Part shown: one piece after another, positions 1-64,000 of the stretch | How positions within the stretch are numbered: position 1 is the stretch's first letter | Layout: the number at the start of each line of letters is the position of its first letter | From: Bacteroidales bacterium | Lineage (GTDB): Bacteria > Bacteroidota > Bacteroidia > Bacteroidales > WCHB1-69 | Direction of reading: 5' to 3' | DNA length: 64,000 nucleotides | Assembly: GCA_017443175.1 (NCBI GenBank) | Contig: JAFSOZ010000003.1 | Location: 411,103-475,102 of the forward strand | Notes under the pieces: model-generated | Told to the model about the DNA's origin: nothing | Databases searched by the model: none | Seen by the model: the letters and a program-made list of their open reading frames with translations, nothing else | Translations under genes and position numbers: made by a program

Positions 1-1891
1 CTTCGCCGTGTTCCGTAGCCTTCACCACTACAATCTTGTTGCCAGCTTTGGCCGAAGATGCGGGGTTGGTACCGTGTGCAGAAGAGGGAATCAAGCAAAT
101 ATTGCGGTGACCCTCGCCGCGGCTGAGGTGGTAGTTGCGGATGACGGTCATGCCGGCGTACTCGCCAGCAGCACCGGAGTTGGGTTGCAAGGAAACAGCT
201 GCGAAGCCCGTAATCTTGCAAAGCCACTCGCTCACCTCTTTGATCATCTCCATATAGCCCTCGGCCTGGTCGGCAGGGGCGTAGGGGTGTACATTGCAGG
301 CCTCGGCCCAGCTGAGCGGCAACATTTCGGCGGCGGCGTTCAGCTTCATGGTGCAGGAGCCCAGCGGAATCATGGCGCGGTTGAGTGACAAATCTTTCAC
401 TTCCAGCAACTTCATGTAGCGCATCATCTCGGTTTCGGAATGATACTGGTTGAAAATCTTCTGCTGCATGAAAGCGGATTTACGCGTCAGCTCGGCAGGG
501 ATGTGCAAATCTGGAACACCGCAGGAGCCGTCGCACACATACGGGGTGAAAGTCTTGCCCGCAGCGATAGCCAATATCTCCAGAATCTCATTCACTTCCT
601 TGAGTTGGACGGTCTCGTCCAGAGAAACGGTGAAGCAACGCTCGCAGTGGTAGTAAAGGTTGATTTTCTTCTCCAATGCCACTTTCTTCACATCCTCGCA
701 AGTCATGCCTTCGGGTGTTTCGAGGCAAACGGTGTCGAAGAAGTATTGGTTGTATTGTTTGTAACCGTATTTTTCAGCTTCTTTTGCTAAAACGCCAGCC
801 AGCACATTGATTTTCACGGCCTTGTTGCGCAGTCCTTCGGCACCGTGCCACATGCCGTAGAAACCGGCCATGATGGCAGTGAGGGCGCTGGCGGTGCAGA
901 TGTTGGAGGTTGCGCGCTCGCGTTTGATGTGTTGCTCGCGGGTCTGGAGTGCCATACGCACGGCGCGGTTGCCTTGTGCGTCAACGGTGACACCGATGAT
1001 ACGGCCCGGCATCTGACGCAGGAATTCTTCGCGGCAAGCGTAGAAGCCGGCGGCGGGACTGCCGTAGCCCATCGGGATACCGAAACGCTGGGTGGAACCC
1101 ATCACGCAGTCGGCACCCCACTCGCCCGGAGGCGTGAGAAGGGTGAGTGCCAGCAGGTCGGTGGCCACGCCCACGAAGATGTTCTTGGCATGAGCTTTCT
1201 CCACCCACTCGCGGTAGTCGAACACACCGCCCCAGTAGGTCGGGTATTGAATCATGGCGCCGAAGAAGGTCTCGTCGAGCTCCACTTGATCGGGTTTGCC
1301 AACAACGATCTCAATGCCTTGCGGTGCAGCGTTGGTTTTCATCACGCCGATGCAGTGCGGGAACACGCCTTCTGCGACGAAGTATTTCACCACATTGTTC
1401 TTCTGTTGCTCGCGGGAGCGGCTGCGGAAGAACATCAGCATCATCTCGCCCGCGGCGGTGGCGTCGTCCAGCATGGAGGCGTTGGACAGCGGCATGCCCG
1501 TCAAGTCGCTAATCATCGTCTGATAGTTCAACAGCGCCTCTATACGGCCTTGGGAAATCTCAGCCTGATACGGTGTGTAGGAAGTGTACCAGCCCGGATT
1601 CTCGAAAATGTTACGCAAGATTACCGCCGGAGTGTATGTGTTGTAGTGACCCATACCGATGTATGACTTGTAAATCTTGTTCTTAGCCATCAAGGCATGG
1701 ATGTGGTTGAGGTATTCGCCTTCGGTCATGCCTGCCGGCAGATCCAGCGGCTTGGGAAGGCGGATGGCGTTGGGCACAGTTTTCTCGATGAGTTCGTCCA
1801 TGGATTTCACTCCGATGACGGACAGCATCTTCTGCTGTTCGGCCTCGCTCGGCCCGTTGTGCCTGCTAACAAAGTTGTCTTTAATTATCAT
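1..1891 (-). CDS. gcvP: Glycine dehydrogenase (P protein), C-terminal part beyond left edge
   Basis: P protein of the glycine cleavage system, the PLP-dependent enzyme that decarboxylates glycine and passes the aminomethyl group to the lipoyl H protein. The minus frame is open from ATG at 1891 to the window edge (about 630 codons); the family is usually about 950 residues, so roughly the last third is missing. Recognisable blocks include RHNGPSEAEQ near the N terminus, YTPYQAEISQGRIEALLNYQ, and SSAHGTNPASSAKAG near the edge. The N- and C-terminal halves are on one chain, as in the single-subunit form. The PLP lysine would lie outside the window. No other gcv gene is in view. Confidence 0.95.
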   Translation of the reverse strand, partial: MIIKDNFVSRHNGPSEAEQQKMLSVIGVKSMDELIEKTVPNAIRLPKPLDLPAGMTEGEYLNHIHALMAKNKIYKSYIGMGHYNTYTPAVILRNIFENPGWYTSYTPYQAEISQGRIEALLNYQTMISDLTGMPLSNASMLDDATAAGEMMLMFFRSRSREQQKNNVVKYFVAEGVFPHCIGVMKTNAAPQGIEIVVGKPDQVELDETFFGAMIQYPTYWGGVFDYREWVEKAHAKNIFVGVATDLLALTLLTPPGEWGADCVMGSTQRFGIPMGYGSPAAGFYACREEFLRQMPGRIIGVTVDAQGNRAVRMALQTREQHIKRERATSNICTASALTAIMAGFYGMWHGAEGLRNKAVKINVLAGVLAKEAEKYGYKQYNQYFFDTVCLETPEGMTCEDVKKVALEKKINLYYHCERCFTVSLDETVQLKEVNEILEILAIAAGKTFTPYVCDGSCGVPDLHIPAELTRKSAFMQQKIFNQYHSETEMMRYMKLLEVKDLSLNRAMIPLGSCTMKLNAAAEMLPLSWAEACNVHPYAPADQAEGYMEMIKEVSEWLCKITGFAAVSLQPNSGAAGEYAGMTVIRNYHLSRGEGHRNICLIPSSAHGTNPASSAKAGNKIVVVKATEHGE

Positions 1892-1941
1892 ATTGATTTT
1901 AAATTAGTTGTGAATAAAAATAATCTTTTACAAAGAGGTGG

Positions 1942-1949
1942 CAAACTTA
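1942..1949 (-). promoter_or_regulatory. Promoter -7 box for gcvP
   Basis: TAAGTTTG on the minus strand matches the Bacteroidota -7 consensus TAnnTTTG and lies about 50 nt before the gcvP start. The rest of 1950-2170 shows no gene and only AT-rich sequence. Confidence 0.6.
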
Positions 1950-2175
1950 CAGAAAATTTTTGAAATGGCATGGAAATTCCATGTGATAAGATAAAATAAA
2001 AACAATTCTCATCAAGCAAAGCGTTGCGCGTAAACCGCACTATTTTTCAATACTGTTGTTTGTGTGCAACATTTATATTATTTTTGAACCGTATGAATGA
2101 ACAATAATGGTGGAATGGATGAAAAAATACCCTATTTACCCATTCAATAACATTGCGGTAAGCGGTTAAAATTTC

Positions 2176-2218
2176 ATAGTTAGCGCACGCTTATTTTTTT
2201 TAACCACGCGCCAACTAT
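2176..2218. promoter_or_regulatory. Inverted repeat ahead of COG1672 ATPase gene
   Basis: Arms at 2176-2186 (ATAGTTAGCGC) and 2208-2218 (GCGCCAACTAT) pair over 11 positions with one mismatch. The repeat ends 9 nt before the -7 box of the ATPase gene, so it covers the upstream promoter region. It could be an operator or a terminator against upstream reading. The homologous ATPase gene at 44603 has a longer inverted repeat at the same relative position. Confidence 0.55.
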
Positions 2219-2227
2219 ATTTTTTTT

Positions 2228-2235
2228 TATATTTG
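2228..2235 (+). promoter_or_regulatory. Promoter -7 box for COG1672 ATPase
   Basis: TATATTTG fits TAnnTTTG and lies 23 nt before the ATG at 2259. Confidence 0.6.
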
Positions 2236-2258
2236 CCGCATTAAAACAAAAGAAAAAA

Positions 2259-3674
2259 ATGGAACTCATCGGTCGAAAAACAGAGGTTAATTTATTGGAA
2301 AACAGCTTGGAAAGCAACTTACCGGAATTGATTGTTGTGTATGGAAGACGACGTGTAGGAAAAACTTTCTTGATACGCCAGTTTTTCAAAGACAAATTTG
2401 TATTTTACACAACAGGGATATATCAGGGAACAAAGCAGGAACAACTTTCCTTTTTCAACAGGCAGTTGAATGCGTATGCCTCCGGCGCATATCCGCTTGC
2501 CAAGGATTGGTTTGAGGCATTCGACCAGTTAAAACATCACCTATCGCATTGCAAAAGCAAAAACAAGGTGGTCTTTATTGACGAGCTGCCCTGGATGGAT
2601 ACCCCTCGAGGCCGTTTTCTGAAGGCTTTTGAAATTTTTTGGAACAGCTGGGGATCTTCACGGTCTGACCTGAAATTGGTAGTATGTGGTTCCGCCTCAT
2701 CATGGATGACTAACAAGTTTCTGAAAGGGAAAGGCGGCCTCTACGGAAGAATGACCCGCAACATCCCACTGGCTCCATTTTCTTTGTCGGAGACAGAAAA
2801 GCTCCTCGAGAAGCAAGGAATCAGATGGAACCGCAGACAAATTCTGGACTGTTACATGACGTTCGGAGGTATTCCGTATTATTTGAACCTGCTTCAAAAG
2901 AACCTCAGTCTCGATCAGAATATCGATGCATTGCTATTTGCTCCCTCGGCGCAATTGAAAAACGAATACGACTTCCTGTTCCAATCACTTTTCTCACAAG
3001 CAGAAACCTACCGTGCCGTTGTCGAAATATTAGCGAAAAAATCGGTCGGTCTTTCCCGACAGGAAATTGTCAGCTCTTTGAAACAACTCGATGGTGGTGG
3101 ACTTACTGTTGTTCTGGAAGACCTGTGTCGCTGCGACTTTATCCGGAAATATTCGGCATTTGGGAAAAAAGAACGTGAATCTATTTTCCAACTGACAGAC
3201 ATGTTTTCATTGTTTTATCTGCGGTTTGTCAAAGGATATAATGGAAAAGACCCCAACCATTGGGTCAATATGATGGATTCCCCGTTGCAAAACACATGGC
3301 GAGGATATGCTTTCGAGCAAGTATGCCTACTACACATTCCACAAATAAAAAAAGCATTAGGCATCAACGGCATACAAAGCGACATTAGTTCCTGGCATTA
3401 TAAAGGTGCTAAAGAAGGTGCCCAAATTGACATGATAATTGACCGGCGAGACCAAACCATCAATCTTTGTGAGATGAAATATTCCTCCGCCGAGTACGAA
3501 ATAACCAAAAACTATAACGAAAAGATACTTCAAAGAAGGGAACTATTCCGAAAGCAGAGCAAAACCCGCAAGGCACTTCATTTGACCATGATAACCACTC
3601 ATGGTCTTTTGCAAAACAAGTATTCAGGAGACATCCAATCGGAAGTCACTATGGATAACCTGTTTGAAGGTTAA
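2259..3674 (+). CDS. AAA-family ATPase with C-terminal DUF234 nuclease-like domain (COG1672 type)
   Basis: 471-residue solitary ATPase of the archaeal-ATPase/DUF234 group common in Bacteroidota; physiological role unknown. Visible parts: Walker A YGRRRVGKT at about residues 28-36, Walker B FIDELPWMD at about 106-114, a sensor-like strand VVCGSASSWM at about 141-150. A C-terminal region carries GAQIDMIIDRR followed by LCEMKYS, a D...ExK arrangement like a PD-(D/E)XK nuclease core. ATG at 2259 follows a -7 box by 23 nt. It is clearly homologous to the protein at 44603 (same Walker motifs, same tail). No partner gene is adjacent. Family is certain; nuclease activity is inference. Confidence 0.85.
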   Translation: MELIGRKTEVNLLENSLESNLPELIVVYGRRRVGKTFLIRQFFKDKFVFYTTGIYQGTKQEQLSFFNRQLNAYASGAYPLAKDWFEAFDQLKHHLSHCKSKNKVVFIDELPWMDTPRGRFLKAFEIFWNSWGSSRSDLKLVVCGSASSWMTNKFLKGKGGLYGRMTRNIPLAPFSLSETEKLLEKQGIRWNRRQILDCYMTFGGIPYYLNLLQKNLSLDQNIDALLFAPSAQLKNEYDFLFQSLFSQAETYRAVVEILAKKSVGLSRQEIVSSLKQLDGGGLTVVLEDLCRCDFIRKYSAFGKKERESIFQLTDMFSLFYLRFVKGYNGKDPNHWVNMMDSPLQNTWRGYAFEQVCLLHIPQIKKALGINGIQSDISSWHYKGAKEGAQIDMIIDRRDQTINLCEMKYSSAEYEITKNYNEKILQRRELFRKQSKTRKALHLTMITTHGLLQNKYSGDIQSEVTMDNLFEG

Positions 3675-3688
3675 ATCAGAATATTTTG

Positions 3689-3696
3689 TATTTTTG
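3689..3696 (+). promoter_or_regulatory. Orphan TAnnTTTG box
   Basis: TATTTTTG just after the ATPase stop codon, pointing into 3697-3859 where no plus-strand gene is found. It may be a chance match in AT-rich DNA or a remnant of a lost gene. Confidence 0.3.
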
Positions 3697-3757
3697 CATT
3701 AAGTAATCATAAATATTATCCACTGCTCGATTTTACTGCACTCACTGTGATTCTTTC

Positions 3758-3770
3758 GTTCTTTGACATG
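3758..3770 (+). repeat. 13-bp repeat, left copy (GTTCTTTGACATG)
   Basis: The same 13 bases occur in inverted orientation at 6270-6282, so the pair brackets the AT-rich secreted-protein genes. Confidence 0.5.
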
Positions 3771-3859
3771 CTGAAAAATCAAGTTTCTTGACATTTTGCA
3801 TTTGAATCTTCTAGAAACAATACGATGATAGGGTTTTGTTGCGTGATTAAAAGACGACA

Positions 3860-5536
3860 CTATCTTTTCACAAATTTAATAGACTTACTTGCTCCTTCTG
3901 GTGTTTCCAGACAAAGCAAATAAATCCCTGATGTCAGATTTGATACATCTACAGTGTAAAAAGAATCCATAATCTTTTCTCTCATTATCACTCTACCTGT
4001 GATGTCTGTGATAGAAACACTGAAATCCATCATCTCTGTACAACTCAGATTTAGTACTGTAGTAGTAGGATTTGGGTAGATTGAGATTTCTTGATCCCAA
4101 GCTGTCACAAATGGACGACTCTGAATCTGGAATGGAATACTGATTTCATCTTCACATTGCAAATCCAATTCTACTCCAAATACTCCATAATACCTGAGTA
4201 TATGTTCTCCTACCAGAAATCCAGTAGTAGAGAGTGTATAGGTCTCTGGTATATTTTCTGCGATGAAAATATCATCGATATACAAACTTCCTCCTGGCGG
4301 TGAAACATGGACTATAAAAGTAGAATCAGTCGTAATCTCTGCTGTCTCGATAGTCAACAAAATTTCTGGATTGTAGATATTGACCCATACAGAGTCATGA
4401 GTCACACAACCATGTTGGTCATAGAAATCTACTGATACAAGTGTAGCTTCAGTTAGAGATGGTGTATTATACTCTGCTATCAATACAGAATCTGCAGCTA
4501 CCCATGTCCACCAATTCACACTATCCACAGAATCTCCTACATGCCAGACATAGTCTCCGTAGCCTATACTCTGAGCCTGTGCTAGGAATGGTGAACCATA
4601 ACAAGTAATTGGATTAGTAGTAATGATATGGGTACTATCTTCTATGTATTCGTAAAGATAACTAAATATAACCTCTATTTCATCACCAAGGAATTTACAT
4701 CCCCTGGAATCATACATGTAAGTAAGATATATTTTTCCTCCAGCTTCCAATCCACATGCTAAACGAGTAGTATCCTCCAAAAAAATAGTATCAATAACAT
4801 CCCCATCCTGCTCTAGATAAAACCATGTGAAACTATAAGGTGGAGTACCTCCATACAACTCAAGTTGTATACATCCAGTTTGACCAGAACATACTGTATC
4901 AAATAGACATCCCAAATCCACCCATGGGTCCGGTTGTTCAATAGTCACACTATCATGGTATTCACAACCATTAATTCCATATGCTGTCACATAATAAATA
5001 CCTGATCTTAAACCAGTTAGTGTTGCAGAATCATATATCGTATACATTAAAAAAAATGGGGTATCTACTTCTACTTCTATCCACGCATAATTTTGCACAG
5101 AATCTTCCAAATCTACATAAAAACTTCCATCCATATATGGATAATATCCACCATAAGGATGTGCTCCATCTGGACATGTCACGTGATGAATAGAATCTGG
5201 TGGAATACTGATGGTGGGTGGTACTTTGATATACACTGTCAAATAAATAGGACACCCTACTACGGAGTCTCCGTTGATAGAGATTACCTTATACAGCATA
5301 TCTTGATATGGAGATACTTGGATAGTATTCCCCACCACTGTATCGTACTGAGCATTTTGGTAGAATATAGTCCAATCATTTGGGCCACTTGCGTAGACCA
5401 GAGTATCATTGGGTGTAGCATATTCACTGATATCCCAGTAATATACTTCACCCTGACATATATGGATGATATCATGTCGGGCATAACTACTGACAGCCAG
5501 ACAAACAATCAAAATGAGTACAATATATTTTTTCAT
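3860..5536 (-). CDS. Secreted protein with type IX secretion C-terminal sorting domain
   Basis: 558-residue protein with an N-terminal signal peptide (hydrophobic run ending near SSYARHD) and a type A sorting domain at about residues 480-558. That domain has the marks IYPNPTTTVLNLS, ITDITGRVI, LTSGIYLLCLE and a basic end IKFVKR. These direct export across the outer membrane by the type IX system and surface attachment or release. The middle is rich in Tyr, Asp, Thr and Ser with repeated PxxF/YSFTW-like and GxNGCEYHDSV-like strands, suggesting Ig-like beta modules. Residues 24-110 align with the divergent neighbour at 5627 (ICQG...Y.W, ISING, PT.SI). The gene is markedly AT-rich beside its neighbours. 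Ligand or function unknown. Confidence 0.85.
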   Translation of the reverse strand: MKKYIVLILIVCLAVSSYARHDIIHICQGEVYYWDISEYATPNDTLVYASGPNDWTIFYQNAQYDTVVGNTIQVSPYQDMLYKVISINGDSVVGCPIYLTVYIKVPPTISIPPDSIHHVTCPDGAHPYGGYYPYMDGSFYVDLEDSVQNYAWIEVEVDTPFFLMYTIYDSATLTGLRSGIYYVTAYGINGCEYHDSVTIEQPDPWVDLGCLFDTVCSGQTGCIQLELYGGTPPYSFTWFYLEQDGDVIDTIFLEDTTRLACGLEAGGKIYLTYMYDSRGCKFLGDEIEVIFSYLYEYIEDSTHIITTNPITCYGSPFLAQAQSIGYGDYVWHVGDSVDSVNWWTWVAADSVLIAEYNTPSLTEATLVSVDFYDQHGCVTHDSVWVNIYNPEILLTIETAEITTDSTFIVHVSPPGGSLYIDDIFIAENIPETYTLSTTGFLVGEHILRYYGVFGVELDLQCEDEISIPFQIQSRPFVTAWDQEISIYPNPTTTVLNLSCTEMMDFSVSITDITGRVIMREKIMDSFYTVDVSNLTSGIYLLCLETPEGASKSIKFVKR

Positions 5537-5571
5537 AAAATGATTATTTTTGCAGCATAAAAAAGAAAAAG

Positions 5572-5579
5572 TATTTTTG
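5572..5579 (+). promoter_or_regulatory. Promoter -7 box for small secreted protein
   Basis: TATTTTTG about 47 nt before the ATG at 5627. A second TATTTTTG lies at 5545-5552, also plus-oriented. Confidence 0.5.
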
Positions 5580-5626
5580 TTTGCTCATATTTATTTCAAT
5601 GACCACAAAGTAAAAAACGCAAGTAT

Positions 5627-6157
5627 ATGAAAAAGTTAGTTCTTTTTTTAGTTTTGGCTTTAGGGATTCTGCAATATGGCTTTAGTCAGGCGGCATTTGT
5701 ATCAATATGCCAAGGTGATTCATATACCTGGCATTTTGACACTTCTCCTACATCACAAGTCATCATACGTGCTATGAAACCTGGTAGCATTACCTATGAT
5801 ACTATAAATAGCAACCAAATCGTATTAAGTCCACAGGAATATACGATTTATGACATCATCAGTATCAATGGCATCTCATACACTTGCAATGATCCTCTGT
5901 ATATTGAAGTAATAGATGTATCTCCCACAGTATCGATCAATAATCAAGATCTATCAATATCAGTGACATCAAATTTAGACTATCCAATAGCTCTATTTAT
6001 ACATATCACTGATTATGACAACACTCTATTTTATCGTTATTATTCCCAAACGGGTGCTACAATCAATGTAGATAATATTCCTCCAGGAAATTATAAATTA
6101 TATATTACCACAGAAGATTCAAATTGTCGGACAATCATTCCTATTACAATTCCCTAA
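5627..6157 (+). CDS. Small secreted protein, paralogue of the N-terminal part of the neighbouring T9SS protein
   Basis: 176 residues starting with a clear signal peptide (MKKLVLFLVLALG...). After cleavage it has ICQGDSYTW, SPQEYTIYDIISINGISY, CNDPLYIEV and SPTVSI, matching the same order in the first 110 residues of the 558-residue protein encoded divergently. The last 75 residues have strand patterns reminiscent of a sorting domain (IPPGNYKLYITTEDSN against LTSGIYLLCLETPEGA) but lack the PNP entry motif and the basic tail, so export by the type IX system is uncertain. A terminator follows at once, so it is monocistronic. Function unknown. Confidence 0.7.
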   Translation: MKKLVLFLVLALGILQYGFSQAAFVSICQGDSYTWHFDTSPTSQVIIRAMKPGSITYDTINSNQIVLSPQEYTIYDIISINGISYTCNDPLYIEVIDVSPTVSINNQDLSISVTSNLDYPIALFIHITDYDNTLFYRYYSQTGATINVDNIPPGNYKLYITTEDSNCRTIIPITIP

Positions 6158-6170
6158 AACAATCTCACAA

Positions 6171-6202
6171 GCCGACCTTCTGGATCAGAGGTTGGTTTTT
6201 TT
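6171..6202 (+). terminator. Rho-independent terminator
   Basis: Stem CCGACCT/AGGTTGG (one G-T pair) around a short loop, followed by a run of seven T, 14 nt after the stop codon at 6157. Confidence 0.7.
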
Positions 6203-6269
6203 GTCTAAAACCTGCTTTGGAATGTTTGTTTCAGCATACGCCTTCGGTCATTAAAATAAACATCTTCGA

Positions 6270-6282
6270 CATGTCAAAGAAC
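6270..6282 (-). repeat. 13-bp repeat, right copy (inverted)
   Basis: Reverse complement of the 13-mer at 3758-3770. The surrounding 6203-6473 has no convincing gene; a 25-codon open frame at 6271-6348 (MSKNKNPHIGKF...) is too short to defend. Confidence 0.5.
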
Positions 6283-6382
6283 AAGAATCCCCATATTGGC
6301 AAATTCAATATATCTGATGGCAAAGATACAAAAAAGTTCTATTCCTGATAATTGCAGTTTTTTTTATTCTTTCCATCTTGTG

Positions 6383-6409
6383 CAGTTGTCGCAAATTTTG
6401 CGACAACTG
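6383..6409. repeat. 27-bp palindrome near the ORF6N gene 3' end
   Basis: Perfect 12-bp arms CAGTTGTCGCAA and TTGCGACAACTG around a 3-base centre. It lies 65-90 bp beyond the ORF6N stop codon. No T-run follows, so an operator or protein-binding site is as likely as a terminator. Confidence 0.6.
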
Positions 6410-6473
6410 AATAATCAGAAACACGCCACAGCGATGCCTATGCCATTTACTGAAAAATGATGGAACGGTCTTG

Positions 6474-7460
6474 CTATAGCTCAAGATTGGGATTGTTCTG
6501 CAAATCTGAAATGATGTTTTTGTATAGCATTATATCTTCAACACGAGATATGGAGGTGATTTTTTTGCCGCCGTCTTTTGATGATCCTCCACAGTGAAAT
6601 ATAGTTTCATCAGGCGAATTGTAGTCTATGATGATGTATCGGTCATGATAAATTCCCCCTGTGGTTTTCAAAGTAATGTCCACATTTGGATATTCACGCT
6701 GGAAATCTGCAAATTCGGTCAAATGAAGGTTTCGGCCAGTGTTATCACTGAAAATAGTCACTTTTACAGTTGGATTGACTGATTTCAACAATGCTAAAGT
6801 TTTTAAATTGATGTAATTGTCGATGATATGAATAGTTTTCTTGGCGAAGGAGTAGATTTCAGCATACGCAATATCCGATTCAACGGTTTGCCCATTATAA
6901 AACAAATAATCCTTTCTGATGTTTGGAGCTGTGAAATCTTTAATAATCACATTCAATTCATCATGAGTGACCATTTGTTGTTTGATTTGCCAAATATCCT
7001 CAGTGTTGTTATGGGTTTGTATTGATAGTTTTAACAATTCAGGACTTGCTAAGATATTTTGGTTTTGGATGATATAGTTCTTCATCTGTTTGAAAAGCCG
7101 TATGAGTTTTTTGCTTTGATTTGCTGCAAGATTGCCCTTCAGTACTGACATAAGCATGTAAATACCTTCTTCAGTGAAGGCGTAAGGAAGCTTTCTTGTG
7201 CCGCCCCAACTTGATGTGAAATTTTTGCACATCAAGTTTTTGAACTCATCTTTGGTGAGTTGGAATCTGAAGTCTGAATCAAATCGGTCCAAATTATTAC
7301 TGACTTGACGATTGAAATACCGTGTTTCGTATCCGTAAACAGCAGCTAAATCAAAATCCAGCATCACTTGAACTCCTCTAACAATGTGAATCTTGGATAA
7401 CAAATCATCTTTTGAGAATAGTGCCAAACTATTAGCTTCCATGGTATGCATCTGTTCCAT
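6474..7460 (-). CDS. ORF6N domain protein with C-terminal phospholipase-D-like region
   Basis: 328 residues. Residues about 18-115 form an ORF6N/KilA-N-like DNA-binding domain found in phage and accessory genes: KIHIVRGVQVMLDFDLAAVYGYETRYFNRQVSNN is recognisable in order, then FTEEGIYMLMSVL. The C-terminal third (about 190-320) has ESDIAYAEIYSFAKKTIHIIDNYI and YHDRYIIIDY, the H-x-D strand type of truncated PLD-like domains. Start taken as ATG 7460; in-frame ATGs at 7448 and 7442 are alternatives. Probably an orphan accessory regulator or phage-defence-related protein; role not established. Confidence 0.85.
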   Translation of the reverse strand: MEQMHTMEANSLALFSKDDLLSKIHIVRGVQVMLDFDLAAVYGYETRYFNRQVSNNLDRFDSDFRFQLTKDEFKNLMCKNFTSSWGGTRKLPYAFTEEGIYMLMSVLKGNLAANQSKKLIRLFKQMKNYIIQNQNILASPELLKLSIQTHNNTEDIWQIKQQMVTHDELNVIIKDFTAPNIRKDYLFYNGQTVESDIAYAEIYSFAKKTIHIIDNYINLKTLALLKSVNPTVKVTIFSDNTGRNLHLTEFADFQREYPNVDITLKTTGGIYHDRYIIIDYNSPDETIFHCGGSSKDGGKKITSISRVEDIMLYKNIISDLQNNPNLEL

Positions 7461-7496
7461 AAGTGTTTTGTTTTAATGTTAAATAAATTGTTCTCG

Positions 7497-7504
7497 CAAA
7501 AGTA
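7497..7504 (-). promoter_or_regulatory. Promoter -7 box for ORF6N gene
   Basis: TACTTTTG on the minus strand, 36 nt before the ATG at 7460. Confidence 0.6.
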
Positions 7505-7594
7505 CACAATTTTTCTTCTGTTGTTGATAGTGGAGAATTATTTTGATTACATTCATTATCTTTGCCCCCGATGTTCCACCGATTCATTTTTCCA

Positions 7595-7938
7595 CATTGC
7601 CAGTGTGCGACTTTCGCGGCGGGAAAGGGACGCGTTTCAGAGCACTTGTCGTGCGCGCCGCGAGGGGGGGGGGCCTCTGCGCACGTATCGCAACGCCCCA
7701 CATTGCGCTCCCTACGGTCGCTAATGCGGGGTTACAGAGATAGCATCCCTGTCGGGATGCATCCCAGAGCAATGGGGATAGTGCCCATGACGACCTCGTA
7801 GAGGTCACATATTAGTAACCCCAGATAAGCGTAGCGCAATCTGGGGGGAGAGGCATGGTGGGCTGGCCTGCCGCGGTGCACTACGCGCTTGCTACGGAAC
7901 ACTTAATCCGCCACCGCGGAAATCACACACTGGCAGTG
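7595..7938. mobile_element. MITE-like element with ~30-bp imperfect terminal inverted repeats
   Basis: The 30 bases from 7595 and the reverse complement of the 30 bases ending at 7938 agree at about 24 positions, with a perfect core TGCCAGTGTG (7598-7607, inverted at 7926-7935). Matching continues weakly outward into T-runs. The interior is GC-rich, unlike its AT-rich flanks, has no defensible reading frame, and is full of hairpins (7696-7731, 7743-7760, 7772-7788, 7792-7806, 7819-7846, and CCGCGGTG at 7871 pairing with 7912-7919). The layout is that of a non-autonomous inverted-repeat element. No transposase is in the window and no clear target duplication was found. Confidence 0.6.
7728..7822. 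other. Cloverleaf-capable structure inside the MITE-like element
   Basis: GGGGTTAC (7728-7735) pairs perfectly with GTAACCCC (7815-7822), enclosing three perfect hairpins: GCATCCC/GGGATGC (7743-7760), ATGGG/CCCAT (7772-7788) and GACCTC/GAGGTC (7792-7806). The outer stem competes with flanking hairpins 7696-7731 and 7819-7846 (CCCCAGAT/ATCTGGGG), so two alternative folds are possible. It is not a tRNA: no acceptor end, T-loop or anticodon arm sequence is present. Confidence 0.55.
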
Positions 7939-8047
7939 TAAAAACAATATATTTACAAGACTAAAAGGGATAAATCCGTTATAAATTGGGATTCAACAAT
8001 CAGTGGCAACAAGAAAACATTTGGGAATAACCATATCATTTTTTTTA

Positions 8048-8055
8048 TAACTTTG
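8048..8055 (+). promoter_or_regulatory. Promoter -7 box for PAP2 phosphatase
   Basis: TAACTTTG, 39 nt before ATG 8095. An upstream TTTG lies about 30 bp away. Confidence 0.6.
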
Positions 8056-8094
8056 CGGCTCTTTTCAGAACTCATAAGAGAAACCGCAACCATC

Positions 8095-8715
8095 ATGCCC
8101 ACATTCCCACCCGCCATAGAATCCCTCGACCGCGCACTGCTGCTGCTCGTTAACGGAACACACACGCCGGCGCTGGATTCGATCATGTGGTCGCTCACCA
8201 ACGCGGCGACCTGGATAGGGCTGTTTATAGCCGGGACCTTCTTATCGGTCAAGTTTTACAGAAAGAGATTCTGGATGGTTTTGTTGACTTTGGCACTCTC
8301 CATCGGACTGACGGACCAGATTTCCTCCCACATCATCAAGCCCGTTGTAAAACGGCCCCGTCCAACGCACAATGTGGAGATTCAGGACCAAATCCACTGC
8401 CACCAATATGCCGACGGCTCCGAATACCGGGGCGGTTCGTACGGTTTTGTCTCCTCGCACGCCGCCAACAGCACCACAGCTTCCATCCTCATGTTCTTCT
8501 TTCTGTCTCCCTTTTTCAAGAAAAAAATCATACTCATCTCCTCCTTACTCCTTTATGTTCTCGTCTTTTGCTACACGCGCGTCTATCTGGGTGTGCATTA
8601 TCCATTCGATATTCTCGGCGGCTGGCTGTTAGGTATCTGCCTTTGTATGCCCATCACCTTCTATTTCCGCCAACATCCCATTAGAAACACCAATTATTTA
8701 TCTATAAACCTTTAA
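8095..8715 (+). CDS. PAP2-family membrane phosphatase
   Basis: 206-residue integral membrane phosphatase of the PAP2/lipid phosphatase family, expected to dephosphorylate lipid pyrophosphates or phosphatidate at the periplasmic face. All three signature motifs are visible: K82...R89P90 (KPVVKRPRP), SSHAANS at about 120-126 (the PSGH block) and R162VYLGVHYPFD172, containing His168. About five hydrophobic segments surround them. The frame extends upstream to 8053, but the -7 box at 8048 would start transcription inside that extension, so ATG 8095 is chosen. Ferritin follows 11 bp downstream. Substrate (for example undecaprenyl pyrophosphate) not determined. Confidence 0.9.
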   Translation: MPTFPPAIESLDRALLLLVNGTHTPALDSIMWSLTNAATWIGLFIAGTFLSVKFYRKRFWMVLLTLALSIGLTDQISSHIIKPVVKRPRPTHNVEIQDQIHCHQYADGSEYRGGSYGFVSSHAANSTTASILMFFFLSPFFKKKIILISSLLLYVLVFCYTRVYLGVHYPFDILGGWLLGICLCMPITFYFRQHPIRNTNYLSINL

Positions 8716-8726
8716 ATTTATCTATT

Positions 8727-9248
8727 ATGTTCAACAAAAAGATTGAAAAAGCGATTAACGATCAAATCAACGCCGAAATGTGGTCGGCTTACCTTTACCT
8801 CTCCATGGCAGCTCAATGCCACGAACTCGGCTACGGCGGCATGGCAAACTGGTTCGAAATCCAGTTCAAGGAAGAGCAAGACCATGCACAGATTTTCTAC
8901 AACTATATCATCTCCCGCGGAGGCCGCGTGACCCTTAAACCTATCGAGAAAGTGCAGACCGAATGGAAAGACGCCCTCGCCATGTTTGAGAACACCCTCG
9001 AGCACGAGAAAGTGGTCACCTCACTCATCAACGACCTGTTTGCCCTGGCCACCAAAGAAAAAGATTACGCCACCCAAAGCATGCTGAAATGGTTCATCGA
9101 CGAGCAGGTTGAGGAAGAGGAGAACGCCCGCGCCCTCATCGACAGCCTGAAGATGATCAACGGCAACGGCTATGGCCTCTACATGCTCGACAAGGAGCTG
9201 GCCGCCCGCACCTATACGCAGGCTTCCCCGTTGACAAGCGAAGAATAA
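8727..9248 (+). CDS. ftnA: Ferritin
   Basis: 173-residue non-haem bacterial ferritin, which stores iron as a mineral in a 24-subunit shell. Ferroxidase ligands are in place: E17 in the first helix (NAEMWSAYLYLS) and E50/H53 in KEEQDHA. Further acidic ligands lie in helix C (near EHEK) and helix D (DEQVEEEENA). Length and four-helix layout match the family. It lies 11 bp after the PAP2 gene and may be cotranscribed. Hairpins follow at 9273-9348. Confidence 0.96.
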   Translation: MFNKKIEKAINDQINAEMWSAYLYLSMAAQCHELGYGGMANWFEIQFKEEQDHAQIFYNYIISRGGRVTLKPIEKVQTEWKDALAMFENTLEHEKVVTSLINDLFALATKEKDYATQSMLKWFIDEQVEEEENARALIDSLKMINGNGYGLYMLDKELAARTYTQASPLTSEE

Positions 9249-9272
9249 TCGTTGTTTTTGATGAGAATGCCC

Positions 9273-9348
9273 GCAGACCTACGGCCTGCGAAATTTTGTC
9301 CAAAATCTCATAATTCCACCAATGCCGGAAGACCCAAAGGTCTGCCGG
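9273..9348. repeat. Two intergenic hairpins between ferritin and peptidase genes
   Basis: CGCAGACC-TAC-GGCCTGCG (9273-9291) and CCGGAAGACC-CAAA-GGTCTGCCGG (9325-9348), each with one mismatch. Both share the AGACC/GGTCT core, so they look like two units of one intergenic repeat type. They may also end ferritin transcription, though no T-run follows directly. Confidence 0.5.
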
Positions 9349-9382
9349 TTCCTGTTCTCTGTACCCTGTTCCCTATTTTTTG

Positions 9383-9390
9383 TATCTTTG
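9383..9390 (+). promoter_or_regulatory. Promoter -7 box for DPP-IV-like peptidase
   Basis: TATCTTTG, 21 nt before ATG 9412. It excludes the upstream in-frame start at 9322. Confidence 0.7.
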
Positions 9391-9411
9391 CGGCTCATAA
9401 AAAATAAGACA

Positions 9412-11553
9412 ATGAAAAGAATCTTCACCCTCATTCTCGTGACTGCCATGACCGTCGGCATAATGACGGCCCAAAACGAAACCATCGACCTGAACGGTGT
9501 TTTTCAGGGCAAATACATGTTCGAGCGCATCAACGGCCTCAGCTGGCAGCCCGGCACCGACAACTACGCATACATCGACGATAAAGGCGACATTATGCTC
9601 GTCAACGCCAAGAACGGCAAAGAGAGCGTCTTCCGCTCAGGAAAGAACCTTGGCGAAAACGGTTTCAAGAACCTGCGAAGCTTCCAATGGGTGGATGCCA
9701 ATACCATCTATAGTCCAAGAACCCATTCCACGCTGACATACGACGGGAAGACCGTCACTGTGGGCAAGTTCGAGGATGTCAACTGGGACGATGTGATTGA
9801 CCAGTCCATCAAGAACAAGGTTTTCGTTATCAAGAATGATGACGGTGTGTTTGTCCAAACTGCCCGCAACGACTACAAACCCATCTTGTTGTGTCCCGAC
9901 ACAGGCAAAAACATTGTGTTCGGTGAGTCGGTTCACCGCAGCGAGTGGGGCATCAACGAGGGCCAGTATATCTCGCCCAAAGGCAATTACATCGCATTCT
10001 ACCGCATGGATGAAAGTATGGTGGAAGACTATCCGCTGGTGAACACCACCACACCCATCGCCACCGTGGAAAACATCAAATACCCCATGGCGGGACGCAC
10101 CTCCCACCAGGTCAAGGTCGGCATTTTCGATGTGGCCAAGTCCGTTCAGGCCGGCAAGCCCGTTTACCACTACATCAACACCGACCTCAACGACGGCGAG
10201 TTCCTCACCAATGTAACCTTCTCTCCCGATGAGCAATATCTCTACATCTCGCACCTCAACCGCGAGCAGAACCACTCCAAGCTCATCCGTTACGACCTGC
10301 AGTCCGGCAATAAAGTGAAAGTGCTCATTGAGGAAATGGATTCCCGTTATGTGGAACCCTCAGACCGCATGATCTTCTTGAAAAACAATAACTTCCTCTG
10401 GATCAGCGAAACCGACGGCTGGCGTCATCTCTATCTGTACGACATCAACGGCAACCTCATCCGCAAGGTGGTGGATGGCCGCTTCGACATCGTGGATGTA
10501 GAGGGCCTGGATGCCAAAGAGGAGTATGTCTATTTCACCATGGCTCCTACCGAGAAACCGGTGAACCAGTATGTGTGCAAGGCTGCTCTGAAAGACGGCA
10601 AAGTGACACGTATCGCAGCCACCGACGGCACGCACACGCCCATCTTCAATGAAGGAAAAACCTATTTTGTGGATTACTTCACCAGTGTAACCACCCCGCG
10701 CGTCATCAGCGTGGTGAACAACCAGGGCAAGACGATGAAGGAACTCAAAAACTGCAAGAATCCATACGCCAACTGCGCGCTGGGCACCACCAAAATATTC
10801 CCTATCCTCAACAAGGAAGGCGACTCGCTCTGGTGCCGCCTCATCACCCCGCCCAATATGGATCCTACGAAGAAATACCCCTGCCTGATTTATGTTTATG
10901 GCGGCCCGCACTCCCAATTGGTCACCAACAGTTTCATGTCCGGAGGCGTGTTTTTGGAGTACATGGCCGAGCAGGGTTATGTGGTATTCACGCTGGACAA
11001 CCGCGGCACGCAAAACCGTGGCGCTGACTTTGAGAAGTGCATCCACCGCAACCTCGGCGTGAAAGAGGTGGAGGACCAGATGTGCGGCGTGGATTATCTG
11101 AAAACGCTGCCCTACGTGGATGCCAACCGCATCGGCTTGGACGGCTGGAGTTACGGCGGATTTATGACATTGTCACTGATCACTGAGCATCCGGAGGCGT
11201 TCCGCGCGGCCAGCTGCGGCGGTCCGGTGGTCAACTGGGCCTGGTACGAAGTGATGTACGGCGAGCGCTACATGGACACGCCACAGGAGAACCCCGACGG
11301 CTACGAGCACGCCAACATCATCCCCAAGATCAAGAATGTGAAATGCCCGCTGCTCGTGATGCACGGTTGTCAGGACCATACGGTGGTTTGGCAACACACC
11401 TTGGAGCTGATGCGCCAGGCCGTGAGCGACGGCATTGAAATCGAATACTTCCCCTACACCGCTCACGACCACAACGTGATGGGCGTGGAGCGCGTGCACC
11501 TCTGGAACAAACTGCTCCGCTTCCACAACCAGAATCTGAAAGGCGAGCTATAA
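9412..11553 (+). CDS. Dipeptidyl peptidase IV family serine peptidase (S9B)
   Basis: 713 residues: signal peptide (MKRIFTLILVTAMTVGIMTA), an eight-bladed propeller region of the DPP-IV N-terminal type to about residue 460, then an alpha/beta-hydrolase domain. The catalytic triad can be placed: S580 in GWSYGG, D655 in QDHTVV and H687 in AHDHNV. Such enzymes release X-Pro or X-Ala dipeptides from peptides in the periplasm and serve peptide nutrition. ATG 9412 is chosen because the -7 box at 9383 lies downstream of the longer frame start. thpR begins on the last base of the stop codon (TAATG), so the two are translationally coupled. Confidence 0.95.
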   Translation: MKRIFTLILVTAMTVGIMTAQNETIDLNGVFQGKYMFERINGLSWQPGTDNYAYIDDKGDIMLVNAKNGKESVFRSGKNLGENGFKNLRSFQWVDANTIYSPRTHSTLTYDGKTVTVGKFEDVNWDDVIDQSIKNKVFVIKNDDGVFVQTARNDYKPILLCPDTGKNIVFGESVHRSEWGINEGQYISPKGNYIAFYRMDESMVEDYPLVNTTTPIATVENIKYPMAGRTSHQVKVGIFDVAKSVQAGKPVYHYINTDLNDGEFLTNVTFSPDEQYLYISHLNREQNHSKLIRYDLQSGNKVKVLIEEMDSRYVEPSDRMIFLKNNNFLWISETDGWRHLYLYDINGNLIRKVVDGRFDIVDVEGLDAKEEYVYFTMAPTEKPVNQYVCKAALKDGKVTRIAATDGTHTPIFNEGKTYFVDYFTSVTTPRVISVVNNQGKTMKELKNCKNPYANCALGTTKIFPILNKEGDSLWCRLITPPNMDPTKKYPCLIYVYGGPHSQLVTNSFMSGGVFLEYMAEQGYVVFTLDNRGTQNRGADFEKCIHRNLGVKEVEDQMCGVDYLKTLPYVDANRIGLDGWSYGGFMTLSLITEHPEAFRAASCGGPVVNWAWYEVMYGERYMDTPQENPDGYEHANIIPKIKNVKCPLLVMHGCQDHTVVWQHTLELMRQAVSDGIEIEYFPYTAHDHNVMGVERVHLWNKLLRFHNQNLKGEL

Positions 11554-12110
11554 TGAAACGGCTCTTCATCGCCACACGGGTCGAGTTAAGCGACGAGCTC
11601 AAAGCATGGCGCACCCAGTTCAAGTACGAAATGCGCCACGACGACATCGTGTGGGTAAAAGATGATGTGAGCCATTTAACCTTGCGGTTCATAGGCGCCA
11701 CCCCAGACAACCGCATTCCCGACATCAAGGATGCGCTGAATGAAACTTGTGCTAACCGTTCGCCCTTTCATCTGGAACTGAACAAGCTGGGCGTTTTCGG
11801 CAGTCATTATCATCCCGAAGTATTATGGTTGGGTTTTGAGGAGTTTTTCTTCTTCAAGCAGGCCTTCATCCAAATGGAATCGTTGCTAACAGAGAAAGGC
11901 TTTGAACCGGCGCAAGGCAACTTTGTGCCGCATATTACTTTAGGAAGAGTAAAATCGGTGGTAGATAAGAAGAAATTCTGGGAGCGGTTTGAGAAATACC
12001 AGTTAAAGCAAACCCAGATGATACCCATCACGGAATTTATATTGTTCCAGAGTTTCCTGCACAAGGAAGGCCCGGAATACAAGGCATTGGCCAGGTTTAC
12101 ATTGAAATAA
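11553..12110 (+). CDS. thpR: RNA 2',3'-cyclic phosphodiesterase (LigT/ThpR family)
   Basis: 185-residue 2H phosphoesterase that opens 2',3'-cyclic phosphate ends of RNA. Both HxTx catalytic motifs are present: H41LTL in SHLTLRFIG and H127ITL in PHITLGRVK, with the expected spacing and family length. ATG overlaps the preceding stop codon by one base (TAATG). The gene converges on purE, with a 28-bp palindrome in the 33-bp gap. Confidence 0.9.
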   Translation: MKRLFIATRVELSDELKAWRTQFKYEMRHDDIVWVKDDVSHLTLRFIGATPDNRIPDIKDALNETCANRSPFHLELNKLGVFGSHYHPEVLWLGFEEFFFFKQAFIQMESLLTEKGFEPAQGNFVPHITLGRVKSVVDKKKFWERFEKYQLKQTQMIPITEFILFQSFLHKEGPEYKALARFTLK

Positions 12111-12116
12111 CACATC

Positions 12117-12144
12117 GTAGAGACGTGCCATGGCGCGTCTCTAC
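12117..12144. repeat. 28-bp palindrome, copy 1 (intergenic)
   Basis: Begins GTAGAGACG and ends CGTCTCTAC, with one mismatch between arms. It sits between the convergent thpR and purE genes. Its last base is the first base of the purE stop triplet (read on the minus strand), and the element supplies a second in-frame TAG. Four more 28-bp relatives are at 14532, 14786, 43891 and 48873. Confidence 0.85.
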
Positions 12145-12650
12145 TAATTCGCCTTGAACTTATAGCTCACCTCGGCCAAGTCGGCATTGGCCTTGACAAT
12201 TTTCTGCTTGAGATTCTGTTTGTGCAAGATCACTTTCTCGCGCATAGCGGGGTCTCCGGCGGCAAGAATTTGCATGGCCAAGATGGCGGCGTTCTGAGCG
12301 CCGTTGATAGCTACGGTAGCCACGGGTATGCCCGGTGGCATCTGCAGCATGGCCAGGGCAGCGTCCATGCCTTCCAATGAGGACTTGATGGGCACACCGA
12401 TCACGGGCAGCGGGGTCATGGCGGCAATCACGCCCGGCAGGTGCGCGGCCATGCCGGCAGCGGCAATGATCACCTCCACGCCGCGCGAGTGCGCGTTCTT
12501 GGCATATTCAGCCACCTCGTCCGGCGTGCGGTGCGCTGACAACGCTAACATCTCGAAAGGTATTTCATTGCTATCTAAAAACTTGCAAGCCGCCTCCATA
12601 ACCGGCAGGTCGGAGGTGCTTCCCATGATAATGCTTACTCGTGCTTTCAT
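12144..12650 (-). CDS. purE: 5-(carboxyamino)imidazole ribonucleotide mutase, class I PurE
   Basis: 168 residues. Converts N5-CAIR to CAIR in purine synthesis. Family marks: IIMGSTSDLPVM at the N terminus (the GSxSD nucleotide loop), LSAHRTPDE, AAGMAAHLPG and PLPVIGVPIKSS. Length is normal for class I. purK is not adjacent, so it acts with an unlinked synthetase. A -7 box lies at 12674-12681. Confidence 0.96.
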   Translation of the reverse strand: MKARVSIIMGSTSDLPVMEAACKFLDSNEIPFEMLALSAHRTPDEVAEYAKNAHSRGVEVIIAAAGMAAHLPGVIAAMTPLPVIGVPIKSSLEGMDAALAMLQMPPGIPVATVAINGAQNAAILAMQILAAGDPAMREKVILHKQNLKQKIVKANADLAEVSYKFKAN

Positions 12651-12673
12651 ATTTCGACTCGATTTTTAAAGCG

Positions 12674-12681
12674 CAAAAATA
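12674..12681 (-). promoter_or_regulatory. Promoter -7 box for purE
   Basis: TATTTTTG on the minus strand, 23 nt before the purE ATG at 12650. Confidence 0.65.
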
Positions 12682-12712
12682 AGAAAAAAAGGAATTAAAA
12701 ACAAAAGTATAA

Positions 12713-12937
12713 TCACGCATAATGATACCGTTCGCGATATTTGCGTAGCATCAGGAACGGCATTATCAGGTTGACGGCCGCAAAAGGCGTCTTGTCCACG
12801 AAATTGGAGACGAAAACGCCATCCACCACGCTGTATATCGAGGTGAATATCATCGTAGCGATAGTCGGCAAGGTAAACCGCAGCAGTTTGCGGTAGCCGA
12901 AATGGTCAGACAGTTGGATGGGTTGGTTTGTTTTCAT
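12713..12937 (-). pseudogene. MATE-family efflux transporter stub
   Basis: The 74-codon frame begins like a MATE transporter (FTLPTIATMIFTSIYSVVDGVFVSNFV, then FAAVNLIMPFLM, first two membrane segments). It then jumps to a short basic end LRKYRERYHYA that looks like a MATE C terminus. MATE proteins are about 440 residues, so some 370 codons appear deleted in frame. Its ATG overlaps the RND pump stop codon (ATGA), so it was the distal gene of that operon. It cannot transport anything in this form. Confidence 0.75.
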
Positions 12938-15900
12938 TGTTTCTCCTCCTTTCTTTCAATGGATTTGAACCGTTCCTGTAATTTCTGGAACACCGTAAAC
13001 AGCGCCGGCACGGTAACCAATAACCCTAAAGTGCCGAACAGCATACCGCCCAACACGCAGACACCGATGGTGCGACTGCCATTGGCACCTGCACCGGTGG
13101 CGAACATCAGGGGCAACATGCCGAAGATCATCGTCAGAGAGGTCATCAGGATGGGGCGCAGACGCTCCCTTGCGCTCTGCAGGGCGGCATCGCGAATGGA
13201 CAGCCCCTTTAACCGACCCTGCGAGGCGTATTCCGTAATCAGAATGGCGGTCTTCGCCAACAGGCCGACCAACATGATAAGGCCAATCTGCATATAAATG
13301 TTGTTTTCCACGCCAAAAAGCTTGGCGAACAGCAGACTGCCCGCCAAGCCGAAGGGCACCGACAGCATCACCGCCAGCGGAATGAAGAGGCTTTCGTACA
13401 AAGCAACCATCACCAGATAGACGAACAATGCGCTGATAATGAAGATGATGGCGATACGGTTTCCGGTACGGCTCTCCTCGCGGGTGATGCCGCTGAACTC
13501 CACGCTGTAGCCCACGGGCAGCTCCTTTGCCGCCACTTCCTGTATAGCTTTGATGGCGCTGCCCGTGCTGCCGCCCTGCGCCACATTACCACTCACATCA
13601 ATGCAACGGAACATATTGTGACTGCTCAGCGTTTGCGGCATATACTCTTTGGTGAGTGTAATAAACTGACTGATAGGTAGCATATTACCATCTTCCGAAC
13701 GAACAAAAAGCTGGTCAAGCGACTCGGGACGGGTACGGTCGGAAGGATGCAGCTGCGCGGTTACCTGATACACCTTTCCGTATTTGTTGAAGTTGGAAAT
13801 GTAGTCTCCGCCGAGATAGGCACCCAACTCGTTGAGAACCGTGGAGGGCGACACGCCCGCCTTCTTGCAGCGCGACACATCCACATCCACACGGTATTGC
13901 GGATAGTTGACATCGTAGCTGGAATAGATGTCGCCAATTTCCGGACGCTCTTGCAGTTTCTCCACAAAGCGGTCAGTAATTTCTTTCAAAGTTCTGACAT
14001 CCATACCGTTGCGGTCTTGCACCGAGAACTCGAAGCCACCACCTCCTCCATAACCCTCTATCATGCCCGGCTCCATTGCGAAGGATTCTGCCTCGCGCTC
14101 CTGCGCCAATATCTCGTTAATCTGCTCCATCACGCCTGTCGAAGAGTTATCGTAACCCTTACGTTGTTTCCACGGTTTGAGCTGCACAAAAATCTCCACG
14201 CCGTTGCTGCCCGCCCCGACACCCACTACGCCGCCAACTGACTCCACAGCAGGTAGTTCCTGAATCTGGTCGCTGACGCGGTTCATCACCTTTCGGGTCT
14301 TCTCCATCGTGTAGCCCGACGGCGTGTTGATTTCCACAAAAAGGGTGCCCAGATCTTCCGAGGGTACGAAGCCCGTGGGGACAATCTTGAAAAGCACCAC
14401 CATCAGTGCAATGGCGACAGCCACACTGGCAGCGACCACCCATTTGCGACGGAGGAGCCAATGGACCATGTTGGTGTAATGTTTTAACAGGGTATTGAAG
14501 GTCGTGGTGTAAACGGTACGGATTCGCGATTGTAGAGACGCACGGTCGTGCGTCTCTACCGACGACGGTTTCAAAATCAACGCACACAACGCCGGTGCCA
14601 ACGTCAAGGCATTCAGGAATGAAATGCCCACCGCCATCGTCAGACCGAATTGTTTAAAGAAGATGCCTGTGGTACCGCCCATAAACGACACAGGGATGAA
14701 GATGACAATAAACACCAAGGTCGTAGTGAACAGCGTGACGGAAAGACCGTTCATAGCCTCCTCCGTGGCTTTACGGGCGGAGGTTGTAGAGATGCGCCAT
14801 GGCACGTCTCTACTTTGCCTCGCCTTTACCGCTTCCACCACCACAATAGAGTCGTCCACCACCGTACCGATAACCAGCACCAGCGCGAAGAGCGTCAGCA
14901 GGTTGACAGAGAATCCCGCCATTTTCATAAAGGCGAAAGTGCCGATGAGCGACACCACGATACCGATGGCAGGAATCAGCGTGGCGCGGAAGTCCTGGAG
15001 GAAGAAGAAGACAACCACCAGCACCAGCAGGATGGCGATGATGAGCGTCACCACCACCTCGCGGATGGAGGCAAAGAGGAAGTCGTTGGTGTTGTCGAAG
15101 GTGACAATTTTGATGTCCTTGGGCAGCGATTGCTCCACCTCGTGGATGAGTTTGTCAATTTCGAGGTTGATCTTGGTGGCGTTGGAGCCGGCCACCTGAT
15201 GCACCGCTCCCATTACGCCCGGATGTCCGTTGATGCGGTTGGTGAAGGCATAATCGGACTGTCCCAACTCAATGTCGGCCACATCTTTCAGCCGCAGCTC
15301 TTCGCCAGTGGGCAGCGAGGCGATGACCAAATTTTCGAACTCGGATATTTCGGTTTTTCGCCCAGTATAGCGTAAGGAATACTGGAATACGTTGTCGGAG
15401 TTCTCGCCCAGTGCGCCCACCGAAACTTCTATGTTCTGTTCCGCTAACACTGCGCTGATGTCGCTTGGCATCAGGTTGTGACGGGCCATCACGTCGGGTT
15501 TGAGCCAGATGCGCAAGGCATATTGCGCACCCCACACCTCCACCTTACCCACACCGTTGATGCGCAAGATGGCGGGACGCAGGTTGTTGTAGAAATAGTT
15601 GCTGAGGAAGTTCTCGTCGTAGGTGCCGCCAGGACTCTCCAAAGCGATGATGCGGAGTTGTCCGGGCTGCTGTTTCTCGGTGGAGACACCGATTTGTAGC
15701 ACCTCGGCAGGCAACTGTCCCTGCGCCTGAATCACGCGGTTCTGCACGTTTACCGCCGCCATATCGGCATTGGCTCCCTGCTCGAAGTAGATGGTGATGC
15801 TGGCCGATCCGTTGCTGGCCGACGAGGTCATGTAGGTCATCCCCTCCACGCCATTGATGGCCTCCTCCAACGGCATAACCACGCTTTTCTGCACCGTTTC

Positions 15901-16074
15901 GGCACTCGCGCCCGGGTACGAAGCCCACACATAGATAGTCGGCGGCGCAATGTCTGGATATTTCTCCACCGGCAGCGACAGCAACGAAATCACCCCCAAC
16001 AGCACGATGAACACGCTGATGACGAGGGAGAGCAACGGCCGATGGATAAATGTCTGGGTATTCACGACTTTCAA
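12934..16074 (-). CDS. RND efflux transporter, inner-membrane pump (AcrB/HAE1 type)
   Basis: 1046-residue proton-driven RND pump. Proton-relay aspartates D407 and D408 fall in TVVDDSIVVVEA (TM4) and the TM10 lysine in LLAKTAILITEYA. The amphipathic start MKVVNTQTFIHRP and the SVPFGLAGSLL block are typical. Two 28-bp palindromes are embedded in frame, adding about 10 residues each: residues about 421-430 (between VVVEAVKA and RKATEEAMNG, cytoplasmic loop after TM4) and about 506-515 (after LILKPSS, loop after TM6). It follows the adaptor gene in one operon. No outer-membrane channel gene is present. With its adaptor frameshifted, the system may be inactive unless another adaptor serves. Confidence 0.95.
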   Translation of the reverse strand: MKVVNTQTFIHRPLLSLVISVFIVLLGVISLLSLPVEKYPDIAPPTIYVWASYPGASAETVQKSVVMPLEEAINGVEGMTYMTSSASNGSASITIYFEQGANADMAAVNVQNRVIQAQGQLPAEVLQIGVSTEKQQPGQLRIIALESPGGTYDENFLSNYFYNNLRPAILRINGVGKVEVWGAQYALRIWLKPDVMARHNLMPSDISAVLAEQNIEVSVGALGENSDNVFQYSLRYTGRKTEISEFENLVIASLPTGEELRLKDVADIELGQSDYAFTNRINGHPGVMGAVHQVAGSNATKINLEIDKLIHEVEQSLPKDIKIVTFDNTNDFLFASIREVVVTLIIAILLVLVVVFFFLQDFRATLIPAIGIVVSLIGTFAFMKMAGFSVNLLTLFALVLVIGTVVDDSIVVVEAVKARQSRDVPWRISTTSARKATEEAMNGLSVTLFTTTLVFIVIFIPVSFMGGTTGIFFKQFGLTMAVGISFLNALTLAPALCALILKPSSVETHDRASLQSRIRTVYTTTFNTLLKHYTNMVHWLLRRKWVVAASVAVAIALMVVLFKIVPTGFVPSEDLGTLFVEINTPSGYTMEKTRKVMNRVSDQIQELPAVESVGGVVGVGAGSNGVEIFVQLKPWKQRKGYDNSSTGVMEQINEILAQEREAESFAMEPGMIEGYGGGGGFEFSVQDRNGMDVRTLKEITDRFVEKLQERPEIGDIYSSYDVNYPQYRVDVDVSRCKKAGVSPSTVLNELGAYLGGDYISNFNKYGKVYQVTAQLHPSDRTRPESLDQLFVRSEDGNMLPISQFITLTKEYMPQTLSSHNMFRCIDVSGNVAQGGSTGSAIKAIQEVAAKELPVGYSVEFSGITREESRTGNRIAIIFIISALFVYLVMVALYESLFIPLAVMLSVPFGLAGSLLFAKLFGVENNIYMQIGLIMLVGLLAKTAILITEYASQGRLKGLSIRDAALQSARERLRPILMTSLTMIFGMLPLMFATGAGANGSRTIGVCVLGGMLFGTLGLLVTVPALFTVFQKLQERFKSIERKEEKQ
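14532..14559. repeat. 28-bp palindrome, copy 2 (inside RND pump gene)
   Basis: Perfect 13-bp arms (GTAGAGACGCACG / CGTGCGTCTCTAC) around 2 bases. Translated on the minus strand in frame as VETHDRASLQ. Confidence 0.9.
14786..14813. repeat. 28-bp palindrome, copy 3 (inside RND pump gene)
   Basis: Ends GTAGAGATG / CGTCTCTAC around a CCATGG centre, two imperfect pairs. It is read in a different frame from copy 2, giving SRDVPWRIST. Confidence 0.85.
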
Positions 16075-16091
16075 CTATTAATTATTATCTA

Positions 16092-17172
16092 TTAACTTTT
16101 AACTATTTTTGTTCCTTCCTCCACAAACCCCGCCCCTTTGGCTATAATCACATCTCCCTCTTGGAGACCGCTAATCACCATGTACTCTTTGCCGTTGTTC
16201 TGCGGTGACACTTGGACGATGGTGGAGACTGCCTTGCCGTCCACCACTTTCATCACATAGACCTTGTCCTGGATGCTGTAGGTGGCCTCCTGTGGGATGA
16301 CGATGGCGTTGTGCAGTTCGGTGGGGACAACGATTTTGCCCGTACCGCCACTGAGCAGCATTCCGTCGGGGTTGTCGAAGCGGGCGCAGACCGAGACGGC
16401 TCCTGTGCGCTCGTCCACCACGCCGCTGATGCTCTCCACACGGCCGGTATGCTCGTAAAGGGTGCCGTTGGGCAGTTGCAGCCGCAGTTCGGGCATTTGC
16501 CTTATCGCCGCTTCCATACTTTTGTGCTCGGAAAGGTACTGCATCACCGTTTTTTCCGTCATCGAGAAATAGACCCGCATCTGCCGGTTGTCGGCCACCA
16601 CGGTGAGTCCGTCCTGGATGGAAGGTCCCACGAGTTCGCCCTTGCGGTAGATGATTCGCCCCACTACACCGTTGGAAGGACTGCGGATTTCTGTGTAACT
16701 GAGATCGTTGCGGGCGGAGGTGAGGGCCGCCTTCGCTGATGCGAGGTTCGCTTTCGGCCAGCGACAGCTCGAATTCTGAAATAACCGATTTCTGCCGCAA
16801 ATTCTTCTTGCCGTTGTATTCCAACTGCACACGGGATAGGGCGGCCGTCATCATCTGCACATTGGCATTGGCCGACTCCACTGCCGCCCGACTGGGTGCA
16901 TCATCGAGACGGAACAGCAGTTGACCTTCGCGAACACGCTCACCCTCTTTCACATACACGCCCATCAAGTGGCCTTCCACACGAGGAATGATCTTGATGT
17001 CTTGGGCGCCATGGATAGAAGCAGGATATTCCGCATCTAAGGTGTAATCCTGCGCCGTGACCGTGAGCAGTTCATGGAATTCGGGCTCGTTTTGCTCCTT
17101 TTGCGCTTTATTCTGGCACGACACCATCAGGAGCAACGCCGCCGCCAATATCAATAATCTACTGATTCTCAT
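16092..17172 (-). pseudogene. RND periplasmic adaptor (MFP/AcrA type), frameshifted
   Basis: Lipoprotein adaptor that would bridge the RND pump to an outer-membrane channel. The first frame (from ATG 17172) gives a lipobox (LLLMVSCQNK), the barrel-sandwich half IIPRVEGHLMGVYVKEGERVREGQ and the first hairpin helix ending LSLAESE. The second frame continues LASAKAALTSARNDLSYTEIRSPSNGVV through to GTKIVKS at 16092. They join if one C of the CC pair at 16745-16746 is removed. A single-base insertion or a sequencing error explains it; all other parts are intact. The pump gene begins 18 bp downstream. Confidence 0.85.
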
Positions 17173-17210
17173 ATAATTACAAAACCTTATTTCAATTCTG
17201 TTTAATAATG

Positions 17211-17218
17211 CAAAAATA
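17211..17218 (-). promoter_or_regulatory. Promoter -7 box for the RND operon
   Basis: TATTTTTG on the minus strand, 38 nt before the adaptor ATG at 17172. It is divergent from the AraC gene promoter at 17283. Confidence 0.65.
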
Positions 17219-17282
17219 CCGTGCCGTAAGGGAACAAAGGTGTATGATAATGAACCAGTATTGTATGTTTTCGGAACTTTTG

Positions 17283-17290
17283 TATTTTTG
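17283..17290 (+). promoter_or_regulatory. Promoter -7 box, 4 nt before an AraC start codon
   Basis: TATTTTTG, then CCGC, then ATG at 17295. A TTG at 17261-17263 is about 19 bp upstream as a possible -33 element. The spacing predicts transcription starting at or near the A of the ATG. Confidence 0.6.
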
Positions 17291-17294
17291 CCGC

Positions 17295-18110
17295 ATGAAT
17301 GTTCCCATCCAAGAATATCACCACGGGGAAGAACTCGTGAAGTCCAACCTCAACGGGTTATGGCTTTGCCGTGTGCTAAAAGGCAGCATACGGGTGCTTT
17401 TTGAGCAGAAATCGTACAAATTAGCCGCCGGAACAGTGTTTGCCGTGCAAGAAGGCGCGACGTTCCGCGCGCAGTCGTCCACCCAGAACATGGTCTTGGA
17501 GGTTATGGACTTTGACGAATCGCTGATGAATGTCGTATATGCTTTGCTTGGGGCGGAGGCCGACATCGGGACGCTGGAAACGACCTTTTGGAGCGACACA
17601 ACGCTGGACGAGCCCTTTGGCCGAATGTTTGCCGCCGATTATGAGCTGCTTCGGACGGCTGTAGGACAGCCCGATCTCATCGCCCGCCACAAAATGATCA
17701 CCGCCAGTCTCGTCCACCTGTTGCTTTCCATTTTCAATGCGGTGGGAGAAGCCACCACTTCGTCGTCAGGCGATAACGGCAAACGTTCTCGTCAGCTGTT
17801 GAACCATTTTTTCGAGCTGGTCGGCGAAAACACTCCATCAGGATGCCGCAATATCACATTCTATGCTGACAAACTCTGTGTGTCAGAGCGTTATCTCTTC
17901 AAGGTCTGCAAAAAGGAAACCGGCAAAACACCGAAAGAACTCATCCATCAGTTTTTAATCGGCCAAATCAAGAACGCCTTGCTGACCACCGAAATGACCC
18001 ACCAGCAGATTGCCGACCAGTTCGGCTTCCCGGACCAGTCGGCTTTCGGGCAGTTCTTCAAGCGTCAGGAGGGGATGTCGCCTTCGGAATTCCGGAAGAG
18101 GTATAGGTGA
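17295..18110 (+). CDS. AraC-family transcriptional regulator, divergent from RND operon
   Basis: 271 residues from ATG 17295. The N-terminal half is a cupin-like sensor (VLKGSIRVLFEQKSYKLAAGTVFAVQEG). The C-terminal 100 residues are two helix-turn-helix motifs: FYADKLCVSERYLFKVCKKETGKTPKELI, then TTEMTHQQIADQFGFPDQSAFGQFFKRQEGMSPSEFRKRY. The frame could extend to 17208 but the -7 box at 17283 argues against it. It is encoded back-to-back with the efflux operon and is the natural candidate for its regulator; this is inferred from position only. Confidence 0.88.
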   Translation: MNVPIQEYHHGEELVKSNLNGLWLCRVLKGSIRVLFEQKSYKLAAGTVFAVQEGATFRAQSSTQNMVLEVMDFDESLMNVVYALLGAEADIGTLETTFWSDTTLDEPFGRMFAADYELLRTAVGQPDLIARHKMITASLVHLLLSIFNAVGEATTSSSGDNGKRSRQLLNHFFELVGENTPSGCRNITFYADKLCVSERYLFKVCKKETGKTPKELIHQFLIGQIKNALLTTEMTHQQIADQFGFPDQSAFGQFFKRQEGMSPSEFRKRYR

Positions 18111-18231
18111 TGCGTGTGTAGTGTAAACAATCCCGAGGCAACTACTTGCACCAATGAGATTTCTTTCGTTTTGGGAAAATCGCTTTGATCCTTCTGTCGT
18201 TCACACCGCGTATGTTCAACACAATCTTTGC

Positions 18232-18858
18232 TTAATCGCCCATTGGACCGAAAGCACTCTGACGGGTAAGTGGATAACCTGGTTTGCGACCGAGTTTCCA
18301 GTAAAGTGGCGAACGGAAGCTGAAGAAGAACACCACGGCAAACCATACCACGGCAATCACCCAGTCATACCACACGTACTGGCTGGCATCGAACACACCT
18401 CCGAAGAAGTAGCAGCAAGCGATAATGCCCAGTCCGATGGTGGTGATGAGACCTGGGTTGTAGCAGGCCTTGAGACGGATAGGGAAGATGACAAAGTGCA
18501 TGAGAACCTCTGCGAAGAGGAACATAAAAGCTGCTATCGTCATAAAGCGCACGCCCGGCAAAAAGAGTGGAAGGATGTACACCAGCAACAGAAAACCCCA
18601 GTTGCCGAACATCGAGCTGAGATTGTTGACACCCCATTTGGAGGAGTCGGGCTCGCTACTGCCCATCAGCACTTTCATACCGACCAAGGGGAACCCGCCT
18701 GGCCAGCCGAACTCCTCGAAGAAGTGGAGAAACAGCAACGCATTTGCGGCAAGAAGCAGTTTGGTGACGACATCCATAGGTACCAAAATAGCCACAAGGG
18801 CGAAAGCTCCGGCCAAGAAGACCGAAATGTTGTGCCAATTGTTGATTAAATTTTTCAT
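18232..18858 (-). CDS. HXXEE domain membrane protein
   Basis: 208 residues with about five hydrophobic segments. The family motif HxxEE appears as LHFFEEFGWPGGFP at about residues 44-57, with later conserved W and H positions (LMHFVIFPIRL). The family is a set of membrane proteins of unknown function, possibly metal-dependent through the H/E motif. Single gene with its own -7 box, between two plus-strand AraC genes. Confidence 0.85.
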   Translation of the reverse strand: MKNLINNWHNISVFLAGAFALVAILVPMDVVTKLLLAANALLFLHFFEEFGWPGGFPLVGMKVLMGSSEPDSSKWGVNNLSSMFGNWGFLLLVYILPLFLPGVRFMTIAAFMFLFAEVLMHFVIFPIRLKACYNPGLITTIGLGIIACCYFFGGVFDASQYVWYDWVIAVVWFAVVFFFSFRSPLYWKLGRKPGYPLTRQSAFGPMGD

Positions 18859-18913
18859 TGTTATCTGATTTCTAATTAGTTATACAATCTGAACAATCAC
18901 CTGTTTTATAAGG

Positions 18914-18921
18914 CAAAAATA
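18914..18921 (-). promoter_or_regulatory. Promoter -7 box for HXXEE gene
   Basis: TATTTTTG on the minus strand, 55 nt before ATG 18858. Confidence 0.55.
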
Positions 18922-18996
18922 TACTCTTTCCGAATTTCGGCAAAGAGCAATGCGTTTGGAGTATTGAGCAAAAGGTACGATATTTGAATTATTTTG

Positions 18997-19004
18997 TACT
19001 TTTG
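18997..19004 (+). promoter_or_regulatory. Promoter -7 box for AraC gene
   Basis: TACTTTTG, 21 nt before ATG 19026, giving an ordinary short leader. It is divergent from the HXXEE promoter. Confidence 0.6.
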
Positions 19005-19025
19005 CAGCTCTGAATATTGAGGATT

Positions 19026-19793
19026 ATGGAGCAAAAAGTAGGTGTGTCAATATGCACAAACGGATGGGCGAAACGCATCGTAGGCAGCCGTATCTGTCGT
19101 GTAGAGAAGGGTTATGCCACGGTGGTGTCGCCAATGCTTCCCACTATGGACGTGGAACGCAGCGAGGACTATGCCGAGTGTGTCATTGTTGAAGATCTGG
19201 TACACGTGTCGGGTGAAACAGCGCCTTTTTTCTCAAAGATAATGCCGTTAGTCAGCGACTCGTTGCCCTGTATAAAACTTGACGAGGACAAGCAGTCGTA
19301 TTTAATCGATATGGCGCACCACATTGCAGAACGAGAAATACTGCAACCTGATACTGAAATCTTCCGCCAGATGAACAATCATCTCATCTCTTTGCAGAGG
19401 TTGCAATTGATTCTGGAGTTTCTGTATGATTTTGCTTCCACCAAAAGACCTGTAGCAGCCACTTCCTCGCATAGCGAACAACTCTTTGTCAACTTCATGA
19501 AATCGCTCGCACTTCACTGCGCTGACCGGCTCGCCGTATCCGACTATGCTACTGAGGCATGCCTGACGGTGCGCCACTTCTCTTCACTCATCCATCGTTA
19601 TTCAGGCCAAACGCCAAAGCAGTGGATTCACCTTTTCACCATCAACCAAGCCAAGCACCTGCTTATGCAACCAGATCTGCAGATCAAGGAAGTCGCCGAA
19701 CGACTCGGCTTCCCCGAGCAGTTCACCTTCCGGAAGTATTTCAAAGCCCACACGGGAGTCTCGCCCAGCGAATACCGGCGTGCGTTGTCCTGA
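19026..19793 (+). CDS. AraC-family transcriptional regulator
   Basis: 255 residues from ATG 19026; a TTG 9 nt earlier is also in frame. C-terminal AraC domain: ATEACLTVRHFSSLIHRYSGQTPKQWI, then MQPDLQIKEVAERLGFPEQFTFRKYFKAHTGVSPSEYRR. The N-terminal part is a diverged ligand-sensing region without a strong cupin signature. Its divergence from the HXXEE gene suggests that gene as a target; not shown by sequence. Confidence 0.88.
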   Translation: MEQKVGVSICTNGWAKRIVGSRICRVEKGYATVVSPMLPTMDVERSEDYAECVIVEDLVHVSGETAPFFSKIMPLVSDSLPCIKLDEDKQSYLIDMAHHIAEREILQPDTEIFRQMNNHLISLQRLQLILEFLYDFASTKRPVAATSSHSEQLFVNFMKSLALHCADRLAVSDYATEACLTVRHFSSLIHRYSGQTPKQWIHLFTINQAKHLLMQPDLQIKEVAERLGFPEQFTFRKYFKAHTGVSPSEYRRALS

Positions 19794-19887
19794 ATCAAAG
19801 AGTAACTATCATCAATCAAAGCGAAGGGACTAGCAACTTACCTGAAACTTTTGCGGAACGTCAGCGGGGAAACGCCTTCGTTGCGCT

Positions 19888-20775
19888 TTATTCTCCCCCT
19901 GTCCTGAACGCCTTCGGGCTCACGCCGACCGAACGACGGAAGAAGGTGCCGAAATGGCTCTGGTTCTGGAAGCCGAGACGGTCGGAAATCTCTTGGACAG
20001 AAAGCGTGGAGGTCTGCAACAGCGATTTCGCTTTCCGAATCAGGATTTCGCTGATGCAGTCGCCGGCGGTGCCGCCCGTCACCTGTTTCACCACATTGGC
20101 CACATACGTGGGCGTCAGGTGCAGTTCGTCGGCATACCATTTGATGTCGTGATGCTCGTGGCAGTATTGATCCACCAAAGACAGAAATCGCCCCGTCAAT
20201 TCCTCAGCACGGGAAAGCGGTTTCTGCGACGCAATATTGTCGGTGAAAAATCCGTAAAGAAAAGACACGAGTGATCGGATAAGGTGCAGGATAGTCGTTT
20301 GCCGATTCGGGGTTTCCTTCCACATCAGTTCCTCTGCGAGGTCGAGATAGAGCATTAACGTCTGCATATTGGGTGCGTCAATCTGTGAGGCGGGGCGTAT
20401 GTATGCGTAATGCAATTTGTCGTATGGCAATGAAAGCATCAGTTTCTCCGCAATGACAGGCGAGAAGGACAGTAGCCTAACCTTCAGGTCCGGGGTGCTG
20501 TTGTTATATCGCAAAACGTGGTCATTAAAAATATACACAGCAGCCGGTGCTTTTAATTCAATGTCAAGCAGGTTGATCTTTGCACAGAGTGTTCCCTGTG
20601 TGATGAAAAGGATGGCATAATGGCTGGTGCGAAAGTACTCTGGCAGGTTTTCATCACCATAACCATCTATTTCCGCCACCAGAATCTCGCTGTTACGCCA
20701 CGAGGTACGCTTTACGATTTTTTCCGAATCGTACAAAACCGGCAGATCGCCGTTTCTCTTCGTTTCAATCTTCAT
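19888..20775 (-). CDS. AraC-family transcriptional regulator
   Basis: 295 residues if started at ATG 20775 (MKIETKRNGD); the frame also has ATG at 20808. N-terminal cupin-like part (HYAILFITQGTLCAKINLLDIELKAPAAVYIF). C-terminal helix-turn-helix pair: WYADELHLTPTYVANVVKQVTGGTAGDCI and LLQTSTLSVQEISDRLGFQNQSHFGTFFRRSVGVSPKAFR. It ends tail-to-tail with the AraC gene before it, and its 5' end faces the glycosyltransferase operon. It could regulate that operon. Confidence 0.88.
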   Translation of the reverse strand: MKIETKRNGDLPVLYDSEKIVKRTSWRNSEILVAEIDGYGDENLPEYFRTSHYAILFITQGTLCAKINLLDIELKAPAAVYIFNDHVLRYNNSTPDLKVRLLSFSPVIAEKLMLSLPYDKLHYAYIRPASQIDAPNMQTLMLYLDLAEELMWKETPNRQTTILHLIRSLVSFLYGFFTDNIASQKPLSRAEELTGRFLSLVDQYCHEHHDIKWYADELHLTPTYVANVVKQVTGGTAGDCISEILIRKAKSLLQTSTLSVQEISDRLGFQNQSHFGTFFRRSVGVSPKAFRTGGE

Positions 20776-20857
20776 AATATCTGTGTTTTTACATTTCAGA
20801 ACAATCAATATTAAAATTTAGAATATTTAAATCATTGCAAAATTCACTAAAACTCGG

Positions 20858-20865
20858 CAAAAATA
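20858..20865 (-). promoter_or_regulatory. Promoter -7 box for AraC gene (20775)
   Basis: TATTTTTG on the minus strand, 82 nt before ATG 20775, implying a long leader. Confidence 0.5.
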
Positions 20866-20943
20866 CATTTTTTTCAAATTGAAATGTATAAAATAGAACA
20901 CATTTTCTTGTTATGAGGACATTGGCATAACGCACAACAGGTT

Positions 20944-20951
20944 TATTTTTG
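20944..20951 (+). promoter_or_regulatory. Promoter -7 box for glycosyltransferase operon
   Basis: TATTTTTG, 27 nt before ATG 20979. It places the start of the transcript after the upstream in-frame start at 20949. Confidence 0.6.
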
Positions 20952-20978
20952 CGAAAAGTTTTACTTATTCCATTCGTT

Positions 20979-22145
20979 ATGAGAATTCTCTTTGTCATAG
21001 ACACTTACGACACTAACAACAATGGCACCAGTATCTCGGCGCAGCGTTTTGCCGCCGAATTGCGCCGACGCGGGCACGAAGTGAAAATCCTCACTTCCGG
21101 AGAGCCGGGCGAAGACCGTTTTGCCTTGCCCACCTACAAGATGCCCATATTCCAGCCATTGATGGACAAACACAACTTCAACTTTGCCTATAATGAAAAA
21201 AAGACCATTCGGGAAGCTGTTGAATGGGCTGATATCATACATTGCTTCCTCCCGTTCGCTATCGAGGTGGAAACCAAGCGTTATGCCGACAAGATAGGGA
21301 AGCCCTCTACCGCCGCTTTCCACATCCAGCCGCAAAACCTTTGGTCATCGGTAGGATTGGGCAAGGTGGACTGGATTCAGAACGGTACTTATCGGAGTTT
21401 CCGTACATTTCTGTACAACAAATTCCGCCACGTCCACGCCCCGTCACAATTTATGGCCGATGAAATCAAAAAACGAGGTTACACCGCCAAAATCCACGTC
21501 ATTTCCAATGGCATCCAAGACGCCTTCCTGGAGGCCGGGCATCTCGTCCATCAACAGGGCAGGCCAGCCAAATCGTCTGATTTTGAGGGCAAAATACCGA
21601 TCATCATGATCGGCCGTCTTTCTCAGGAGAAAAGGCAGGATGTAATCATCAATTCGGTGCAATATTCGAAATATGCCGACAAAATACAGCTGATTTTTGC
21701 TGGAAAAGGTCCCGAGTACGATCGTTATGTGGAACTTGGAAAGCAGTTGAAAAATCCGCCCCAATTTGTCTATCTCGAGCAACAGAAACTGATTAACTTG
21801 TTGTTGCAATGCGACTTGTACGTACATGCCAGCGATATGGAGAGCGAGGCCATCTCGTGCATCGAGGCCTTTGCCACCGGGCTGGTGCCGGTCATCGCCA
21901 ATTCGGAGGTCAGCGCCACGCCACAGTTCGCCCTCGACGGCCGAAGCCTGTTCAAGCCCGGCAGCCCCAAGGATCTCGCCCGCGCCATCGACTACTGGCT
22001 TGATCATCCGAATGAGCGGGAATATATGGGAAAACTTTACCGTGTGGCAGCAAAGAAGTACAGTCTGGCCAACTCGGTGCGAATGTTCGAGGAGATGTTG
22101 AACGAGGAAATCGATGACAATGCAAAACAATCCGTTCAAGATTAA
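20979..22145 (+). CDS. Glycosyltransferase family 4 (GT-B fold)
   Basis: 388 residues from ATG 20979 (MRILFVIDTYDTNNNGTSISAQRFAAELRRRGHEV). The donor-binding half has IIMIGRLSQEKRQDVIINSV, the glycine loop IFAGKGPEYDRY and the E-x7-E motif ESEAISCIEAFATG that binds the nucleotide sugar in retaining GT4 enzymes. No signal peptide, so cytosolic or membrane-peripheral. It resembles diacylglycerol glucosyltransferases in general plan, but the acceptor cannot be told from sequence. First gene of a three-gene operon: the esterase gene overlaps its end by 32 bp. Confidence 0.88.
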   Translation: MRILFVIDTYDTNNNGTSISAQRFAAELRRRGHEVKILTSGEPGEDRFALPTYKMPIFQPLMDKHNFNFAYNEKKTIREAVEWADIIHCFLPFAIEVETKRYADKIGKPSTAAFHIQPQNLWSSVGLGKVDWIQNGTYRSFRTFLYNKFRHVHAPSQFMADEIKKRGYTAKIHVISNGIQDAFLEAGHLVHQQGRPAKSSDFEGKIPIIMIGRLSQEKRQDVIINSVQYSKYADKIQLIFAGKGPEYDRYVELGKQLKNPPQFVYLEQQKLINLLLQCDLYVHASDMESEAISCIEAFATGLVPVIANSEVSATPQFALDGRSLFKPGSPKDLARAIDYWLDHPNEREYMGKLYRVAAKKYSLANSVRMFEEMLNEEIDDNAKQSVQD

Positions 22146-23268
22146 AATAGTTTTGGTCTTCCTGTTGGTCCAACTTCCTGTTTCGCTTTATTCACAAACA
22201 TGGAAAACTGCATCGCCCGTAATCCATCCAGACGGATCTGTCACTTTTTCCTATAAAAACCCTTCCGCTAAGCGAGTCAAATTATTCTGCGACTGTGATT
22301 TGCGAAACAATAACTATAACATTGAGAGGGAAAATTTGCAGTCCGTCCGTATGAAACCAGACAGCAGCGGCGTGTTCACCTTTACCACAAAGCCACTCAC
22401 CCCGGAAGTTTATACCTACCAGTTCAAGACACATGGACGACGATTTGTGGATCCAGACAATGCGGACTCCATTCGTGTTTTGAAGACCAGACGAAGCGTG
22501 TTTGTGATACCCGGCTCCACCTTGTCTGATTTATGCATTAAGGATTCTTTGCATGGCAGAATTGAATTTTTTGAGATATGGGACACGGCCTGTGGAAAGA
22601 CAAGGCGCATACTTTTGTATCTTCCTCCCGATTATGACCGAAACGAGCAACTTTATCCTGTGCTTTACTTGTTGCACGGCATCAATGGGTACGAAAAGGC
22701 CTGGCAAGACAAAGGGCGTGCCGTGCAGCAGGTGGATAAACTGATACGACAAGAGAAGATTGTGCCTATGGTCGTGGTGATGCCGGATGTGAATCCGCGA
22801 AAACTTATAGGACAGAAAGAAACGATAGGAATGATGCGGAACCTGCTTCATTATCCCTGTTGGTTTCATCGCGACTTTGAACAGGTGTTCCCACAAATGG
22901 ACAGTCTGTTGTCTGTCCATTATCGTATATCCTCCGACAGGCAATCGCGGGCTGTCGCCGGACTATCCGCAGGAGCTATGCAAGCCTGCAACCTTGCCAA
23001 TGTTAATGGAAACCGCTTCCAATATGTGGGCTTGTTTTCTCCCGTAGTGCATCGTAAACAACTGCCGACAGATCAGAGTACTATTTACTGGATTGGATCC
23101 GGAAAAGTGGACATCTTCCATTCACAAAGCTGTCGATTCGTCAAGAAGATAAAAGACAAGCAAACTTCTTTTGTCTATTATAGTACAAGCGGAGGACATA
23201 CTTGGCGAAATTGGAGACTCTATCTCTCAGAATTTCTTCAATTCATTTTTAAAAGCACGAATAAATGA
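22114..23268 (+). CDS. Secreted esterase (esterase D/feruloyl-esterase-like)
   Basis: 384 residues: signal peptide (IVLVFLLVQLPVSLYSQ), an N-terminal immunoglobulin-like E-set region (VIHPDGSVTFSYKNPSAKRVKLF) and an alpha/beta-hydrolase of the esterase D group (YPVLYLLHGINGYEKAW). The nucleophile is S285 in AGLSAGAM, and H362 in SGGHTWRNW is the catalytic histidine. Such proteins remove acyl or feruloyl groups from carbohydrates, or act on siderophore esters. ATG 22114 or 22120; both lie inside the glycosyltransferase 3' end. Overlaps the next gene by 4 bp (ATGA). Confidence 0.88.
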   Translation: MTMQNNPFKIKIVLVFLLVQLPVSLYSQTWKTASPVIHPDGSVTFSYKNPSAKRVKLFCDCDLRNNNYNIERENLQSVRMKPDSSGVFTFTTKPLTPEVYTYQFKTHGRRFVDPDNADSIRVLKTRRSVFVIPGSTLSDLCIKDSLHGRIEFFEIWDTACGKTRRILLYLPPDYDRNEQLYPVLYLLHGINGYEKAWQDKGRAVQQVDKLIRQEKIVPMVVVMPDVNPRKLIGQKETIGMMRNLLHYPCWFHRDFEQVFPQMDSLLSVHYRISSDRQSRAVAGLSAGAMQACNLANVNGNRFQYVGLFSPVVHRKQLPTDQSTIYWIGSGKVDIFHSQSCRFVKKIKDKQTSFVYYSTSGGHTWRNWRLYLSEFLQFIFKSTNK

Positions 23269-24218
23269 AAAAATATTTCTTTCTGTTTTTGACAACCATC
23301 CTGAATCTGTCCCTTTATTCCCAAGAGCGAATCGAATATCTTCCATACGGCAAGATGGACTCCTGGACGGTGCGTTACATCAAGGAGTCGGTTTTGTTGG
23401 GCGGCAAAACCCGTGCGCTGTATGTCATCGCCAAGACTGACACCCTACGGCAAAACAAGCCCTATCCCTACGGCAAAAATGGTTCTCCGTGGGGCACGAG
23501 CAATGCATACGCCAAAGTGTGCGGAGTGGAGAAAGCCGCCGTGTCGGTCACTCCGGAGCGACGGGGAAAGGGCTACTGTTGTCGGTTGGAAACCACATTG
23601 CAGACCGTCAAAGCCGTTGGCATCGACCTCAAAGCATTAGCCACCGGCAGCATCTATACAGGCCGACTGCTCGACCCCGTGACCTTGGAAGGGGTCAAAG
23701 TGCCGATGAAAGCCATTGATATGGGCATTCCTTTCACAAAACGACCGACGGCTCTGATGCTTGACTACAAAGCGGTTATACAGCAGGGTAAGCCAATGGT
23801 GCGGGCCACAGGAGCCACCAAAGTGACCACTGTTCAAGGGCAGGATGCGGGCGAGCTCATACTGTTTTTGCAGCACCGTTGGGAAGATGCCGACGGCAAC
23901 ATCTTCGCCTATCGCATAGGAACGGCATCGGAACGCATCACGAAAAGTGTCCCCGACTGGAAAAACAGCCATCGCGTGCCCATACGCTATGGGGACATAA
24001 CCAGGACCCCAAACTACAAGTCTTGGGAGAAATTGTCAAAAGACCGCTTTATGGCCCGCAATTCAAAAGGGAAGATGGTTCCTGTGCAAGAAATTGGCTA
24101 TAAAGCGGATGCGGCGCCCACCCATCTGATTCTGCAGATCTCCGCCGGCTGTCAGGAAGCGTTCACCGGCTGTCCAGGCAATGTGTTGTGGGTTGACAAC
24201 ATACGGTTGGTGTACTGA
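23265..24218 (+). CDS. PCMD-domain secreted protein
   Basis: 317 residues with signal peptide (MKKYFFLFLTTILNLSLYS). The body fits the putative carbohydrate metabolism domain seen in Bacteroidales operons: PWGTSNAYAK, SIYTGRLLDP, MGIPFTKRPTALMLDYKAVI and a closing FTGCPGNVLWVDNIRLVY. Predicted outer, carbohydrate-linked role; no enzyme activity known. Third gene of the operon, coupled by ATGA to the esterase and closed by a strong terminator. Confidence 0.8.
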   Translation: MKKYFFLFLTTILNLSLYSQERIEYLPYGKMDSWTVRYIKESVLLGGKTRALYVIAKTDTLRQNKPYPYGKNGSPWGTSNAYAKVCGVEKAAVSVTPERRGKGYCCRLETTLQTVKAVGIDLKALATGSIYTGRLLDPVTLEGVKVPMKAIDMGIPFTKRPTALMLDYKAVIQQGKPMVRATGATKVTTVQGQDAGELILFLQHRWEDADGNIFAYRIGTASERITKSVPDWKNSHRVPIRYGDITRTPNYKSWEKLSKDRFMARNSKGKMVPVQEIGYKADAAPTHLILQISAGCQEAFTGCPGNVLWVDNIRLVY

Positions 24219-24242
24219 CCTGAAATCAAAGCTCAATCACAC

Positions 24243-24278
24243 AATCCCGCAAGTCTGATGCAGATTGCGGGATTTTTT
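24243..24278 (+). terminator. Rho-independent terminator
   Basis: Perfect 10-bp stem AATCCCGCAA / TTGCGGGATT with a 12-nt loop, followed by a T run. It closes the glycosyltransferase-esterase-PCMD operon. Confidence 0.85.
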
Positions 24279-24337
24279 ATGCGATGCTGGGAAACGATTT
24301 TTTTGCGACGCTGGAAAGTGCCGCCTCCTAGAAGAAA

Positions 24338-26299
24338 TCATCTCGTCACGACAACTTTCCGCGCAGGGCGGTCGCCAACTTTGACGACATAGACACCAGG
24401 AGCGAGTCCACGGTCACCGACTCGACGGCCTTCCATATTGAACACGCTCACTTCGCAGTTGTCGCAACCTTCCACTACGATGTTGCCGTAAAGGCCCTTG
24501 ACAGTGACACTCTCGGGATCTAATTCGTCAACACCGACGCCGTCGCCCCCGACATAGCAATTGCCTTCAAAATGAGCTGTGCCTCCGCTGATGGTGTTAC
24601 CATTGGCGAGTGAAGGCGTTGAGGGGGCGGAGATGAATGTAGAAGCATTACCGCCTCCAGGGCCTCCTCTGGGACCCCCACCTCCAGGGCCTCCGCCAGT
24701 GCTAATGGAAGGTGTGTAAAACGCCACTGCATTGTCGCCGTATGTCACGGTGTACCAACTATTGCTGCTGACAGAAGAAGGCTGGATGTAGGGCTGGTTG
24801 ACAGAACTACCGCTCTCGATGCCGCCCACTGCAATGATGACTCCGCCATTGATATAAAGTTGTTTATGTTCTTCGCTGTTGACATCAATAGCCACTTCGG
24901 GGCTTGAGGCTCCGATGGCATAAACCAATCCGCCATTGAGATAGCCGTTGCCATTGGCGTCGATACCATCGTTGTTGGAGGCGTGTGCATAAACATAACC
25001 GTCGGTAATGGTCATGTCCTGCGCAGAGTTGATGGCATCATCGTATGCGTTGACGTAGATTTCACCGCCGGTAATGTTGAGGTAATTCTTGCTCTCAATG
25101 CCTTCTCCGTTATATCCGGTAGTGGTCACCTTTGTATAGCCGCCGCTGATGACCACTCCGCCACTATAGGTGTAGCTGTTGCCGCTCTGCGTCTTCACAC
25201 CGGCCTTGATGCCTTTGGGTGACGAGTAATAGTCGCTGCTCACGTTGTCTGTGTTGCCTGTGTAATTAGTGTTTTCCGTCGAGCCATTGTTGTAGTAGAG
25301 GCCGCCGCTGGTGGAGACAGTGACGGTGCCATCGGCGAGAGTCATCTCACCGTCGCACTTCATGCCCTTTCCGCCCGAACCGGTGGAGGTGAGGTTGAGC
25401 GTGCCTCCACCGATGTTCATATTGCCGTCACAACTCAGACCGCAAGCCGCCTTTGTCTCCAAGTCGTCCTCATCCCAAGTGCCGTTGCCAGTGGTGGTGA
25501 CGGTGATGTCACCTCCGGAAACGGACATGTCGCCCGCGCATTTGATGCCTTTGGCGGCAAGAGCGGTGCACGTGATATTGATGGTGCCCCCGCTAATATA
25601 GATATTGCCCGAATCTTCGTCCTCGTGGTCGGTAGTGATGCCTGTGGAAGTGTCGCCGTCAAGGTCGCATTGGATGCCGTCGTCGCCAGTCCCACTGATA
25701 GTAATTGTGCCGCTTTCCATCAAGAAATACTGGTTGCACGAAATGCCGTCGCCCACGGCGGAAGTCACGTTGATGGTGGCATTTTTCAAGCTAATGTACT
25801 CGCCAGCCTTGATGGCGTGCTTCACGTTGCCCGCCACATTGAGCGTGCCCTGCTGTTTGAACTCGGCATGGCCTTTCACGTAGAGACATCCCTTTTGCGA
25901 ACCACTGGCCGCATCGACAAGCGTGTTAGTAGTGCCGGTGATCACCTTCACGTTGATGCGCTTGCCATTCTGGATGTGGACGGCTGCGCCGCTATAGACC
26001 GGGGTGGTGTTGGTCAATGTGAGGCCGTTGAGCTCAACAGTGGCCTTGTAGGACCCCGACATATAGAACTCTCCATCACTGGATGTGCCGCTGAGATTGT
26101 AGGTAATCTCCGTGGCTAAGCTATCGCTCTGTGCGATGCTGACGTGCGCTCCGCTCTGCGTTATGGTGAGGTACTGGCTGGCGATGCTGTCAGCAGTGAC
26201 GGTGGCCGCGCTACCGCTATAGACGACGCTGACGTTCTGGGCCTGCGCTGCTCCTATTGCAAGCAACAAAGCGATAATAAGAATACTGTTTTTTTTCAT
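24338..26299 (-). CDS. Secreted beta-helix carbohydrate-binding-type protein with T9SS sorting domain
   Basis: 653 residues. Signal peptide (MKKNSILIIALLLAIGAAQA). A long repetitive middle has strands such as ISGGTINITCTALAAKGIKCAGDMSVSGGD, GDGISCNQYF and GIESKNYLNITGGEIYVNA, characteristic of the Cthe_2159-type carbohydrate-binding beta-helix family. A Gly/Pro-rich linker (GGGPGGGGPRGGPGGG) follows. The C-terminal sorting-domain-like end has VSVFNMEGRRV, LAPGVYVVKVG and a basic tail. It should be exported through the type IX system and bind acidic polysaccharide or calcium at the surface. No TAnnTTTG box was found directly upstream. Confidence 0.82.
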   Translation of the reverse strand: MKKNSILIIALLLAIGAAQAQNVSVVYSGSAATVTADSIASQYLTITQSGAHVSIAQSDSLATEITYNLSGTSSDGEFYMSGSYKATVELNGLTLTNTTPVYSGAAVHIQNGKRINVKVITGTTNTLVDAASGSQKGCLYVKGHAEFKQQGTLNVAGNVKHAIKAGEYISLKNATINVTSAVGDGISCNQYFLMESGTITISGTGDDGIQCDLDGDTSTGITTDHEDEDSGNIYISGGTINITCTALAAKGIKCAGDMSVSGGDITVTTTGNGTWDEDDLETKAACGLSCDGNMNIGGGTLNLTSTGSGGKGMKCDGEMTLADGTVTVSTSGGLYYNNGSTENTNYTGNTDNVSSDYYSSPKGIKAGVKTQSGNSYTYSGGVVISGGYTKVTTTGYNGEGIESKNYLNITGGEIYVNAYDDAINSAQDMTITDGYVYAHASNNDGIDANGNGYLNGGLVYAIGASSPEVAIDVNSEEHKQLYINGGVIIAVGGIESGSSVNQPYIQPSSVSSNSWYTVTYGDNAVAFYTPSISTGGGPGGGGPRGGPGGGNASTFISAPSTPSLANGNTISGGTAHFEGNCYVGGDGVGVDELDPESVTVKGLYGNIVVEGCDNCEVSVFNMEGRRVGDRGLAPGVYVVKVGDRPARKVVVTR

Positions 26300-26475
26300 A
26301 AAGATGACGATTTTGTTATTACTTATTCTATTTCCGAAGGATTATTAACTCCAGTGTACTACCATAATGGATTTTGATGGCAAAAAAACAAATTAATTTT
26401 CTTTCCATAAATATCATATCGTTGGTTTTGTTTATCAAAAATTCCGACAGTGGAATTGTTATCAAAAATAATCAG

Positions 26476-26483
26476 TATTTTTG
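26476..26483 (+). promoter_or_regulatory. Promoter -7 box, 4 nt before an AraC GTG start
   Basis: TATTTTTG, then CATC, then GTG at 26488. Same geometry as at 17283 and 32517. Confidence 0.55.
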
Positions 26484-26487
26484 CATC

Positions 26488-27336
26488 GTGAAAGATCATC
26501 AATCATACACCCATCCAATCACGCTCTACAATCAGAGAATCAAAGAGGAAGGCATCGTTGTGTTCGATGATGTGAGAGGTTTGCCCGCCGACAAAGAGCC
26601 ATTCGTTTCGCCCGATTATGTCATTTGTATCGGTCATAGAGGGCGCATTGACCTTCTGTACGACGGTATTCCCGACTATTCCGAGCAACATACCGTGGGT
26701 GTCATTTTTCCCAACCACGCCCTTACGATGGTGAGTAAGACCGACGATTACCTTGCCACACTGATCATTGTTGACGCTGCGGTGCTGAACGACCCAATGC
26801 TGCAAATCATCAACCAACTGCGCTACCGTTATGAGCCACACCCCAATGTGAAGCTCGACAAGCACGAGTACAAGATGATATTGAATGTGGTAGAGGGGAT
26901 GCGCGAGATTGTGCGCCTCGAACTACCTGACTGCAAAATGTTGATGATGCGATTGTTGGAGTTCTTCCTACGGCTGCTCAGTCAGTACCGTACACGCCAA
27001 TTAAAAGAGACATCCACCGACAAACGAGTCAGCATCCAGTTCCACAACGACCTCGCCAAACATTTCCGCGAGCATCGCGACGTGGGCTTCTATGCCCAAC
27101 AGGCCTGCTTGTCGGCCAAACATTTCAGCACTATTATCAAGGAGGAGACTGGCCACACCGCCGCCCACTGGATACACACCCAGGTGGTGGCCGAAGCCAA
27201 GATGCTCCTGCATATGCGTCGCGACCTCACCATACAGGCCATCGCCGATATGTTGGGCTTCGAGGAACAAGCTACTTTCAGCCGTTACTTCCGCCGCGAA
27301 ACAGGGATGTCCCCCACAGAATTCCGCAACAGCTAA
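26488..27336 (+). CDS. AraC-family transcriptional regulator
   Basis: Open frame reaches back to ATG 26374, but residues before 26488 (MMAKKQINFLSINIISLV...) look like translated AT-rich leader and contain the -7 box. GTG 26488 (283 residues) fits the alignment of this regulator type (SYTHPITLYNQRIKEEGIVVFDD). The C-terminal AraC domain is intact: FYAQQACLSAKHFSTIIKEETGHTAAHWI and MRRDLTIQAIADMLGFEEQATFSRYFRRETGMSPTEFRN. It is divergent from the beta-helix gene, a possible target. The start choice is the least certain part. Confidence 0.82.
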   Translation: MKDHQSYTHPITLYNQRIKEEGIVVFDDVRGLPADKEPFVSPDYVICIGHRGRIDLLYDGIPDYSEQHTVGVIFPNHALTMVSKTDDYLATLIIVDAAVLNDPMLQIINQLRYRYEPHPNVKLDKHEYKMILNVVEGMREIVRLELPDCKMLMMRLLEFFLRLLSQYRTRQLKETSTDKRVSIQFHNDLAKHFREHRDVGFYAQQACLSAKHFSTIIKEETGHTAAHWIHTQVVAEAKMLLHMRRDLTIQAIADMLGFEEQATFSRYFRRETGMSPTEFRNS

Positions 27337-27475
27337 TAAGGGATTTCCTTGGATAATATTATTTTTTTGCTGATGATAGGTACACAAAGCAGGTCAAGCA
27401 GTGAAATATTCGTTCAGAAAAAAAAGAAAAGTAGTGTCAATCAACTTTCCGAGACCGAGACAACTTCTAAAATTC

Positions 27476-27491
27476 GTTGACTATAGTCAAC
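27476..27491. promoter_or_regulatory. 16-bp perfect palindrome upstream of GNAT gene
   Basis: GTTGACTATAGTCAAC followed by AAAAA. It matches the two palindromes at 28416 and 28454 in the form GTTNAYTRTARTSAAC. It lies 50 nt before the acetyltransferase ATG. The rest of 27337-27541 shows no gene. Confidence 0.65.
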
Positions 27492-27541
27492 AAAAATAAC
27501 TAACCCAACGTATAATAGCAAATCATTTTAATCCCCAAAAT

Positions 27542-28045
27542 ATGACAACCCACAACATCAATACCGACCGCGTTTTCATCATCCGTCCAGCGAAGCCCGA
27601 AGAGGCGGGTCTCGTCCTGGAATTCATCAAGAAGTTGGCCGTCTATGAGAAATGCGCCGACGAAGTGGTGGCCGACGAGGCCACCGTCTATCACTCCCTG
27701 TTTGTGGAGCGTTCCGCCGAGGTGGTCTTCGCGGAGGAAGACGGCGCGGTGGCCGGCTTCGCCCTCTTCTTCCACAACTTCTCCACCTTCGTGGGGCGCA
27801 AGGGACTCTATCTCGAAGACCTCTTCATCCTTCCCGAGAAGCGGGGTAGGGGATACGGCAAAGCCCTGCTGAAGCATCTGGCCAAGATCGCCGTGGAGCG
27901 CCACTGCGGCCGCTTGGAGTGGATCTGCCTCGACTGGAACAAGCCCGCCCTGAAGGTCTATCGCAGCATCGGGGCCGTCCCAATGGACGAATGGACGGTG
28001 CAGCGGTTGGACGAGGGGGCGTTGAAGCGGTTCGCGGGAGAATGA
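27542..28045 (+). CDS. GNAT-family N-acetyltransferase
   Basis: 167 residues. Acetyl-CoA-binding motif A is present as GLYLEDLFILPEKRGRGYGKALLKHL, followed by C-terminal LEWICLDWNKPALKVYRSIGA, the pattern of diamine/thialysine-type acetyltransferases (YEDLxV and the NxxAxxxYxxxGA block). It probably acetylates a small amine or amino acid; substrate not defined. Single gene; a palindrome lies upstream. Confidence 0.9.
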   Translation: MTTHNINTDRVFIIRPAKPEEAGLVLEFIKKLAVYEKCADEVVADEATVYHSLFVERSAEVVFAEEDGAVAGFALFFHNFSTFVGRKGLYLEDLFILPEKRGRGYGKALLKHLAKIAVERHCGRLEWICLDWNKPALKVYRSIGAVPMDEWTVQRLDEGALKRFAGE

Positions 28046-28157
28046 AAAGTTGGAAAAATGTAAATTTGTTTAACCATATAAAAGAAATCGGAATAATCCC
28101 TTTTTGTCTTGCAATTAGAAAAATAAAACATTCACCAACCAACAAGCAAATATGATT

Positions 28158-28361
28158 ATGAAAATTCTGAAAAAACGAAAAATCAAGTACGCTGCCCTAT
28201 TCTTCGTCTGCTGGTTTGCCCTGTTGGTCTTTCTGGTAGATGGAGTTCTGAAATTCCAGACCTTGGTTGACTATTTCGGCTCGTACACCGTTGTGGAGGT
28301 GACGTTAGTGCTGTTGGTCATTATACCGACTTTGGCTGTTTATGTATTTACAAAAAAATAA
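28158..28361 (+). CDS. Small two-helix membrane protein, family unknown
   Basis: 67 residues from ATG 28158 (ATG 28152 also in frame). Basic N terminus KILKKRKIKY, then two hydrophobic segments (AALFFVCWFALLVFLVDG and VVEVTLVLLVIIPTLAVYVF) with a conserved middle LKFQTLVDYFGSY. A clear homologue lies at 52390-52595, which shows that the frame is real and selected. Function unknown. Confidence 0.65.
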   Translation: MKILKKRKIKYAALFFVCWFALLVFLVDGVLKFQTLVDYFGSYTVVEVTLVLLVIIPTLAVYVFTKK

Positions 28362-28415
28362 GGGCACACCGTGAATGTCCGCCCCAAGGTTTTTGTGACC
28401 TTTGCGGCGGTTGAT

Positions 28416-28439
28416 TTTTGTTCATTATAATGAACAAAA
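28416..28439. promoter_or_regulatory. 24-bp perfect palindrome upstream of DUF4143 ATPase
   Basis: Arms TTTTGTTCATTA and TAATGAACAAAA with no spacer. The core fits GTTNAYTRTARTSAAC. Confidence 0.7.
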
Positions 28440-28453
28440 TTTAAACATTTTTC

Positions 28454-28479
28454 ATTTTGTTTATTGTAGTCAACAAAAT
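28454..28479. promoter_or_regulatory. Second palindrome upstream of DUF4143 ATPase
   Basis: Arms ATTTTGTT and AACAAAAT (8 bp perfect, inner positions imperfect), ending 34 nt before ATG 28514, where it would overlap the promoter. Core GTTTATTGTAGTCAAC belongs with the sites at 27476 and 28416. Confidence 0.65.
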
Positions 28480-28513
28480 TTTACTATTTTTTGCACGGTA
28501 AAATTATTGAGAT

Positions 28514-29710
28514 ATGGAATTGGGTTCAAGACCCAATTATTACTCCAAAATAGAAAAGTTACTCGGGAAAGGCATCCTGATCGTGTTGACTGGTCAGCGC
28601 CGCGTCGGAAAGAGTTATGTCATGAAAGAACTTGTCCAGCGGAAACAAACTGAAGATGCCAACATCATTTACATTGACAAGGAAAAGACCGCTTTCGACT
28701 TCATTGCAAATTACAAGGATTTGGTGGCTTATATCGATGAACAAAAGAAGCCTAAGAAGCACACCTATATCCTTATCGATGAGGTTCAGGAAATCGAGGA
28801 ATTTGAACGGGGGCTTAGAAATTATTATGATAACCCCGAAATTGACATCATCGTTACAGGCAGCAATTCAGACACGCTTTCAAGCGACATGGCGACGCTG
28901 CTTTCGGGCAGGTACGTGGAGATTCTCATCCAAGGTCTCAGCTATGAGGAGTTCTTGGTTTTCCATCAGTTGGAGGACAACGACGAGGATCTTCGTAAAT
29001 ATATCAACTATGGCGGACTGTCCTGTCTTCGTCCTATGGGACTGGATGATCCAGAGGTCATCAGGCAGTATATCCAAGGCGTTTACAACACCATCTTGGT
29101 GAAGGATATTGTTAGTCGCAAAAAAGTGCGGAATGTGCCTTTTTTGGAGAATCTGATCAAATATTTCGGCGACAATATCGGAAAGCTGTTGTCGGCAACC
29201 AACATCCAAAACTATATGACATCGAATCAAAATGAAGTTTCCAAAAATCTCATCCTTAAGTATTTGAAAGCGACCACCGAGGCTTTCCTTGTGCATAATG
29301 TCACATGGTACAATCTGCGCGGAAAAAAGTTGCTGGGGAGCAACGACAAGTACTACTTCGGCGATGTGGGGTTGCGTAATTTCATTGTAGGCGGACGACG
29401 GTCCAATGATATCGAGAATATTGTGGAGAATCTGGTCTATCAGCACCTCATCCGGTTAGGATACAAGGTGAATGTCGGGCAGATGTATGCCACAGAGATT
29501 GACTTCGTCGGGACGAAAGGCGATGACACCATTTATGTTCAGGCCTCCTATCTCATCACTGATGAGTCAACTTTTGAGCGTGAATTCGGAAATCTCAAGA
29601 AAATTAACGACAACTATCCCAAATATGTGATTTCAATGACCCCATTCCTTGATTATAGCAAGTATGAGGGCATTATCCACATCCCGCTTGCGGAATTCTT
29701 GAAGAAATGA
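28514..29710 (+). CDS. Solitary AAA ATPase with DUF4143 domain (COG1373)
   Basis: 398 residues. Walker A LTGQRRVGKSYV at about residues 25-36, Walker B YILIDEVQEIEEFE, arginine-region VTGSNSDTLSSDMATLLSGRYVEI, then the DUF4143 region (YYFGDVGLRNFIVGG...). The C-terminal EIDFV...IYVQASY replaces the E-x-K of the nuclease-like fold by Q-x-S, so a cleavage role is unlikely. Widespread in Bacteroidota; role unknown. Two palindromes precede it. Its stop codon overlaps the start of the next, broken gene (ATGA). Confidence 0.9.
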   Translation: MELGSRPNYYSKIEKLLGKGILIVLTGQRRVGKSYVMKELVQRKQTEDANIIYIDKEKTAFDFIANYKDLVAYIDEQKKPKKHTYILIDEVQEIEEFERGLRNYYDNPEIDIIVTGSNSDTLSSDMATLLSGRYVEILIQGLSYEEFLVFHQLEDNDEDLRKYINYGGLSCLRPMGLDDPEVIRQYIQGVYNTILVKDIVSRKKVRNVPFLENLIKYFGDNIGKLLSATNIQNYMTSNQNEVSKNLILKYLKATTEAFLVHNVTWYNLRGKKLLGSNDKYYFGDVGLRNFIVGGRRSNDIENIVENLVYQHLIRLGYKVNVGQMYATEIDFVGTKGDDTIYVQASYLITDESTFEREFGNLKKINDNYPKYVISMTPFLDYSKYEGIIHIPLAEFLKK

Positions 29711-30207
29711 AACATCTGCCAAATATCATAACTCTTATCAGGGTTGCAGGCTCTTTTAGTCTGCTCCTTTGTGATGTGACGGGTATGGTGTTCTGGGGAA
29801 TCTATGGTTTCTGCGGCATCAGCGACATGGCCGACGGATGATTGGTCCGGAAGCTCAAGTGTTGCACCAAGACGGGAGCATTGCTTGATAGTTTAGCAGA
29901 TTTAGCTTTTGCGGCATGCTGTTGTTGGCAGGTTATCCCTGTCTTGAACTTCCCAAAATGGCTGTGGATTTTTTGGGGATCAATTGTCATCATCAAACTC
30001 ATCAACCAAATCTGCGCTTTGGTAATATACAAAAAATGTGTCTTTCCTCATACTTTGGCTAATAAAGCGACCTGTTTGCTGCTGTTCATCGGCGTTCCCT
30101 TGACGTTATACTTGGAATCCATTACTCCAATCGTCATCATTGCTGTTGTGGCAACATTTGCCGCCGTACAGGAAGGGCATTTCATAAGGATAAAAAAGAT
30201 AGAGTAA
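29707..30207 (+). pseudogene. CDP-alcohol phosphatidyltransferase with in-frame TGA in the active-site motif
   Basis: Reading from ATG 29707 gives MKHLPNIITLIRVAGSFSLL... to MADG, then TGA at 29839-29841, then LVRKLKCCTKTGALLDSLADL... to 30207 in the same frame. The family signature DGx2ARx8Gx3Dx3D is complete apart from the stop codon, which falls on the position after DG that is often aromatic (TGG to TGA is one step). The remaining hydrophobic helices are intact. The enzyme would condense a CDP-lipid with an alcohol at the membrane. Likely a recent nonsense mutation; a TTG at 29842 could restart only a headless fragment. Confidence 0.85.
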
Positions 30208-30309
30208 AAAAGAAACAAGCCTTACACGGTGCATATGACGTTTTGCGAATGGGATTGAAAAAAATGTCAACAGAATTGATTATTAAAAAACATCTCCTTA
30301 ATCACCATT

Positions 30310-30351
30310 CTATTCAAGAAACGTTGTGTTTTTGCATCGTCTTTTGAATAG
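30310..30351 (+). promoter_or_regulatory. Orphan copy of the AbiE promoter/operator
   Basis: CTATTCAA (30310-30317) and TTGAATAG (30344-30351) frame a promoter-like region nearly identical to those before abiEi at 47204 and 61784, down to GAGATAA after it. The -7 box reads TGTTTTTG instead of TATTTTTG. No AbiE gene follows; the sequence runs into the 3' end of the OmpA-family gene. A remnant left by deletion of an abiE copy. Confidence 0.7.
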
Positions 30352-30392
30352 AATGAGATAACGTATTTGCAAGCACTCGCTCACCTTATCTC

Positions 30393-31496
30393 TTATTTCT
30401 TTACAAATTCCACACGGCGGTTCTTGGCGCGACCTTTCTCAGTAGTGTTGGGAGCAATGGGAAAATGTGAACCTTTGCCCACGGCCGTGAGTCGTGATTT
30501 GTCGATCCCCAGTTTTACCAATGCATTCACGATGGCTTCGGCACGCTTCTGACTCAACGGGTCGTTCACAGCGTCACTACCGGTGTTGTCGCAGTGACCC
30601 TGCACCTCGAAGTTGAGGTCGGTGTGCTCCTGCATCAGCTTGGCTACGCGGTTTATCTCCACGACGGATTCAGGTTTGAGGTCGGCTTTGCCCGTCTCGA
30701 AAGTGATGGCGTAGGTCACTATCTTGCCTTCGGATGTCAGACGGTCGTACAGGGGCACAGCGCCCTGGGCGATGCGCACGTTGCTCAATCCCGTGTAGCG
30801 GTATAACGCTGAGCTGGCGAAGAAGAGATAGCCGGGAGCCTTCATCATCGGTACGTTGATCATACGCACGCCGTTCACGTAGCCCTTGAAAGCCCGTTTG
30901 TTGAACGAGAAGGCGAAGTGGTTCCATTGGCCGGCAACCAAGGGGTTGTCCTTCTCCAGGTAGTCGCCGGTGCTGGGGTTGAGTCCCAGCGCCTTCTCTC
31001 CATTCGTTTGGTTGTTCCCGTCGGGTTTCAGCAGTGTCCACGTGAGGTTGCACGAGCCGTCCTCGCGGTACCAGAAACGCACATAACTCTGTGAGTTGTA
31101 GTAGCTCTCGTCGCCGCGTTCGCCGAAAGAGATGGTCATATCGAGTGTCGTCTCCTCCTCGTCGCCAGTATTCAACGGCGCCACGTAGAGGTCGAACTCC
31201 ACGGTGAATATCTCGGGCAGCCAATTCCATTTCTCCTTCATAAGAGGAATTACCTGTCCCAACCCATTGTCGGTGAACGCCAGCACATTGCGACCTTTCT
31301 GCTGCGCCGTCTCCGCGTAGCCGTCCAGCAGGTCCCATCGCAGTGGGAACTCGCCGAGTTTCTCGTGCTCGAAATTGTCGTCGAAGAATATCTCGTCGCC
31401 GGGGACGAAATCGGTCTTCGCATAGTTGCTCTACTGAGCCTTTGCGGTCATTCCAATGAGCATAAGCAACACTGCTGCTAATATTGTTTTCTTCAT
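30393..31496 (-). pseudogene. OmpA-family outer-membrane protein with in-frame TAG after signal peptide
   Basis: ATG 31496 starts a textbook signal peptide of 21 residues (MKKTILAAVLL...MTAKAQ). It is followed by TAG at 31431-31433, and then the same frame runs on (SNYAKTDFVPGDEIFFDDNF...) to 30393. The mature part has a concanavalin-like jelly-roll region (about residues 50-210) and a C-terminal OmpA peptidoglycan-binding domain with FEVQGHCDNTGSD and RAEAIVNAL...RLTAVGKG. CAG to TAG is a single transition. Without suppression the exported protein is lost; an internal start would lack the export signal. Confidence 0.85.
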
Positions 31497-31543
31497 AATG
31501 ATGTGTTTTATTGGTTGTGTTAGTTTACTGGTTTTTCAATTTG

Positions 31544-31551
31544 CAAAGGTA
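31544..31551 (-). promoter_or_regulatory. Promoter -7 box for OmpA-family gene
   Basis: TACCTTTG on the minus strand, 48 nt before ATG 31496. Confidence 0.55.
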
Positions 31552-31694
31552 CGAACATTTTTCGACATAATAACAAAAAGTGCCCGACGGGACACTTTTT
31601 AACATTACGGGCATTGTGGCAAACGCCCAAAGAAAGATGCTTTTAAGCACTGGGCACCCATCTTGCATATTGTCCATAAACTGACAATCTTCAT

Positions 31695-32512
31695 TCAACC
31701 TCGTGGCTGGAGGCTGTGGCGGTACTCACTGGGAGACTGTCCGAGGTGCTTGGTACAGTAGCGGCTGAAATAGGAAAGCGACGTGAAGTTCATGCGATCG
31801 GCGATCTGCGTGAGCGAGAGACGTTCGTCATCGAGATATTTCTTCAGGATGGGCACCGTGTGGCGGTCGATGAAGCTGCTGACGCTGTGGCCGGTGACGC
31901 GCTTGACGGTGGCGGAGAGGTACTTCGGCGACACGTGCAGTCGCTCGGCATAGTAGCTCACCTCGCGCTCGGTGCGGCTGATGCCGGTGGCGAGCAGGTC
32001 GGTCAGCTGTCGGACGATATAGGCGGTGCGGTCGCTGTGGGTGTCGGTGGCCTCGCGCTGCGCGTGCGGCTCGAAGATGTCGTACATCATCGTCAGGCAG
32101 AGGCTGCCCATCAGCTCACGGTAGAACAGCAGGTCGCGGTCGTCCATGCGGTCACGGAGACGGTGGAAGTCTGCGAGGAGAATGTCCGCCTGCCTGTCGG
32201 TGAGCTTGATGACAGGGTCGTGGTTGAGCGAGATGCTGCCCCCGATGCTGTAGTTGTTCGACGGCAGCAGTCCGCCGAGGTATTTGTTGTCGGCGGCGAA
32301 CCACTCGACTTGCATCCCCGGTGCCGCCGCGAGGTTCTTCGCCCGTGTGGGGTTCGGCTCACCACCAGGTCGTTTTTTACGATATGGTAGCACCTCTCGT
32401 TGAACACGAAGCTCCCCTCCCCTGCCGTACACAGCAAATGCATGCAGGTGTGGCTCAATTCCGGCGCGTTCATCGCGAGGAAATCGGTGGAATAGAGGAA
32501 GTCAGGTTTCAT
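31695..32512 (-). pseudogene. AraC-family regulator, frameshifted
   Basis: From ATG 32512 the first frame gives the N-terminal sensor (MKPDFLYSTDFLAMN...CYHIVKNDLVV). The second frame takes over at about 32358-32366 (EPNPTRAKNLAAAPGMQVEWFAADNKYLGGLLPSNN) and runs through a complete AraC domain (YYAERLHVSPKYLSATVKRVTGHSV, LSLTQIADRMNFTSLSYFSRYCTKHLGQSPSEYR). One missing base explains the break. The DNA-binding half might still be made from an internal start, but the normal protein is lost unless this is a sequencing error. Confidence 0.82.
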
Positions 32513-32516
32513 AGCG

Positions 32517-32524
32517 CAAAAGTA
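32517..32524 (-). promoter_or_regulatory. Promoter -7 box, 4 nt before an AraC start codon
   Basis: TACTTTTG, then CGCT, then ATG 32512 on the minus strand. Third AraC gene with this spacing. Confidence 0.6.
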
Positions 32525-32590
32525 CATTTTTTTCTTCAATTTGTGAAAATACTAATACTTTTTGTGAAACTTTCACGATGGGGAACATTG

Positions 32591-32598
32591 TATTTTTG
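32591..32598 (+). promoter_or_regulatory. Promoter -7 box for acetyltransferase/nitroreductase operon
   Basis: TATTTTTG, 58 nt before ATG 32657. It is divergent from the broken AraC gene. Confidence 0.6.
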
Positions 32599-32656
32599 CC
32601 TCGTCAAATTGGCAAAGACAATAAGGATATTATAAAACAAAGAAAACCAATACGTT

Positions 32657-33187
32657 ATGCAAGAATTTATCGTTGATCCGAGACAAAGCACGCCCGAGGA
32701 ATTGGCAGAAGGGATGCGTCAGGCGCAGACCCTGTTCAAACTGAACCACACGATGCCCTACACCGACGAGTACAACGCGCTCGCCAAGGAACTGTTTGGC
32801 CACGATGTGTTTGCCGACGGCGGCTTCGTGATGCCCGGACTGACGGGTGTCTGTTTCGACCGTGTGAAATTAGGCAATGGCGTTATGATCATGAACAACT
32901 GCCTGATGATGGCCCGCGGCGGCATCACCATCGACGACCACGCGATGGTCGCCGCCAACGCGCAGCTCATCTCCAACAACCACGATCTCCACGATCGGAT
33001 GCTGCTCACCTGCAAGCCCGTCCACATCGGCAAGAACGCCTGGATCGGGGCGGGCGCCACCATCCTACCTGGCGTGACCGTTGGCGACAACGCCGTGGTA
33101 GCCGCCGGTGCCGTGGTGACCAAAGACGTGGCCCCGAATACCATTGTGGGAGGGAATCCGGCAAAATTCATCAAGATGGTGGAATAA
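32657..33187 (+). CDS. Left-handed beta-helix O-acetyltransferase (LacA/NodL type)
   Basis: 176 residues. N-terminal helical region (DPRQSTPEELAEGMRQAQTLFKLNH), then hexapeptide repeats typical of trimeric acetyl-CoA transferases (VKLGNGVMIMNNCLMMARGGITIDDHAMVAANAQLISNNHD, IGKNAWIGAGATILPGVTVGDNAVVAAGAVVTKDV). The catalytic-type histidine lies in NNHDLHDR. Acceptor (sugar or other hydroxyl) unknown. First gene of the redox island; the nitroreductase ATG overlaps its stop codon (TAATG). Confidence 0.9.
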   Translation: MQEFIVDPRQSTPEELAEGMRQAQTLFKLNHTMPYTDEYNALAKELFGHDVFADGGFVMPGLTGVCFDRVKLGNGVMIMNNCLMMARGGITIDDHAMVAANAQLISNNHDLHDRMLLTCKPVHIGKNAWIGAGATILPGVTVGDNAVVAAGAVVTKDVAPNTIVGGNPAKFIKMVE

Positions 33188-33807
33188 TGTCTAACATTAC
33201 AATTCATAATATGGGATTAATTCTTGCATTGATGATGATGGCAAACATATCGTGTACTCAAGCGCAGCAACAGATAAATGGAGATGACAGTCTGCTCCGT
33301 CTTGCTGAGCACCGCAGGTCGGTAAGGAAATATACGAATAAGCCCGTTGACCGTGAAACCATCGACAAGATACTGACTGTGGCAGCTTTAGCTCCGTCAA
33401 GCTATGGGCAGAACCCCGTGGAGTTCGTGGTTGTGGAAGGTCATGAACAACTCTCAAAACTGGCCGACTGCAAGCGCATTGGTGCTCCGTCTGTTCGAGG
33501 TGCTTCCGTTGCCGTGGTGGTGATGGCTGATACATCGAAAGGCGAATTATGGGTGGAGGATGCCTCGGTAGCTGCTGGCTACCTGCTTCTTGGCGCAGAG
33601 CAATATGGCATCGGAGCCTGCTGGAACCAGATACACCTGCGCGACGGTCAGCGGCTGTCGGCAAGTGACGAGATACGCCAGCTTCTCGGCATCCCCGACC
33701 ACTATGAAGTGCTCTGTGTCGTGTCTCTCGGCCACAAAGACGAGCAGAAGAAATCCCGCTCAGGCGAGCAGATGAAGCAGGGACGTATCAGATATGGCAA
33801 GTTTTAA
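33187..33807 (+). CDS. Nitroreductase-family lipoprotein
   Basis: 206 residues. The hydrophobic start ending MANISC-TQAQ is a lipobox, unusual for this normally cytosolic flavoenzyme family; ATG 33211 is an alternative start just before the hydrophobic run. FMN-binding marks: EHRRSVRKYTNKPVDRETI and APSSYGQNPVEFVVV, then AAGYLLLGAEQYGIGACWNQ and CVVSLGHKDE. It would reduce nitro, quinone or related substrates with NAD(P)H. Coupled to the acetyltransferase by TAATG; the FMN reductase gene follows 17 bp later. Confidence 0.9.
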   Translation: MSNITIHNMGLILALMMMANISCTQAQQQINGDDSLLRLAEHRRSVRKYTNKPVDRETIDKILTVAALAPSSYGQNPVEFVVVEGHEQLSKLADCKRIGAPSVRGASVAVVVMADTSKGELWVEDASVAAGYLLLGAEQYGIGACWNQIHLRDGQRLSASDEIRQLLGIPDHYEVLCVVSLGHKDEQKKSRSGEQMKQGRIRYGKF

Positions 33808-33824
33808 TCACAAACAAATACAAG

Positions 33825-34481
33825 ATGAAAGTATATGCAATAAACGGCAGTCCGAGGCGAAACAGGAATACCGCCAAGATGCTTGACAAAGTGCTGGAAG
33901 GCGTGAAGGCAGAGTTCCCAGAAGCCGAGGTAGAGAGAATCAATCTCTTTGACCTGAAGTTCACCAGTTGCAAGAGCTGTTTTGCCTGCAAGCGTAAGGA
34001 CGAACGCTTCAAGGCCACATGTGCCCTAAAAGACGATCTCGCCCCTGTACTGCAGAAAATAAAGGAGGCTGACGGTCTGGTAATTGGTTCTCCAATCTAT
34101 TACAGAACCATCACGGGGCAGCTTCATTCCTTCTATGAGCGGCTGTTCTTTCCCTATATGCTCTACAAGGAAGACTATCCGACACTGGTGGAGAAAAGAA
34201 TCCCGACGGCTTGCATCTACACCATGAACGTCGATGAAAAGACGATGATGGAGGACGGCTACAGGCAGAACATGGAACTGTGGGAGAATTTCCTGGAGGC
34301 ATACTTCAAGAAGCCGCTGCTGGCATTTGCCTTCAACACGTATCAGTTTGATGACTATACGAAATATATCTGCGAGACATTCAATGAAGCAGACAAGGCA
34401 GCTTACAGGGATGCGCAGTTCCCCAAGGATTTGGAGAATGCCTTTGTGCTTGGTAGAAAACTTTTAAAACAAGAAGACTAA
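33825..34481 (+). CDS. Flavodoxin-fold NAD(P)H-dependent FMN reductase
   Basis: 218 residues, NADPH-dependent FMN reductase/iron-sulfur flavoprotein group. Phosphate-binding loop NGSPRRNRNT at the N terminus. Cysteines in FTSCKSCFACKRKDERFKATC resemble the cluster-binding region of iron-sulfur flavoproteins. GSPIYYRTITGQLHSFYERL forms the isoalloxazine loop. Same family as 51088 and 60577. The next gene begins 4 bp after its stop codon. Confidence 0.88.
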   Translation: MKVYAINGSPRRNRNTAKMLDKVLEGVKAEFPEAEVERINLFDLKFTSCKSCFACKRKDERFKATCALKDDLAPVLQKIKEADGLVIGSPIYYRTITGQLHSFYERLFFPYMLYKEDYPTLVEKRIPTACIYTMNVDEKTMMEDGYRQNMELWENFLEAYFKKPLLAFAFNTYQFDDYTKYICETFNEADKAAYRDAQFPKDLENAFVLGRKLLKQED

Positions 34482-34485
34482 GAAT

Positions 34486-35133
34486 ATGGAGAAGAAAACA
34501 ATTGTAGTATTAGGTGCTGGAAAGGGACTGGGTAATGCCGTTGCCCGGCTTTTCGGCAAGAATGATTTCCGTGTGATACTGATTTCGAGGAACCTTGACA
34601 GACTCAACGGCTATAAGGCAGAGTTTGAGGCAGCTGGTATTGAGACATACGTCTATGCGGCTGACTGCGAGAAACCAGAAACCTTGACGGCTGCTTTTGG
34701 CGAGATACAAGATACGTTCGGTGTAGTTGACGTACTCGTGTATAATGCTGCCGTGTTGGAGAGCGGTGCAGCCACTGAGTTCGACAATGCCAATTTCCTC
34801 CGTCACTATCAGGTGGATGTGGCCAGTGCCCTGCATTGCGCAAAACTCGTCATCCCCAAACAGGCAGAGCAGAAGAGCGGAGCCATCCTGCTGACAGGTG
34901 GCATCTTGGGTGACTATCCAGCGAGTCAGTACACAGGTGTCTCAGTCGGCAAGGCAGCACTGAAAGCACTGGGTAAGACGCTTCATGAAGAACTGAAGGA
35001 GAAGGGCATCTATGTCGGACTTGTGACCGTCTGTGATGTCATAGCCCCAGACACGAAGCATTCTCCTGAACTGATTGCCGAGAAGTTCCTCGAACTGTAC
35101 AAGCAACAGGACAAATTCGAGATTGCCTATTAA
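34486..35133 (+). CDS. Short-chain dehydrogenase/reductase, atypical active site
   Basis: 215 residues. Rossmann start VVLGAGKGLGNAVARLF (GxGxG-like), DVLVYNAAVLESG for the NNAG block, and a Y-x6-K arrangement (YTGVSVGKAAL) in place of the canonical YxxxK, so catalysis may differ from standard SDRs. Length is shorter than the usual 250. Tightly packed after the FMN reductase, so probably the same transcript. Confidence 0.82.
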   Translation: MEKKTIVVLGAGKGLGNAVARLFGKNDFRVILISRNLDRLNGYKAEFEAAGIETYVYAADCEKPETLTAAFGEIQDTFGVVDVLVYNAAVLESGAATEFDNANFLRHYQVDVASALHCAKLVIPKQAEQKSGAILLTGGILGDYPASQYTGVSVGKAALKALGKTLHEELKEKGIYVGLVTVCDVIAPDTKHSPELIAEKFLELYKQQDKFEIAY

Positions 35134-35182
35134 ACCTAAGCATGACGAAAGAAAATCAAAAAGGTCTCTCAAACGACAACTT

Positions 35183-35605
35183 ATGGGATTGATCCTGACA
35201 TTGATTATGGCGACAGCACTGACGGCACAGGGCCAGAACTCCGATGAGCAACAGATACGGCAGCTTTACGAGACCATGTATAACGCCATGGTCTCTAAAG
35301 ACACGGCCACGCTCAACCGCATCCATGCCGACGAGTTCGTGCTCGTCCACATGACGGGGATGCACCAGTCGAAGCAGGAATACATCAACGCCATCGCCGA
35401 CGGCACGCTGAACTATTATTCCGCCCAGCACGAGCAGATGGACATCCAAATCGACGGCGACCAAGCCACCCTGACAGGCCGCAGCCGTGTGACGGCTGCC
35501 GTCTTCGGCGGCGGTCGAGGCACTTGGCGGCTGCAATTGCGCTTCAAACTCGCCAAGCGCGAGGGGCAGTGGAAGTTCACTAAGGCGAGTGCGGGGATGT
35601 ATTGA
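35183..35605 (+). CDS. Secreted NTF2-like (DUF4440) protein
   Basis: 140 residues from ATG 35183, which begins a signal peptide (MGLILTLIMATALTAQGQ). The frame extends upstream to 35075 inside the SDR gene, but that part is basic and non-homologous. The body (DEQQIRQLYETMYNAMVSKDTATLNRIHADEFVLVH...GRSRVTAAVFGGGRGTW) is a cone-shaped NTF2-like fold. It is about two-thirds identical to the protein at 42374, a duplicate. Ligand unknown. Confidence 0.82.
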   Translation: MGLILTLIMATALTAQGQNSDEQQIRQLYETMYNAMVSKDTATLNRIHADEFVLVHMTGMHQSKQEYINAIADGTLNYYSAQHEQMDIQIDGDQATLTGRSRVTAAVFGGGRGTWRLQLRFKLAKREGQWKFTKASAGMY

Positions 35606-35701
35606 AACAATGGGGAAAAAGTGAAATTAAATCCGTAAAATGTGAAACTCACGCATTGCTGATTTTCGTTTCTTTGCAGCAATATTTAAAAACACAAACC
35701 T

Positions 35702-36550
35702 ATGGAACATATCAAATTATCAAACGGAGTTAAAATCCCCCAACTGGGGTATGGTGTTTATCAGGTGACACCTGAAGAGTGTGAACGTTGCGTGAGCGAT
35801 GCTCTGAGCGTAGGCTACCGGATGATTGACACGGCGCAGGCTTATCATAACGAAGAGGGCGTAGGCAACGCGGTGAAGAAAAGCGGCATCGCCCGCGACG
35901 AGGTCTTCATCGTGTCAAAAGTCTGGATTTCCAATTACGGCTACGAGAAGACCAAGGCCAGCATCGACGAGAGCTTGCGCAAACTGCAGACGGAGTACAT
36001 CGACCTGATGCTGCTGCACCAACCCTTTTGCGACCGCTACGGGGCGTATCGCGCATTGGAGGAAGCCTACCGCGAGGGCAAGCTGCGCGCCATTGGCGTG
36101 AGCAACTTCTATCCCGACCACCTCATCGACTTGGCTTCGAACGTGGAGGTGAAGCCTATGGTGAACCAAGTGGAGACCCACGTGTTCGACCAGCAGGTGG
36201 AGGCCAAAAAGTATATGGACGAACTTGACTGCCGCATTATGTCGTGGGGACCGTTGGCCGAGGGCCGCAATGGTTTCTTCACCAACGAGTTGCTTGGCGA
36301 GATTGGCAAGAAGTACGGGAAGAGCATTCCGCAGGTGGCTTTGCGCTGGCTGCTGCAACGCGGTGTCATCATCATACCGAAGTCAACGCATAAGGAACGG
36401 ATGGCCGAGAACCTCAACCTTTTCGATTTCGAGCTCACCCCCGACGATATGGCGCAAATCCAGACCCTTGATACAGGCAAGAGTCTCTTCTTCGACCATC
36501 ACGATGGCGAAGTGACCAAGATGTTCATGGGCTGGAGAGGTTTGGTATAA
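35702..36550 (+). CDS. Aldo/keto reductase
   Basis: 282 residues, AKR3/5-like TIM barrel using NADPH to reduce aldehydes or ketones. Tetrad positions are visible: D and Y in MIDTAQAYHNEEGVG, K in FIVSKVW and H in LMLLHQP. The NADPH region IIIPKSTHKERMAENLNLFDF is intact. Close relative of 38201 and, more distantly, 41498. Preceded by the NTF2-like gene, followed by the DUF362 gene. Confidence 0.93.
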   Translation: MEHIKLSNGVKIPQLGYGVYQVTPEECERCVSDALSVGYRMIDTAQAYHNEEGVGNAVKKSGIARDEVFIVSKVWISNYGYEKTKASIDESLRKLQTEYIDLMLLHQPFCDRYGAYRALEEAYREGKLRAIGVSNFYPDHLIDLASNVEVKPMVNQVETHVFDQQVEAKKYMDELDCRIMSWGPLAEGRNGFFTNELLGEIGKKYGKSIPQVALRWLLQRGVIIIPKSTHKERMAENLNLFDFELTPDDMAQIQTLDTGKSLFFDHHDGEVTKMFMGWRGLV

Positions 36551-36585
36551 AACAATTGTAAAACGAACAACAAAAAACAAATACA

Positions 36586-37557
36586 ATGAAAAGAATCGCA
36601 TTTTTCGCCGTTGCAGTGCTCGTGCTGCTCGGCTGTCAACCGAAAGAGGAAGTCTTCGCACAGCAACCCCAGGGTTCGGTGGTCTATATGACCAAGGAAA
36701 TCACCCCCGAAGCACTGGTCAACATCTACCAAGCGCTTGGTGTGCCGGCAGAAGGCCGCGTGGCCGTGAAAATCTCCACCGGCGAGTCAGCCAAAAGCAA
36801 CTATCTGCGCCCCGAACTGATCAAGGATCTTGTGCAGATGGTGAATGGTACCATTGTGGAGTGCAACACGGCGTACGGTGGCAACCGTTCCACAACCGCC
36901 AACCACCGCAAAGCCATCGAAGAGCGTGGCTTCAACCAAATTGCCGTCGTGGACATTATGGATGAGGACGACACGATGCACTTGCCTGTTACGGACACTA
37001 AACACTTGAAATACAATATTGTAGGTTCACATCTTGCCAACTACGATTTTATGATCAACCTGGCCCACTTCAAAGGGCATGCGATGGGCGGTTTCGGCGG
37101 CGTGCTGAAAAACCAAAGCATCGGAGTGGCGTCGAGTTCCGGCAAGATTTACATCCACACTGGTGGCAAGAGCCAATCGAACTGGACTTCTGTGGAGCAG
37201 GACGACTTTTTAGAGTCAATGGCCGCGTCCGCACAGTCTGTGCACAACTATTTCAAACAACCAGGCAAAAACATCATCTACATCAACGTGATGAACAACA
37301 TGTCGGTGGACTGTGACTGTGACGGCAACCCTTCAGCGCCGTGCCTGCGCGACATCGGAATCCTTGCCAGCACTGACCCCGTGGCCCTTGACCAAGCCTG
37401 CCTTGACTTAGTCTTCAATCACACGAACAGCAACGGCGACGACGCGAAGCCCCTTGTGGATCGAATAAACAAGAAACACGGCATCCACACCGTGGAATAT
37501 GCCGAGCAGTTGGGCCTCGGCACCCGCAAGTACAAACTTATCAGCATTGACAAATAG
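36586..37557 (+). CDS. DUF362 lipoprotein
   Basis: 323 residues. Signal with lipobox (VLVLLGC-QPKEE). DUF362 marks: VAVKISTGESAKSNYLRPELIKDLV, CNTAYGGNRSTTANHRKAIEERGF, NLAHFKGHAMGGFGGVLKNQSIGVAS and ILASTDPVALDQACLDLV. A short CDCDG stretch could bind metal, but the ferredoxin-like clusters of some family members are absent. Lies between aldo/keto reductase and flavodoxin genes, suggesting a redox context; function unknown. Confidence 0.88.
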   Translation: MKRIAFFAVAVLVLLGCQPKEEVFAQQPQGSVVYMTKEITPEALVNIYQALGVPAEGRVAVKISTGESAKSNYLRPELIKDLVQMVNGTIVECNTAYGGNRSTTANHRKAIEERGFNQIAVVDIMDEDDTMHLPVTDTKHLKYNIVGSHLANYDFMINLAHFKGHAMGGFGGVLKNQSIGVASSSGKIYIHTGGKSQSNWTSVEQDDFLESMAASAQSVHNYFKQPGKNIIYINVMNNMSVDCDCDGNPSAPCLRDIGILASTDPVALDQACLDLVFNHTNSNGDDAKPLVDRINKKHGIHTVEYAEQLGLGTRKYKLISIDK

Positions 37558-37566
37558 ATCAAGACT

Positions 37567-38181
37567 ATGAAATTCAAGAACATCATTATCGCAGTTCTGG
37601 CCGTGGTTATGGCCACCGGCTGCAACGGACAGAACAAAAACAGTAACGAACAAAAAACAAATTCCGGAAACATGAAAAAATCCATCGTCATTTTCTTCTC
37701 CCACGCGGGGGAAAACTATTCCGTCGGCGTCATCGACACGGGCAACACCAAGATCGTGGCCGACTACATCAGTGAAATCACGGGCGCCGACCAGTTCGAG
37801 ATCGTCACCCACAAATACGACGGCATGGCCTACACACCGCTCATCGAGCTGGCCAAGGAGGAGGCCCGCAAAGGCGAGCTGCCGCCTTACGAAGGCACCG
37901 CTCCGGACCTCAGCGGCTACGACACGGTCTATATCGGCGGTCCCGTGTGGTGGGGCACCTACCCGCAGATCATGTTCACGCTGTTCAAGGACATCAACCT
38001 CGACGGCAAGACCGTCATCCCCTTCACCACCCACGAGGGCAGCGGCTTAGCCTCTTGCGCCAAAGACGTACGGAAAGCCTTCCCGAAGGCCAACGTCACG
38101 GGCGAGTTCAGCATCTACGGCCACGAGGTGCGCGGCGGCAAGGCCAAGGTGGAAAAATGGCTGAAGTCAATTAGGAATTAG
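37567..38181 (+). CDS. Flavodoxin, lipoprotein-anchored
   Basis: 204 residues. Signal and lipobox (VVMATGC-NGQNK) precede a flavodoxin domain beginning KKSIVIFFSHAGENYSVG, with GYDTVYIGGPVWWGTYPQIM for the second FMN loop and a C-terminal AKVEKWLKSI. FMN-dependent electron carrier or quinone reductase placed outside the cytoplasmic membrane. The gene is nearly identical over its 3' half to 43813, which differs by an inserted 28-bp palindrome. Nine bp after the DUF362 gene. Confidence 0.92.
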   Translation: MKFKNIIIAVLAVVMATGCNGQNKNSNEQKTNSGNMKKSIVIFFSHAGENYSVGVIDTGNTKIVADYISEITGADQFEIVTHKYDGMAYTPLIELAKEEARKGELPPYEGTAPDLSGYDTVYIGGPVWWGTYPQIMFTLFKDINLDGKTVIPFTTHEGSGLASCAKDVRKAFPKANVTGEFSIYGHEVRGGKAKVEKWLKSIRN

Positions 38182-38200
38182 CAATTAGAAATTTAAAAAT

Positions 38201-39046
38201 ATGGAATATATCAGATTATCGAACGGAGTGGAGATGCCGGTTTTGGGCTACGGCGTGTTTTTGGTGAGCCCCGAAGAGTGTGAACGTTGTGTGAGCGATG
38301 CACTGAGCGTCGGCTACCGGCTGATTGACACGGCGCAGGCCTACGCCAACGAAGAGAGCGTGGGCAACGCCTGGCGCAAGAGCGGTCTCAAGCGCGAAGA
38401 ACTGTTCCTCGTCACGAAAGTGTGGATCGCAAATGCTGGCGAGGAGAAGGCGGCGAAGAGCATCGACGAGAGCCTGCGCAAGCTGCAGACCGACTACATC
38501 GACCTGCTGCTCATCCACCAGGCCTACGGCGACGTGTTCGGTTCGTGGCGGGCGATGGAGAAGGCCTACAAAGACGGCAAGGTGCGCGCCATCGGCGTGA
38601 GCAACTTCCAGGCGGGCCGTTTCTTCGACTTCGCCCACTATGTGGAGGTGAAGCCGATGGTGAACCAGCTGCAGTGCAACACGCTGATCCAGCAGACGGG
38701 CATCGAGCCGCTGATGAACGACTTCGGCACAAAGATGATGGCCTGGGGACCGTTGGGCGGTCAGGGCGTCGAGGGGGTCGTGAAGAGCGAGGAGCTGGCA
38801 GCCATTGGCACGAAGTACGGCAAAAGCACGGCGCAGGTGGCCCTCCGCTGGCTCACGCAACGCGGCATCGTGGCCATCCCCAAAAGCAGCCACAAGGAGC
38901 GCATGGCCCAGAACTTCGATATCTTCGACTTCACCCTCTCCGGTGAAGAGATGGCCAAGATTGCCACGCTGAACCGGCACGACACGGGCACTGTCAACTT
39001 CGGCGACCCGCAGTTCGTGAAGTATCTCATCGAGAATTACGGGTAA
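38201..39046 (+). CDS. Aldo/keto reductase
   Basis: 281 residues with the same plan as 35702: LIDTAQAYANEESVGN (D, Y), FLVTKVW (K), LLLIHQAYGD (H) and VAIPKSSHKERMAQNFDIFDF for NADPH. The opening GVEMPVLGYGVFLVSPEECERCVSDALSVGYR is almost identical to the first copy, so this is a local duplication. Starts 19 bp after the flavodoxin gene. Confidence 0.93.
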   Translation: MEYIRLSNGVEMPVLGYGVFLVSPEECERCVSDALSVGYRLIDTAQAYANEESVGNAWRKSGLKREELFLVTKVWIANAGEEKAAKSIDESLRKLQTDYIDLLLIHQAYGDVFGSWRAMEKAYKDGKVRAIGVSNFQAGRFFDFAHYVEVKPMVNQLQCNTLIQQTGIEPLMNDFGTKMMAWGPLGGQGVEGVVKSEELAAIGTKYGKSTAQVALRWLTQRGIVAIPKSSHKERMAQNFDIFDFTLSGEEMAKIATLNRHDTGTVNFGDPQFVKYLIENYG

Positions 39047-39050
39047 AATT

Positions 39051-39239
39051 GATGACTATCCTGTCGAGCCAGGCTTCGCTCCCGAGGTGGGCAGCGACAC
39101 CTACAAGAAGTTTGTGGCAGCAAAGGTCCCTATGCTGTTCCTCTTCGGCGACTACATAGAGAACGGCCCCGAGGACATCCAATCTACAGTGTTCTGGCAG
39201 ACGGTACTGAACCAGTGCCGCGACTTCGCCAAGCAATAA
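39051..39239 (+). pseudogene. C-terminal fragment of an alpha/beta-hydrolase (esterase)
   Basis: The frame from 39051 reads DYPVEPGFAPEVGSDTY..., then VPMLFLFGDYIENGPEDI and TVFWQTVLNQCRDFAKQ before TAA at 39237. The GDYIENGP block and spacing look like the acid-loop region of secreted esterases. There is no start codon and no nucleophile region, so only the tail of the gene remains. Confidence 0.55.
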
Positions 39240-39326
39240 GCCAGATCATGGTCGTCAGGCAGATTAACGGGTTCTGTCTGTTGGACGAACCAAAAAGTGA
39301 ATAAATAGAACCCGCCATACATATCA

Positions 39327-41237
39327 ATGATGAACTATGTGGAATTTCCCGACCGCAAAGGATCGGACAAGAACGAATCGACAAAAGAAAAGAAAAACAG
39401 CTCGGCAAAAATGCCACAGGGCGGCGGCTCGTGGATGTGGGGGCTTGTATGCGTGGTCTGCCTGCTGCTGTTACTAAACTACTTCATCACCCCTTTGGCG
39501 ACAAGCCACAGCGTCGAGAACACCGACTATGGCACCTTCGTCACCACCGTGGAGTCGGGCAAGGTGAAGCAGGTGGTGATCCAAGAAAACCAGATCTATT
39601 ACACCACTGCCGACAAGACCTATCGCACCGGAGCCGTCGATGACCCCGGTCTGGTGGACCGTTTGCTCGAGGCCTCCAGTCCCAACGACAGCGGCAAGAT
39701 CGAATTCGTGCAGAAAGTGCAGAGCCAGCAGTCGCCCATTGTGCAGTTCCTGCTATGGTGGATTCTGCCTGGTCTGTTGTTCTACCTGATGTTCCGTGCC
39801 ATGTCGCGTCGTATTGGCAAAGGCAACGGCGGAATGGGTATGGGTATGGGCAATTTCATGTCGTTCGGACAGAGCGGTGCCAAAGTCTATGCCGACACTG
39901 ACGTCAAGACACGCTTTGCCGACGTGGCCGGACAGGACGAGGCCAAGGCCTCGCTGCAAGAGATGGTCGATTTCCTGCACGACCCGAAGAAATACACCGC
40001 CCTGGGCGCAAAACTGCCCAAGGGCGCTCTGCTTGTGGGTCCTCCAGGTACCGGTAAAACGCTCATAGCCCGCGCCGTGGCTGGCGAGGCCGGCGTGCCG
40101 TTCTTCTCGATGTCGGGCTCCGAATTTGTGCAGATGTTCGTCGGCATGGGAGCCGCCAAGGTGCGCGACCTCTTCAGCGAAGCGGCCAAGAAAGCCCCAT
40201 GCATCGTCTTCATCGACGAAATCGATGCCATCGGCAAGAGTCGCGAAGGCCAGTTCGGCAACAACGACGAACGCGAGCAGACCCTCAACCAGTTGCTGAC
40301 CGAGATGGACGGTTTCGAGGGCGACAAGGGTGTCATCATCCTCGCCGCCACCAACCGTCCCGACAGCCTCGACAAGGCCCTGCTGCGCCCTGGTCGCTTT
40401 GACCGCCGCATCCAGATGGAACTGCCCGACCTCGAAGGACGCAAAGCTATCATACAGGTGCACCTGAACCACGTGAAACACGATGCCATCGACCTCGACG
40501 TGGTGGGTCGCGCAACGGCAGGCTCGTCGGGTGCCGACCTGGCCAACATCGTCAACGAAGCTGCCCTGCGTGCCGTAAGGCAAGGGCGTCCGACAGTGAC
40601 CACTGCCGACATCGAAGAAAGCGTCGAGACTGTTATGGCCGGCGAACAGCGCCGCAACGCAGTCATCTCGCCCGAAGAAAAACGCATCATAGCCTACCAC
40701 GAGGTGGGTCACGCCATGGTGGCAGCGGCACAGAGCAACTCGGCTCCGGTGCACAAGATCACCATCGTGCCCCGCACGTCGGGTGCTTTGGGCTATACGA
40801 TGCAGGTTGACGAGGGTGAGCATTTCCTCTACAGCCGCCAGTACCTGCTCAACAAGCTGGCCACCCTCACCGGTGGTCGCGTGGCCGAAGAGCTCATCTG
40901 CCACACCTGCACCACAGGCGCCAGCAACGACATCGAGCAGGCCACCAATCTGGCACGCGCCATGGTGACCCGCTATGGGATGAGCGACCGCTATGGGATG
41001 ATGGCTCTCGAAACGCGCGGCAACACCTATCTTGGCGGCGGTTCGAATATAGCCTGCAGCGACCAGACGGCCGCCGACATCGACAGCGAGGTGCAGCGTA
41101 TGATTGCTGAAGCCAAAGACAAAGCCTCGCGGATTATCGCCTCTCGAATGGACAAGATGCACGCCGTGGCCGACTACCTGCTTGAGAAAGAGACCATCAC
41201 CGGTGAAGAGTTTATGGCTATCCTCGAAGAGAAATAA
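39327..41237 (+). CDS. ftsH: ATP-dependent zinc metalloprotease FtsH
   Basis: 636 residues. Two membrane segments ([15 protein letters not shown] and [16 protein letters not shown]) flank a small periplasmic domain. The AAA module has [19 protein letters not shown] and [10 protein letters not shown], and the zinc protease motif HEVGH is at 458-462 with the downstream acidic ligand region [15 protein letters not shown]. It is complete and shows no defect. Its place inside an accessory redox island, between a hydrolase fragment and a flavodoxin fragment, suggests an extra paralogue instead of the housekeeping copy. This is inference, since the rest of the genome is not visible. Confidence 0.95.
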
Positions 41238-41288
41238 TGGAGCGAGCAATGTTTCGAAAGTGCAGTTGGCTGTCATAAACCCTCGCGG

Positions 41289-41461
41289 CCTACTTCAGCT
41301 GGAGCGGCAACACCGGGGCGGCGGCGAAACACATCATCAAGGCAACGCCCAAAAGCGCCCACCGCAACGGCATCTGCATCGTCACCAAGGAGATGGGCGG
41401 CCAAGGCATGGACAAGAAACATGGCCAGATCGACAAGTGGCTGAAGAAAATTGGATATTGA
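41289..41461 (+). pseudogene. Flavodoxin fragment with internal deletion
   Basis: The frame reads AYFSWSGNTGAAAKHII (flavodoxin FMN phosphate loop, first strand and helix), then jumps to a tail QIDKWLKKIGY ending at TGA 41459. The connecting stretch SAHRNGICIVTKEMGG does not match the middle of the neighbouring flavodoxins. No start codon. The family is suggested by the two ends only. Confidence 0.5.
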
Positions 41462-41497
41462 AGACCTTTGAAATGAACAAATTAATTGGATTTAGAT

Positions 41498-42349
41498 ATG
41501 GAATACACAACATTAAACAATGGAGTGAAAATGCCGATGGTTGGGTTCGGCGTTTTTCAAGTGAATGACCAAAAACAGTGCCAGATGGCTGTTGAAAATG
41601 CTATTGAAGCGGGTTATCGCAGCATCGACACGGCAGCTTCATACATGAATGAGGAAGCCGTTGGAGCCGCTATCCGCAACAGCAGTATAAAGCGTGATGA
41701 GTTATTTGTCACCACGAAATTATGGGTTCAAGACCACGAGTATGATGATACTCTACGAGCCTTCGACACTTCCATGGCAAAATTAGGTTTGGATTATCTT
41801 GACCTGTGGCTGATTCACAAACCCTATGGCAACTACTACGCAGCATGGCGCGCGATGGAACGACTCTACAAGGAAGGTCGCATCCGAGCCATTGGTGTAA
41901 CAAGTTTCTCCAACGACCGCCTTATTGACCTTGTGCTACATAACGAGGTCCGTCCTGCCGTCAACCAGATTGAGACCCACCCGTTCTTCATACAGGAAGC
42001 AGCCAACCAATTCATGAAAAAAGAAAACATTCAACACGAAGCTTGGGCACCATTCGCCGAGGGACACAACGACATCTTCCACAATCCTGTCATTGCTGAG
42101 ATAGCTCAAAAGTATGGCAAAACTATTGGACAAGTCATCTTACGATGGCATTTGCAGCGTGGTGTGGTGGTCATCCCCAAGACCGTTCATAAGGAGCGTA
42201 TGTTAGAAAACATCAGCGTCTTCGACTTCACTCTGACCAACGAGGAAATCATACGGATTTCATCACTTGATCTTGGACATAGCGTAGCATACGATGACCA
42301 AGACCCAGAAAACACACGCTGGATTGGTACTATGAAAATTCACGACTAA
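41498..42349 (+). CDS. Aldo/keto reductase
   Basis: 283 residues from ATG 41498 (MEYTTLNNGVKMPMVGFGVFQV); an in-frame ATG at 41486 adds four residues. Tetrad: SIDTAASYMNEEAVG (D, Y), FVTTKLW (K), LWLIHKPYG (H). NADPH loop VVIPKTVHKERMLENISVFDF. More diverged in sequence and codon use from the two copies upstream. Followed 24 bp later by the NTF2-like gene. Confidence 0.92.
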   Translation: MEYTTLNNGVKMPMVGFGVFQVNDQKQCQMAVENAIEAGYRSIDTAASYMNEEAVGAAIRNSSIKRDELFVTTKLWVQDHEYDDTLRAFDTSMAKLGLDYLDLWLIHKPYGNYYAAWRAMERLYKEGRIRAIGVTSFSNDRLIDLVLHNEVRPAVNQIETHPFFIQEAANQFMKKENIQHEAWAPFAEGHNDIFHNPVIAEIAQKYGKTIGQVILRWHLQRGVVVIPKTVHKERMLENISVFDFTLTNEEIIRISSLDLGHSVAYDDQDPENTRWIGTMKIHD

Positions 42350-42373
42350 TCCTCTTGTTTCAAAACAACAAAA

Positions 42374-42841
42374 ATGAAGAAAGTAGCAGTCCCAAACTAT
42401 GGTAGATGCACCTTTCCGAAGACACTCTGCACTTTAATCATCATAACCCTCACCATGACTATGCAATCCCAAACCGACGACCGACAGCAAATCCGTCAGC
42501 TCTACGAGACCATGTACCAGGCCATGGTGGCGAAGGACACGGCGACCCTCAACCGTGTCTATGACAACGAGATGGTGCTCGTCCATATAACCGGTATGCG
42601 CCAGTCGAAAAAGGAGTACCTCGATGCCATCGCCGACGGCACGCTCAACTACTACACGGCGGTGCACGAGCAGACGGAGGTCACCGTGGAGGGCGACCGC
42701 GCCACGCTGACAGGGAGAAGCCGCGTGACCGCAGCGGTGTTCGGCGGCGGACGCCACACCTGGCCCCTTCAGCTCCGTTTCCAGCTCGTGAAGCGCGACG
42801 CGATGTGGCAGTTCACAGAGGCGAGAGCGAGCACATATTGA
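42374..42841 (+). CDS. NTF2-like (DUF4440) protein
   Basis: 155 residues. The N terminus has a hydrophobic export-like run (TLCTLIIITLTMTMQSQ). The domain from about residue 35 (DRQQIRQLYETMYQAMVAKDTATLNRVYDNEMVLVH...GRSRVTAAVFGGGRHTW) is the duplicate of 35183. In both places an aldo/keto reductase gene is adjacent, so the pair was probably duplicated together with order changed. Confidence 0.82.
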   Translation: MKKVAVPNYGRCTFPKTLCTLIIITLTMTMQSQTDDRQQIRQLYETMYQAMVAKDTATLNRVYDNEMVLVHITGMRQSKKEYLDAIADGTLNYYTAVHEQTEVTVEGDRATLTGRSRVTAAVFGGGRHTWPLQLRFQLVKRDAMWQFTEARASTY

Positions 42842-42951
42842 ATAAGGCAAAAGCAGTGGAAAAGTATGAAAAACTATCCCGCAGCTGTCTTTGCGTCGGC
42901 TGTCACTGCGCGGGTTAGTATTACAATATCGCAAATTAAAACGAAAAGATT

Positions 42952-43800
42952 ATGATATTCGACAGAAACGAAAAGAAACAAGTAGTGGCACTGTTGGGTG
43001 CCGGAAGTATGGGAACCGCCATCGTGCGCCGTATCGGGGCGGGCAAGAAAATCCTGTTAGGCGACATCAGCGAGGAAACGCTGAAACGCGTCGGCGAGGA
43101 TCTCAGCCGCTGCGGATACGATATGAAGACATTAGTAGTAAACGCTTTGCAGAAGGAAAGCATCGAGGCTTTTGCCCGGAAGGCGGCCGAACTGGGTCCC
43201 GTGATGTATTTCATTGACACGGCCGGTGCATCGCCCAACCAGGCCAGTCCGGAGCATATCGTCAACCTCGATATGGTGGGCACGGGCTACGCCGTGGATG
43301 CCTTCGGCAAAGTGATTGCCGAAGGCGGCGCAGGACTCCTCATCAGCAGTCAAGCGGCCTATATGTACCCGATTCCCAACGATATAGAATTGCAATTGGT
43401 AAACACCCCTACTGAAGAACTGAAAAATGTGAAATTCATCCAAGAGGTGGCCATGCAGAACAGCGGTTTCGCCTATATGATTGCCAAGCGGATGAACCAC
43501 CTGCAGGCGCAGCGTGCCGCAGCCACCACTTGGCGTAAACGTCGTGCCCGCATCAACTCCATCTCGCCCGGCGTCATCGTCACCCCGCTGGCTTACGATG
43601 AATTCCGGGCCAGCGGAGAAGGCTATCAGGCGATGATTGACGCTTCAGCCGCCCAGCGCACAGGTACCAGTGATGAGATTGCCGAGGCCGCCGCTTTCCT
43701 GTTGGGCGAGCACGCAAAGTTCATCACCGGCACCGACCTGCTCATCGACGGCGGCGTGATTGCGAGCATCCGTACAGGCGAATTCAAACTTTGGCTATAA
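42952..43800 (+). CDS. Short-chain dehydrogenase/reductase
   Basis: 282 residues. Cofactor loop VVALLGAGSMGTAIVRRI, acidic tip after LLGDIS, catalytic-type YMIAK (YxxxK) at about 181-185, and the C-terminal INSISPGVIVTPL...FLLGEHAKFITGTDLLIDGGV. This SDR subgroup of about 280 residues occurs beside flavodoxins and aldo/keto reductases. Twelve bp before the flavodoxin gene, so cotranscribed. Confidence 0.9.
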   Translation: MIFDRNEKKQVVALLGAGSMGTAIVRRIGAGKKILLGDISEETLKRVGEDLSRCGYDMKTLVVNALQKESIEAFARKAAELGPVMYFIDTAGASPNQASPEHIVNLDMVGTGYAVDAFGKVIAEGGAGLLISSQAAYMYPIPNDIELQLVNTPTEELKNVKFIQEVAMQNSGFAYMIAKRMNHLQAQRAAATTWRKRRARINSISPGVIVTPLAYDEFRASGEGYQAMIDASAAQRTGTSDEIAEAAAFLLGEHAKFITGTDLLIDGGVIASIRTGEFKLWL

Positions 43801-43812
43801 AAACAACGAATT

Positions 43813-44451
43813 ATGAACATCAAAAACATCCTCGTCGCAGTCCTTGTCGTGGTTTTCGCCACGGGCTGCAACGGACAGAATAAAAACAATGTGGAGACGT
43901 TTCAGGAAACGTCTCTACAGAACGAACAAACATCAAATTCCGGAAATATGAGTAAATCCATCGTCATTTTCTTCTCCCACGCGGGGGATAACTATTCCGT
44001 CGGTGTCATCGACACGGGCAATACAAAAATCGTGGCCGACTACATCAGTGAAATCACTGGCGCCGACCAGTTCGAGATCGTCACCCACAAATACGACGGC
44101 ATGGCCTACACACCGCTCATCGAGCTGGCCAAGAAGGAGGCCGCCGCAGGCGAGTTGCCGCCCTACGAGGGCGCTGCTCCCGACCTCAGCGGCTACGACA
44201 CCGTCTTCATCGGCGGTCCCGTGTGGTGGGGCACCTACCCGCAGGTGATGTTCACGCTGTTCAAGGACATCAACCTCGACGGCAAGACCGTCATCCCCTT
44301 CACCACCCACGAGGGCAGCGGCCTGGCCAGTTGCGCCAGCGACGTGCGGAAAGCCTTCCCGAAGGCCAAGGTCACGGGCGAGTTCAGCATCTACGGTCAC
44401 GAGGTGCGCGGCGGCAAGGCGAAGGTGGAGAAGTGGTTAAAGAGCCTGTAG
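43813..44451 (+). CDS. Flavodoxin, lipoprotein-anchored, with palindrome-encoded insertion
   Basis: 212 residues. Lipobox VVFATGC-NGQNK, flavodoxin domain from KSIVIFFSHAGDNYSVG, and the second FMN loop GYDTVFIGGPVWWGTYPQVM. Against the paralogue at 37567 the only large difference is VETFQETSLQ at residues 27-36 in the linker between lipid anchor and domain, encoded by a 28-bp palindrome plus 2 bp. Last gene of the run; a large inverted repeat follows. Confidence 0.92.
   Translation: MNIKNILVAVLVVVFATGCNGQNKNNVETFQETSLQNEQTSNSGNMSKSIVIFFSHAGDNYSVGVIDTGNTKIVADYISEITGADQFEIVTHKYDGMAYTPLIELAKKEAAAGELPPYEGAAPDLSGYDTVFIGGPVWWGTYPQVMFTLFKDINLDGKTVIPFTTHEGSGLASCASDVRKAFPKAKVTGEFSIYGHEVRGGKAKVEKWLKSL
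43891..43918. repeat. 28-bp palindrome, copy 4 (inside flavodoxin gene)
   Basis: Arms GTGGAGACGTTTC / GAAACGTCTCTAC around AG, one mismatch. Absent from the paralogous gene, where 30 bases are missing at this point and the flanking bases align. Confidence 0.92.
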
Positions 44452-44512
44452 AAGCGGTCTGGCATATCCATTGACGACCATACCATACAATGATAGGACT
44501 TAAAGAAAAATC

Positions 44513-44567
44513 AACCGTAAACGAGCGGAATCGGAAAATTTTTAAATGATTCCGCTCGTTTACGGTT
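44513..44567. promoter_or_regulatory. 20-bp perfect inverted repeat before COG1672 ATPase
   Basis: Arms 44513-44532 and 44548-44567 pair without mismatch around 15 bases. An A and a T run follow, so it can end flavodoxin transcription. It also ends 10 bp before the ATPase -7 box and covers the -33 region, so it may be an operator as well. Confidence 0.8.
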
Positions 44568-44577
44568 ATTTTTTTTT

Positions 44578-44585
44578 TATCTTTG
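44578..44585 (+). promoter_or_regulatory. Promoter -7 box for COG1672 ATPase
   Basis: TATCTTTG, 17 nt before ATG 44603. It excludes the longer frame starting at 44546. Confidence 0.65.
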
Positions 44586-44602
44586 CAAAAAAAATCAAGA
44601 CT

Positions 44603-46036
44603 ATGCTCATAGGAAGAGACAAAGAGAAGCAAATCCTGCAAAACGCTCTTACAGAAGAGTATTCACAGTTCGTCGCTGTGTATGGCCGTCGTCGCGTTGG
44701 CAAGACATTCCTGATCCGAGAGTCCTACGACTACAAATTCACTTTCCAATTCACAGGAGCGGCCAACACATCTTCCCGTAAACAATTGGCCCGCTTTCGT
44801 ATGGCACTGAAAGAGCACGGGCTGACCGATATGGCAAAGGTATTTGCTAACTGGATGACAGCGTTTTCTGAATTAAAACGCTACATAAACCTTCAGCCCG
44901 AGGGAAAGAAGATCATATTCCTCGACGAACTACCTTGGATGGATGCGCCGCGGTCGGGTTTTTTATCGGAGCTTGAATCTTTTTGGAACGGATGGGCTTC
45001 GGCAAGGAAAGATATCGTTTTTGTGGTATGCGGTAGTGCCACCTCTTGGATGGTAAAAAAAATCATCAAAAACAAGGGAGGCCTGCACAACCGACTCACA
45101 CACCGCATTGCCTTGAAACCATTCTCACTTCGTCTGTGCGAAGAACTGGTTCAATCGCGTGGTATCGAAATGACGCGGAAGCAGATACTGAACGGATATA
45201 TGATCTTCGGCGGCGTGCCCTACTATTGGAGTTTATTACAGAAAGGGCATAGTCTTACCCAAGAAATTGACCGTCTTATCTTCACGAACGATGGCGACAT
45301 GTATGATGAGTTCAGCATGTTGTATGCATCGCTCTTCAAGAAACCAGAACCATACATCAAAATCATCAGTTTGTTGGCAGGGAAAAAAGAAGGGATGACA
45401 CGAATAGAACTGATTAACAAAGGCGGATTGGAGGATAACGGTGCGTTGTCAAAGATACTGGACGACCTCGAATGGTGCGGTTTCATCCGCGGATATACCG
45501 TGATTGGCAAACAAGTGAAGGATGAGATCTTCCAACTTATTGACCACTACACCTTGTTTTACTATGAATTCATTCATGGAAAACGCCACGGGAAAAACTT
45601 TTGGCAAGCGATGGAAGGCAAGCCGCAATACAACAACTGGTGCGGAAGGGCATTTGAGCGGGTCTGCTTATGGCACACCGACCAGATAAAGCATAAAATC
45701 GGCATCAGCGGTGTACTCACCAACGAGTATGCTTGGCGTCACGTGCCTAAAGACCAATCCGCAGAGCCGAAATCCGAAGGTGTTCAGATTGACTTGCTCC
45801 TTGACCGCAGTGACGGAATTATTGACCTTTGTGAAATAAAGTATTCAAGTGACAAATATTCTATCACCGAAGCCTATCATGAAAAATTGAACAGGCGAAA
45901 AGCCGTTTTTGCAGAAGTGACAAAAACTAGAAAAGCCTTGCACACGGTGCTCATCACAACCTATGGCCTGGCAAAAAACGCATACGTCGGTGATATTCAG
46001 AATGAAATACAGTTAGACGATTTGTTCTCAGTGTAA
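44603..46036 (+). CDS. AAA-family ATPase with C-terminal DUF234 nuclease-like domain (COG1672 type)
   Basis: 477 residues. Walker A VYGRRRVGKTFLIRE at about 26-40, Walker B IIFLDELPWMDAP, strand VVCGSATSWM. C-terminal GVQIDLLLDRSDGIIDLCEIKYS gives the D...ExK arrangement. Paralogue of 2259, though diverged outside the motifs. It interrupts the redox island between a flavodoxin and an aldo/keto reductase and has its own promoter, so it is probably an independently inserted gene. Role unknown. Confidence 0.87.
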   Translation: MLIGRDKEKQILQNALTEEYSQFVAVYGRRRVGKTFLIRESYDYKFTFQFTGAANTSSRKQLARFRMALKEHGLTDMAKVFANWMTAFSELKRYINLQPEGKKIIFLDELPWMDAPRSGFLSELESFWNGWASARKDIVFVVCGSATSWMVKKIIKNKGGLHNRLTHRIALKPFSLRLCEELVQSRGIEMTRKQILNGYMIFGGVPYYWSLLQKGHSLTQEIDRLIFTNDGDMYDEFSMLYASLFKKPEPYIKIISLLAGKKEGMTRIELINKGGLEDNGALSKILDDLEWCGFIRGYTVIGKQVKDEIFQLIDHYTLFYYEFIHGKRHGKNFWQAMEGKPQYNNWCGRAFERVCLWHTDQIKHKIGISGVLTNEYAWRHVPKDQSAEPKSEGVQIDLLLDRSDGIIDLCEIKYSSDKYSITEAYHEKLNRRKAVFAEVTKTRKALHTVLITTYGLAKNAYVGDIQNEIQLDDLFSV

Positions 46037-46112
46037 TTGATGAGGACATAATTTTAACATAGTATTTGCGTCTTGCAAAAACAAAAAGGGTAATCAAAAG
46101 CATCCTGAAATT

Positions 46113-47078
46113 ATGAAATACACACAATTAGGAAACACTGGCATTGAAGTCAGCCGCATTTGCGTCGGCTGTATGTCGTACGGGGAGCCCTCGGAGGACT
46201 TCCACCTGTGGACTCTCAACCAGGAGGAGTCCACGAAGATGATCAAGCACGCCCTCGACCTCGGGGTGAACTTCTTCGACACCGCCAACGGCTATTCGCA
46301 CGGCACCAGTGAGGAGTTCTTAGGCAAAGCGCTGAAAGACCTCGGCGTCGCCCGCGACCAGGTGGTGCTCGCCTCAAAAGTCTATTTCAACGAGGGCAAG
46401 CTCTCCGCCGCGGCCATCCGTCGCGAGATCGACGGCACGCTGCAACGTCTTGGCAGCGACTACCTCGACCTCTACCAGATCCACCGTTTCGACTACGGCA
46501 CGCCCATCGAGGAGACGATGCAGGCGCTGCACGAGTTAGTGCGGAGCGGCAAAGTGCGTGCCATCGGTGCCTCGGCGATGTACGGCTACCAGTTCCACAA
46601 CATGCAGATCTGCGCCGAGCGCAACGGTTGGACGCTGTTCTCCACGCTGCAGAACCACTACAACCTCCTCTACCGCGAGGACGAGCGTGAGCTGATTCCC
46701 GTGGCGAAACAGTACGGCGTGTCGCTCATCCCTTACTCTCCCCTCGCCAGCGGACACCTCACCCGCAAGGAGTGGAATAGCGCGTCCAAGCGCAACGAGA
46801 CCGACAAGGTGATGCACAGCAAATACGACCACGCCATGGAGAACGACATGCAGATTGTCGCCCGTGTGGCGGAGGTGGCGGAGCGTCTCGGTGTGACGAT
46901 GACGGAAGTGGCGTTGGCCTGGCTGCTGAAGCGGGGTGTCGCCGCGCCCATCGTGGGAGCCACGAAAGTGCCGCACTTCAACGATGCGGTCCGCGCCCTG
47001 GAACTCGACCTCAGTGACGAAGATGCCACCTACCTCGAAGAGCCCTACAAGGCGCACGAGGTGGTGGGAGCGTTGTGA
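46113..47078 (+). CDS. Aldo/keto reductase, AKR11/YajO-like
   Basis: 321 residues, a different AKR branch from the three before it: MKYTQLGNTGIEVSRICVGCMSYGEP at the start, NFFDTANGYSHGTSEEFLG (D, Y), VLASKVY (K), YQIHRFDYGTPIEETM (H), and cofactor end LKRGVAAPIVGATKVPHFNDAVRAL. NADP(H)-dependent oxidoreduction of small carbonyls. A mini-hairpin array follows its stop codon. Confidence 0.93.
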   Translation: MKYTQLGNTGIEVSRICVGCMSYGEPSEDFHLWTLNQEESTKMIKHALDLGVNFFDTANGYSHGTSEEFLGKALKDLGVARDQVVLASKVYFNEGKLSAAAIRREIDGTLQRLGSDYLDLYQIHRFDYGTPIEETMQALHELVRSGKVRAIGASAMYGYQFHNMQICAERNGWTLFSTLQNHYNLLYREDERELIPVAKQYGVSLIPYSPLASGHLTRKEWNSASKRNETDKVMHSKYDHAMENDMQIVARVAEVAERLGVTMTEVALAWLLKRGVAAPIVGATKVPHFNDAVRALELDLSDEDATYLEEPYKAHEVVGAL

Positions 47079-47084
47079 GTGCTG

Positions 47085-47180
47085 TGAGCTCCGCTTTTGA
47101 TTAGCCTACGGCTGTTAGTTAGCTTCGCTGTTGATTAGCTCCGCTGTTAATGACTTCGTGTTAACATTCACTTATTAACA
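47085..47180. repeat. Mini-hairpin array, copy A
   Basis: Successive units of about 14-16 bp with tiny stems AGC-TTC-GCT, AGC-TCC-GCT, AGCC-TAC-GGCT separated by TGTTAGTT or TGTTGATT, ending CTTCGTGTTAACATTCAC. About 85 bp are shared with 60407-60500. No coding potential. It sits between an aldo/keto reductase gene and the first abiE promoter. Confidence 0.7.
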
Positions 47181-47203
47181 CGAAGTCACCAGCTTTCCGT
47201 TTC

Positions 47204-47241
47204 ATTCAAGAAAAGTTGTATCTTTGCAGCGTCTTTTGAAT
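47204..47241 (+). promoter_or_regulatory. Promoter/operator of abiE copy 1
   Basis: ATTCAA (47204-47209) and TTGAAT (47236-47241) flank the -7 box TATCTTTG (47219-47226). AbiEi antitoxins studied elsewhere repress by binding inverted repeats in their promoter; this is the matching site by position. Confidence 0.6.
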
Positions 47242-47252
47242 AAAATGAGATA

Positions 47253-47873
47253 ATGACCTACTTGGAGTTCAGGGAACAGTGGCACGGGATGGGATGTTTC
47301 AACGTCTATCAAATCCGTGCATGGAAGCCGGGATTCGACCGAAGCAACTTCACACGCTGGGTGAAGCGGGGCTATCTGTCGAAACTGCGGCAGGACTGGT
47401 ATGCTTTCAGCGACCTGAAGGGCACTCCCGAGATGGCGCGTTTCATAGCGCAGCGCATCTACACGCCGTCGTACATCAGCCTGCACTACGCCCTGTCGTT
47501 CTACGGCATCATTCCCGAGGCGGTGACCGACATCACCTGCGTCACCTCTAACCGCACAGCGGCCTACCACAACGACTTCGGCCGCTTCAGCTACCAGACC
47601 GTCAAGCCCGATCTTTTCTTCGGCTTCCGCCAGATGCCCGTTTCGCCTCAAGGCAGCTACATGTTAGCTTTTCCGGAGAAGGCCATCCTCGACCTGCTTT
47701 ACCTCTACCCGCAATACAACACCGCCGAGGCCTTGTTGGAGTTGCGTTTCGACGAATGGTGGATGCGGGAGGAACTGGACAAGGATCGACTGACGACTTA
47801 CGCAACGCAGAGCGGCAACAAAGCGCTGCAAGAACGAATACAATTGTTGATGAAAACTTATACAGATGATTGA
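47253..47873 (+). CDS. abiEi: AbiEi-family antitoxin, copy 1
   Basis: 206 residues. N-terminal winged-helix region (YQIRAWKPGFDRSNFTRWVKRGYLSKLRQDWYAFSD), then the AbiEi core (YISLHYALSFYGIIPEAVTDITCVTSNRT...KPDLFFGF, FPEKAILDLLYLYP). Type IV antitoxin that represses its operon and counteracts the AbiEii nucleotidyltransferase toxin. Overlaps the toxin gene by 8 bp. Copy 2 at 61835 differs at 10 of 206 residues. Confidence 0.9.
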   Translation: MTYLEFREQWHGMGCFNVYQIRAWKPGFDRSNFTRWVKRGYLSKLRQDWYAFSDLKGTPEMARFIAQRIYTPSYISLHYALSFYGIIPEAVTDITCVTSNRTAAYHNDFGRFSYQTVKPDLFFGFRQMPVSPQGSYMLAFPEKAILDLLYLYPQYNTAEALLELRFDEWWMREELDKDRLTTYATQSGNKALQERIQLLMKTYTDD

Positions 47874-48654
47874 TTTACAGTCCATATTGGCCTACTATCC
47901 ACCGCAACTTGCCGCGAATGCCGCTTTCCACAAGCACATCTTGAAGGAATACATTAAGCTGTTGGCGTTGGAACACCTTTCGCAATCGCCCTACGCGCCC
48001 AAATTGGTGTTCATCGGCGGAACCAACCTGCGCCTTGTCCTCGGATTAGACCGTTTCTCCGAGGATTTGGACTTCGACTGCAAGCGACTGACGGCTGACG
48101 AGTTTGTCTCGATGACCGACGCGTTGGTCGAGCACCTTCGACTCAACGGTTTGCGCGTGGAGCTGCGCGACAAGGAGAATCCCCGGTTGACGGCTTTCCG
48201 CCGCAACATCTACTTCCCGGAACTGCTGTTCGACCTAAATCTCACCGGTCATCGGGAGGAAAGGTTTTTGATGAAGATCGAAGCCCAGGACCAAGGGGTG
48301 GACTACATACCGCAGACGGCGATGGTCAGCCGCAACGGCTTCTTTTTCCCCGTGACGGTTCCGGCCAAGGGAACCATGCTCTCCATGAAACTTGCGGCAC
48401 TGCTGGCCCGGGGCAAAGGACGCGACTTCTACGACACCATTTTCCTCTGGCAACAGACCGACCCCGACTACGAATTCCTTCGCCAACGGTGTGGGATCGA
48501 CAGTCCCCAAATGTTGAAGAAAGCGCTATCCGACAAACTTGACACCACTGACCTTGAACTAAAGCAGAAAGACTTCGAACATCTGCTCTTCAACCCTTCG
48601 CGCAGCGCACAGATACTGCATTTCAAGCAATTTATAGACAGCAAATTAGAATAA
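47866..48654 (+). CDS. abiEii: AbiEii-family nucleotidyltransferase toxin, copy 1
   Basis: 262 residues. Nucleotidyltransferase core VFIGGTNLRLVLGLDRFSEDLDFD (GGT...L and RFSxDLDFD), then MKIEAQDQGVDY and LSMKLAALLARGKGRDFYDTIFL, the K/D positions of the AbiEii/AbiGii family. Abortive-infection and plasmid-stabilising toxins of this type block growth by nucleotide transfer. All motifs are intact. Copy 2 at 62448 differs at 11 of 262 residues. Confidence 0.92.
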   Translation: MIDLQSILAYYPPQLAANAAFHKHILKEYIKLLALEHLSQSPYAPKLVFIGGTNLRLVLGLDRFSEDLDFDCKRLTADEFVSMTDALVEHLRLNGLRVELRDKENPRLTAFRRNIYFPELLFDLNLTGHREERFLMKIEAQDQGVDYIPQTAMVSRNGFFFPVTVPAKGTMLSMKLAALLARGKGRDFYDTIFLWQQTDPDYEFLRQRCGIDSPQMLKKALSDKLDTTDLELKQKDFEHLLFNPSRSAQILHFKQFIDSKLE

Positions 48655-48659
48655 TAACA

Positions 48660-49772
48660 ATGAAAAAACTCATCATCCTTGCCCTCGCGGCGCTGACACT
48701 GGCCGCCTGCGGCAACAAGCAAGAAACAAAAAACAACGAGAATATGAAACAAGAACTGAACCTCACGCAGGAGTGGGATAAGGTGTTCCCCCTCAGCGAC
48801 AAAGTGAACCACCGCAAGGTGACGTTTGAAACACAATACGGCCTGACCTTGGCCGCAGACCTTTACACGCCCGTAGGGGCGAATAATGATTCGCCCACAC
48901 GTCTCCCCGCCATCGCTGTGAGCGGTCCCTTCGGAGCTGTGAAAGAGCAGAGCAGCGGTCTTTATGCCATGCGCATGGCTGAGCGTGGTTTCGTGGCATT
49001 GGCTTTCGACCCGTCATATACGGGTGAGAGCAGCGGCGAACCCCGTCGCACGGCCTCGCCCGACATCAACACCGAGGACTTCATGGCTGCCGTTGATTTC
49101 CTGTCGCAGTTAGAAAATGTGGATCCCGAGCGCATCGGCATCATCGGCATCTGCGGCTGGGGCGACATCGCCCTGAACGCCGCCGCTGCCGACACCCGCA
49201 TCAAGGCCACCGTGGCCAGCACGATGTACGACATGACCCGCATCAGCGGCAACGGCTACTACGACAGCGACAACAACGAGGAGGCCCGTCACGCCGCCCG
49301 CGAGGCAATGGCCAAGCAGCGTCTCGCCGACCCATTGGCCATGGCCGGCGGTGTCATCGACCCGGTACCCGACGATGCCCCGCAGTTTGTGAAGGACTAT
49401 CACGCCTACTACAAGACCCCGCGCGGCTACCACGTGCGCAGCGGCAACAGCAACGACGGCTGGCGTGTCATCGGCACACAGGCCTTTGCTAACAGCCGTT
49501 TCCTCTACTATATCAATGAGATACGCTCAGCCGTCCTCGTGATGCACGGCGAGAAGGCCCACAGCCGCTACTTCGGCGAGGCGGCCTACCACTACATGGT
49601 GGATGGCAAGGCCGAGGGCTACAACTTCATCGGCAAGACGAATCCCAATCCCGACAACAAGCAGCTGCTCATCATCCCCGGTGCCACCCACTGCGACCTC
49701 TACGACGGCGGCGAGGGCAACTACATCCCGTGGGACACGCTGGCGGAGTTTTTCGGGAAGAATCTTAAATAG
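48660..49772 (+). CDS. Alpha/beta-hydrolase lipoprotein with cysteine nucleophile
   Basis: 370 residues. Lipobox TLAAC-GNKQ. Dienelactone-hydrolase-like domain: oxyanion region AIAVSGPFGAVKEQSSGLYA, nucleophile elbow GICGWGD with C165 in place of serine, and histidine in PGATHCDLYDGG. Residues 72-81 (VGANNDSPTR) are encoded by a 28-bp palindrome lying between DLYTP and LPAIAVSG. Starts 5 bp after the abiEii stop codon, so an AbiE module appears to sit directly in front of it. Substrate unknown. Confidence 0.9.
   Translation: MKKLIILALAALTLAACGNKQETKNNENMKQELNLTQEWDKVFPLSDKVNHRKVTFETQYGLTLAADLYTPVGANNDSPTRLPAIAVSGPFGAVKEQSSGLYAMRMAERGFVALAFDPSYTGESSGEPRRTASPDINTEDFMAAVDFLSQLENVDPERIGIIGICGWGDIALNAAAADTRIKATVASTMYDMTRISGNGYYDSDNNEEARHAAREAMAKQRLADPLAMAGGVIDPVPDDAPQFVKDYHAYYKTPRGYHVRSGNSNDGWRVIGTQAFANSRFLYYINEIRSAVLVMHGEKAHSRYFGEAAYHYMVDGKAEGYNFIGKTNPNPDNKQLLIIPGATHCDLYDGGEGNYIPWDTLAEFFGKNLK
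48873..48900. repeat. 28-bp palindrome, copy 5 (inside hydrolase gene)
   Basis: GTAGGGGCGAAT-AATG-ATTCGCCCACAC: same length and GTAG start as copies 1-4 but a different arm sequence, so a second subtype. Confidence 0.75.
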
Positions 49773-49800
49773 CAACCATAGCCTGACGCCTCTGAGCGGA

Positions 49801-49914
49801 TGCCCATAGTGCTGACTGGTTTGGCAGCATTTACCGAGGAGTCCAAACGAAAGTATCGCGAGGGGCATTGGGAGGAAGACCTACAAAAGCATTCAATGCA
49901 GGCAGGCGCATAGC
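49801..49914 (+). other. Unassigned remnant between hydrolase and MDR genes
   Basis: The 202-bp gap 49773-49974 has a 37-codon frame (MPIVLTGLAAFTEESKRKYREGHWEED...) that does not match a known family by eye. Another frame is open to 49941. Probably the tail of a deleted gene. Confidence 0.2.
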
Positions 49915-49974
49915 GGGAAAATATCACAAAGTAGATAAATAACTAAATAGACACTTATAAATTATCGAAACAAT

Positions 49975-50988
49975 ATGAAAGCTGCAATCTTAGAAAACTA
50001 CAGCAAAAAAGGCGGGGATCTCGTCATCCGTGAGGTCCCCGTGCCGGAAATGGGGCGTGGTGACGTGCTCGTCAACGTGAGGACGGCTGGTGTGAACCCG
50101 CTCGACAACATGATTATACGGGGCGAGGTGAAACTGATTACCCCATACAAGATGCCGCTTGTCATGGGCAACGAATTCGCGGGCATCGTGGAGAAAACGG
50201 GTGCCGATGTCACCGGCTTTTCGGCAGGCGACCGCGTCTATGGCCGTTTGCCACTCAACCGTATCGGTGCTTTCGCTGAGCAGGTGGCGGTAGAGGCTTC
50301 AGCCATTGCCAAGGTGCCGGACTACCTTTCCGACGAGGAGGCCGCCGCTGTTCCGCTCACGGCCCTTACCGCACTGCAGGCATTGGAGCTCCTGAAGGCC
50401 AAAGCCGGTGACAGGCTTTTCATCAGCGGCGGTACGGGCAGCTTCGGCGCAATGGCTATTCCTATCGCCAAGAGCAAAGGACTGCACGTTATCACCAACG
50501 GCAACGCCGCCGGACAGGAGCGGGTCTCGGCTCTCGGTGCCGACCGTTTTATCGACTACAAAACGGAAGACTACGCCCAAACACTCAAGGATGTGGACTG
50601 CGTTATCGACACTCTTGGCGACAGCGAGCTGCCCAAGGAATTCAGTATCCTGAAACAAGGCGGCCAATTGGTGTCGCTTCGGGGACTGCCCAACGGCGAG
50701 TTTGCCCGTCGAGTGGGGATGCCGTTCATAAAATGCCTGCTCTTCAAGATGGCGGGAATTAAATACGACCGGATGGCCGCCAAGAACGGACAACACTACC
50801 ATTTCATCTTCGTGCACGAAGACGGCCGAGGCCTACAGCAGGTGTCGGATCTTTTCGCCGAAAAGCACATCACCGCCTCCGTGGATACTATTTTCGCACT
50901 GGATGAGGTGAACCAGGCCCTCAAGAAGGTGGCCGCAGGCGGGTCCAACGGAAAAACGGTGCTGAAAATCAACAATAATCCTGTCTAA
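49975..50988 (+). CDS. Zinc-independent MDR oxidoreductase (quinone reductase-like)
   Basis: 337 residues of the medium-chain dehydrogenase/reductase family. GroES-like half (GRGDVLVNVRTAGVNPLDNMIIRGEV...MGNEFAGIVEKTGADV), NADPH loop LFISGGTGSFGAMAIPIAKSKGLHV, and an end LDEVNQALKKVAAGGSNGKTVLKI. The zinc-binding Cys/His residues of alcohol dehydrogenases are absent, as in quinone oxidoreductases and enoyl reductases. Fits the redox island; exact acceptor unknown. Confidence 0.92.
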   Translation: MKAAILENYSKKGGDLVIREVPVPEMGRGDVLVNVRTAGVNPLDNMIIRGEVKLITPYKMPLVMGNEFAGIVEKTGADVTGFSAGDRVYGRLPLNRIGAFAEQVAVEASAIAKVPDYLSDEEAAAVPLTALTALQALELLKAKAGDRLFISGGTGSFGAMAIPIAKSKGLHVITNGNAAGQERVSALGADRFIDYKTEDYAQTLKDVDCVIDTLGDSELPKEFSILKQGGQLVSLRGLPNGEFARRVGMPFIKCLLFKMAGIKYDRMAAKNGQHYHFIFVHEDGRGLQQVSDLFAEKHITASVDTIFALDEVNQALKKVAAGGSNGKTVLKINNNPV

Positions 50989-51087
50989 TAGAAATGCCTG
51001 CGCAGCCACAAAGCAAAGGCGAGCTTAGCAAGGTGCAGGTGGCTAAACAATTGTATTAAGAATAATTATTTTTAACAAACAACCAAA

Positions 51088-51624
51088 ATGAAAAAAGTAA
51101 CCGTAATTTCAACCAGTCTCCGCCCGGGCTCGAACAGCCACGCGATGGCGGAGCAGTTTGTCAGGGGCGCGGAAGCCGCCGGGCATCAAGTGGAGTTTGT
51201 CTCGCTGAGAGGCAAGGAAATCAAGTTCTGCATCGGCTGCCTGTCGTGTCAGAAGACGGGCGCGTGCGTCATCAAAGACGATGTGCCGGCCATCATGGAG
51301 AGCGTGCTCAACGCCGATGTGGTCTGCTGGGCCACGCCCATCTACTACTACGAGATGAGCGGCCAAATGAAGACCCTCATCGACCGCATGAACGAAATGT
51401 ACCCCAAGGACTACAAGTTCCGCGACGTCTATCTGCTGACCACGGCAGCCGAGGACGAGGAGTTCGTGCCGAAGCGCGCCGAGGGCGGCCTCACCGGCTG
51501 GATCGACTGTTACGGCAAGTCCACGCTCAAGGGCCACCTCTTCTGTGGCAGCGTGGGCGGCCCGAACGAGACTGCCAGCAACGCCAAGTTGCAAGAGGCG
51601 TTTGAGATGGGAAAGAATGTCTGA
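51088..51624 (+). CDS. Flavodoxin-fold NAD(P)H-dependent FMN reductase
   Basis: 178 residues. STSLRPGSNSHAMAEQFVRGAE for the phosphate loop, FCIGCLSCQKTGACVIKDDVPAI with a C-x2-C-x5-C pattern, and ATPIYYYEMSGQMKTLIDRMNEMYPKDY for the flavin loop. C-terminal NAKLQEAFEMGKNV. Two further copies of that last segment occur downstream without the rest of the gene (52260-52375 and 52600-52653). Confidence 0.9.
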   Translation: MKKVTVISTSLRPGSNSHAMAEQFVRGAEAAGHQVEFVSLRGKEIKFCIGCLSCQKTGACVIKDDVPAIMESVLNADVVCWATPIYYYEMSGQMKTLIDRMNEMYPKDYKFRDVYLLTTAAEDEEFVPKRAEGGLTGWIDCYGKSTLKGHLFCGSVGGPNETASNAKLQEAFEMGKNV

Positions 51625-51795
51625 TTTCTGTTCACAAATAGTCTTCCAGATTTCATTCATTCGCCAGAATGCAATCCATAGTCCAAGAAGAAATATAGTC
51701 CCTGATTGTATTTCATTATTTTTTTGTATATTTGTAGTCTTAAAAATCTTCATAAAAGAAAAACTGATCAGAATTATTAATCAAAAAACAAAAAA

Positions 51796-52239
51796 ATGAG
51801 ACACTTTGCCTTTATTGCATTAACAATTTCAATATTTATGAACCTTTGTGCCTGCAACGACGATGACAAGCGCCCCATCAACTTTAGCGAACTGCCACAA
51901 AGTTCACAAACCTTTGTAAAAACGTATTTTTCTGACAAACAAATATCTGCGGTTTTTAAAGAAACCCACGGAAATAATGAGTACGAAGTGTGTTTCAGCG
52001 ATGGAGCGCAAATAGAATTTACCAGCAAAGGCGATTGGGATGAGGTGAGAGATCGCGATGAGGATGGTATACCCACTGGATTTCTGCCTACAGCCTTGAC
52101 GAACTATGTCGCCACAAATTTCCCCGGGGTTAACATCATCGAAATCAACAAAGAACGCTCCAAGTTCGAAGTGGAACTCCGCAATGGTATTGAACTGGTG
52201 TTTGACCAGAATGGAAATTTCCTCCACTACGACGACTAA
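51796..52239 (+). CDS. PepSY-like (DUF2874) lipoprotein
   Basis: 147 residues. Lipobox FMNLC-AC-NDDDK. Two repeats of the PepSY-like pattern: NFSELPQSSQTFVKTYFSDKQI...YEVCFSDGAQIEFTSKGDW, then FLPTALTNYVATNFPGVNIIEI...FEVELRNGIELVFDQNGNF. Small periplasmic or outer-membrane protein family common in Bacteroidales; function unknown. Confidence 0.85.
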   Translation: MRHFAFIALTISIFMNLCACNDDDKRPINFSELPQSSQTFVKTYFSDKQISAVFKETHGNNEYEVCFSDGAQIEFTSKGDWDEVRDRDEDGIPTGFLPTALTNYVATNFPGVNIIEINKERSKFEVELRNGIELVFDQNGNFLHYDD

Positions 52240-52259
52240 CAGCGCAAATTGATAGATTT

Positions 52260-52375
52260 TTGAGCGGGAATTTCGGATGTGGCCCTGTTCCCATGCCTGC
52301 CTTTATTCCTGAGGAATCGGCTACCGGCATCGCCAAACTGCAGAGGTGTTTGAGATGGGGAAATCCATCATGTGA
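52260..52375 (+). pseudogene. C-terminal remnant of an FMN reductase (ghost tail 1)
   Basis: The frame reads GNFGCGPVPMPAFIPEESATGIAKLQ, then after one lost base continues VFEMGKSIM and TGA at 52373. The KLQE-FEMGK end equals the C terminus of the reductase at 51088. No upstream domain survives. Confidence 0.6.
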
Positions 52376-52389
52376 TCAAATCCAATATA

Positions 52390-52595
52390 GCATAATAAAA
52401 CTGAAGAAACGTAAAATCAAGTTCGCAGCCATCTTTTTCCTCTGCAGGCTTGCCTTTCTGGTCATTTTAGTTGACGGGATCCTGAAATTCCAGACGCTGG
52501 TGGACCTTTTCGGGTCATACGCCTTGGTAGAGGTCACGTTATGGCTGCTGGTCCTTCTGCCAACCGTGGCAGTTTATTTGTTCACAAAAGAATAG
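52390..52595 (+). pseudogene. Homologue of the small two-helix membrane protein, start codon lost
   Basis: Encodes IIKLKKRKIKFAAIFFLCRLAFLVILVDGILKFQTLVDLFGSY... to FTKE, clearly the partner of 28158. Where that gene has ATG-ATT-ATG-AAA, this one has ATA-ATA-AAA, so no usual start codon remains. The frame is otherwise open and conserved. It could still be expressed from an upstream TTG as a fusion to ghost tail 1, but this seems unlikely. Confidence 0.55.
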
Positions 52596-52599
52596 AGGC

Positions 52600-52653
52600 A
52601 ACTGCCCGCCCGCTAAGCTGCAGGAGGCATTTGAAATGGGAAAGGGTGTGTAA
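52600..52653 (+). pseudogene. C-terminal remnant of an FMN reductase (ghost tail 2)
   Basis: NCPPAKLQEAFEMGKGV followed by TAA, the same ending as the reductase at 51088, with nothing of the rest of the gene before it. Confidence 0.6.
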
Positions 52654-52728
52654 ACATAGAACAAGCTGATTAACAATGGTTTGTTATAACATTCCGAATA
52701 TTTCTGTATATAATATCGGAGAAAAGAT

Positions 52729-52736
52729 TATCTTTG
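52729..52736 (+). promoter_or_regulatory. Promoter -7 box for RecQ-PRTase/DprA operon
   Basis: TATCTTTG, 22 nt before ATG 52759. The operon thus has its own promoter inside the redox island. Confidence 0.65.
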
Positions 52737-52758
52737 CATTTGAATTCTTTTGAATGCC

Positions 52759-54975
52759 ATGAACAGAGAAAACGCTGAAATAGAACTGAAAAGTATATTC
52801 GGCATAGACCATTTCTACGACGAACAATGGGAGGCTATTCGACGAATTCTCAACGGCGAACGCATTTTGATGATTCAACGCACAGGCTTTGGTAAATCAC
52901 TATGCTACCAGTTTCCAGCCACCCAATTCGATGGCATTACGGTCATCTTCTCTCCTCTGATAGCCCTGATGAGAGACCAGGTAAAAGCATTGAACAAAAA
53001 GGGCATTCCTGCAAGATACATCAATTCAGAACAAACAGTGGAGGAAAACTCTGCCACTATACAAGACGCGCTTGACGGCAAAGTCAAAATTCTTTACATC
53101 GCCCCAGAACGCCAGGAAAATGCAGAATGGATTGAAGCGACCAGAAAGATGAACTTGTCTATGGTTGTAATTGACGAAGCCCATACCATATCGGTTTGGG
53201 GACACGATTTCCGCCCAGCCTTCCGCCGTATCATTAATTTGGTAAAGTTGCTTCCTCAAAGTCTGCCAGTACTGGCTACTACTGCAACCGCAACCAATCG
53301 GGTTCAAAGTGACATCGAACAACAGATTGGAGGACGATTGACTACAATCAGAGGCCAACTTGTCCGCGATAATTTCAGATTGTATGTGATAAAAGTCCAT
53401 TCAGAAGACGAAAAATTGGTTTGGCTGGCCCAGAACCTCCATCAAATCGATGGGACGGGATTGATTTATACGGGAACCAGAGTCAATACTGAGATTTATG
53501 CAAAATGGTTGGCCTACAACAATATAAATGCAATCAATTACAATGCGGGACATGATGCGGATACCCGTAAAGACATTGAAAACGGATTGATGCACAACAG
53601 ATACAAATGCGTTGTTTCCACCAATGCACTGGGAATGGGTATCGACAAGCCGGACATCCGATTCATTATCCACACACAGATTCCCGCTTCCCCCATCCAT
53701 TATTATCAGGAAATCGGTCGTGCCGGAAGAGATGACAAGCCAACCACAATTATTCTATTCTATAACGAGCAAAAGGATAAAAACGGCATCGAAGAAGACT
53801 ATAAGTTACCCAAAGCCTTTATTGATGGGGCAAGACCTTCAAAAGAAAAGTATTTAAAAGCCATCGATGCTTTAAGACAAGAACCACTCAGTGAAAGAGG
53901 CTTGATGGAGGCCACGAATTTAAAACAGACTCAAATCAGGGTCATCAAGGCCGATTTGATAGATCAAGGAATAGCCAAAGAAGTGGTGGAGGGGAAAAGC
54001 AAAGTGTTGGAATACCAATTCGGTGCCCGAGAATTGGACACTCAATCTTTTGAAGATCTAAGAATGACTAAACTCAAGGATCTGGATGCCATGGTGGGTT
54101 ACGTCAACACCACCAAACCTCGAATGCAATATTTGTGTGAATTTTTGGATGATGGTAACAATATGGAGTATTCCAATTGCGACAACACCAATTTAAACAA
54201 GCTGACCGTTGCGTTGACTGATGAGTGGCAAAAAAAACTGTCTGATTTTAGAGAAAACTATTTTCCCATATTAGAGGTTTCAGAAACAACATCAAAGACC
54301 CAGCACTCTAATATCAAATGGTCTGTCAATTTGCCATTAGAAAATCAAATTGACATCTATAAAAATGATCAATTATTCGGATCATATAGCCATATAATCA
54401 ACTGGGATTGTTTTTCTGTTGACGAAAGGGAATTTATAGAATCCTTGTTAGAAAGTCACTTCGTCAAAAAATCTCATATTGTCAATGGCATTGCAGCTTC
54501 TTATTATGGCGTTTCGAATGTCGGTAGTGCCTTGCATCGCTCAAAATATGAAAACGGCGGCGACTTCCCTGATTTCCTGTTGCGTCTCACATTAAAGGCT
54601 TTCTTCAAGACTTTTGGCAACTCAAAATTCGACATGGTGTTGTACGTTCCCCCAACCCATTCGGGCGACCTTGTCAAGAATTTTGCTGTAAAGTTTGCTT
54701 CTGTCATCAAAGTGCCTGTCTCGCATAAACTTGTAAAAATCAGACAGACAAGCGAACAAAAAGTATTTCAAAACAGCTATTTAAAACAAGAGAATGTCAA
54801 AGATGCGTTCTCGTATTTGTCGCCAGAAGAAATCAATGGAAAGAAAATCATTTTGTTAGATGACATCTTTGACAGTGGAGCCACGATAAAAGAAATTGGG
54901 AAATTATTAACAACAATGGGGGCGGAAATCATAGTTCCAATAGCCATTGCAAAAACCGTAGGAGGTGATATATGA
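52759..54975 (+). CDS. RecQ-family helicase fused to a ComF-like phosphoribosyltransferase domain
   Basis: 738 residues. Helicase: Walker A RTGFGKSLCY at 41-50, D139EAH142 in VIDEAHTISVWGHDFRP, motif III LATTATAT, motif V STNALGMGIDKPDIRF, motif VI YYQEIGRAGRDD. The RecQ zinc site is degraded: KPRMQYLCEFLDD...SNCDNTN keeps two of four cysteines. A spacer follows, then a C-terminal phosphoribosyltransferase domain (about 600-738) with the PRPP loop DDIFDSGAT at 701-709 and VLYVPPTHSG before it. Its stop codon overlaps the DprA-like gene start (ATGA), with GGAGG at 54961-54965 ahead. Helicase, ComFC-like and DprA modules together suggest single-stranded DNA handling, as DNA uptake or phage defence. 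Confidence 0.9.
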   Translation: MNRENAEIELKSIFGIDHFYDEQWEAIRRILNGERILMIQRTGFGKSLCYQFPATQFDGITVIFSPLIALMRDQVKALNKKGIPARYINSEQTVEENSATIQDALDGKVKILYIAPERQENAEWIEATRKMNLSMVVIDEAHTISVWGHDFRPAFRRIINLVKLLPQSLPVLATTATATNRVQSDIEQQIGGRLTTIRGQLVRDNFRLYVIKVHSEDEKLVWLAQNLHQIDGTGLIYTGTRVNTEIYAKWLAYNNINAINYNAGHDADTRKDIENGLMHNRYKCVVSTNALGMGIDKPDIRFIIHTQIPASPIHYYQEIGRAGRDDKPTTIILFYNEQKDKNGIEEDYKLPKAFIDGARPSKEKYLKAIDALRQEPLSERGLMEATNLKQTQIRVIKADLIDQGIAKEVVEGKSKVLEYQFGARELDTQSFEDLRMTKLKDLDAMVGYVNTTKPRMQYLCEFLDDGNNMEYSNCDNTNLNKLTVALTDEWQKKLSDFRENYFPILEVSETTSKTQHSNIKWSVNLPLENQIDIYKNDQLFGSYSHIINWDCFSVDEREFIESLLESHFVKKSHIVNGIAASYYGVSNVGSALHRSKYENGGDFPDFLLRLTLKAFFKTFGNSKFDMVLYVPPTHSGDLVKNFAVKFASVIKVPVSHKLVKIRQTSEQKVFQNSYLKQENVKDAFSYLSPEEINGKKIILLDDIFDSGATIKEIGKLLTTMGAEIIVPIAIAKTVGGDI

Positions 54976-56126
54976 TGGAAAACGAATTGACATATTGGGT
55001 TGCCTTGACGCACACTCCTAAAATTTGGACAAAACGAAAAAACGAAATCATTGTCTATTGCTTCAATCTTGGTAAAACTATCGCAGATTTCTTTGAATCA
55101 GAGAATTTCTTAGGAATGGAACTGAAGCACGAAGAGCAAGAATTGTTATTGCAAACCAAGAAGGAATTGGCAAACTATGCTTTTTTGGTCGAAGAACTTT
55201 TAAATCAAGGTTATAGCATCATTCCGATAACATCGCAAGAATATTCACCAACGCTAAAAGCTAACCTAAAATACAATACGCCGATTATTCTTTATACCAA
55301 AGGCAACAAACAACTTCTACAGGAAAACGCTATTGCGATTGTCGGCTCCAGAAATGCCAACGACAAATCTTTGCTATTTACGGACAATGTGGCAAAAAAG
55401 GCTTCCTCTGAGCACAAAGTAGTGGTAAGTGGCTTCGCCAAAGGCGTTGACAAGCAGGCTCTTGACTCCGCACTGAATTACAAGGGACAAAGCATCATCG
55501 TTTTGCCTCAGGGTATTACAACTTTTGCCAGTGGAATGAAAAAATACTACAAACAGATTATAGAAGGAACTGTTTTGGTGCTGAGCGTTTTCCACCCCAA
55601 ATCACCGTGGAGCGTTGACTTGGCGATGGCAAGAAATTCCATTATCTATGGTCTCGCAGATGAAATATATGCGGCCCAGTCCGACGACAAGGGCGGCACT
55701 TGGAGCGGAGTAACGGACGGCCTAAAAAAAGGAAGGTCCGTTTTTGTGCGTATGCCTGAGAGAAACGAAAAATGCGCCAATATGACGTTAATAGAAATGG
55801 GAGCCAAAGCCGCTGACATGGAGGGGAATCCCATACATAAAACGACAGAATACGTATTGCAGGAACAATCCAGTCAAGTAGTGGCAGAACCAACAGCATC
55901 ATACCAAACCACCTCCGTTGACAAACAAATCGTTGATTTACTAAATAAAGGAGAGTATTCTTCAAAACAAATCATTGAGATATTGCATCTTTCAGACTTT
56001 AGCACCCAAAAGCTATCGCAACATCTATCAAAGATAGATGGAATTCAGATTCATAAAATTGGAAAGACCAATAAATATTCGTTGAAGGTCAAAAAACAAT
56101 CTGAGCAATTGACTTTATCTTTGTGA
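54972..56126 (+). CDS. DprA/Smf-like SLOG protein with C-terminal winged helix
   Basis: 384 residues; ATG at 54972 or 54975. N-terminal helical region (about 1-100), then the DprA Rossmann/SLOG fold: AIAIVGSRNANDKSLLFTDNVAKKA at 120-145, VVVSGFAKGVDKQALDSAL at 150-168, IIVLPQGITTF, ARNSIIYGLADEIYAAQSDDKGGTW. The end (QIVDLLNKGEYSSKQIIEILHLSDFSTQKLSQHL) is a winged helix. DprA normally loads RecA on incoming single-stranded DNA; here it is operon-locked to a RecQ-PRTase, so a specialised partner role is likely. The GGAGG before the start is unusual for this phylum. Confidence 0.88.
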   Translation: MMENELTYWVALTHTPKIWTKRKNEIIVYCFNLGKTIADFFESENFLGMELKHEEQELLLQTKKELANYAFLVEELLNQGYSIIPITSQEYSPTLKANLKYNTPIILYTKGNKQLLQENAIAIVGSRNANDKSLLFTDNVAKKASSEHKVVVSGFAKGVDKQALDSALNYKGQSIIVLPQGITTFASGMKKYYKQIIEGTVLVLSVFHPKSPWSVDLAMARNSIIYGLADEIYAAQSDDKGGTWSGVTDGLKKGRSVFVRMPERNEKCANMTLIEMGAKAADMEGNPIHKTTEYVLQEQSSQVVAEPTASYQTTSVDKQIVDLLNKGEYSSKQIIEILHLSDFSTQKLSQHLSKIDGIQIHKIGKTNKYSLKVKKQSEQLTLSL

Positions 56127-56154
56127 ATTCAATAGCCTAACAAAGCAAACGATA

Positions 56155-56994
56155 ATGAACAGAAACAACCAAATCATTCTCCTGACCGGGGCGAGCAGTG
56201 GTATCGGATACGACACGGCCGTGGTCTTGGCAAAGCAAGGGCACAAGGTGTATGCCGCCGCCCGCCGTGTGGAACTTATGGAACCGCTCCGCGAGTGGGG
56301 CATCGTGCCGCTCCAGATGGATGTCACCGATGAGGCATCGATGCGGCAAGGGGTGCAGACCCTGCTCGACCGCGAGGGGCGCATCGACGTGCTCATCAAC
56401 AATGCCGGCTACGGTTACTTCGGTGCGGTAGAGAACGTGCCGATGGACGATGCCCGCAACCAGCTTGAGGTCAACATCTTCGGCTTGGCACGGCTCTGCC
56501 AGTTGGTGCTGCCAGCCATGCGTAAGCAACACAGCGGCCGCATCATCAACATCGCGTCGGTGGCGGGCAAATCGGTCATCTACTATGGCGGCTGGTACCA
56601 CGTGTCGAAGTATGCCGTCGAGGCGCTGAGCGACGCACTCCGCATCGAGATGCAGCCGTTCGGCATCGACGTGGTCATCATCGAGCCCGGCGCCATCAAG
56701 ACCAACTGGGGAATTATCGCCGCCGACCATCTCGCAGAGACCTCCAAGAACACCGCCTACGCCGACACGGGCGCGATGATGGCGCAGAACCTGCGGGGCA
56801 TGTACGAGTCGTCAAGCATTTCCGCCCCCTCCGTGGTCCAGAAAGCCATCTGTCGTGCCGTGAATGCCCGCCGTCCCCGCACGCGCTACCGCATCGGGCG
56901 TCTCTCCTCGACGATGGTGTTCTTCCACTGGCTGCTGCCCACCCGCTGGTGGGACAGCATCGTGCGGATGATGGGGAAAAGGAAGTGGATGTGA
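56155..56994 (+). CDS. Short-chain dehydrogenase/reductase
   Basis: 279 residues, classical SDR: TGASSGIGYDTAVVLAKQGHKV for the cofactor loop, NNAGYGYFGAVE, INIASVAGKSVIYYGGWYHVSKYAVEAL with YxxxK, and VVIIEPGAIKTNWG. The C-terminal extension resembles ketoreductases acting on lipids or small carbonyls. GC-rich like the other redox genes, in contrast to the operon before it. Confidence 0.92.
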   Translation: MNRNNQIILLTGASSGIGYDTAVVLAKQGHKVYAAARRVELMEPLREWGIVPLQMDVTDEASMRQGVQTLLDREGRIDVLINNAGYGYFGAVENVPMDDARNQLEVNIFGLARLCQLVLPAMRKQHSGRIINIASVAGKSVIYYGGWYHVSKYAVEALSDALRIEMQPFGIDVVIIEPGAIKTNWGIIAADHLAETSKNTAYADTGAMMAQNLRGMYESSSISAPSVVQKAICRAVNARRPRTRYRIGRLSSTMVFFHWLLPTRWWDSIVRMMGKRKWM

Positions 56995-57046
56995 GCAGAT
57001 TTGGGTTCCATTTTCACGACACACTTCTGATTTCCAAATATTTCGT

Positions 57047-57054
57047 ACTTTTGC
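57047..57054 (+). promoter_or_regulatory. Promoter -7 box for propeller protein
   Basis: TACTTTTG, 28 nt before ATG 57083. Confidence 0.6.
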
Positions 57055-57082
57055 GAATAGATTTTTTTGAAGAAATAAACGT

Positions 57083-58045
57083 ATGAAAAATTTTCTTATA
57101 GCCTTATTTTATGTTCTGATTGTATCTTTCGGCTACAGCCAGAAAGTGCAACTGTTCGACAAAGAGAGCTCCACCATTTCGGAGAATGACTTGTGGAGCG
57201 TTGCATTGGACAACCAAGGGCGGAAATGGATAGGGAGCGCCCATTCCGGCTTTCTTGCTTTTGACGGGAAGTCATTCACCCCTTCACCTGAAATCAACGG
57301 AGTGTTTATCACCCCCATATTCAAAGACTCAAAAGGAAACATCTGGATTTCCTACAGAGGACCGGAGGAAAATGCAGCAGAGGTGTTGTCTTGCTATGAC
57401 GGCTCCCAATGGCGGCATTATAAAGTTGAGGATATCGGCTCCAAGGATTTGTCTGTCGGAGATATTTGTGAAGACAAAAACGGCAAAATCTATTTCGCAG
57501 GTTGCGAAGGAGTTTTATTGACGTTTAAGGACAACCGCTGGGAGTTGCTGGAACTCCCCGAAAAAGATATGGTGGCTTTGTCTGTTGATGTGAGTGACGA
57601 TGGCGTCATAGCCCTCGGTTTCGGGCGTCCCGACTGCGGACTGTTGTTGTATGAAAACGGCAAATGGAAAAGTTTCTCCGAAGAAAAATCGCCCCTGGTC
57701 ATCAATGTGGTGCGTGCCTTGAAATTCACCAACGACGGTTCCCTGATTGTGGGTTATGGCGGGGGCTTTGGGGATGGAGGCTTCTCTGTGATGAAAGGCA
57801 AAAAGTGGACCCACTACAACAAGTCCAATTCCGGCATCTCCGACCACATGGTCCGCGACATCGAGTTTGACGGCCAAAACTATTGGATGGCGACAAACAA
57901 CGGTTTGGTGAAATTCGACGGAAAGAAGGTCTCATCAGTCCTTTTCCGTGAAGGCATATTCAAAAATGTTATTAGAGACATTGCCATAGAGGATGGCACC
58001 CTTTGGATTGCCACCAACTTCGGGCTGATCAAATACATTCCGTAA
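57083..58045 (+). CDS. Secreted two-component-regulator-propeller repeat protein
   Basis: 320 residues. Signal peptide (MKNFLIALFYVLIVSFGYS), then repeats of the Reg_prop type (ENDLWSVALDNQGRKWIGSAHSGFLAFDGKSF; DSKGNIWISYRG; DHMVRDIEFDGQNYWMATNNGLVKFDGKK; IRDIAIEDGTLWIATNFGLIKY) forming a single beta propeller. No kinase or DNA-binding part is attached, so it is a stand-alone sensor-like or binding protein in the periplasm. Partner unknown. Confidence 0.85.
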   Translation: MKNFLIALFYVLIVSFGYSQKVQLFDKESSTISENDLWSVALDNQGRKWIGSAHSGFLAFDGKSFTPSPEINGVFITPIFKDSKGNIWISYRGPEENAAEVLSCYDGSQWRHYKVEDIGSKDLSVGDICEDKNGKIYFAGCEGVLLTFKDNRWELLELPEKDMVALSVDVSDDGVIALGFGRPDCGLLLYENGKWKSFSEEKSPLVINVVRALKFTNDGSLIVGYGGGFGDGGFSVMKGKKWTHYNKSNSGISDHMVRDIEFDGQNYWMATNNGLVKFDGKKVSSVLFREGIFKNVIRDIAIEDGTLWIATNFGLIKYIP

Positions 58046-58053
58046 AATGAGGA

Positions 58054-58152
58054 TGCGACAAGAAGTACAAAGAGGGCACCGCCCAAATGGTGAAGTCGCT
58101 GAAACTGATCGACACCCACCCGATGGTGGGGATGGAGATGATAGGACATTGA
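58054..58152 (+). pseudogene. Unidentified gene tail
   Basis: A frame without start codon (CDKKYKEGTAQMVKSLKLIDTHPMVGMEMIGH) ending at TGA 58150. It looks like the 3' end of a deleted coding sequence, as at 39051, 41289 and 52600; family not recognised. Confidence 0.35.
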
Positions 58153-58189
58153 AAAAAGGAGTTCGCTTTCTTTGTTCGGAGAAAAGTTG

Positions 58190-58197
58190 TATCTTTG
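58190..58197 (+). promoter_or_regulatory. Promoter -7 box for DUF3791/DUF3990 operon
   Basis: TATCTTTG, 24 nt before ATG 58222. Confidence 0.6.
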
Positions 58198-58221
58198 TAG
58201 ATTGAAAAAAATATAACGGCT

Positions 58222-58458
58222 ATGACATCAACCACAGCTTCTCAAATTCAATTTGCCACATTGGCGATAGGAGCCACTGCACAACGTATGGGAATTACCG
58301 CCACTGAGTTGTTCAATCGCCTAAAGCATCACGGATTGGTGCAGCGATTGCTATTCGACTGTTACGACACATTGCATGCCGAGAGTATTGATGGTGTCGT
58401 TTGGAACGTTCAAGAAGCCCTTAAAAACTGGGACAAAAAGGAAGGAGGCGGATTATGA
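58222..58458 (+). CDS. DUF3791-family small protein (first of operon)
   Basis: 78 residues: QIQFATLAIGATAQRMGITATELFNRLKHHGLVQRLLFDCYDTLHAESIDGVVWNVQEALKNW. The pattern of a helical domain with ...YDxLHxxS... fits DUF3791, usually found next to DUF3990. Probably the antitoxin or partner protein of the module. Stop codon overlaps the next ATG by 4 bp. Confidence 0.78.
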   Translation: MTSTTASQIQFATLAIGATAQRMGITATELFNRLKHHGLVQRLLFDCYDTLHAESIDGVVWNVQEALKNWDKKEGGGL

Positions 58459-58967
58459 CGACCCTATACCACGGCTCTTTCGTAAGTGTGCCATCGCCAC
58501 TTACCGGTGTTGGACGCCGTGAACTTGATTTCGGACCTGGCTTTTATGTCACCCGCATTCGTGAGCAGGCGGAACGTTGGGCTCGTCGCGTGTGCGTTAT
58601 TCGAGCCGTTGACACACTTGTACTTTCCATATATGAGTTCGATGAAAACACATTGCCTGCCAATGTGCGCCGTTTCCATCTAGAACATTATGACCAACAG
58701 TGGCTCGACTTCATTGTCAGCAGCCGTCGAGGTGAAGAGCCGTGGCGTGGCTATGATATCATTGAAGGCGGTGTCGCCAATGACCAGGTTATTGACACCG
58801 TCGAGGACTATTATTCAGGCCGCATCTCTGCAGATCAGGCAATCGGCCAACTGCGCTTCGCCAAACCGACGCATCAAATGTGCATCAGCAGTCAAATTGT
58901 TGTCGACCAATGTCTGCACTTCATCGGTTCTAAAACTGTTGTCTTGACGGGAGGAGGTCAACAATGA
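58455..58967 (+). CDS. DUF3990 protein, predicted ADP-ribosyltransferase-like toxin
   Basis: 170 residues. Opening LYHGSFVSVPSP, then DFGPGFYVTRIREQAERWARR and the late GYDIIEGGVANDQV match the three conserved blocks of DUF3990 (H near the N terminus, Y in the GFY strand, acidic residue in the last block), which resembles ADP-ribosyltransferase folds. Middle gene of a tightly overlapping trio with DUF3791-like genes on both sides, the layout of a toxin with one or two partners. Activity is inferred. Confidence 0.8.
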   Translation: MTTLYHGSFVSVPSPLTGVGRRELDFGPGFYVTRIREQAERWARRVCVIRAVDTLVLSIYEFDENTLPANVRRFHLEHYDQQWLDFIVSSRRGEEPWRGYDIIEGGVANDQVIDTVEDYYSGRISADQAIGQLRFAKPTHQMCISSQIVVDQCLHFIGSKTVVLTGGGQQ

Positions 58968-59164
58968 GGGATCAGGTTTTATGGCGCAAAGAGGCACGTA
59001 TCGCTGTACTGCTCGCCGAAAAACTCAACATCAATGCTGAACGGGCACTTGATATACTTTACAATTCCCGCACATACACGTTATTGGTTAACGCTGAGAG
59101 TGGCCTTCAATTGCAAAGCGATGAGTATATCCTCAATGACCTGCTTCGCGAATTAGAAGCATAA
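58964..59164 (+). CDS. DUF3791-like small protein (third of operon)
   Basis: 66 residues: RIAVLLAEKLNINAERALDILYNSRTYTLLVNAESGLQLQSDEYILNDLLREL. It shares the helical plan of DUF3791 but is diverged from the first gene. Overlaps the DUF3990 gene by 4 bp (ATGA). Likely the second partner of the putative toxin. Confidence 0.72.
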   Translation: MRDQVLWRKEARIAVLLAEKLNINAERALDILYNSRTYTLLVNAESGLQLQSDEYILNDLLRELEA

Positions 59165-59275
59165 ATGTTAGGGAACAAATTCATTCAAAATTTCAGAATA
59201 ATCTGAACAATTTACTGAACCATAGCAATATCCAGTTCAGCACTTATTCATATCAACAATCATTACAAAATCAAT

Positions 59276-60406
59276 ATGAAACACACCCTTCTGATTTTCG
59301 CCGCCATCGTGTTAATGGCCGGCTGCACTAAGACAACAAAAACAGACAAAGATATGAATACTTTGACATTCAACGAGAAACAGGCGGCGGCAATGTCGGC
59401 CATCGCCTGCTATGAGGCACAAGGCGTCCAAGCGTCGTTAGCCACCGCCATCAACGAGGGCTTCGACGCGGGGCTTACCGCCAACCAGATCAAGGAGGCC
59501 CTCTCGCAACTCTACGCCTACACGGGCTTTCCGCACTCGCTCAACGCATTAGGCACCCTGCAGAAGGTGATGGAGCAGCGCGATGAGGTGGAGATCGGCA
59601 CCGAGTCCACTCCCCTACCCTCCAACTACAACGCCCTGAAACAAGGCACCGAGATACAAGCAAAACTGTCGGGTCAGCCCTTCGACTACAAGTTCTGTCC
59701 CGCCGAGGACTATTACCTTAAGGCGCACCTCTTCGGCGACATCTTCGCCCGCGACCTGCTCACCCACGCCGACCGTGAGTTGGTGACCGTCAGCGCCTTG
59801 GCTGGTCTGGAGGGCGTGGAACCCCAATTAGCCGCCCATGTGCGCGGCGCACGGAACATGGGTCTTACCGACGCACAGCTGCTCGCCATCCCGAAGGTGT
59901 TGCAGGAGCGTGTGGGCAAAATGGAGGCGCATCGCGTCGCCGTGGCCATCCAGCAACTGGGTGTCAGAGACTCTGTCAATGACCACATCGCCAGCGATAT
60001 ATACGTCCAGAATTACGTTGATTTGAAGTCAAGCTGGCGGAGGGGCGAGCCCAACACTGCCTACGCGCAGTACTTCATCGGCAACAGCTATCTTGCGCCC
60101 TACGACGGCGGTATGGTCAACGTGTCCTTCGAGCCGGGTTGCCGCAACAACTGGCACATCCACCACAAGCAGGTGCAGGTGTTGGTGTGCGTGTATGGCC
60201 GTGGCTGGTACCAGGAATGGGGCAAACCCGCCGTCAAGTTGGAACCCGGCGTGATTATCGAGATCCCTGAGGGCGTGAAGCACTGGCACGGCGCCGCCAA
60301 GGACAGCTGGATGCAGCATCTCACCTACCACAAGGATGTGCAGGAAGGGGCCAGCAACGAGTGGCTGGAACCCGTCAGCGACGAACAATATGGAACACTA
60401 AAATAG
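59276..60406 (+). CDS. Carboxymuconolactone decarboxylase-like plus cupin lipoprotein
   Basis: 376 residues. Lipobox LMAGC-TKTT. Two carboxymuconolactone decarboxylase/AhpD-like helical units: residues about 30-105 with IKEALSQLYAYTGFPHSLNAL, and about 145-225 with DRELVTVSALAGLEG...AAHVRGARNMGLTDAQ. Neither shows the CxxC pair of peroxidase-type members. The C-terminal cupin has NWHIHHKQVQVLVCVYGRGWYQEWG...VIIEIPEGVKHWHGAAKDSW, with several histidines for metal. Fusion of both domains on an exported lipoprotein is typical of redox islands in gut Bacteroidales; reaction unknown. Confidence 0.88.
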   Translation: MKHTLLIFAAIVLMAGCTKTTKTDKDMNTLTFNEKQAAAMSAIACYEAQGVQASLATAINEGFDAGLTANQIKEALSQLYAYTGFPHSLNALGTLQKVMEQRDEVEIGTESTPLPSNYNALKQGTEIQAKLSGQPFDYKFCPAEDYYLKAHLFGDIFARDLLTHADRELVTVSALAGLEGVEPQLAAHVRGARNMGLTDAQLLAIPKVLQERVGKMEAHRVAVAIQQLGVRDSVNDHIASDIYVQNYVDLKSSWRRGEPNTAYAQYFIGNSYLAPYDGGMVNVSFEPGCRNNWHIHHKQVQVLVCVYGRGWYQEWGKPAVKLEPGVIIEIPEGVKHWHGAAKDSWMQHLTYHKDVQEGASNEWLEPVSDEQYGTLK

Positions 60407-60558
60407 TTAGTTAGCCTTCGGCTGTTAGTTAGCTTCGCTGTTGATTAGCCTTCGGCTGTTAGTTACTTCGTGTTAACATTCACTCATCAACATATACTCA
60501 CCAACACGAAGTAATCAACATGAAATAACCAACACGAAATAACCAACACGAAGTAAAA
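60407..60558. repeat. Mini-hairpin array, copy B, with ACACGAAGTAA/ATCAAC tandem repeats
   Basis: First 90 bp match copy A at 47085 (AGCC-TTC-GGCT, AGC-TTC-GCT units, then CTTCGTGTTAACATTCACT). It then continues with four tandem units of about 15 bp of the form CCAACACGAAGTAAT. No gene. Lies between the CMD-cupin and FMN reductase genes. Confidence 0.7.
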
Positions 60559-60576
60559 AACATTCACTTAAAAAGT

Positions 60577-61194
60577 ATGAAAGCACTTCTTATCAATGGC
60601 AGTCCCAACGCGAAGGGCTGCACCCTCACCGCCCTGAGCTTTGTGGCGGAAGAATTACAGAAAAACGGCGTGGAAACCGAGATCGTCCACGTGGGGCACA
60701 AGAATATCCACGGCTGCATCAGCTGCGGGAAATGCTACGAAACAGGCAGGTGCGTCTTCGATGACATCGTGAACGAAGTCGCCCCGAAATTCGAGCAAGC
60801 CGACGCGCTGGTCATCGGCTCTCCAGTCTATTACGCGGGCATTGCCGGCACGATGAAGTCCTTCCTCGACCGCCTCTTCTTCAGCACGCACTTCCGGAAG
60901 TGCATGAAGGTGGGCGCCGCGGTCTGCTCGGCCCGCCGTGCCGGCACCACCGCCACCTTCGACCAGTTGAACAAGTACTTCACCATCAGCGAGATGCCCA
61001 TCGCCAGTACCCGCTACTGGAACATGGTACACGGTCACAGCGCCGAGGATGTGATGCAGGATGCGGAGGGCGTGCAGTACATGCGCATCCTCGGCCGCAA
61101 CATCGCCTTCCTCGTCAAGGCCATCTCTGCGGAGAAAGAACGCAACGGTCTGCCCGAGGCGGAAGAAGCGGTATTCACAAATTTTATCCGCTAA
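60577..61194 (+). CDS. Flavodoxin-fold NAD(P)H-dependent FMN reductase
   Basis: 205 residues. LLINGSPNAKGCTLTALSFVAEEL for the phosphate loop, HGCISCGKCYETGRCVFDDIVNEV with C-x2-C-x5-C as in iron-sulfur flavoproteins, and GSPVYYAGIAGTMKSFLDRLFF for the flavin loop. Longer C terminus with QYMRILGRNIAFLVKAI. Third member of this family in the window. The acetyltransferase gene starts 5 bp later. Confidence 0.92.
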   Translation: MKALLINGSPNAKGCTLTALSFVAEELQKNGVETEIVHVGHKNIHGCISCGKCYETGRCVFDDIVNEVAPKFEQADALVIGSPVYYAGIAGTMKSFLDRLFFSTHFRKCMKVGAAVCSARRAGTTATFDQLNKYFTISEMPIASTRYWNMVHGHSAEDVMQDAEGVQYMRILGRNIAFLVKAISAEKERNGLPEAEEAVFTNFIR

Positions 61195-61198
61195 AATA

Positions 61199-61744
61199 AT
61201 GAACGACAAACCCACAGGAAAAGACTATGTCGGCAGCGACGACCTCTATGCCGATGTGCAGCGCACCATGCGGCTCTGCGCCGAGATGAACAGTGGCTAC
61301 CACACGGAGGCCGAGGTGCGCGACTGTCTGCGCGAGATCACCCGCAGCGAGGTGCCCGACACCGTGCGCGTATTCCCGCCCCTGAACATCAACTACGGTC
61401 CGGGCGTGCGTTTCGGCAACGACTGCTTCCTCAACTTCGGCTGCACGTTGTTAGCCATCGGCGGCATTACCATTGAGGATGACGTTTTCATCGGACCGCA
61501 CTGTGTATTAGCCACCGAATATCATCCCGAGGCCCCCGACACGCGCCATTCGCTGCTCACCAAGCCCATCGTCATCGGCCGCAACGCCTGGCTCGGCGCC
61601 GACGTGAAGGTGCTGGCGGGCGTCACCATCGGCGAGAACGCCATCGTCGCCGCCGGCAGCGTGGTCACCAAGGACGTGCCCGACAATATGGTGGTGGCGG
61701 GGAGTCCGGCCCACATCATCCGGCCTGTCAATCCCGAAAAGTAA
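61199..61744 (+). CDS. Sugar O-acetyltransferase (maltose/galactoside type)
   Basis: 181 residues from ATG 61199; the frame is open further upstream only as a shadow inside the reductase gene. Mac-type N terminus (DDLYADVQRTMRLCAEMNS) and hexapeptide repeats INYGPGVRFGNDCFLNFGCTLLAIGGITIEDDVFIGPHC, IGRNAWLGADVKVLAGVTIGENAIVAAGSVVTKDV. Catalytic-type His in TEYHPEAPDTRHS. Acetylates a sugar or related hydroxyl with acetyl-CoA. Related in plan to 32657. Confidence 0.92.
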   Translation: MNDKPTGKDYVGSDDLYADVQRTMRLCAEMNSGYHTEAEVRDCLREITRSEVPDTVRVFPPLNINYGPGVRFGNDCFLNFGCTLLAIGGITIEDDVFIGPHCVLATEYHPEAPDTRHSLLTKPIVIGRNAWLGADVKVLAGVTIGENAIVAAGSVVTKDVPDNMVVAGSPAHIIRPVNPEK

Positions 61745-61783
61745 CACTTTGGACTTAATGTTAATTATTCTGCTGCAGTTGTT

Positions 61784-61823
61784 CTATTCAAGAAAAGTTG
61801 TATTTTTGCAGCGTCTTTTAAAC
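61784..61823 (+). promoter_or_regulatory. Promoter/operator of abiE copy 2
   Basis: CTATTCAA at 61784-61791, -7 box TATTTTTG at 61801-61808. The right operator arm is altered (TTTTAAAC instead of TTTTGAAT), so autoregulation of this copy may differ from copy 1. Confidence 0.6.
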
Positions 61824-61834
61824 AAAACGAGATA

Positions 61835-62455
61835 ATGACCTACTTGGAGTTCAGGGAACAGTGGCACGGAATGGGCTGTTTCAACGTCTATCAGATCCGT
61901 GCGTGGAAGTCGGGATTCGACCGGAGCAACCTCACACGCTGGGTGAAGCGGGGCTATCTGTCGAAACTCCGGCAGGACTGGTATGCCTTCAGCGACCTGA
62001 AGGGTACTCCCGAGATGGTGCGTTATGTAGCGCAGCGCATCTACACGCCGTCGTACATCAGCCTGCACTACGCCCTGTCATTCTACGGCATCATCCCCGA
62101 GGCGGTGACCGACATCACCTGCGTCACCTCCAACCGCACCGCGACTTACCACAACGACTTCGGCCGCTTCAGCTACCAGACCGTCAAGCCCGATCTTTTT
62201 TTCGGCTTCCGCCAGCTGCCCGTTTCACCGCAGGGCAGCTACCTGCTGGCTTTTCCGGAGAAGGCCATCCTCGACTTGCTCTACCTCTACCCGCAATACA
62301 ACACCGCCGAGGCCTTGTTGGAGTTGCGTTTCGACGAATGGTGGATGCGGGAGGAACTGGACAAGGCACGACTGACGGATTACGCGACGCAGAGCGGAAA
62401 CAAGGCACTTCAAGAACGAATACAATTGTTGATGAAAACTTATACAGATGATTGA
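61835..62455 (+). CDS. abiEi: AbiEi-family antitoxin, copy 2
   Basis: 206 residues, about 95% identical to 47253. Changes include KPGFDR to KSGFDR, MARFIA to MVRYVA and the C-terminal DKDRLTT to DKARLTD. All domains are intact. Overlaps the toxin gene by 8 bp. The DNA repeat runs from the promoter to the toxin stop codon, 14.58 kb downstream of copy 1. Confidence 0.9.
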   Translation: MTYLEFREQWHGMGCFNVYQIRAWKSGFDRSNLTRWVKRGYLSKLRQDWYAFSDLKGTPEMVRYVAQRIYTPSYISLHYALSFYGIIPEAVTDITCVTSNRTATYHNDFGRFSYQTVKPDLFFGFRQLPVSPQGSYLLAFPEKAILDLLYLYPQYNTAEALLELRFDEWWMREELDKARLTDYATQSGNKALQERIQLLMKTYTDD

Positions 62456-63236
62456 TTTACAGTCCATATTGGCCTACTATCCGCCGCAAATTGCGACAAA
62501 TGCTGCTTTCCACAAGCACATTTTGAAGGAATACATAGAGTTGTTGGCGTTGGAACATCTTTCGCAATCGCCCTACGCACCTAAAATGGTGTTCATCGGT
62601 GGGACCAACCTGCGCCTTGTCCTTGGCTTAGACCGTTTTTCCGAGGATTTGGACTTCGACTGCAAACGACTGACGGCTGACGAGTTTGTCTTGATGACCG
62701 ATACGCTGGTCGAGCACCTGCGGCTCAACGGTTTGCGCGTGGAGCTGCGCGACAAGGAGAATCCACGGTTGACGGCTTTCCGCCGCAACATTTACTTTCC
62801 GGAACTGCTATTCGACCTAAATCTCACCGGTCATCGGGAGGAAAGATTTCTGATGAAGATCGAAGCCCAGGACCAAGGGGGGGATTACACTCCGCAGACA
62901 GCGATGGTCAGTCGCAACGGGTTCTTTTTCCCTGTGACGGTTCCGGCCAAGAGCACTATGCTCTCCATGAAGCTTGCGGCACTGCTGGCCCGGGCTAAAG
63001 GACGCGACTTCTACGACACCATCTTCCTTTGGCAGCAAACCGACCCCGACTACGAATTCCTTCGCCAACGGTGTGGGATCGACAGTCCGGAAATGTTGAA
63101 GAAAGCTTTATCCGACAAACTTGACACCACCGACCTTGAACTAAAGCAGAAAGACTTCGAACATCTGCTCTTCAACCCTTCGCGCAGCGCACAGATATTG
63201 CATTTCAAACAGTTTATAGACAGTAAATTAGAATAA
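62448..63236 (+). CDS. abiEii: AbiEii-family nucleotidyltransferase toxin, copy 2
   Basis: 262 residues with the motifs VFIGGTNLRLVLGLDRFSEDLDFD and LARAKGRDFYDTIFL kept. Eleven substitutions from copy 1, none in the nucleotidyltransferase core. Both copies therefore look functional. The last 60 bp before the next gene hold no defensible frame. Confidence 0.92.
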   Translation: MIDLQSILAYYPPQIATNAAFHKHILKEYIELLALEHLSQSPYAPKMVFIGGTNLRLVLGLDRFSEDLDFDCKRLTADEFVLMTDTLVEHLRLNGLRVELRDKENPRLTAFRRNIYFPELLFDLNLTGHREERFLMKIEAQDQGGDYTPQTAMVSRNGFFFPVTVPAKSTMLSMKLAALLARAKGRDFYDTIFLWQQTDPDYEFLRQRCGIDSPEMLKKALSDKLDTTDLELKQKDFEHLLFNPSRSAQILHFKQFIDSKLE

Positions 63237-63292
63237 TAGATATGAGGAGTCCGGTCAAGGTGATTGGGGAGATAAAGAAGCAATAAAATCGT

Positions 63293-63877
63293 ATGCAAAT
63301 GAAAAGAATTCTTTGGTTACTTGTAGCAATACTGATTACAGGTTGCACAAAAAACAGCGAGACTTTTGCACAGACTATGGAACAGAAAATGTATATCACC
63401 ATTGGTGAGGAAACACATGCCGTCACGATGGAAGACAATGTCGGCACACGAGCCTTGATGGCTGCATTGCAAGCGGACAACATAACCTATACGGCCGATG
63501 ACTACGGCAACTTTGAGAAAGTAGGCTATGTCGGACAGTCCTTCCCAACCGACAACCACCAAATTGCTACTTCTGCAGGTGACCTTGTCTTATACAACGG
63601 CGACAACATCTGTATCTTTTATGGCAGCAACTCGTGGTCTTATACTCGCATCGGAAAACTTGACAACCTTTCAGCTGAAGAGGTGCGCCAGTTTGTCAAA
63701 GCAGGCGGGGGAGAGGTGAGCATTACGCTCTCGTTGCAGCCTGTCTATACGGGGATAAATGAGTTAGCACCAGAAAGGAAAACCGATGACGGCCCGACTT
63801 ACACTGTTACTGGCCAGATTGTACCAAAAGGCTACAAAGGCATTGTGATTAAAAACGGAAAAAAAATCATCAAGTAA
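63293..63877 (+). CDS. Cyclophilin-like fold lipoprotein
   Basis: 194 residues; ATG 63293 or 63299. Lipobox LITGC-TKNS. Cyclophilin-like domain (MYITIGEETHAVTMEDNVGTRALMAALQ...YGNFEKVGYVGQSFPTDNHQIATSAGDLVLYNGDNICIFYGSNSWSYTRIGKL). The C-terminal 30 residues (YTVTGQIVPKGYKGIVIKNGKKIIK) resemble the last strands of a sorting domain. Such proteins often accompany flavodoxins and reductases in this order. Peptidyl-prolyl activity is not implied. Confidence 0.82.
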   Translation: MQMKRILWLLVAILITGCTKNSETFAQTMEQKMYITIGEETHAVTMEDNVGTRALMAALQADNITYTADDYGNFEKVGYVGQSFPTDNHQIATSAGDLVLYNGDNICIFYGSNSWSYTRIGKLDNLSAEEVRQFVKAGGGEVSITLSLQPVYTGINELAPERKTDDGPTYTVTGQIVPKGYKGIVIKNGKKIIK

Positions 63878-63878
63878 T

Positions 63879-64000
63879 ATGAAGATTATTTTGACAGGAG
63901 CCACAGGATTCGTGGGCGAAGGAATCTTGATGGAATGCCTCAGAGACGAAAGAGTAGAGCGGGTGCTGAGCATCAGCCGACGACCATGCGGACACAAACA
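63879..64000 (+). CDS. NAD-dependent epimerase/dehydratase-like protein, cut by right edge
   Basis: Forty codons: MKIILTGATGFVGEGILMECL with the GATGFVG dinucleotide loop, then VERVLSISRRPCG. Extended-SDR N terminus; ATG lies 2 bp after the previous stop codon, so coupled to it. The rest is outside the window. Confidence 0.8.
   Translation, partial: MKIILTGATGFVGEGILMECLRDERVERVLSISRRPCGHK

Follow-up and report, generated by a model that had tools for sequence, protein, structure and literature searches.

Palindromes of 28 bases in a gut-type bacterium look like calling cards of RAYTs, enzymes of an established family that act on single-stranded DNA

Five palindromes, each exactly 28 bp long, lie in the window (the whole stretch of 64,000 nucleotides that was analysed), all at the positions given in an earlier note on this DNA, and four of the five stand in frame within genes supported by Pfam. 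The first (12117..12144) sits between convergent genes for a LigT-like protein (11553-12110, + strand) and an AIR carboxylase (12144-12650, - strand), the stop codon of the latter containing the last base of the 28-mer (a one-base overlap); its centre, TGCCATGGCG, is the type of the genome's own REP-type tyrosine transposase (RAYT). Two lie in an RND efflux pump gene (ACR_tran; 12934..16074, - strand). That at site A (14532..14559; centre CACGGTCGTG) is read in frame as VETHDRASLQ, in a loop after PALCALILKP that we take to be cytoplasmic by the topology of AcrB, and that at site B (14786..14813; centre CGCCATGGCA, again the own RAYT type) is read in frame as SRDVPWRIST, in a loop after SIVVVEAVKARQ that is presumably cytoplasmic by the same topology. 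The fourth (43891..43918; centre TTTCAGGAAA, left end GTGG) gives VETFQETSLQ, in frame, in the N-terminal linker of a flavodoxin (Flavodoxin_4; 43813..44451, + strand). The fifth (48873..48900), of a second type (GTAGGGGCGAATAATGATTCGCCCACAC), gives VGANNDSPTR, in frame, in an alpha/beta hydrolase (Peptidase_S15/DLH-like; 48660..49772, + strand), orthologues of which encode KDANGK or a similar peptide at the same place when they have no 28-mer. Pfam supports the pump, flavodoxin and hydrolase that had been named as hosts, and the VET...SLQ and SRDVPWRIST peptides are read as proposed. The arm pattern is matched without mismatch at 12117 and 14532, with one mismatch at 14786 and 43891, and with two at 48873, which ends in CACAC. 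The genic 28-mers occupy tolerated protein loops.

The family described in the earlier note proved to be dispersed, with GTAG ends, and was counted across the own genome, the genus and the phylum. In the stretches read of the own, incomplete genome, 47 copies passed the palindrome filter. When the 8-base arms had to be exact and the spacer could be 8-16, 16 places were found in 1.37 Mb, all of 28 bp, and a control with the reversed pattern gave 0. In the stretches read, exact arms were separated by a spacer of 12 in 16/16 cases; up to one mismatch gave 25 places against 0 in this control, and up to three mismatches gave 51 against 12, so that the weakest matches include chance ones. All 40 genus genomes examined have 28-mers, as do 37 of 296 sampled phylum genomes among the matches listed; viral contigs, which entered the analysis for centre pairing only, have exact arms in 109 stretches. 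The 5′ end of the 28-mers reads GT[AG]G and the 3′ end is complementary to it, some copies having mutated ends. The frame bias raised in the note was also seen: all 15 genic copies counted lie in the two stop-free frames and avoid the one that contains TAG.

It had been proposed that the 28-mer is a mobile element that adds exactly 30 bases, that is, 28 plus a 2-bp target duplication. The flavodoxin paralogue without a 28-mer (37567..38181, + strand) is indeed shorter by 30 bases at the corresponding site, as claimed, but this difference is seen only against the paralogue. Empty orthologues of the other genic sites show local sequence that has been replaced: in the hydrolase 18 bases give way to 30 (net about 12), and the net gain is about 9 bases at pump site A and 18 at pump site B. 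Three of the four genic sites thus follow no length rule near 30 bp, and no 2-bp duplication was seen at the sites where empty orthologues were aligned, which leaves the proposal scarcely credible. The earlier interpretation is supported as regards a dispersed, GTAG-ended palindrome family that goes with a REP-type tyrosine transposase and occupies open frames of genes. Simple insertion does not explain everything: at several sites different species share the position but not the inner 10 bases.

The search for such a transposase, suggested in the same note, led to a RAYT gene in the own genome (G000:C6:8296-8835) with one 28-mer five bases past its stop codon and another in frame inside it. 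The model NF047646 (REP_Tyr_transpos) matches RAYTs of this type at E 8e-18, with 64.8 and 64.6 bits for two proteins that have a 10-residue insert and do not reach the curated cut-off of 80 bits, and an alignment profile of the RAYTs matched TnpArep of E. coli (4er8) at E 6e-10. Both H of the H-x-H motif, the WQ and the Y are invariant in 12 RAYT sequences; compared with the published NH[IFV]H and YIxNNP, these 12 have N or D before the HuH and many have YIENNV rather than NP. The genus sample comprises 28 distinct genes in 30 returned loci (at least 49 match rows, further places being mostly weaker). A 28-mer lies within 600 bases of, or inside, 22 of the 28 genes, and inside an open frame in 15; the remaining six have near variants, either a 29-mer or a GGACGCG variant, and all 28 can be called REP-flanked only by looser criteria for these six. 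At the returned phylum loci, 21 of 29 have a double-foot palindrome, which falls within the match in 18 of 29 (frame unchecked), and the lengths are 28 in 25 cases and 29 in five, with 26-32 allowed. Among the matches listed, this RAYT occurs in 33 of 37 phylum genomes with 28-mers and in 91 of 259 others (p 2.5e-10). Counting against a role of the RAYT, no match to it was obtained in 17 of the 40 genus genomes, among them genomes with as many as 180 copies, which could reflect gaps in MAGs or loss of the RAYT, and copy number was no different in genus genomes with and without it (p 0.24).

The variable centre follows the RAYT clade. Placed on the RAYT tree, the 14 centre types require 13 changes, against 18 or more in each of 300 shuffles. 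The labels were assigned post hoc, once the flanks had been seen; the variants at L400, L401 and L409 share a single label, and second types found next to some genes were left aside. Identity between RAYTs is 62% or more where the centre is the same and 62% or less where it differs, and the arms GTAGAGACG...CGTCTCTAC are common to nine of the 14 types seen. Some RAYT flanks are impure, CGGTGCACCA occurring also at L414 and CATAATTATG also at three CAAAATTTTG loci, and in genome G002 the pump sites have TTGCGCGCAA and the RAYT read there has CGATTAATCG.

Comparison of shared sites suggests that one variety of 28-mer is replaceable by another at the same spot: a shared site can hold a centre type other than that of relatives, with position and length unchanged and the arms little changed. 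Centres differ between species with flanks alike (93-98% in the best pairs) at four of 16 comparable sites, these numbers being obtained after two groups were merged as one site (otherwise 17 and five). In the pair L110/L111 the flanks are 93% identical, the arms identical and the centre different at 10 of 10 bases; in L264/L265 the flanks are 97% identical, the arms again identical and the centre different at six. The 188 pairs, which are non-independent and represent a small number of sites, fall into 83 with 0-2 centre differences, six with 3-5 and 99 with 6-10. In the 23 pairs with flanks at least 95% identical, the flanks diverge by 3.1%, the arms by 4.3% and the centres by 23%. The other 12 of the 16 sites are without such exchange, including that of the hydrolase, where six genomes have the same centre. 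Local homogenisation of centres is not evident by eye, and in genome G013 neighbours 93 bases apart differ. A point against a RAYT-based account is that, where a genome's RAYT type is known, the centre at exchanged sites is often another, as at the pump sites of G002 noted above.

These shared sites might be explained if the loop were a hotspot at which each lineage received its own 28-mer and nothing was exchanged. The hydrolase loop of three genomes holds an unrelated GC-rich repeat, and pump site B holds another repeat in L134; these loops therefore tolerate repeats of several families. Independent insertion is nevertheless unlikely, because junctions are base-exact across species despite different centres (pump site B, the flavodoxin and L264/L265), the residues lost at pump site B relative to empty orthologues are lost alike, and a decayed arm (GCCGAGACG) is common to two flavodoxin alleles whose centres differ at 7 of 10 bases. 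Gradual drift, in which template switching within the hairpin copies centre mutations to the other arm so that a palindromic centre wanders, would account for a centre palindromy far above chance (four or five of five pairs in 15/15 cases in the own genome and in 127/145 in viral contigs). Among the matches listed, two changes suffice for the reversed GCCATGG types between species, and similar centres are possible in sister RAYT clades (CGATTAATCG, CGATAAATCG). A few discrete centre types, however, recur at unrelated loci, centres vary much more than arms, and intermediates are few (the six pairs of 188 noted above), all of which makes drift of this kind quite improbable.

It is very unlikely that the agents are instead the other Y1 genes common in the genus, which are strong PF01797 matches and IS200-type where tested. 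The number of PF01797 matches does correlate with copy density (rho 0.66, 36 genomes), and 34 of the 37 phylum genomes with 28-mers have such a match, compared with 176 of the 259 others (p 0.002, among the matches listed), but genome size correlates with copy density about as well (0.61), several of these genes are accompanied by their own repeat arrays of another kind, and both own-genome matches pass the IS200 model. A strict scan for double-foot palindromes within 600 bases, which yielded one palindrome of length 26, was positive at 21 of 28 RAYT loci and at none of 17 other Y1 loci, the latter being chosen by the analyst and classed as IS200-type by test for the two own proteins and by PF01797 score alone for the others (L218 is a weak match). 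The strong PF01797 matches are thus disfavoured as the mobilising enzyme. A point against the RAYT account is that windows drawn at random from element-selected genus loci already contain a double-foot palindrome in 0.21 of draws.

Double-foot REPs of a RAYT (TnpA_REP, an HuH/Y1 single-strand endonuclease) like subclass 2.4, with clade-specific centres and in-place exchange, are in our estimate the best account of the 28-mers, with a probability of roughly 0.85. The resemblance to subclass 2.4 (Bertels group 4), judged from published features and motifs, extends to the H-x-H and WQ motifs and similar protein length, to REPs whose two ends are GTAG and CTAC, to REPs that flank the gene and lie in frame inside it between the HuH and Y motifs, and to Bacteroidetes among the hosts (PMC6006769); added here are the element length, which is mostly 28 or 29 bp, the clade-following centre and the comparison of REPs at orthologous sites. 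REPs in frame in genes, also inside RAYT genes, have already been described (PMC3733652; PMC6006769). The intragenic GTAG and CGTC REPs include GTAG-tagged palindromes that lie in ORFs or give neighbours TAG stop codons, and two Xanthomonas have different REPs at about the same recB site, which we count as a likeness; their GTAG tags are unpaired at one end, unlike the 28-mers, and the phyla named for GTAG repeats in the available part of that paper do not include Bacteroidetes (PMC3733652). Rickettsia palindromic elements are also in frame in genes (as cited in PMC3733652 and PMC6649704), but those of R. conorii have a CGTC terminus (PMC3733652), whereas the 28-mers end in GTAG/CTAC. In the REP orthoswitch, similarly, different REP classes flank orthologous RAYT genes and new variants spread after the switch, but in that model the old REPs stay and decay (PMC3686654), whereas here another variety stands at the same base of a shared site. 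The system is a known one; what appears to be new is the in-place exchange, of which no description was found in the literature searched, as far as the available parts of the sources go. Among the matches listed in a search by sequence letters, the titles looked unrelated. A 1988 paper by Higgins reportedly has a title that concerns gene conversion of REPs.

The RAYT would act on a folded single strand at GTAG/CTAC and would spread copies of its own REP, each clade going with its own inner 10 bases. Exchange may proceed through strand exchange between hairpins, driven by the RAYT, or through ectopic conversion for which the shared arms serve as primers. The mechanism by which RAYTs spread REPs is called open in the available text of PMC8266576. 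The genus provides matched RAYT clades and centre types together with sites that have different occupants and flanks 93-98% identical, and it can therefore be tested whether REPs are chosen by their centre and whether occupied sites are acted on. Tentatively, and with rather less than even odds, RAYT clades may overwrite the 10-base tags of rivals in place, since several clades could use most 28-mers as landing pads by way of the shared arms; in such homing-like competition the spreading unit would be the 10-base centre, and host peptides (VET-xxxx-SLQ) would be rewritten as a by-product. The centre present at an exchanged site recurs elsewhere in the same genome: G013 has at least seven further copies (50 listed places out of 95) and G002 at least two (25 listed out of 63).

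The five 28-base elements claimed by the earlier note are present in the window, at 12117 (intergenic), 14532 and 14786 (sites A and B of an RND pump gene), 43891 (flavodoxin) and 48873 (hydrolase), each a palindrome with conserved arms and a variable centre of ten bases. In the genome from which the window comes (1.37 Mb, 14 contigs, 59% complete), the arms GTAGAGAC and GTCTCTAC stand 8-16 bases apart at 16 places, every one 28 bases long, and the reversed-pattern control occurs at none; with up to three mismatches there are 51 places versus 12 in the control, and a palindrome filter leaves 47 copies, counted in the fetched stretches. The family, whose wider count had been proposed, is found in all 40 genus genomes examined (6 to 309 copies each at no more than one mismatch; control, 0 or 1), and arms that match exactly and enclose ten unconstrained bases occur in 37 of the 296 genomes of a phylum sample (control, 0 or 1). 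The nearest relatives found in a pump-gene search are Bacteroidales MAGs, many from ruminants going by their titles. Exact 28-mers also occur in 109 stretches of IMG/VR viral contigs (L279-L387), as 145 copies with 44 distinct centres, and 4-5 of the five centre pairs are formed in 127 of these copies.

Fifteen of the 47 copies lie within ORFs that match a Pfam family or, once and below the cut-off, the RAYT models; the Pfam match was not required to span the 28-mer, and two copies no more than five residues from a possible start (L211:14031 and L204:2070) are excluded. None of the 15 uses the TAG-containing frame, and the two open frames are used unevenly, 13 copies lying in the frame that gives VET...SLQ in the standard type and two in the one that gives SRD...ST (p 0.007). 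The host genes include ketoacyl synthase, GH97, GH2 and GH53-like enzymes, S41 peptidase, glucosaminidase and sorting-domain proteins.

The earlier note further proposed a gain of 30 bases, that is, 28 plus a 2-base target duplication. This length is indeed the difference between the flavodoxin and its paralogue at 37567, which lacks the 28-mer, but it does not recur elsewhere: the hydrolase has 30 bases where empty orthologues have 18 (AAGGATGCTAACGGCAAA in some), a net gain of 12, and empty orthologues are about three codons shorter at pump site A and six codons shorter at pump site B, with local residues replaced at both; the linkers of other flavodoxins without a 28-mer differ. Because net gains vary and local sequence is replaced, a 28+2 rule is absent. 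These net length changes preserve the frame, as selection would demand. At the hydrolase position, three genomes (L091, L092 and L105) carry an unrelated GC-rich repeat, GGCTCCCTCCCC...GGGAGGG, and isolate RUI002 (L134) has a different, longer repeat-like insert, in frame, in the loop of pump site B. Contigs of G009, classed as another species of the genus, are 100% identical to window positions 42571-47674 and 47700-50200.

A REP-type tyrosine transposase, for which a search had been suggested, was identified by way of the in-frame 28-mer at L198:3529, around which an ORF matches Y1_Tnp weakly (E 6e-4, under the cut-off). Its relative in G062 (L262:5877-6419, 180 residues) has one 28-mer within the gene, another five bases past its stop codon, and two more ahead of its start. 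Both proteins match NF047646 (E 8e-18 each, below the family cut-off), and a match to 4er8, the structure of E. coli TnpArep, is obtained with the G062 protein and also with the family profile. RAYT matches occur in 23 of the 40 genus genomes. The 30 loci listed among these matches hold 28 distinct genes, of which 22 have a 28-mer inside or within 600 bases and the remaining six a 29-base or GGACGCG variant; 15 of the 28 have a 28-mer within the open frame. A strict palindrome scan is positive for 21 of the 28 RAYT genes versus 0 of 17 other Y1 loci, and random windows in loci selected for carrying the element score 0.21. In the phylum sample, a RAYT match is found in 33 of 37 genomes with 28-mers versus 91 of 259 without, and a double-foot palindrome lies near or within the match at 21 of the 29 loci listed, within it at 18. 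Some other Y1 genes of the genus (L215:1612-1841, L223, L220) lie amid arrays in which another hairpin repeat, likewise ending GGTAG, recurs every 51-52 bases.

RAYT loci mostly carry a single centre type, at the flanks and inside: CGCCATGGCA in G062, the window's own genome and G022, CAAAATTTTG in five genomes, GTGTGCACAC in G004, and CACGGCCGTG in G004 and G015. As exceptions, three CAAAATTTTG genes have CATAATTATG next to them, and the GTGTGCACAC gene has CGGTGCACCA. On a RAYT tree built with the insert columns left out, the 14 centre types, labelled by hand, take 13 changes, which is the minimum, versus at least 18 in 300 shuffles; RAYT identity, to the nearest percent, is at least 62% for the same label and at most 62% for different labels.

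Centres also differ at shared sites. The comparison covered 127 distinct elements from fetched loci, giving 188 pairs, which are not independent because they have sites and genomes in common, at 16 sites, two groups being merged as one. At four sites (pump A, pump B, flavodoxin and L264:8086/L265:2366) species differ in at least half of the ten centre positions, and the best flank identities of such pairs are 93, 96, 98 and 97%; no such exchange was seen at the other 12 sites compared. All ten centre bases differ between L110 and L111 (flanks 93%) and six differ between L264 and L265 (flanks 97%), the arms being identical in both pairs. At an additional site, L198:18052 has a GGGCGAAT-type 28-mer where G023 carries the GAGACGCAT type (flanks 96 and 88-89%). 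Centre differences are bimodal, with 0-2 in 83 pairs, 3-5 in 6 and 6-10 in 99. Among the 23 pairs whose flank identity is 95% or higher, 30% are exchanged; flanks diverge by 3.1%, arms by 4.3% and centres by 23%.

The data show the family, its association with the RAYT, the correspondence of centre and RAYT clade, and unlike centres at shared sites. As a putative mechanism, the RAYT would read the centre, and exchange might proceed by way of hairpins held by the RAYT or by conversion at shared arms. An exchange tract within the element is favored by two flavodoxin alleles that have a decayed arm in common and different centres; recombination between orthologous alleles could also have produced these. 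Two findings speak against the resident RAYT acting today: 17 genus genomes, some with up to 180 copies, have no match, and centres at exchanged sites are often unlike the RAYT type read in the same genome.

The observation is sound, and its main lines are accounted for by known RAYT biology. TnpA_REP subclass 2.4 is described as abundant in Cyanobacteria and Bacteroidetes, with double-foot REPs and with in-frame REPs within tnpA_REP, between the HuH and Y motifs (PMC6006769); the system seen here shares these traits, its Y motif fitting only in part. Other papers describe GTAG repeats inside genes and differing REPs at about the same recB site in two species (PMC3733652), and orthoswitch at RAYT loci, with old REPs assumed to persist and decay (PMC3686654). 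A limited look at parts of the open literature found no report of in-place REP exchange at genomic sites other than RAYT loci, and the value of the present findings lies in this exchange at shared sites and in the match between centre and RAYT clade. A stretch of about 1.5 kb has 28-mers at both ends (L262:4345-5871, L265:11472-12995, L266:6844-8370) and may move as a unit; it holds a 424-residue ORF, as read in L262, and its copies in several relatives are 91-95% identical to the window's own genome.
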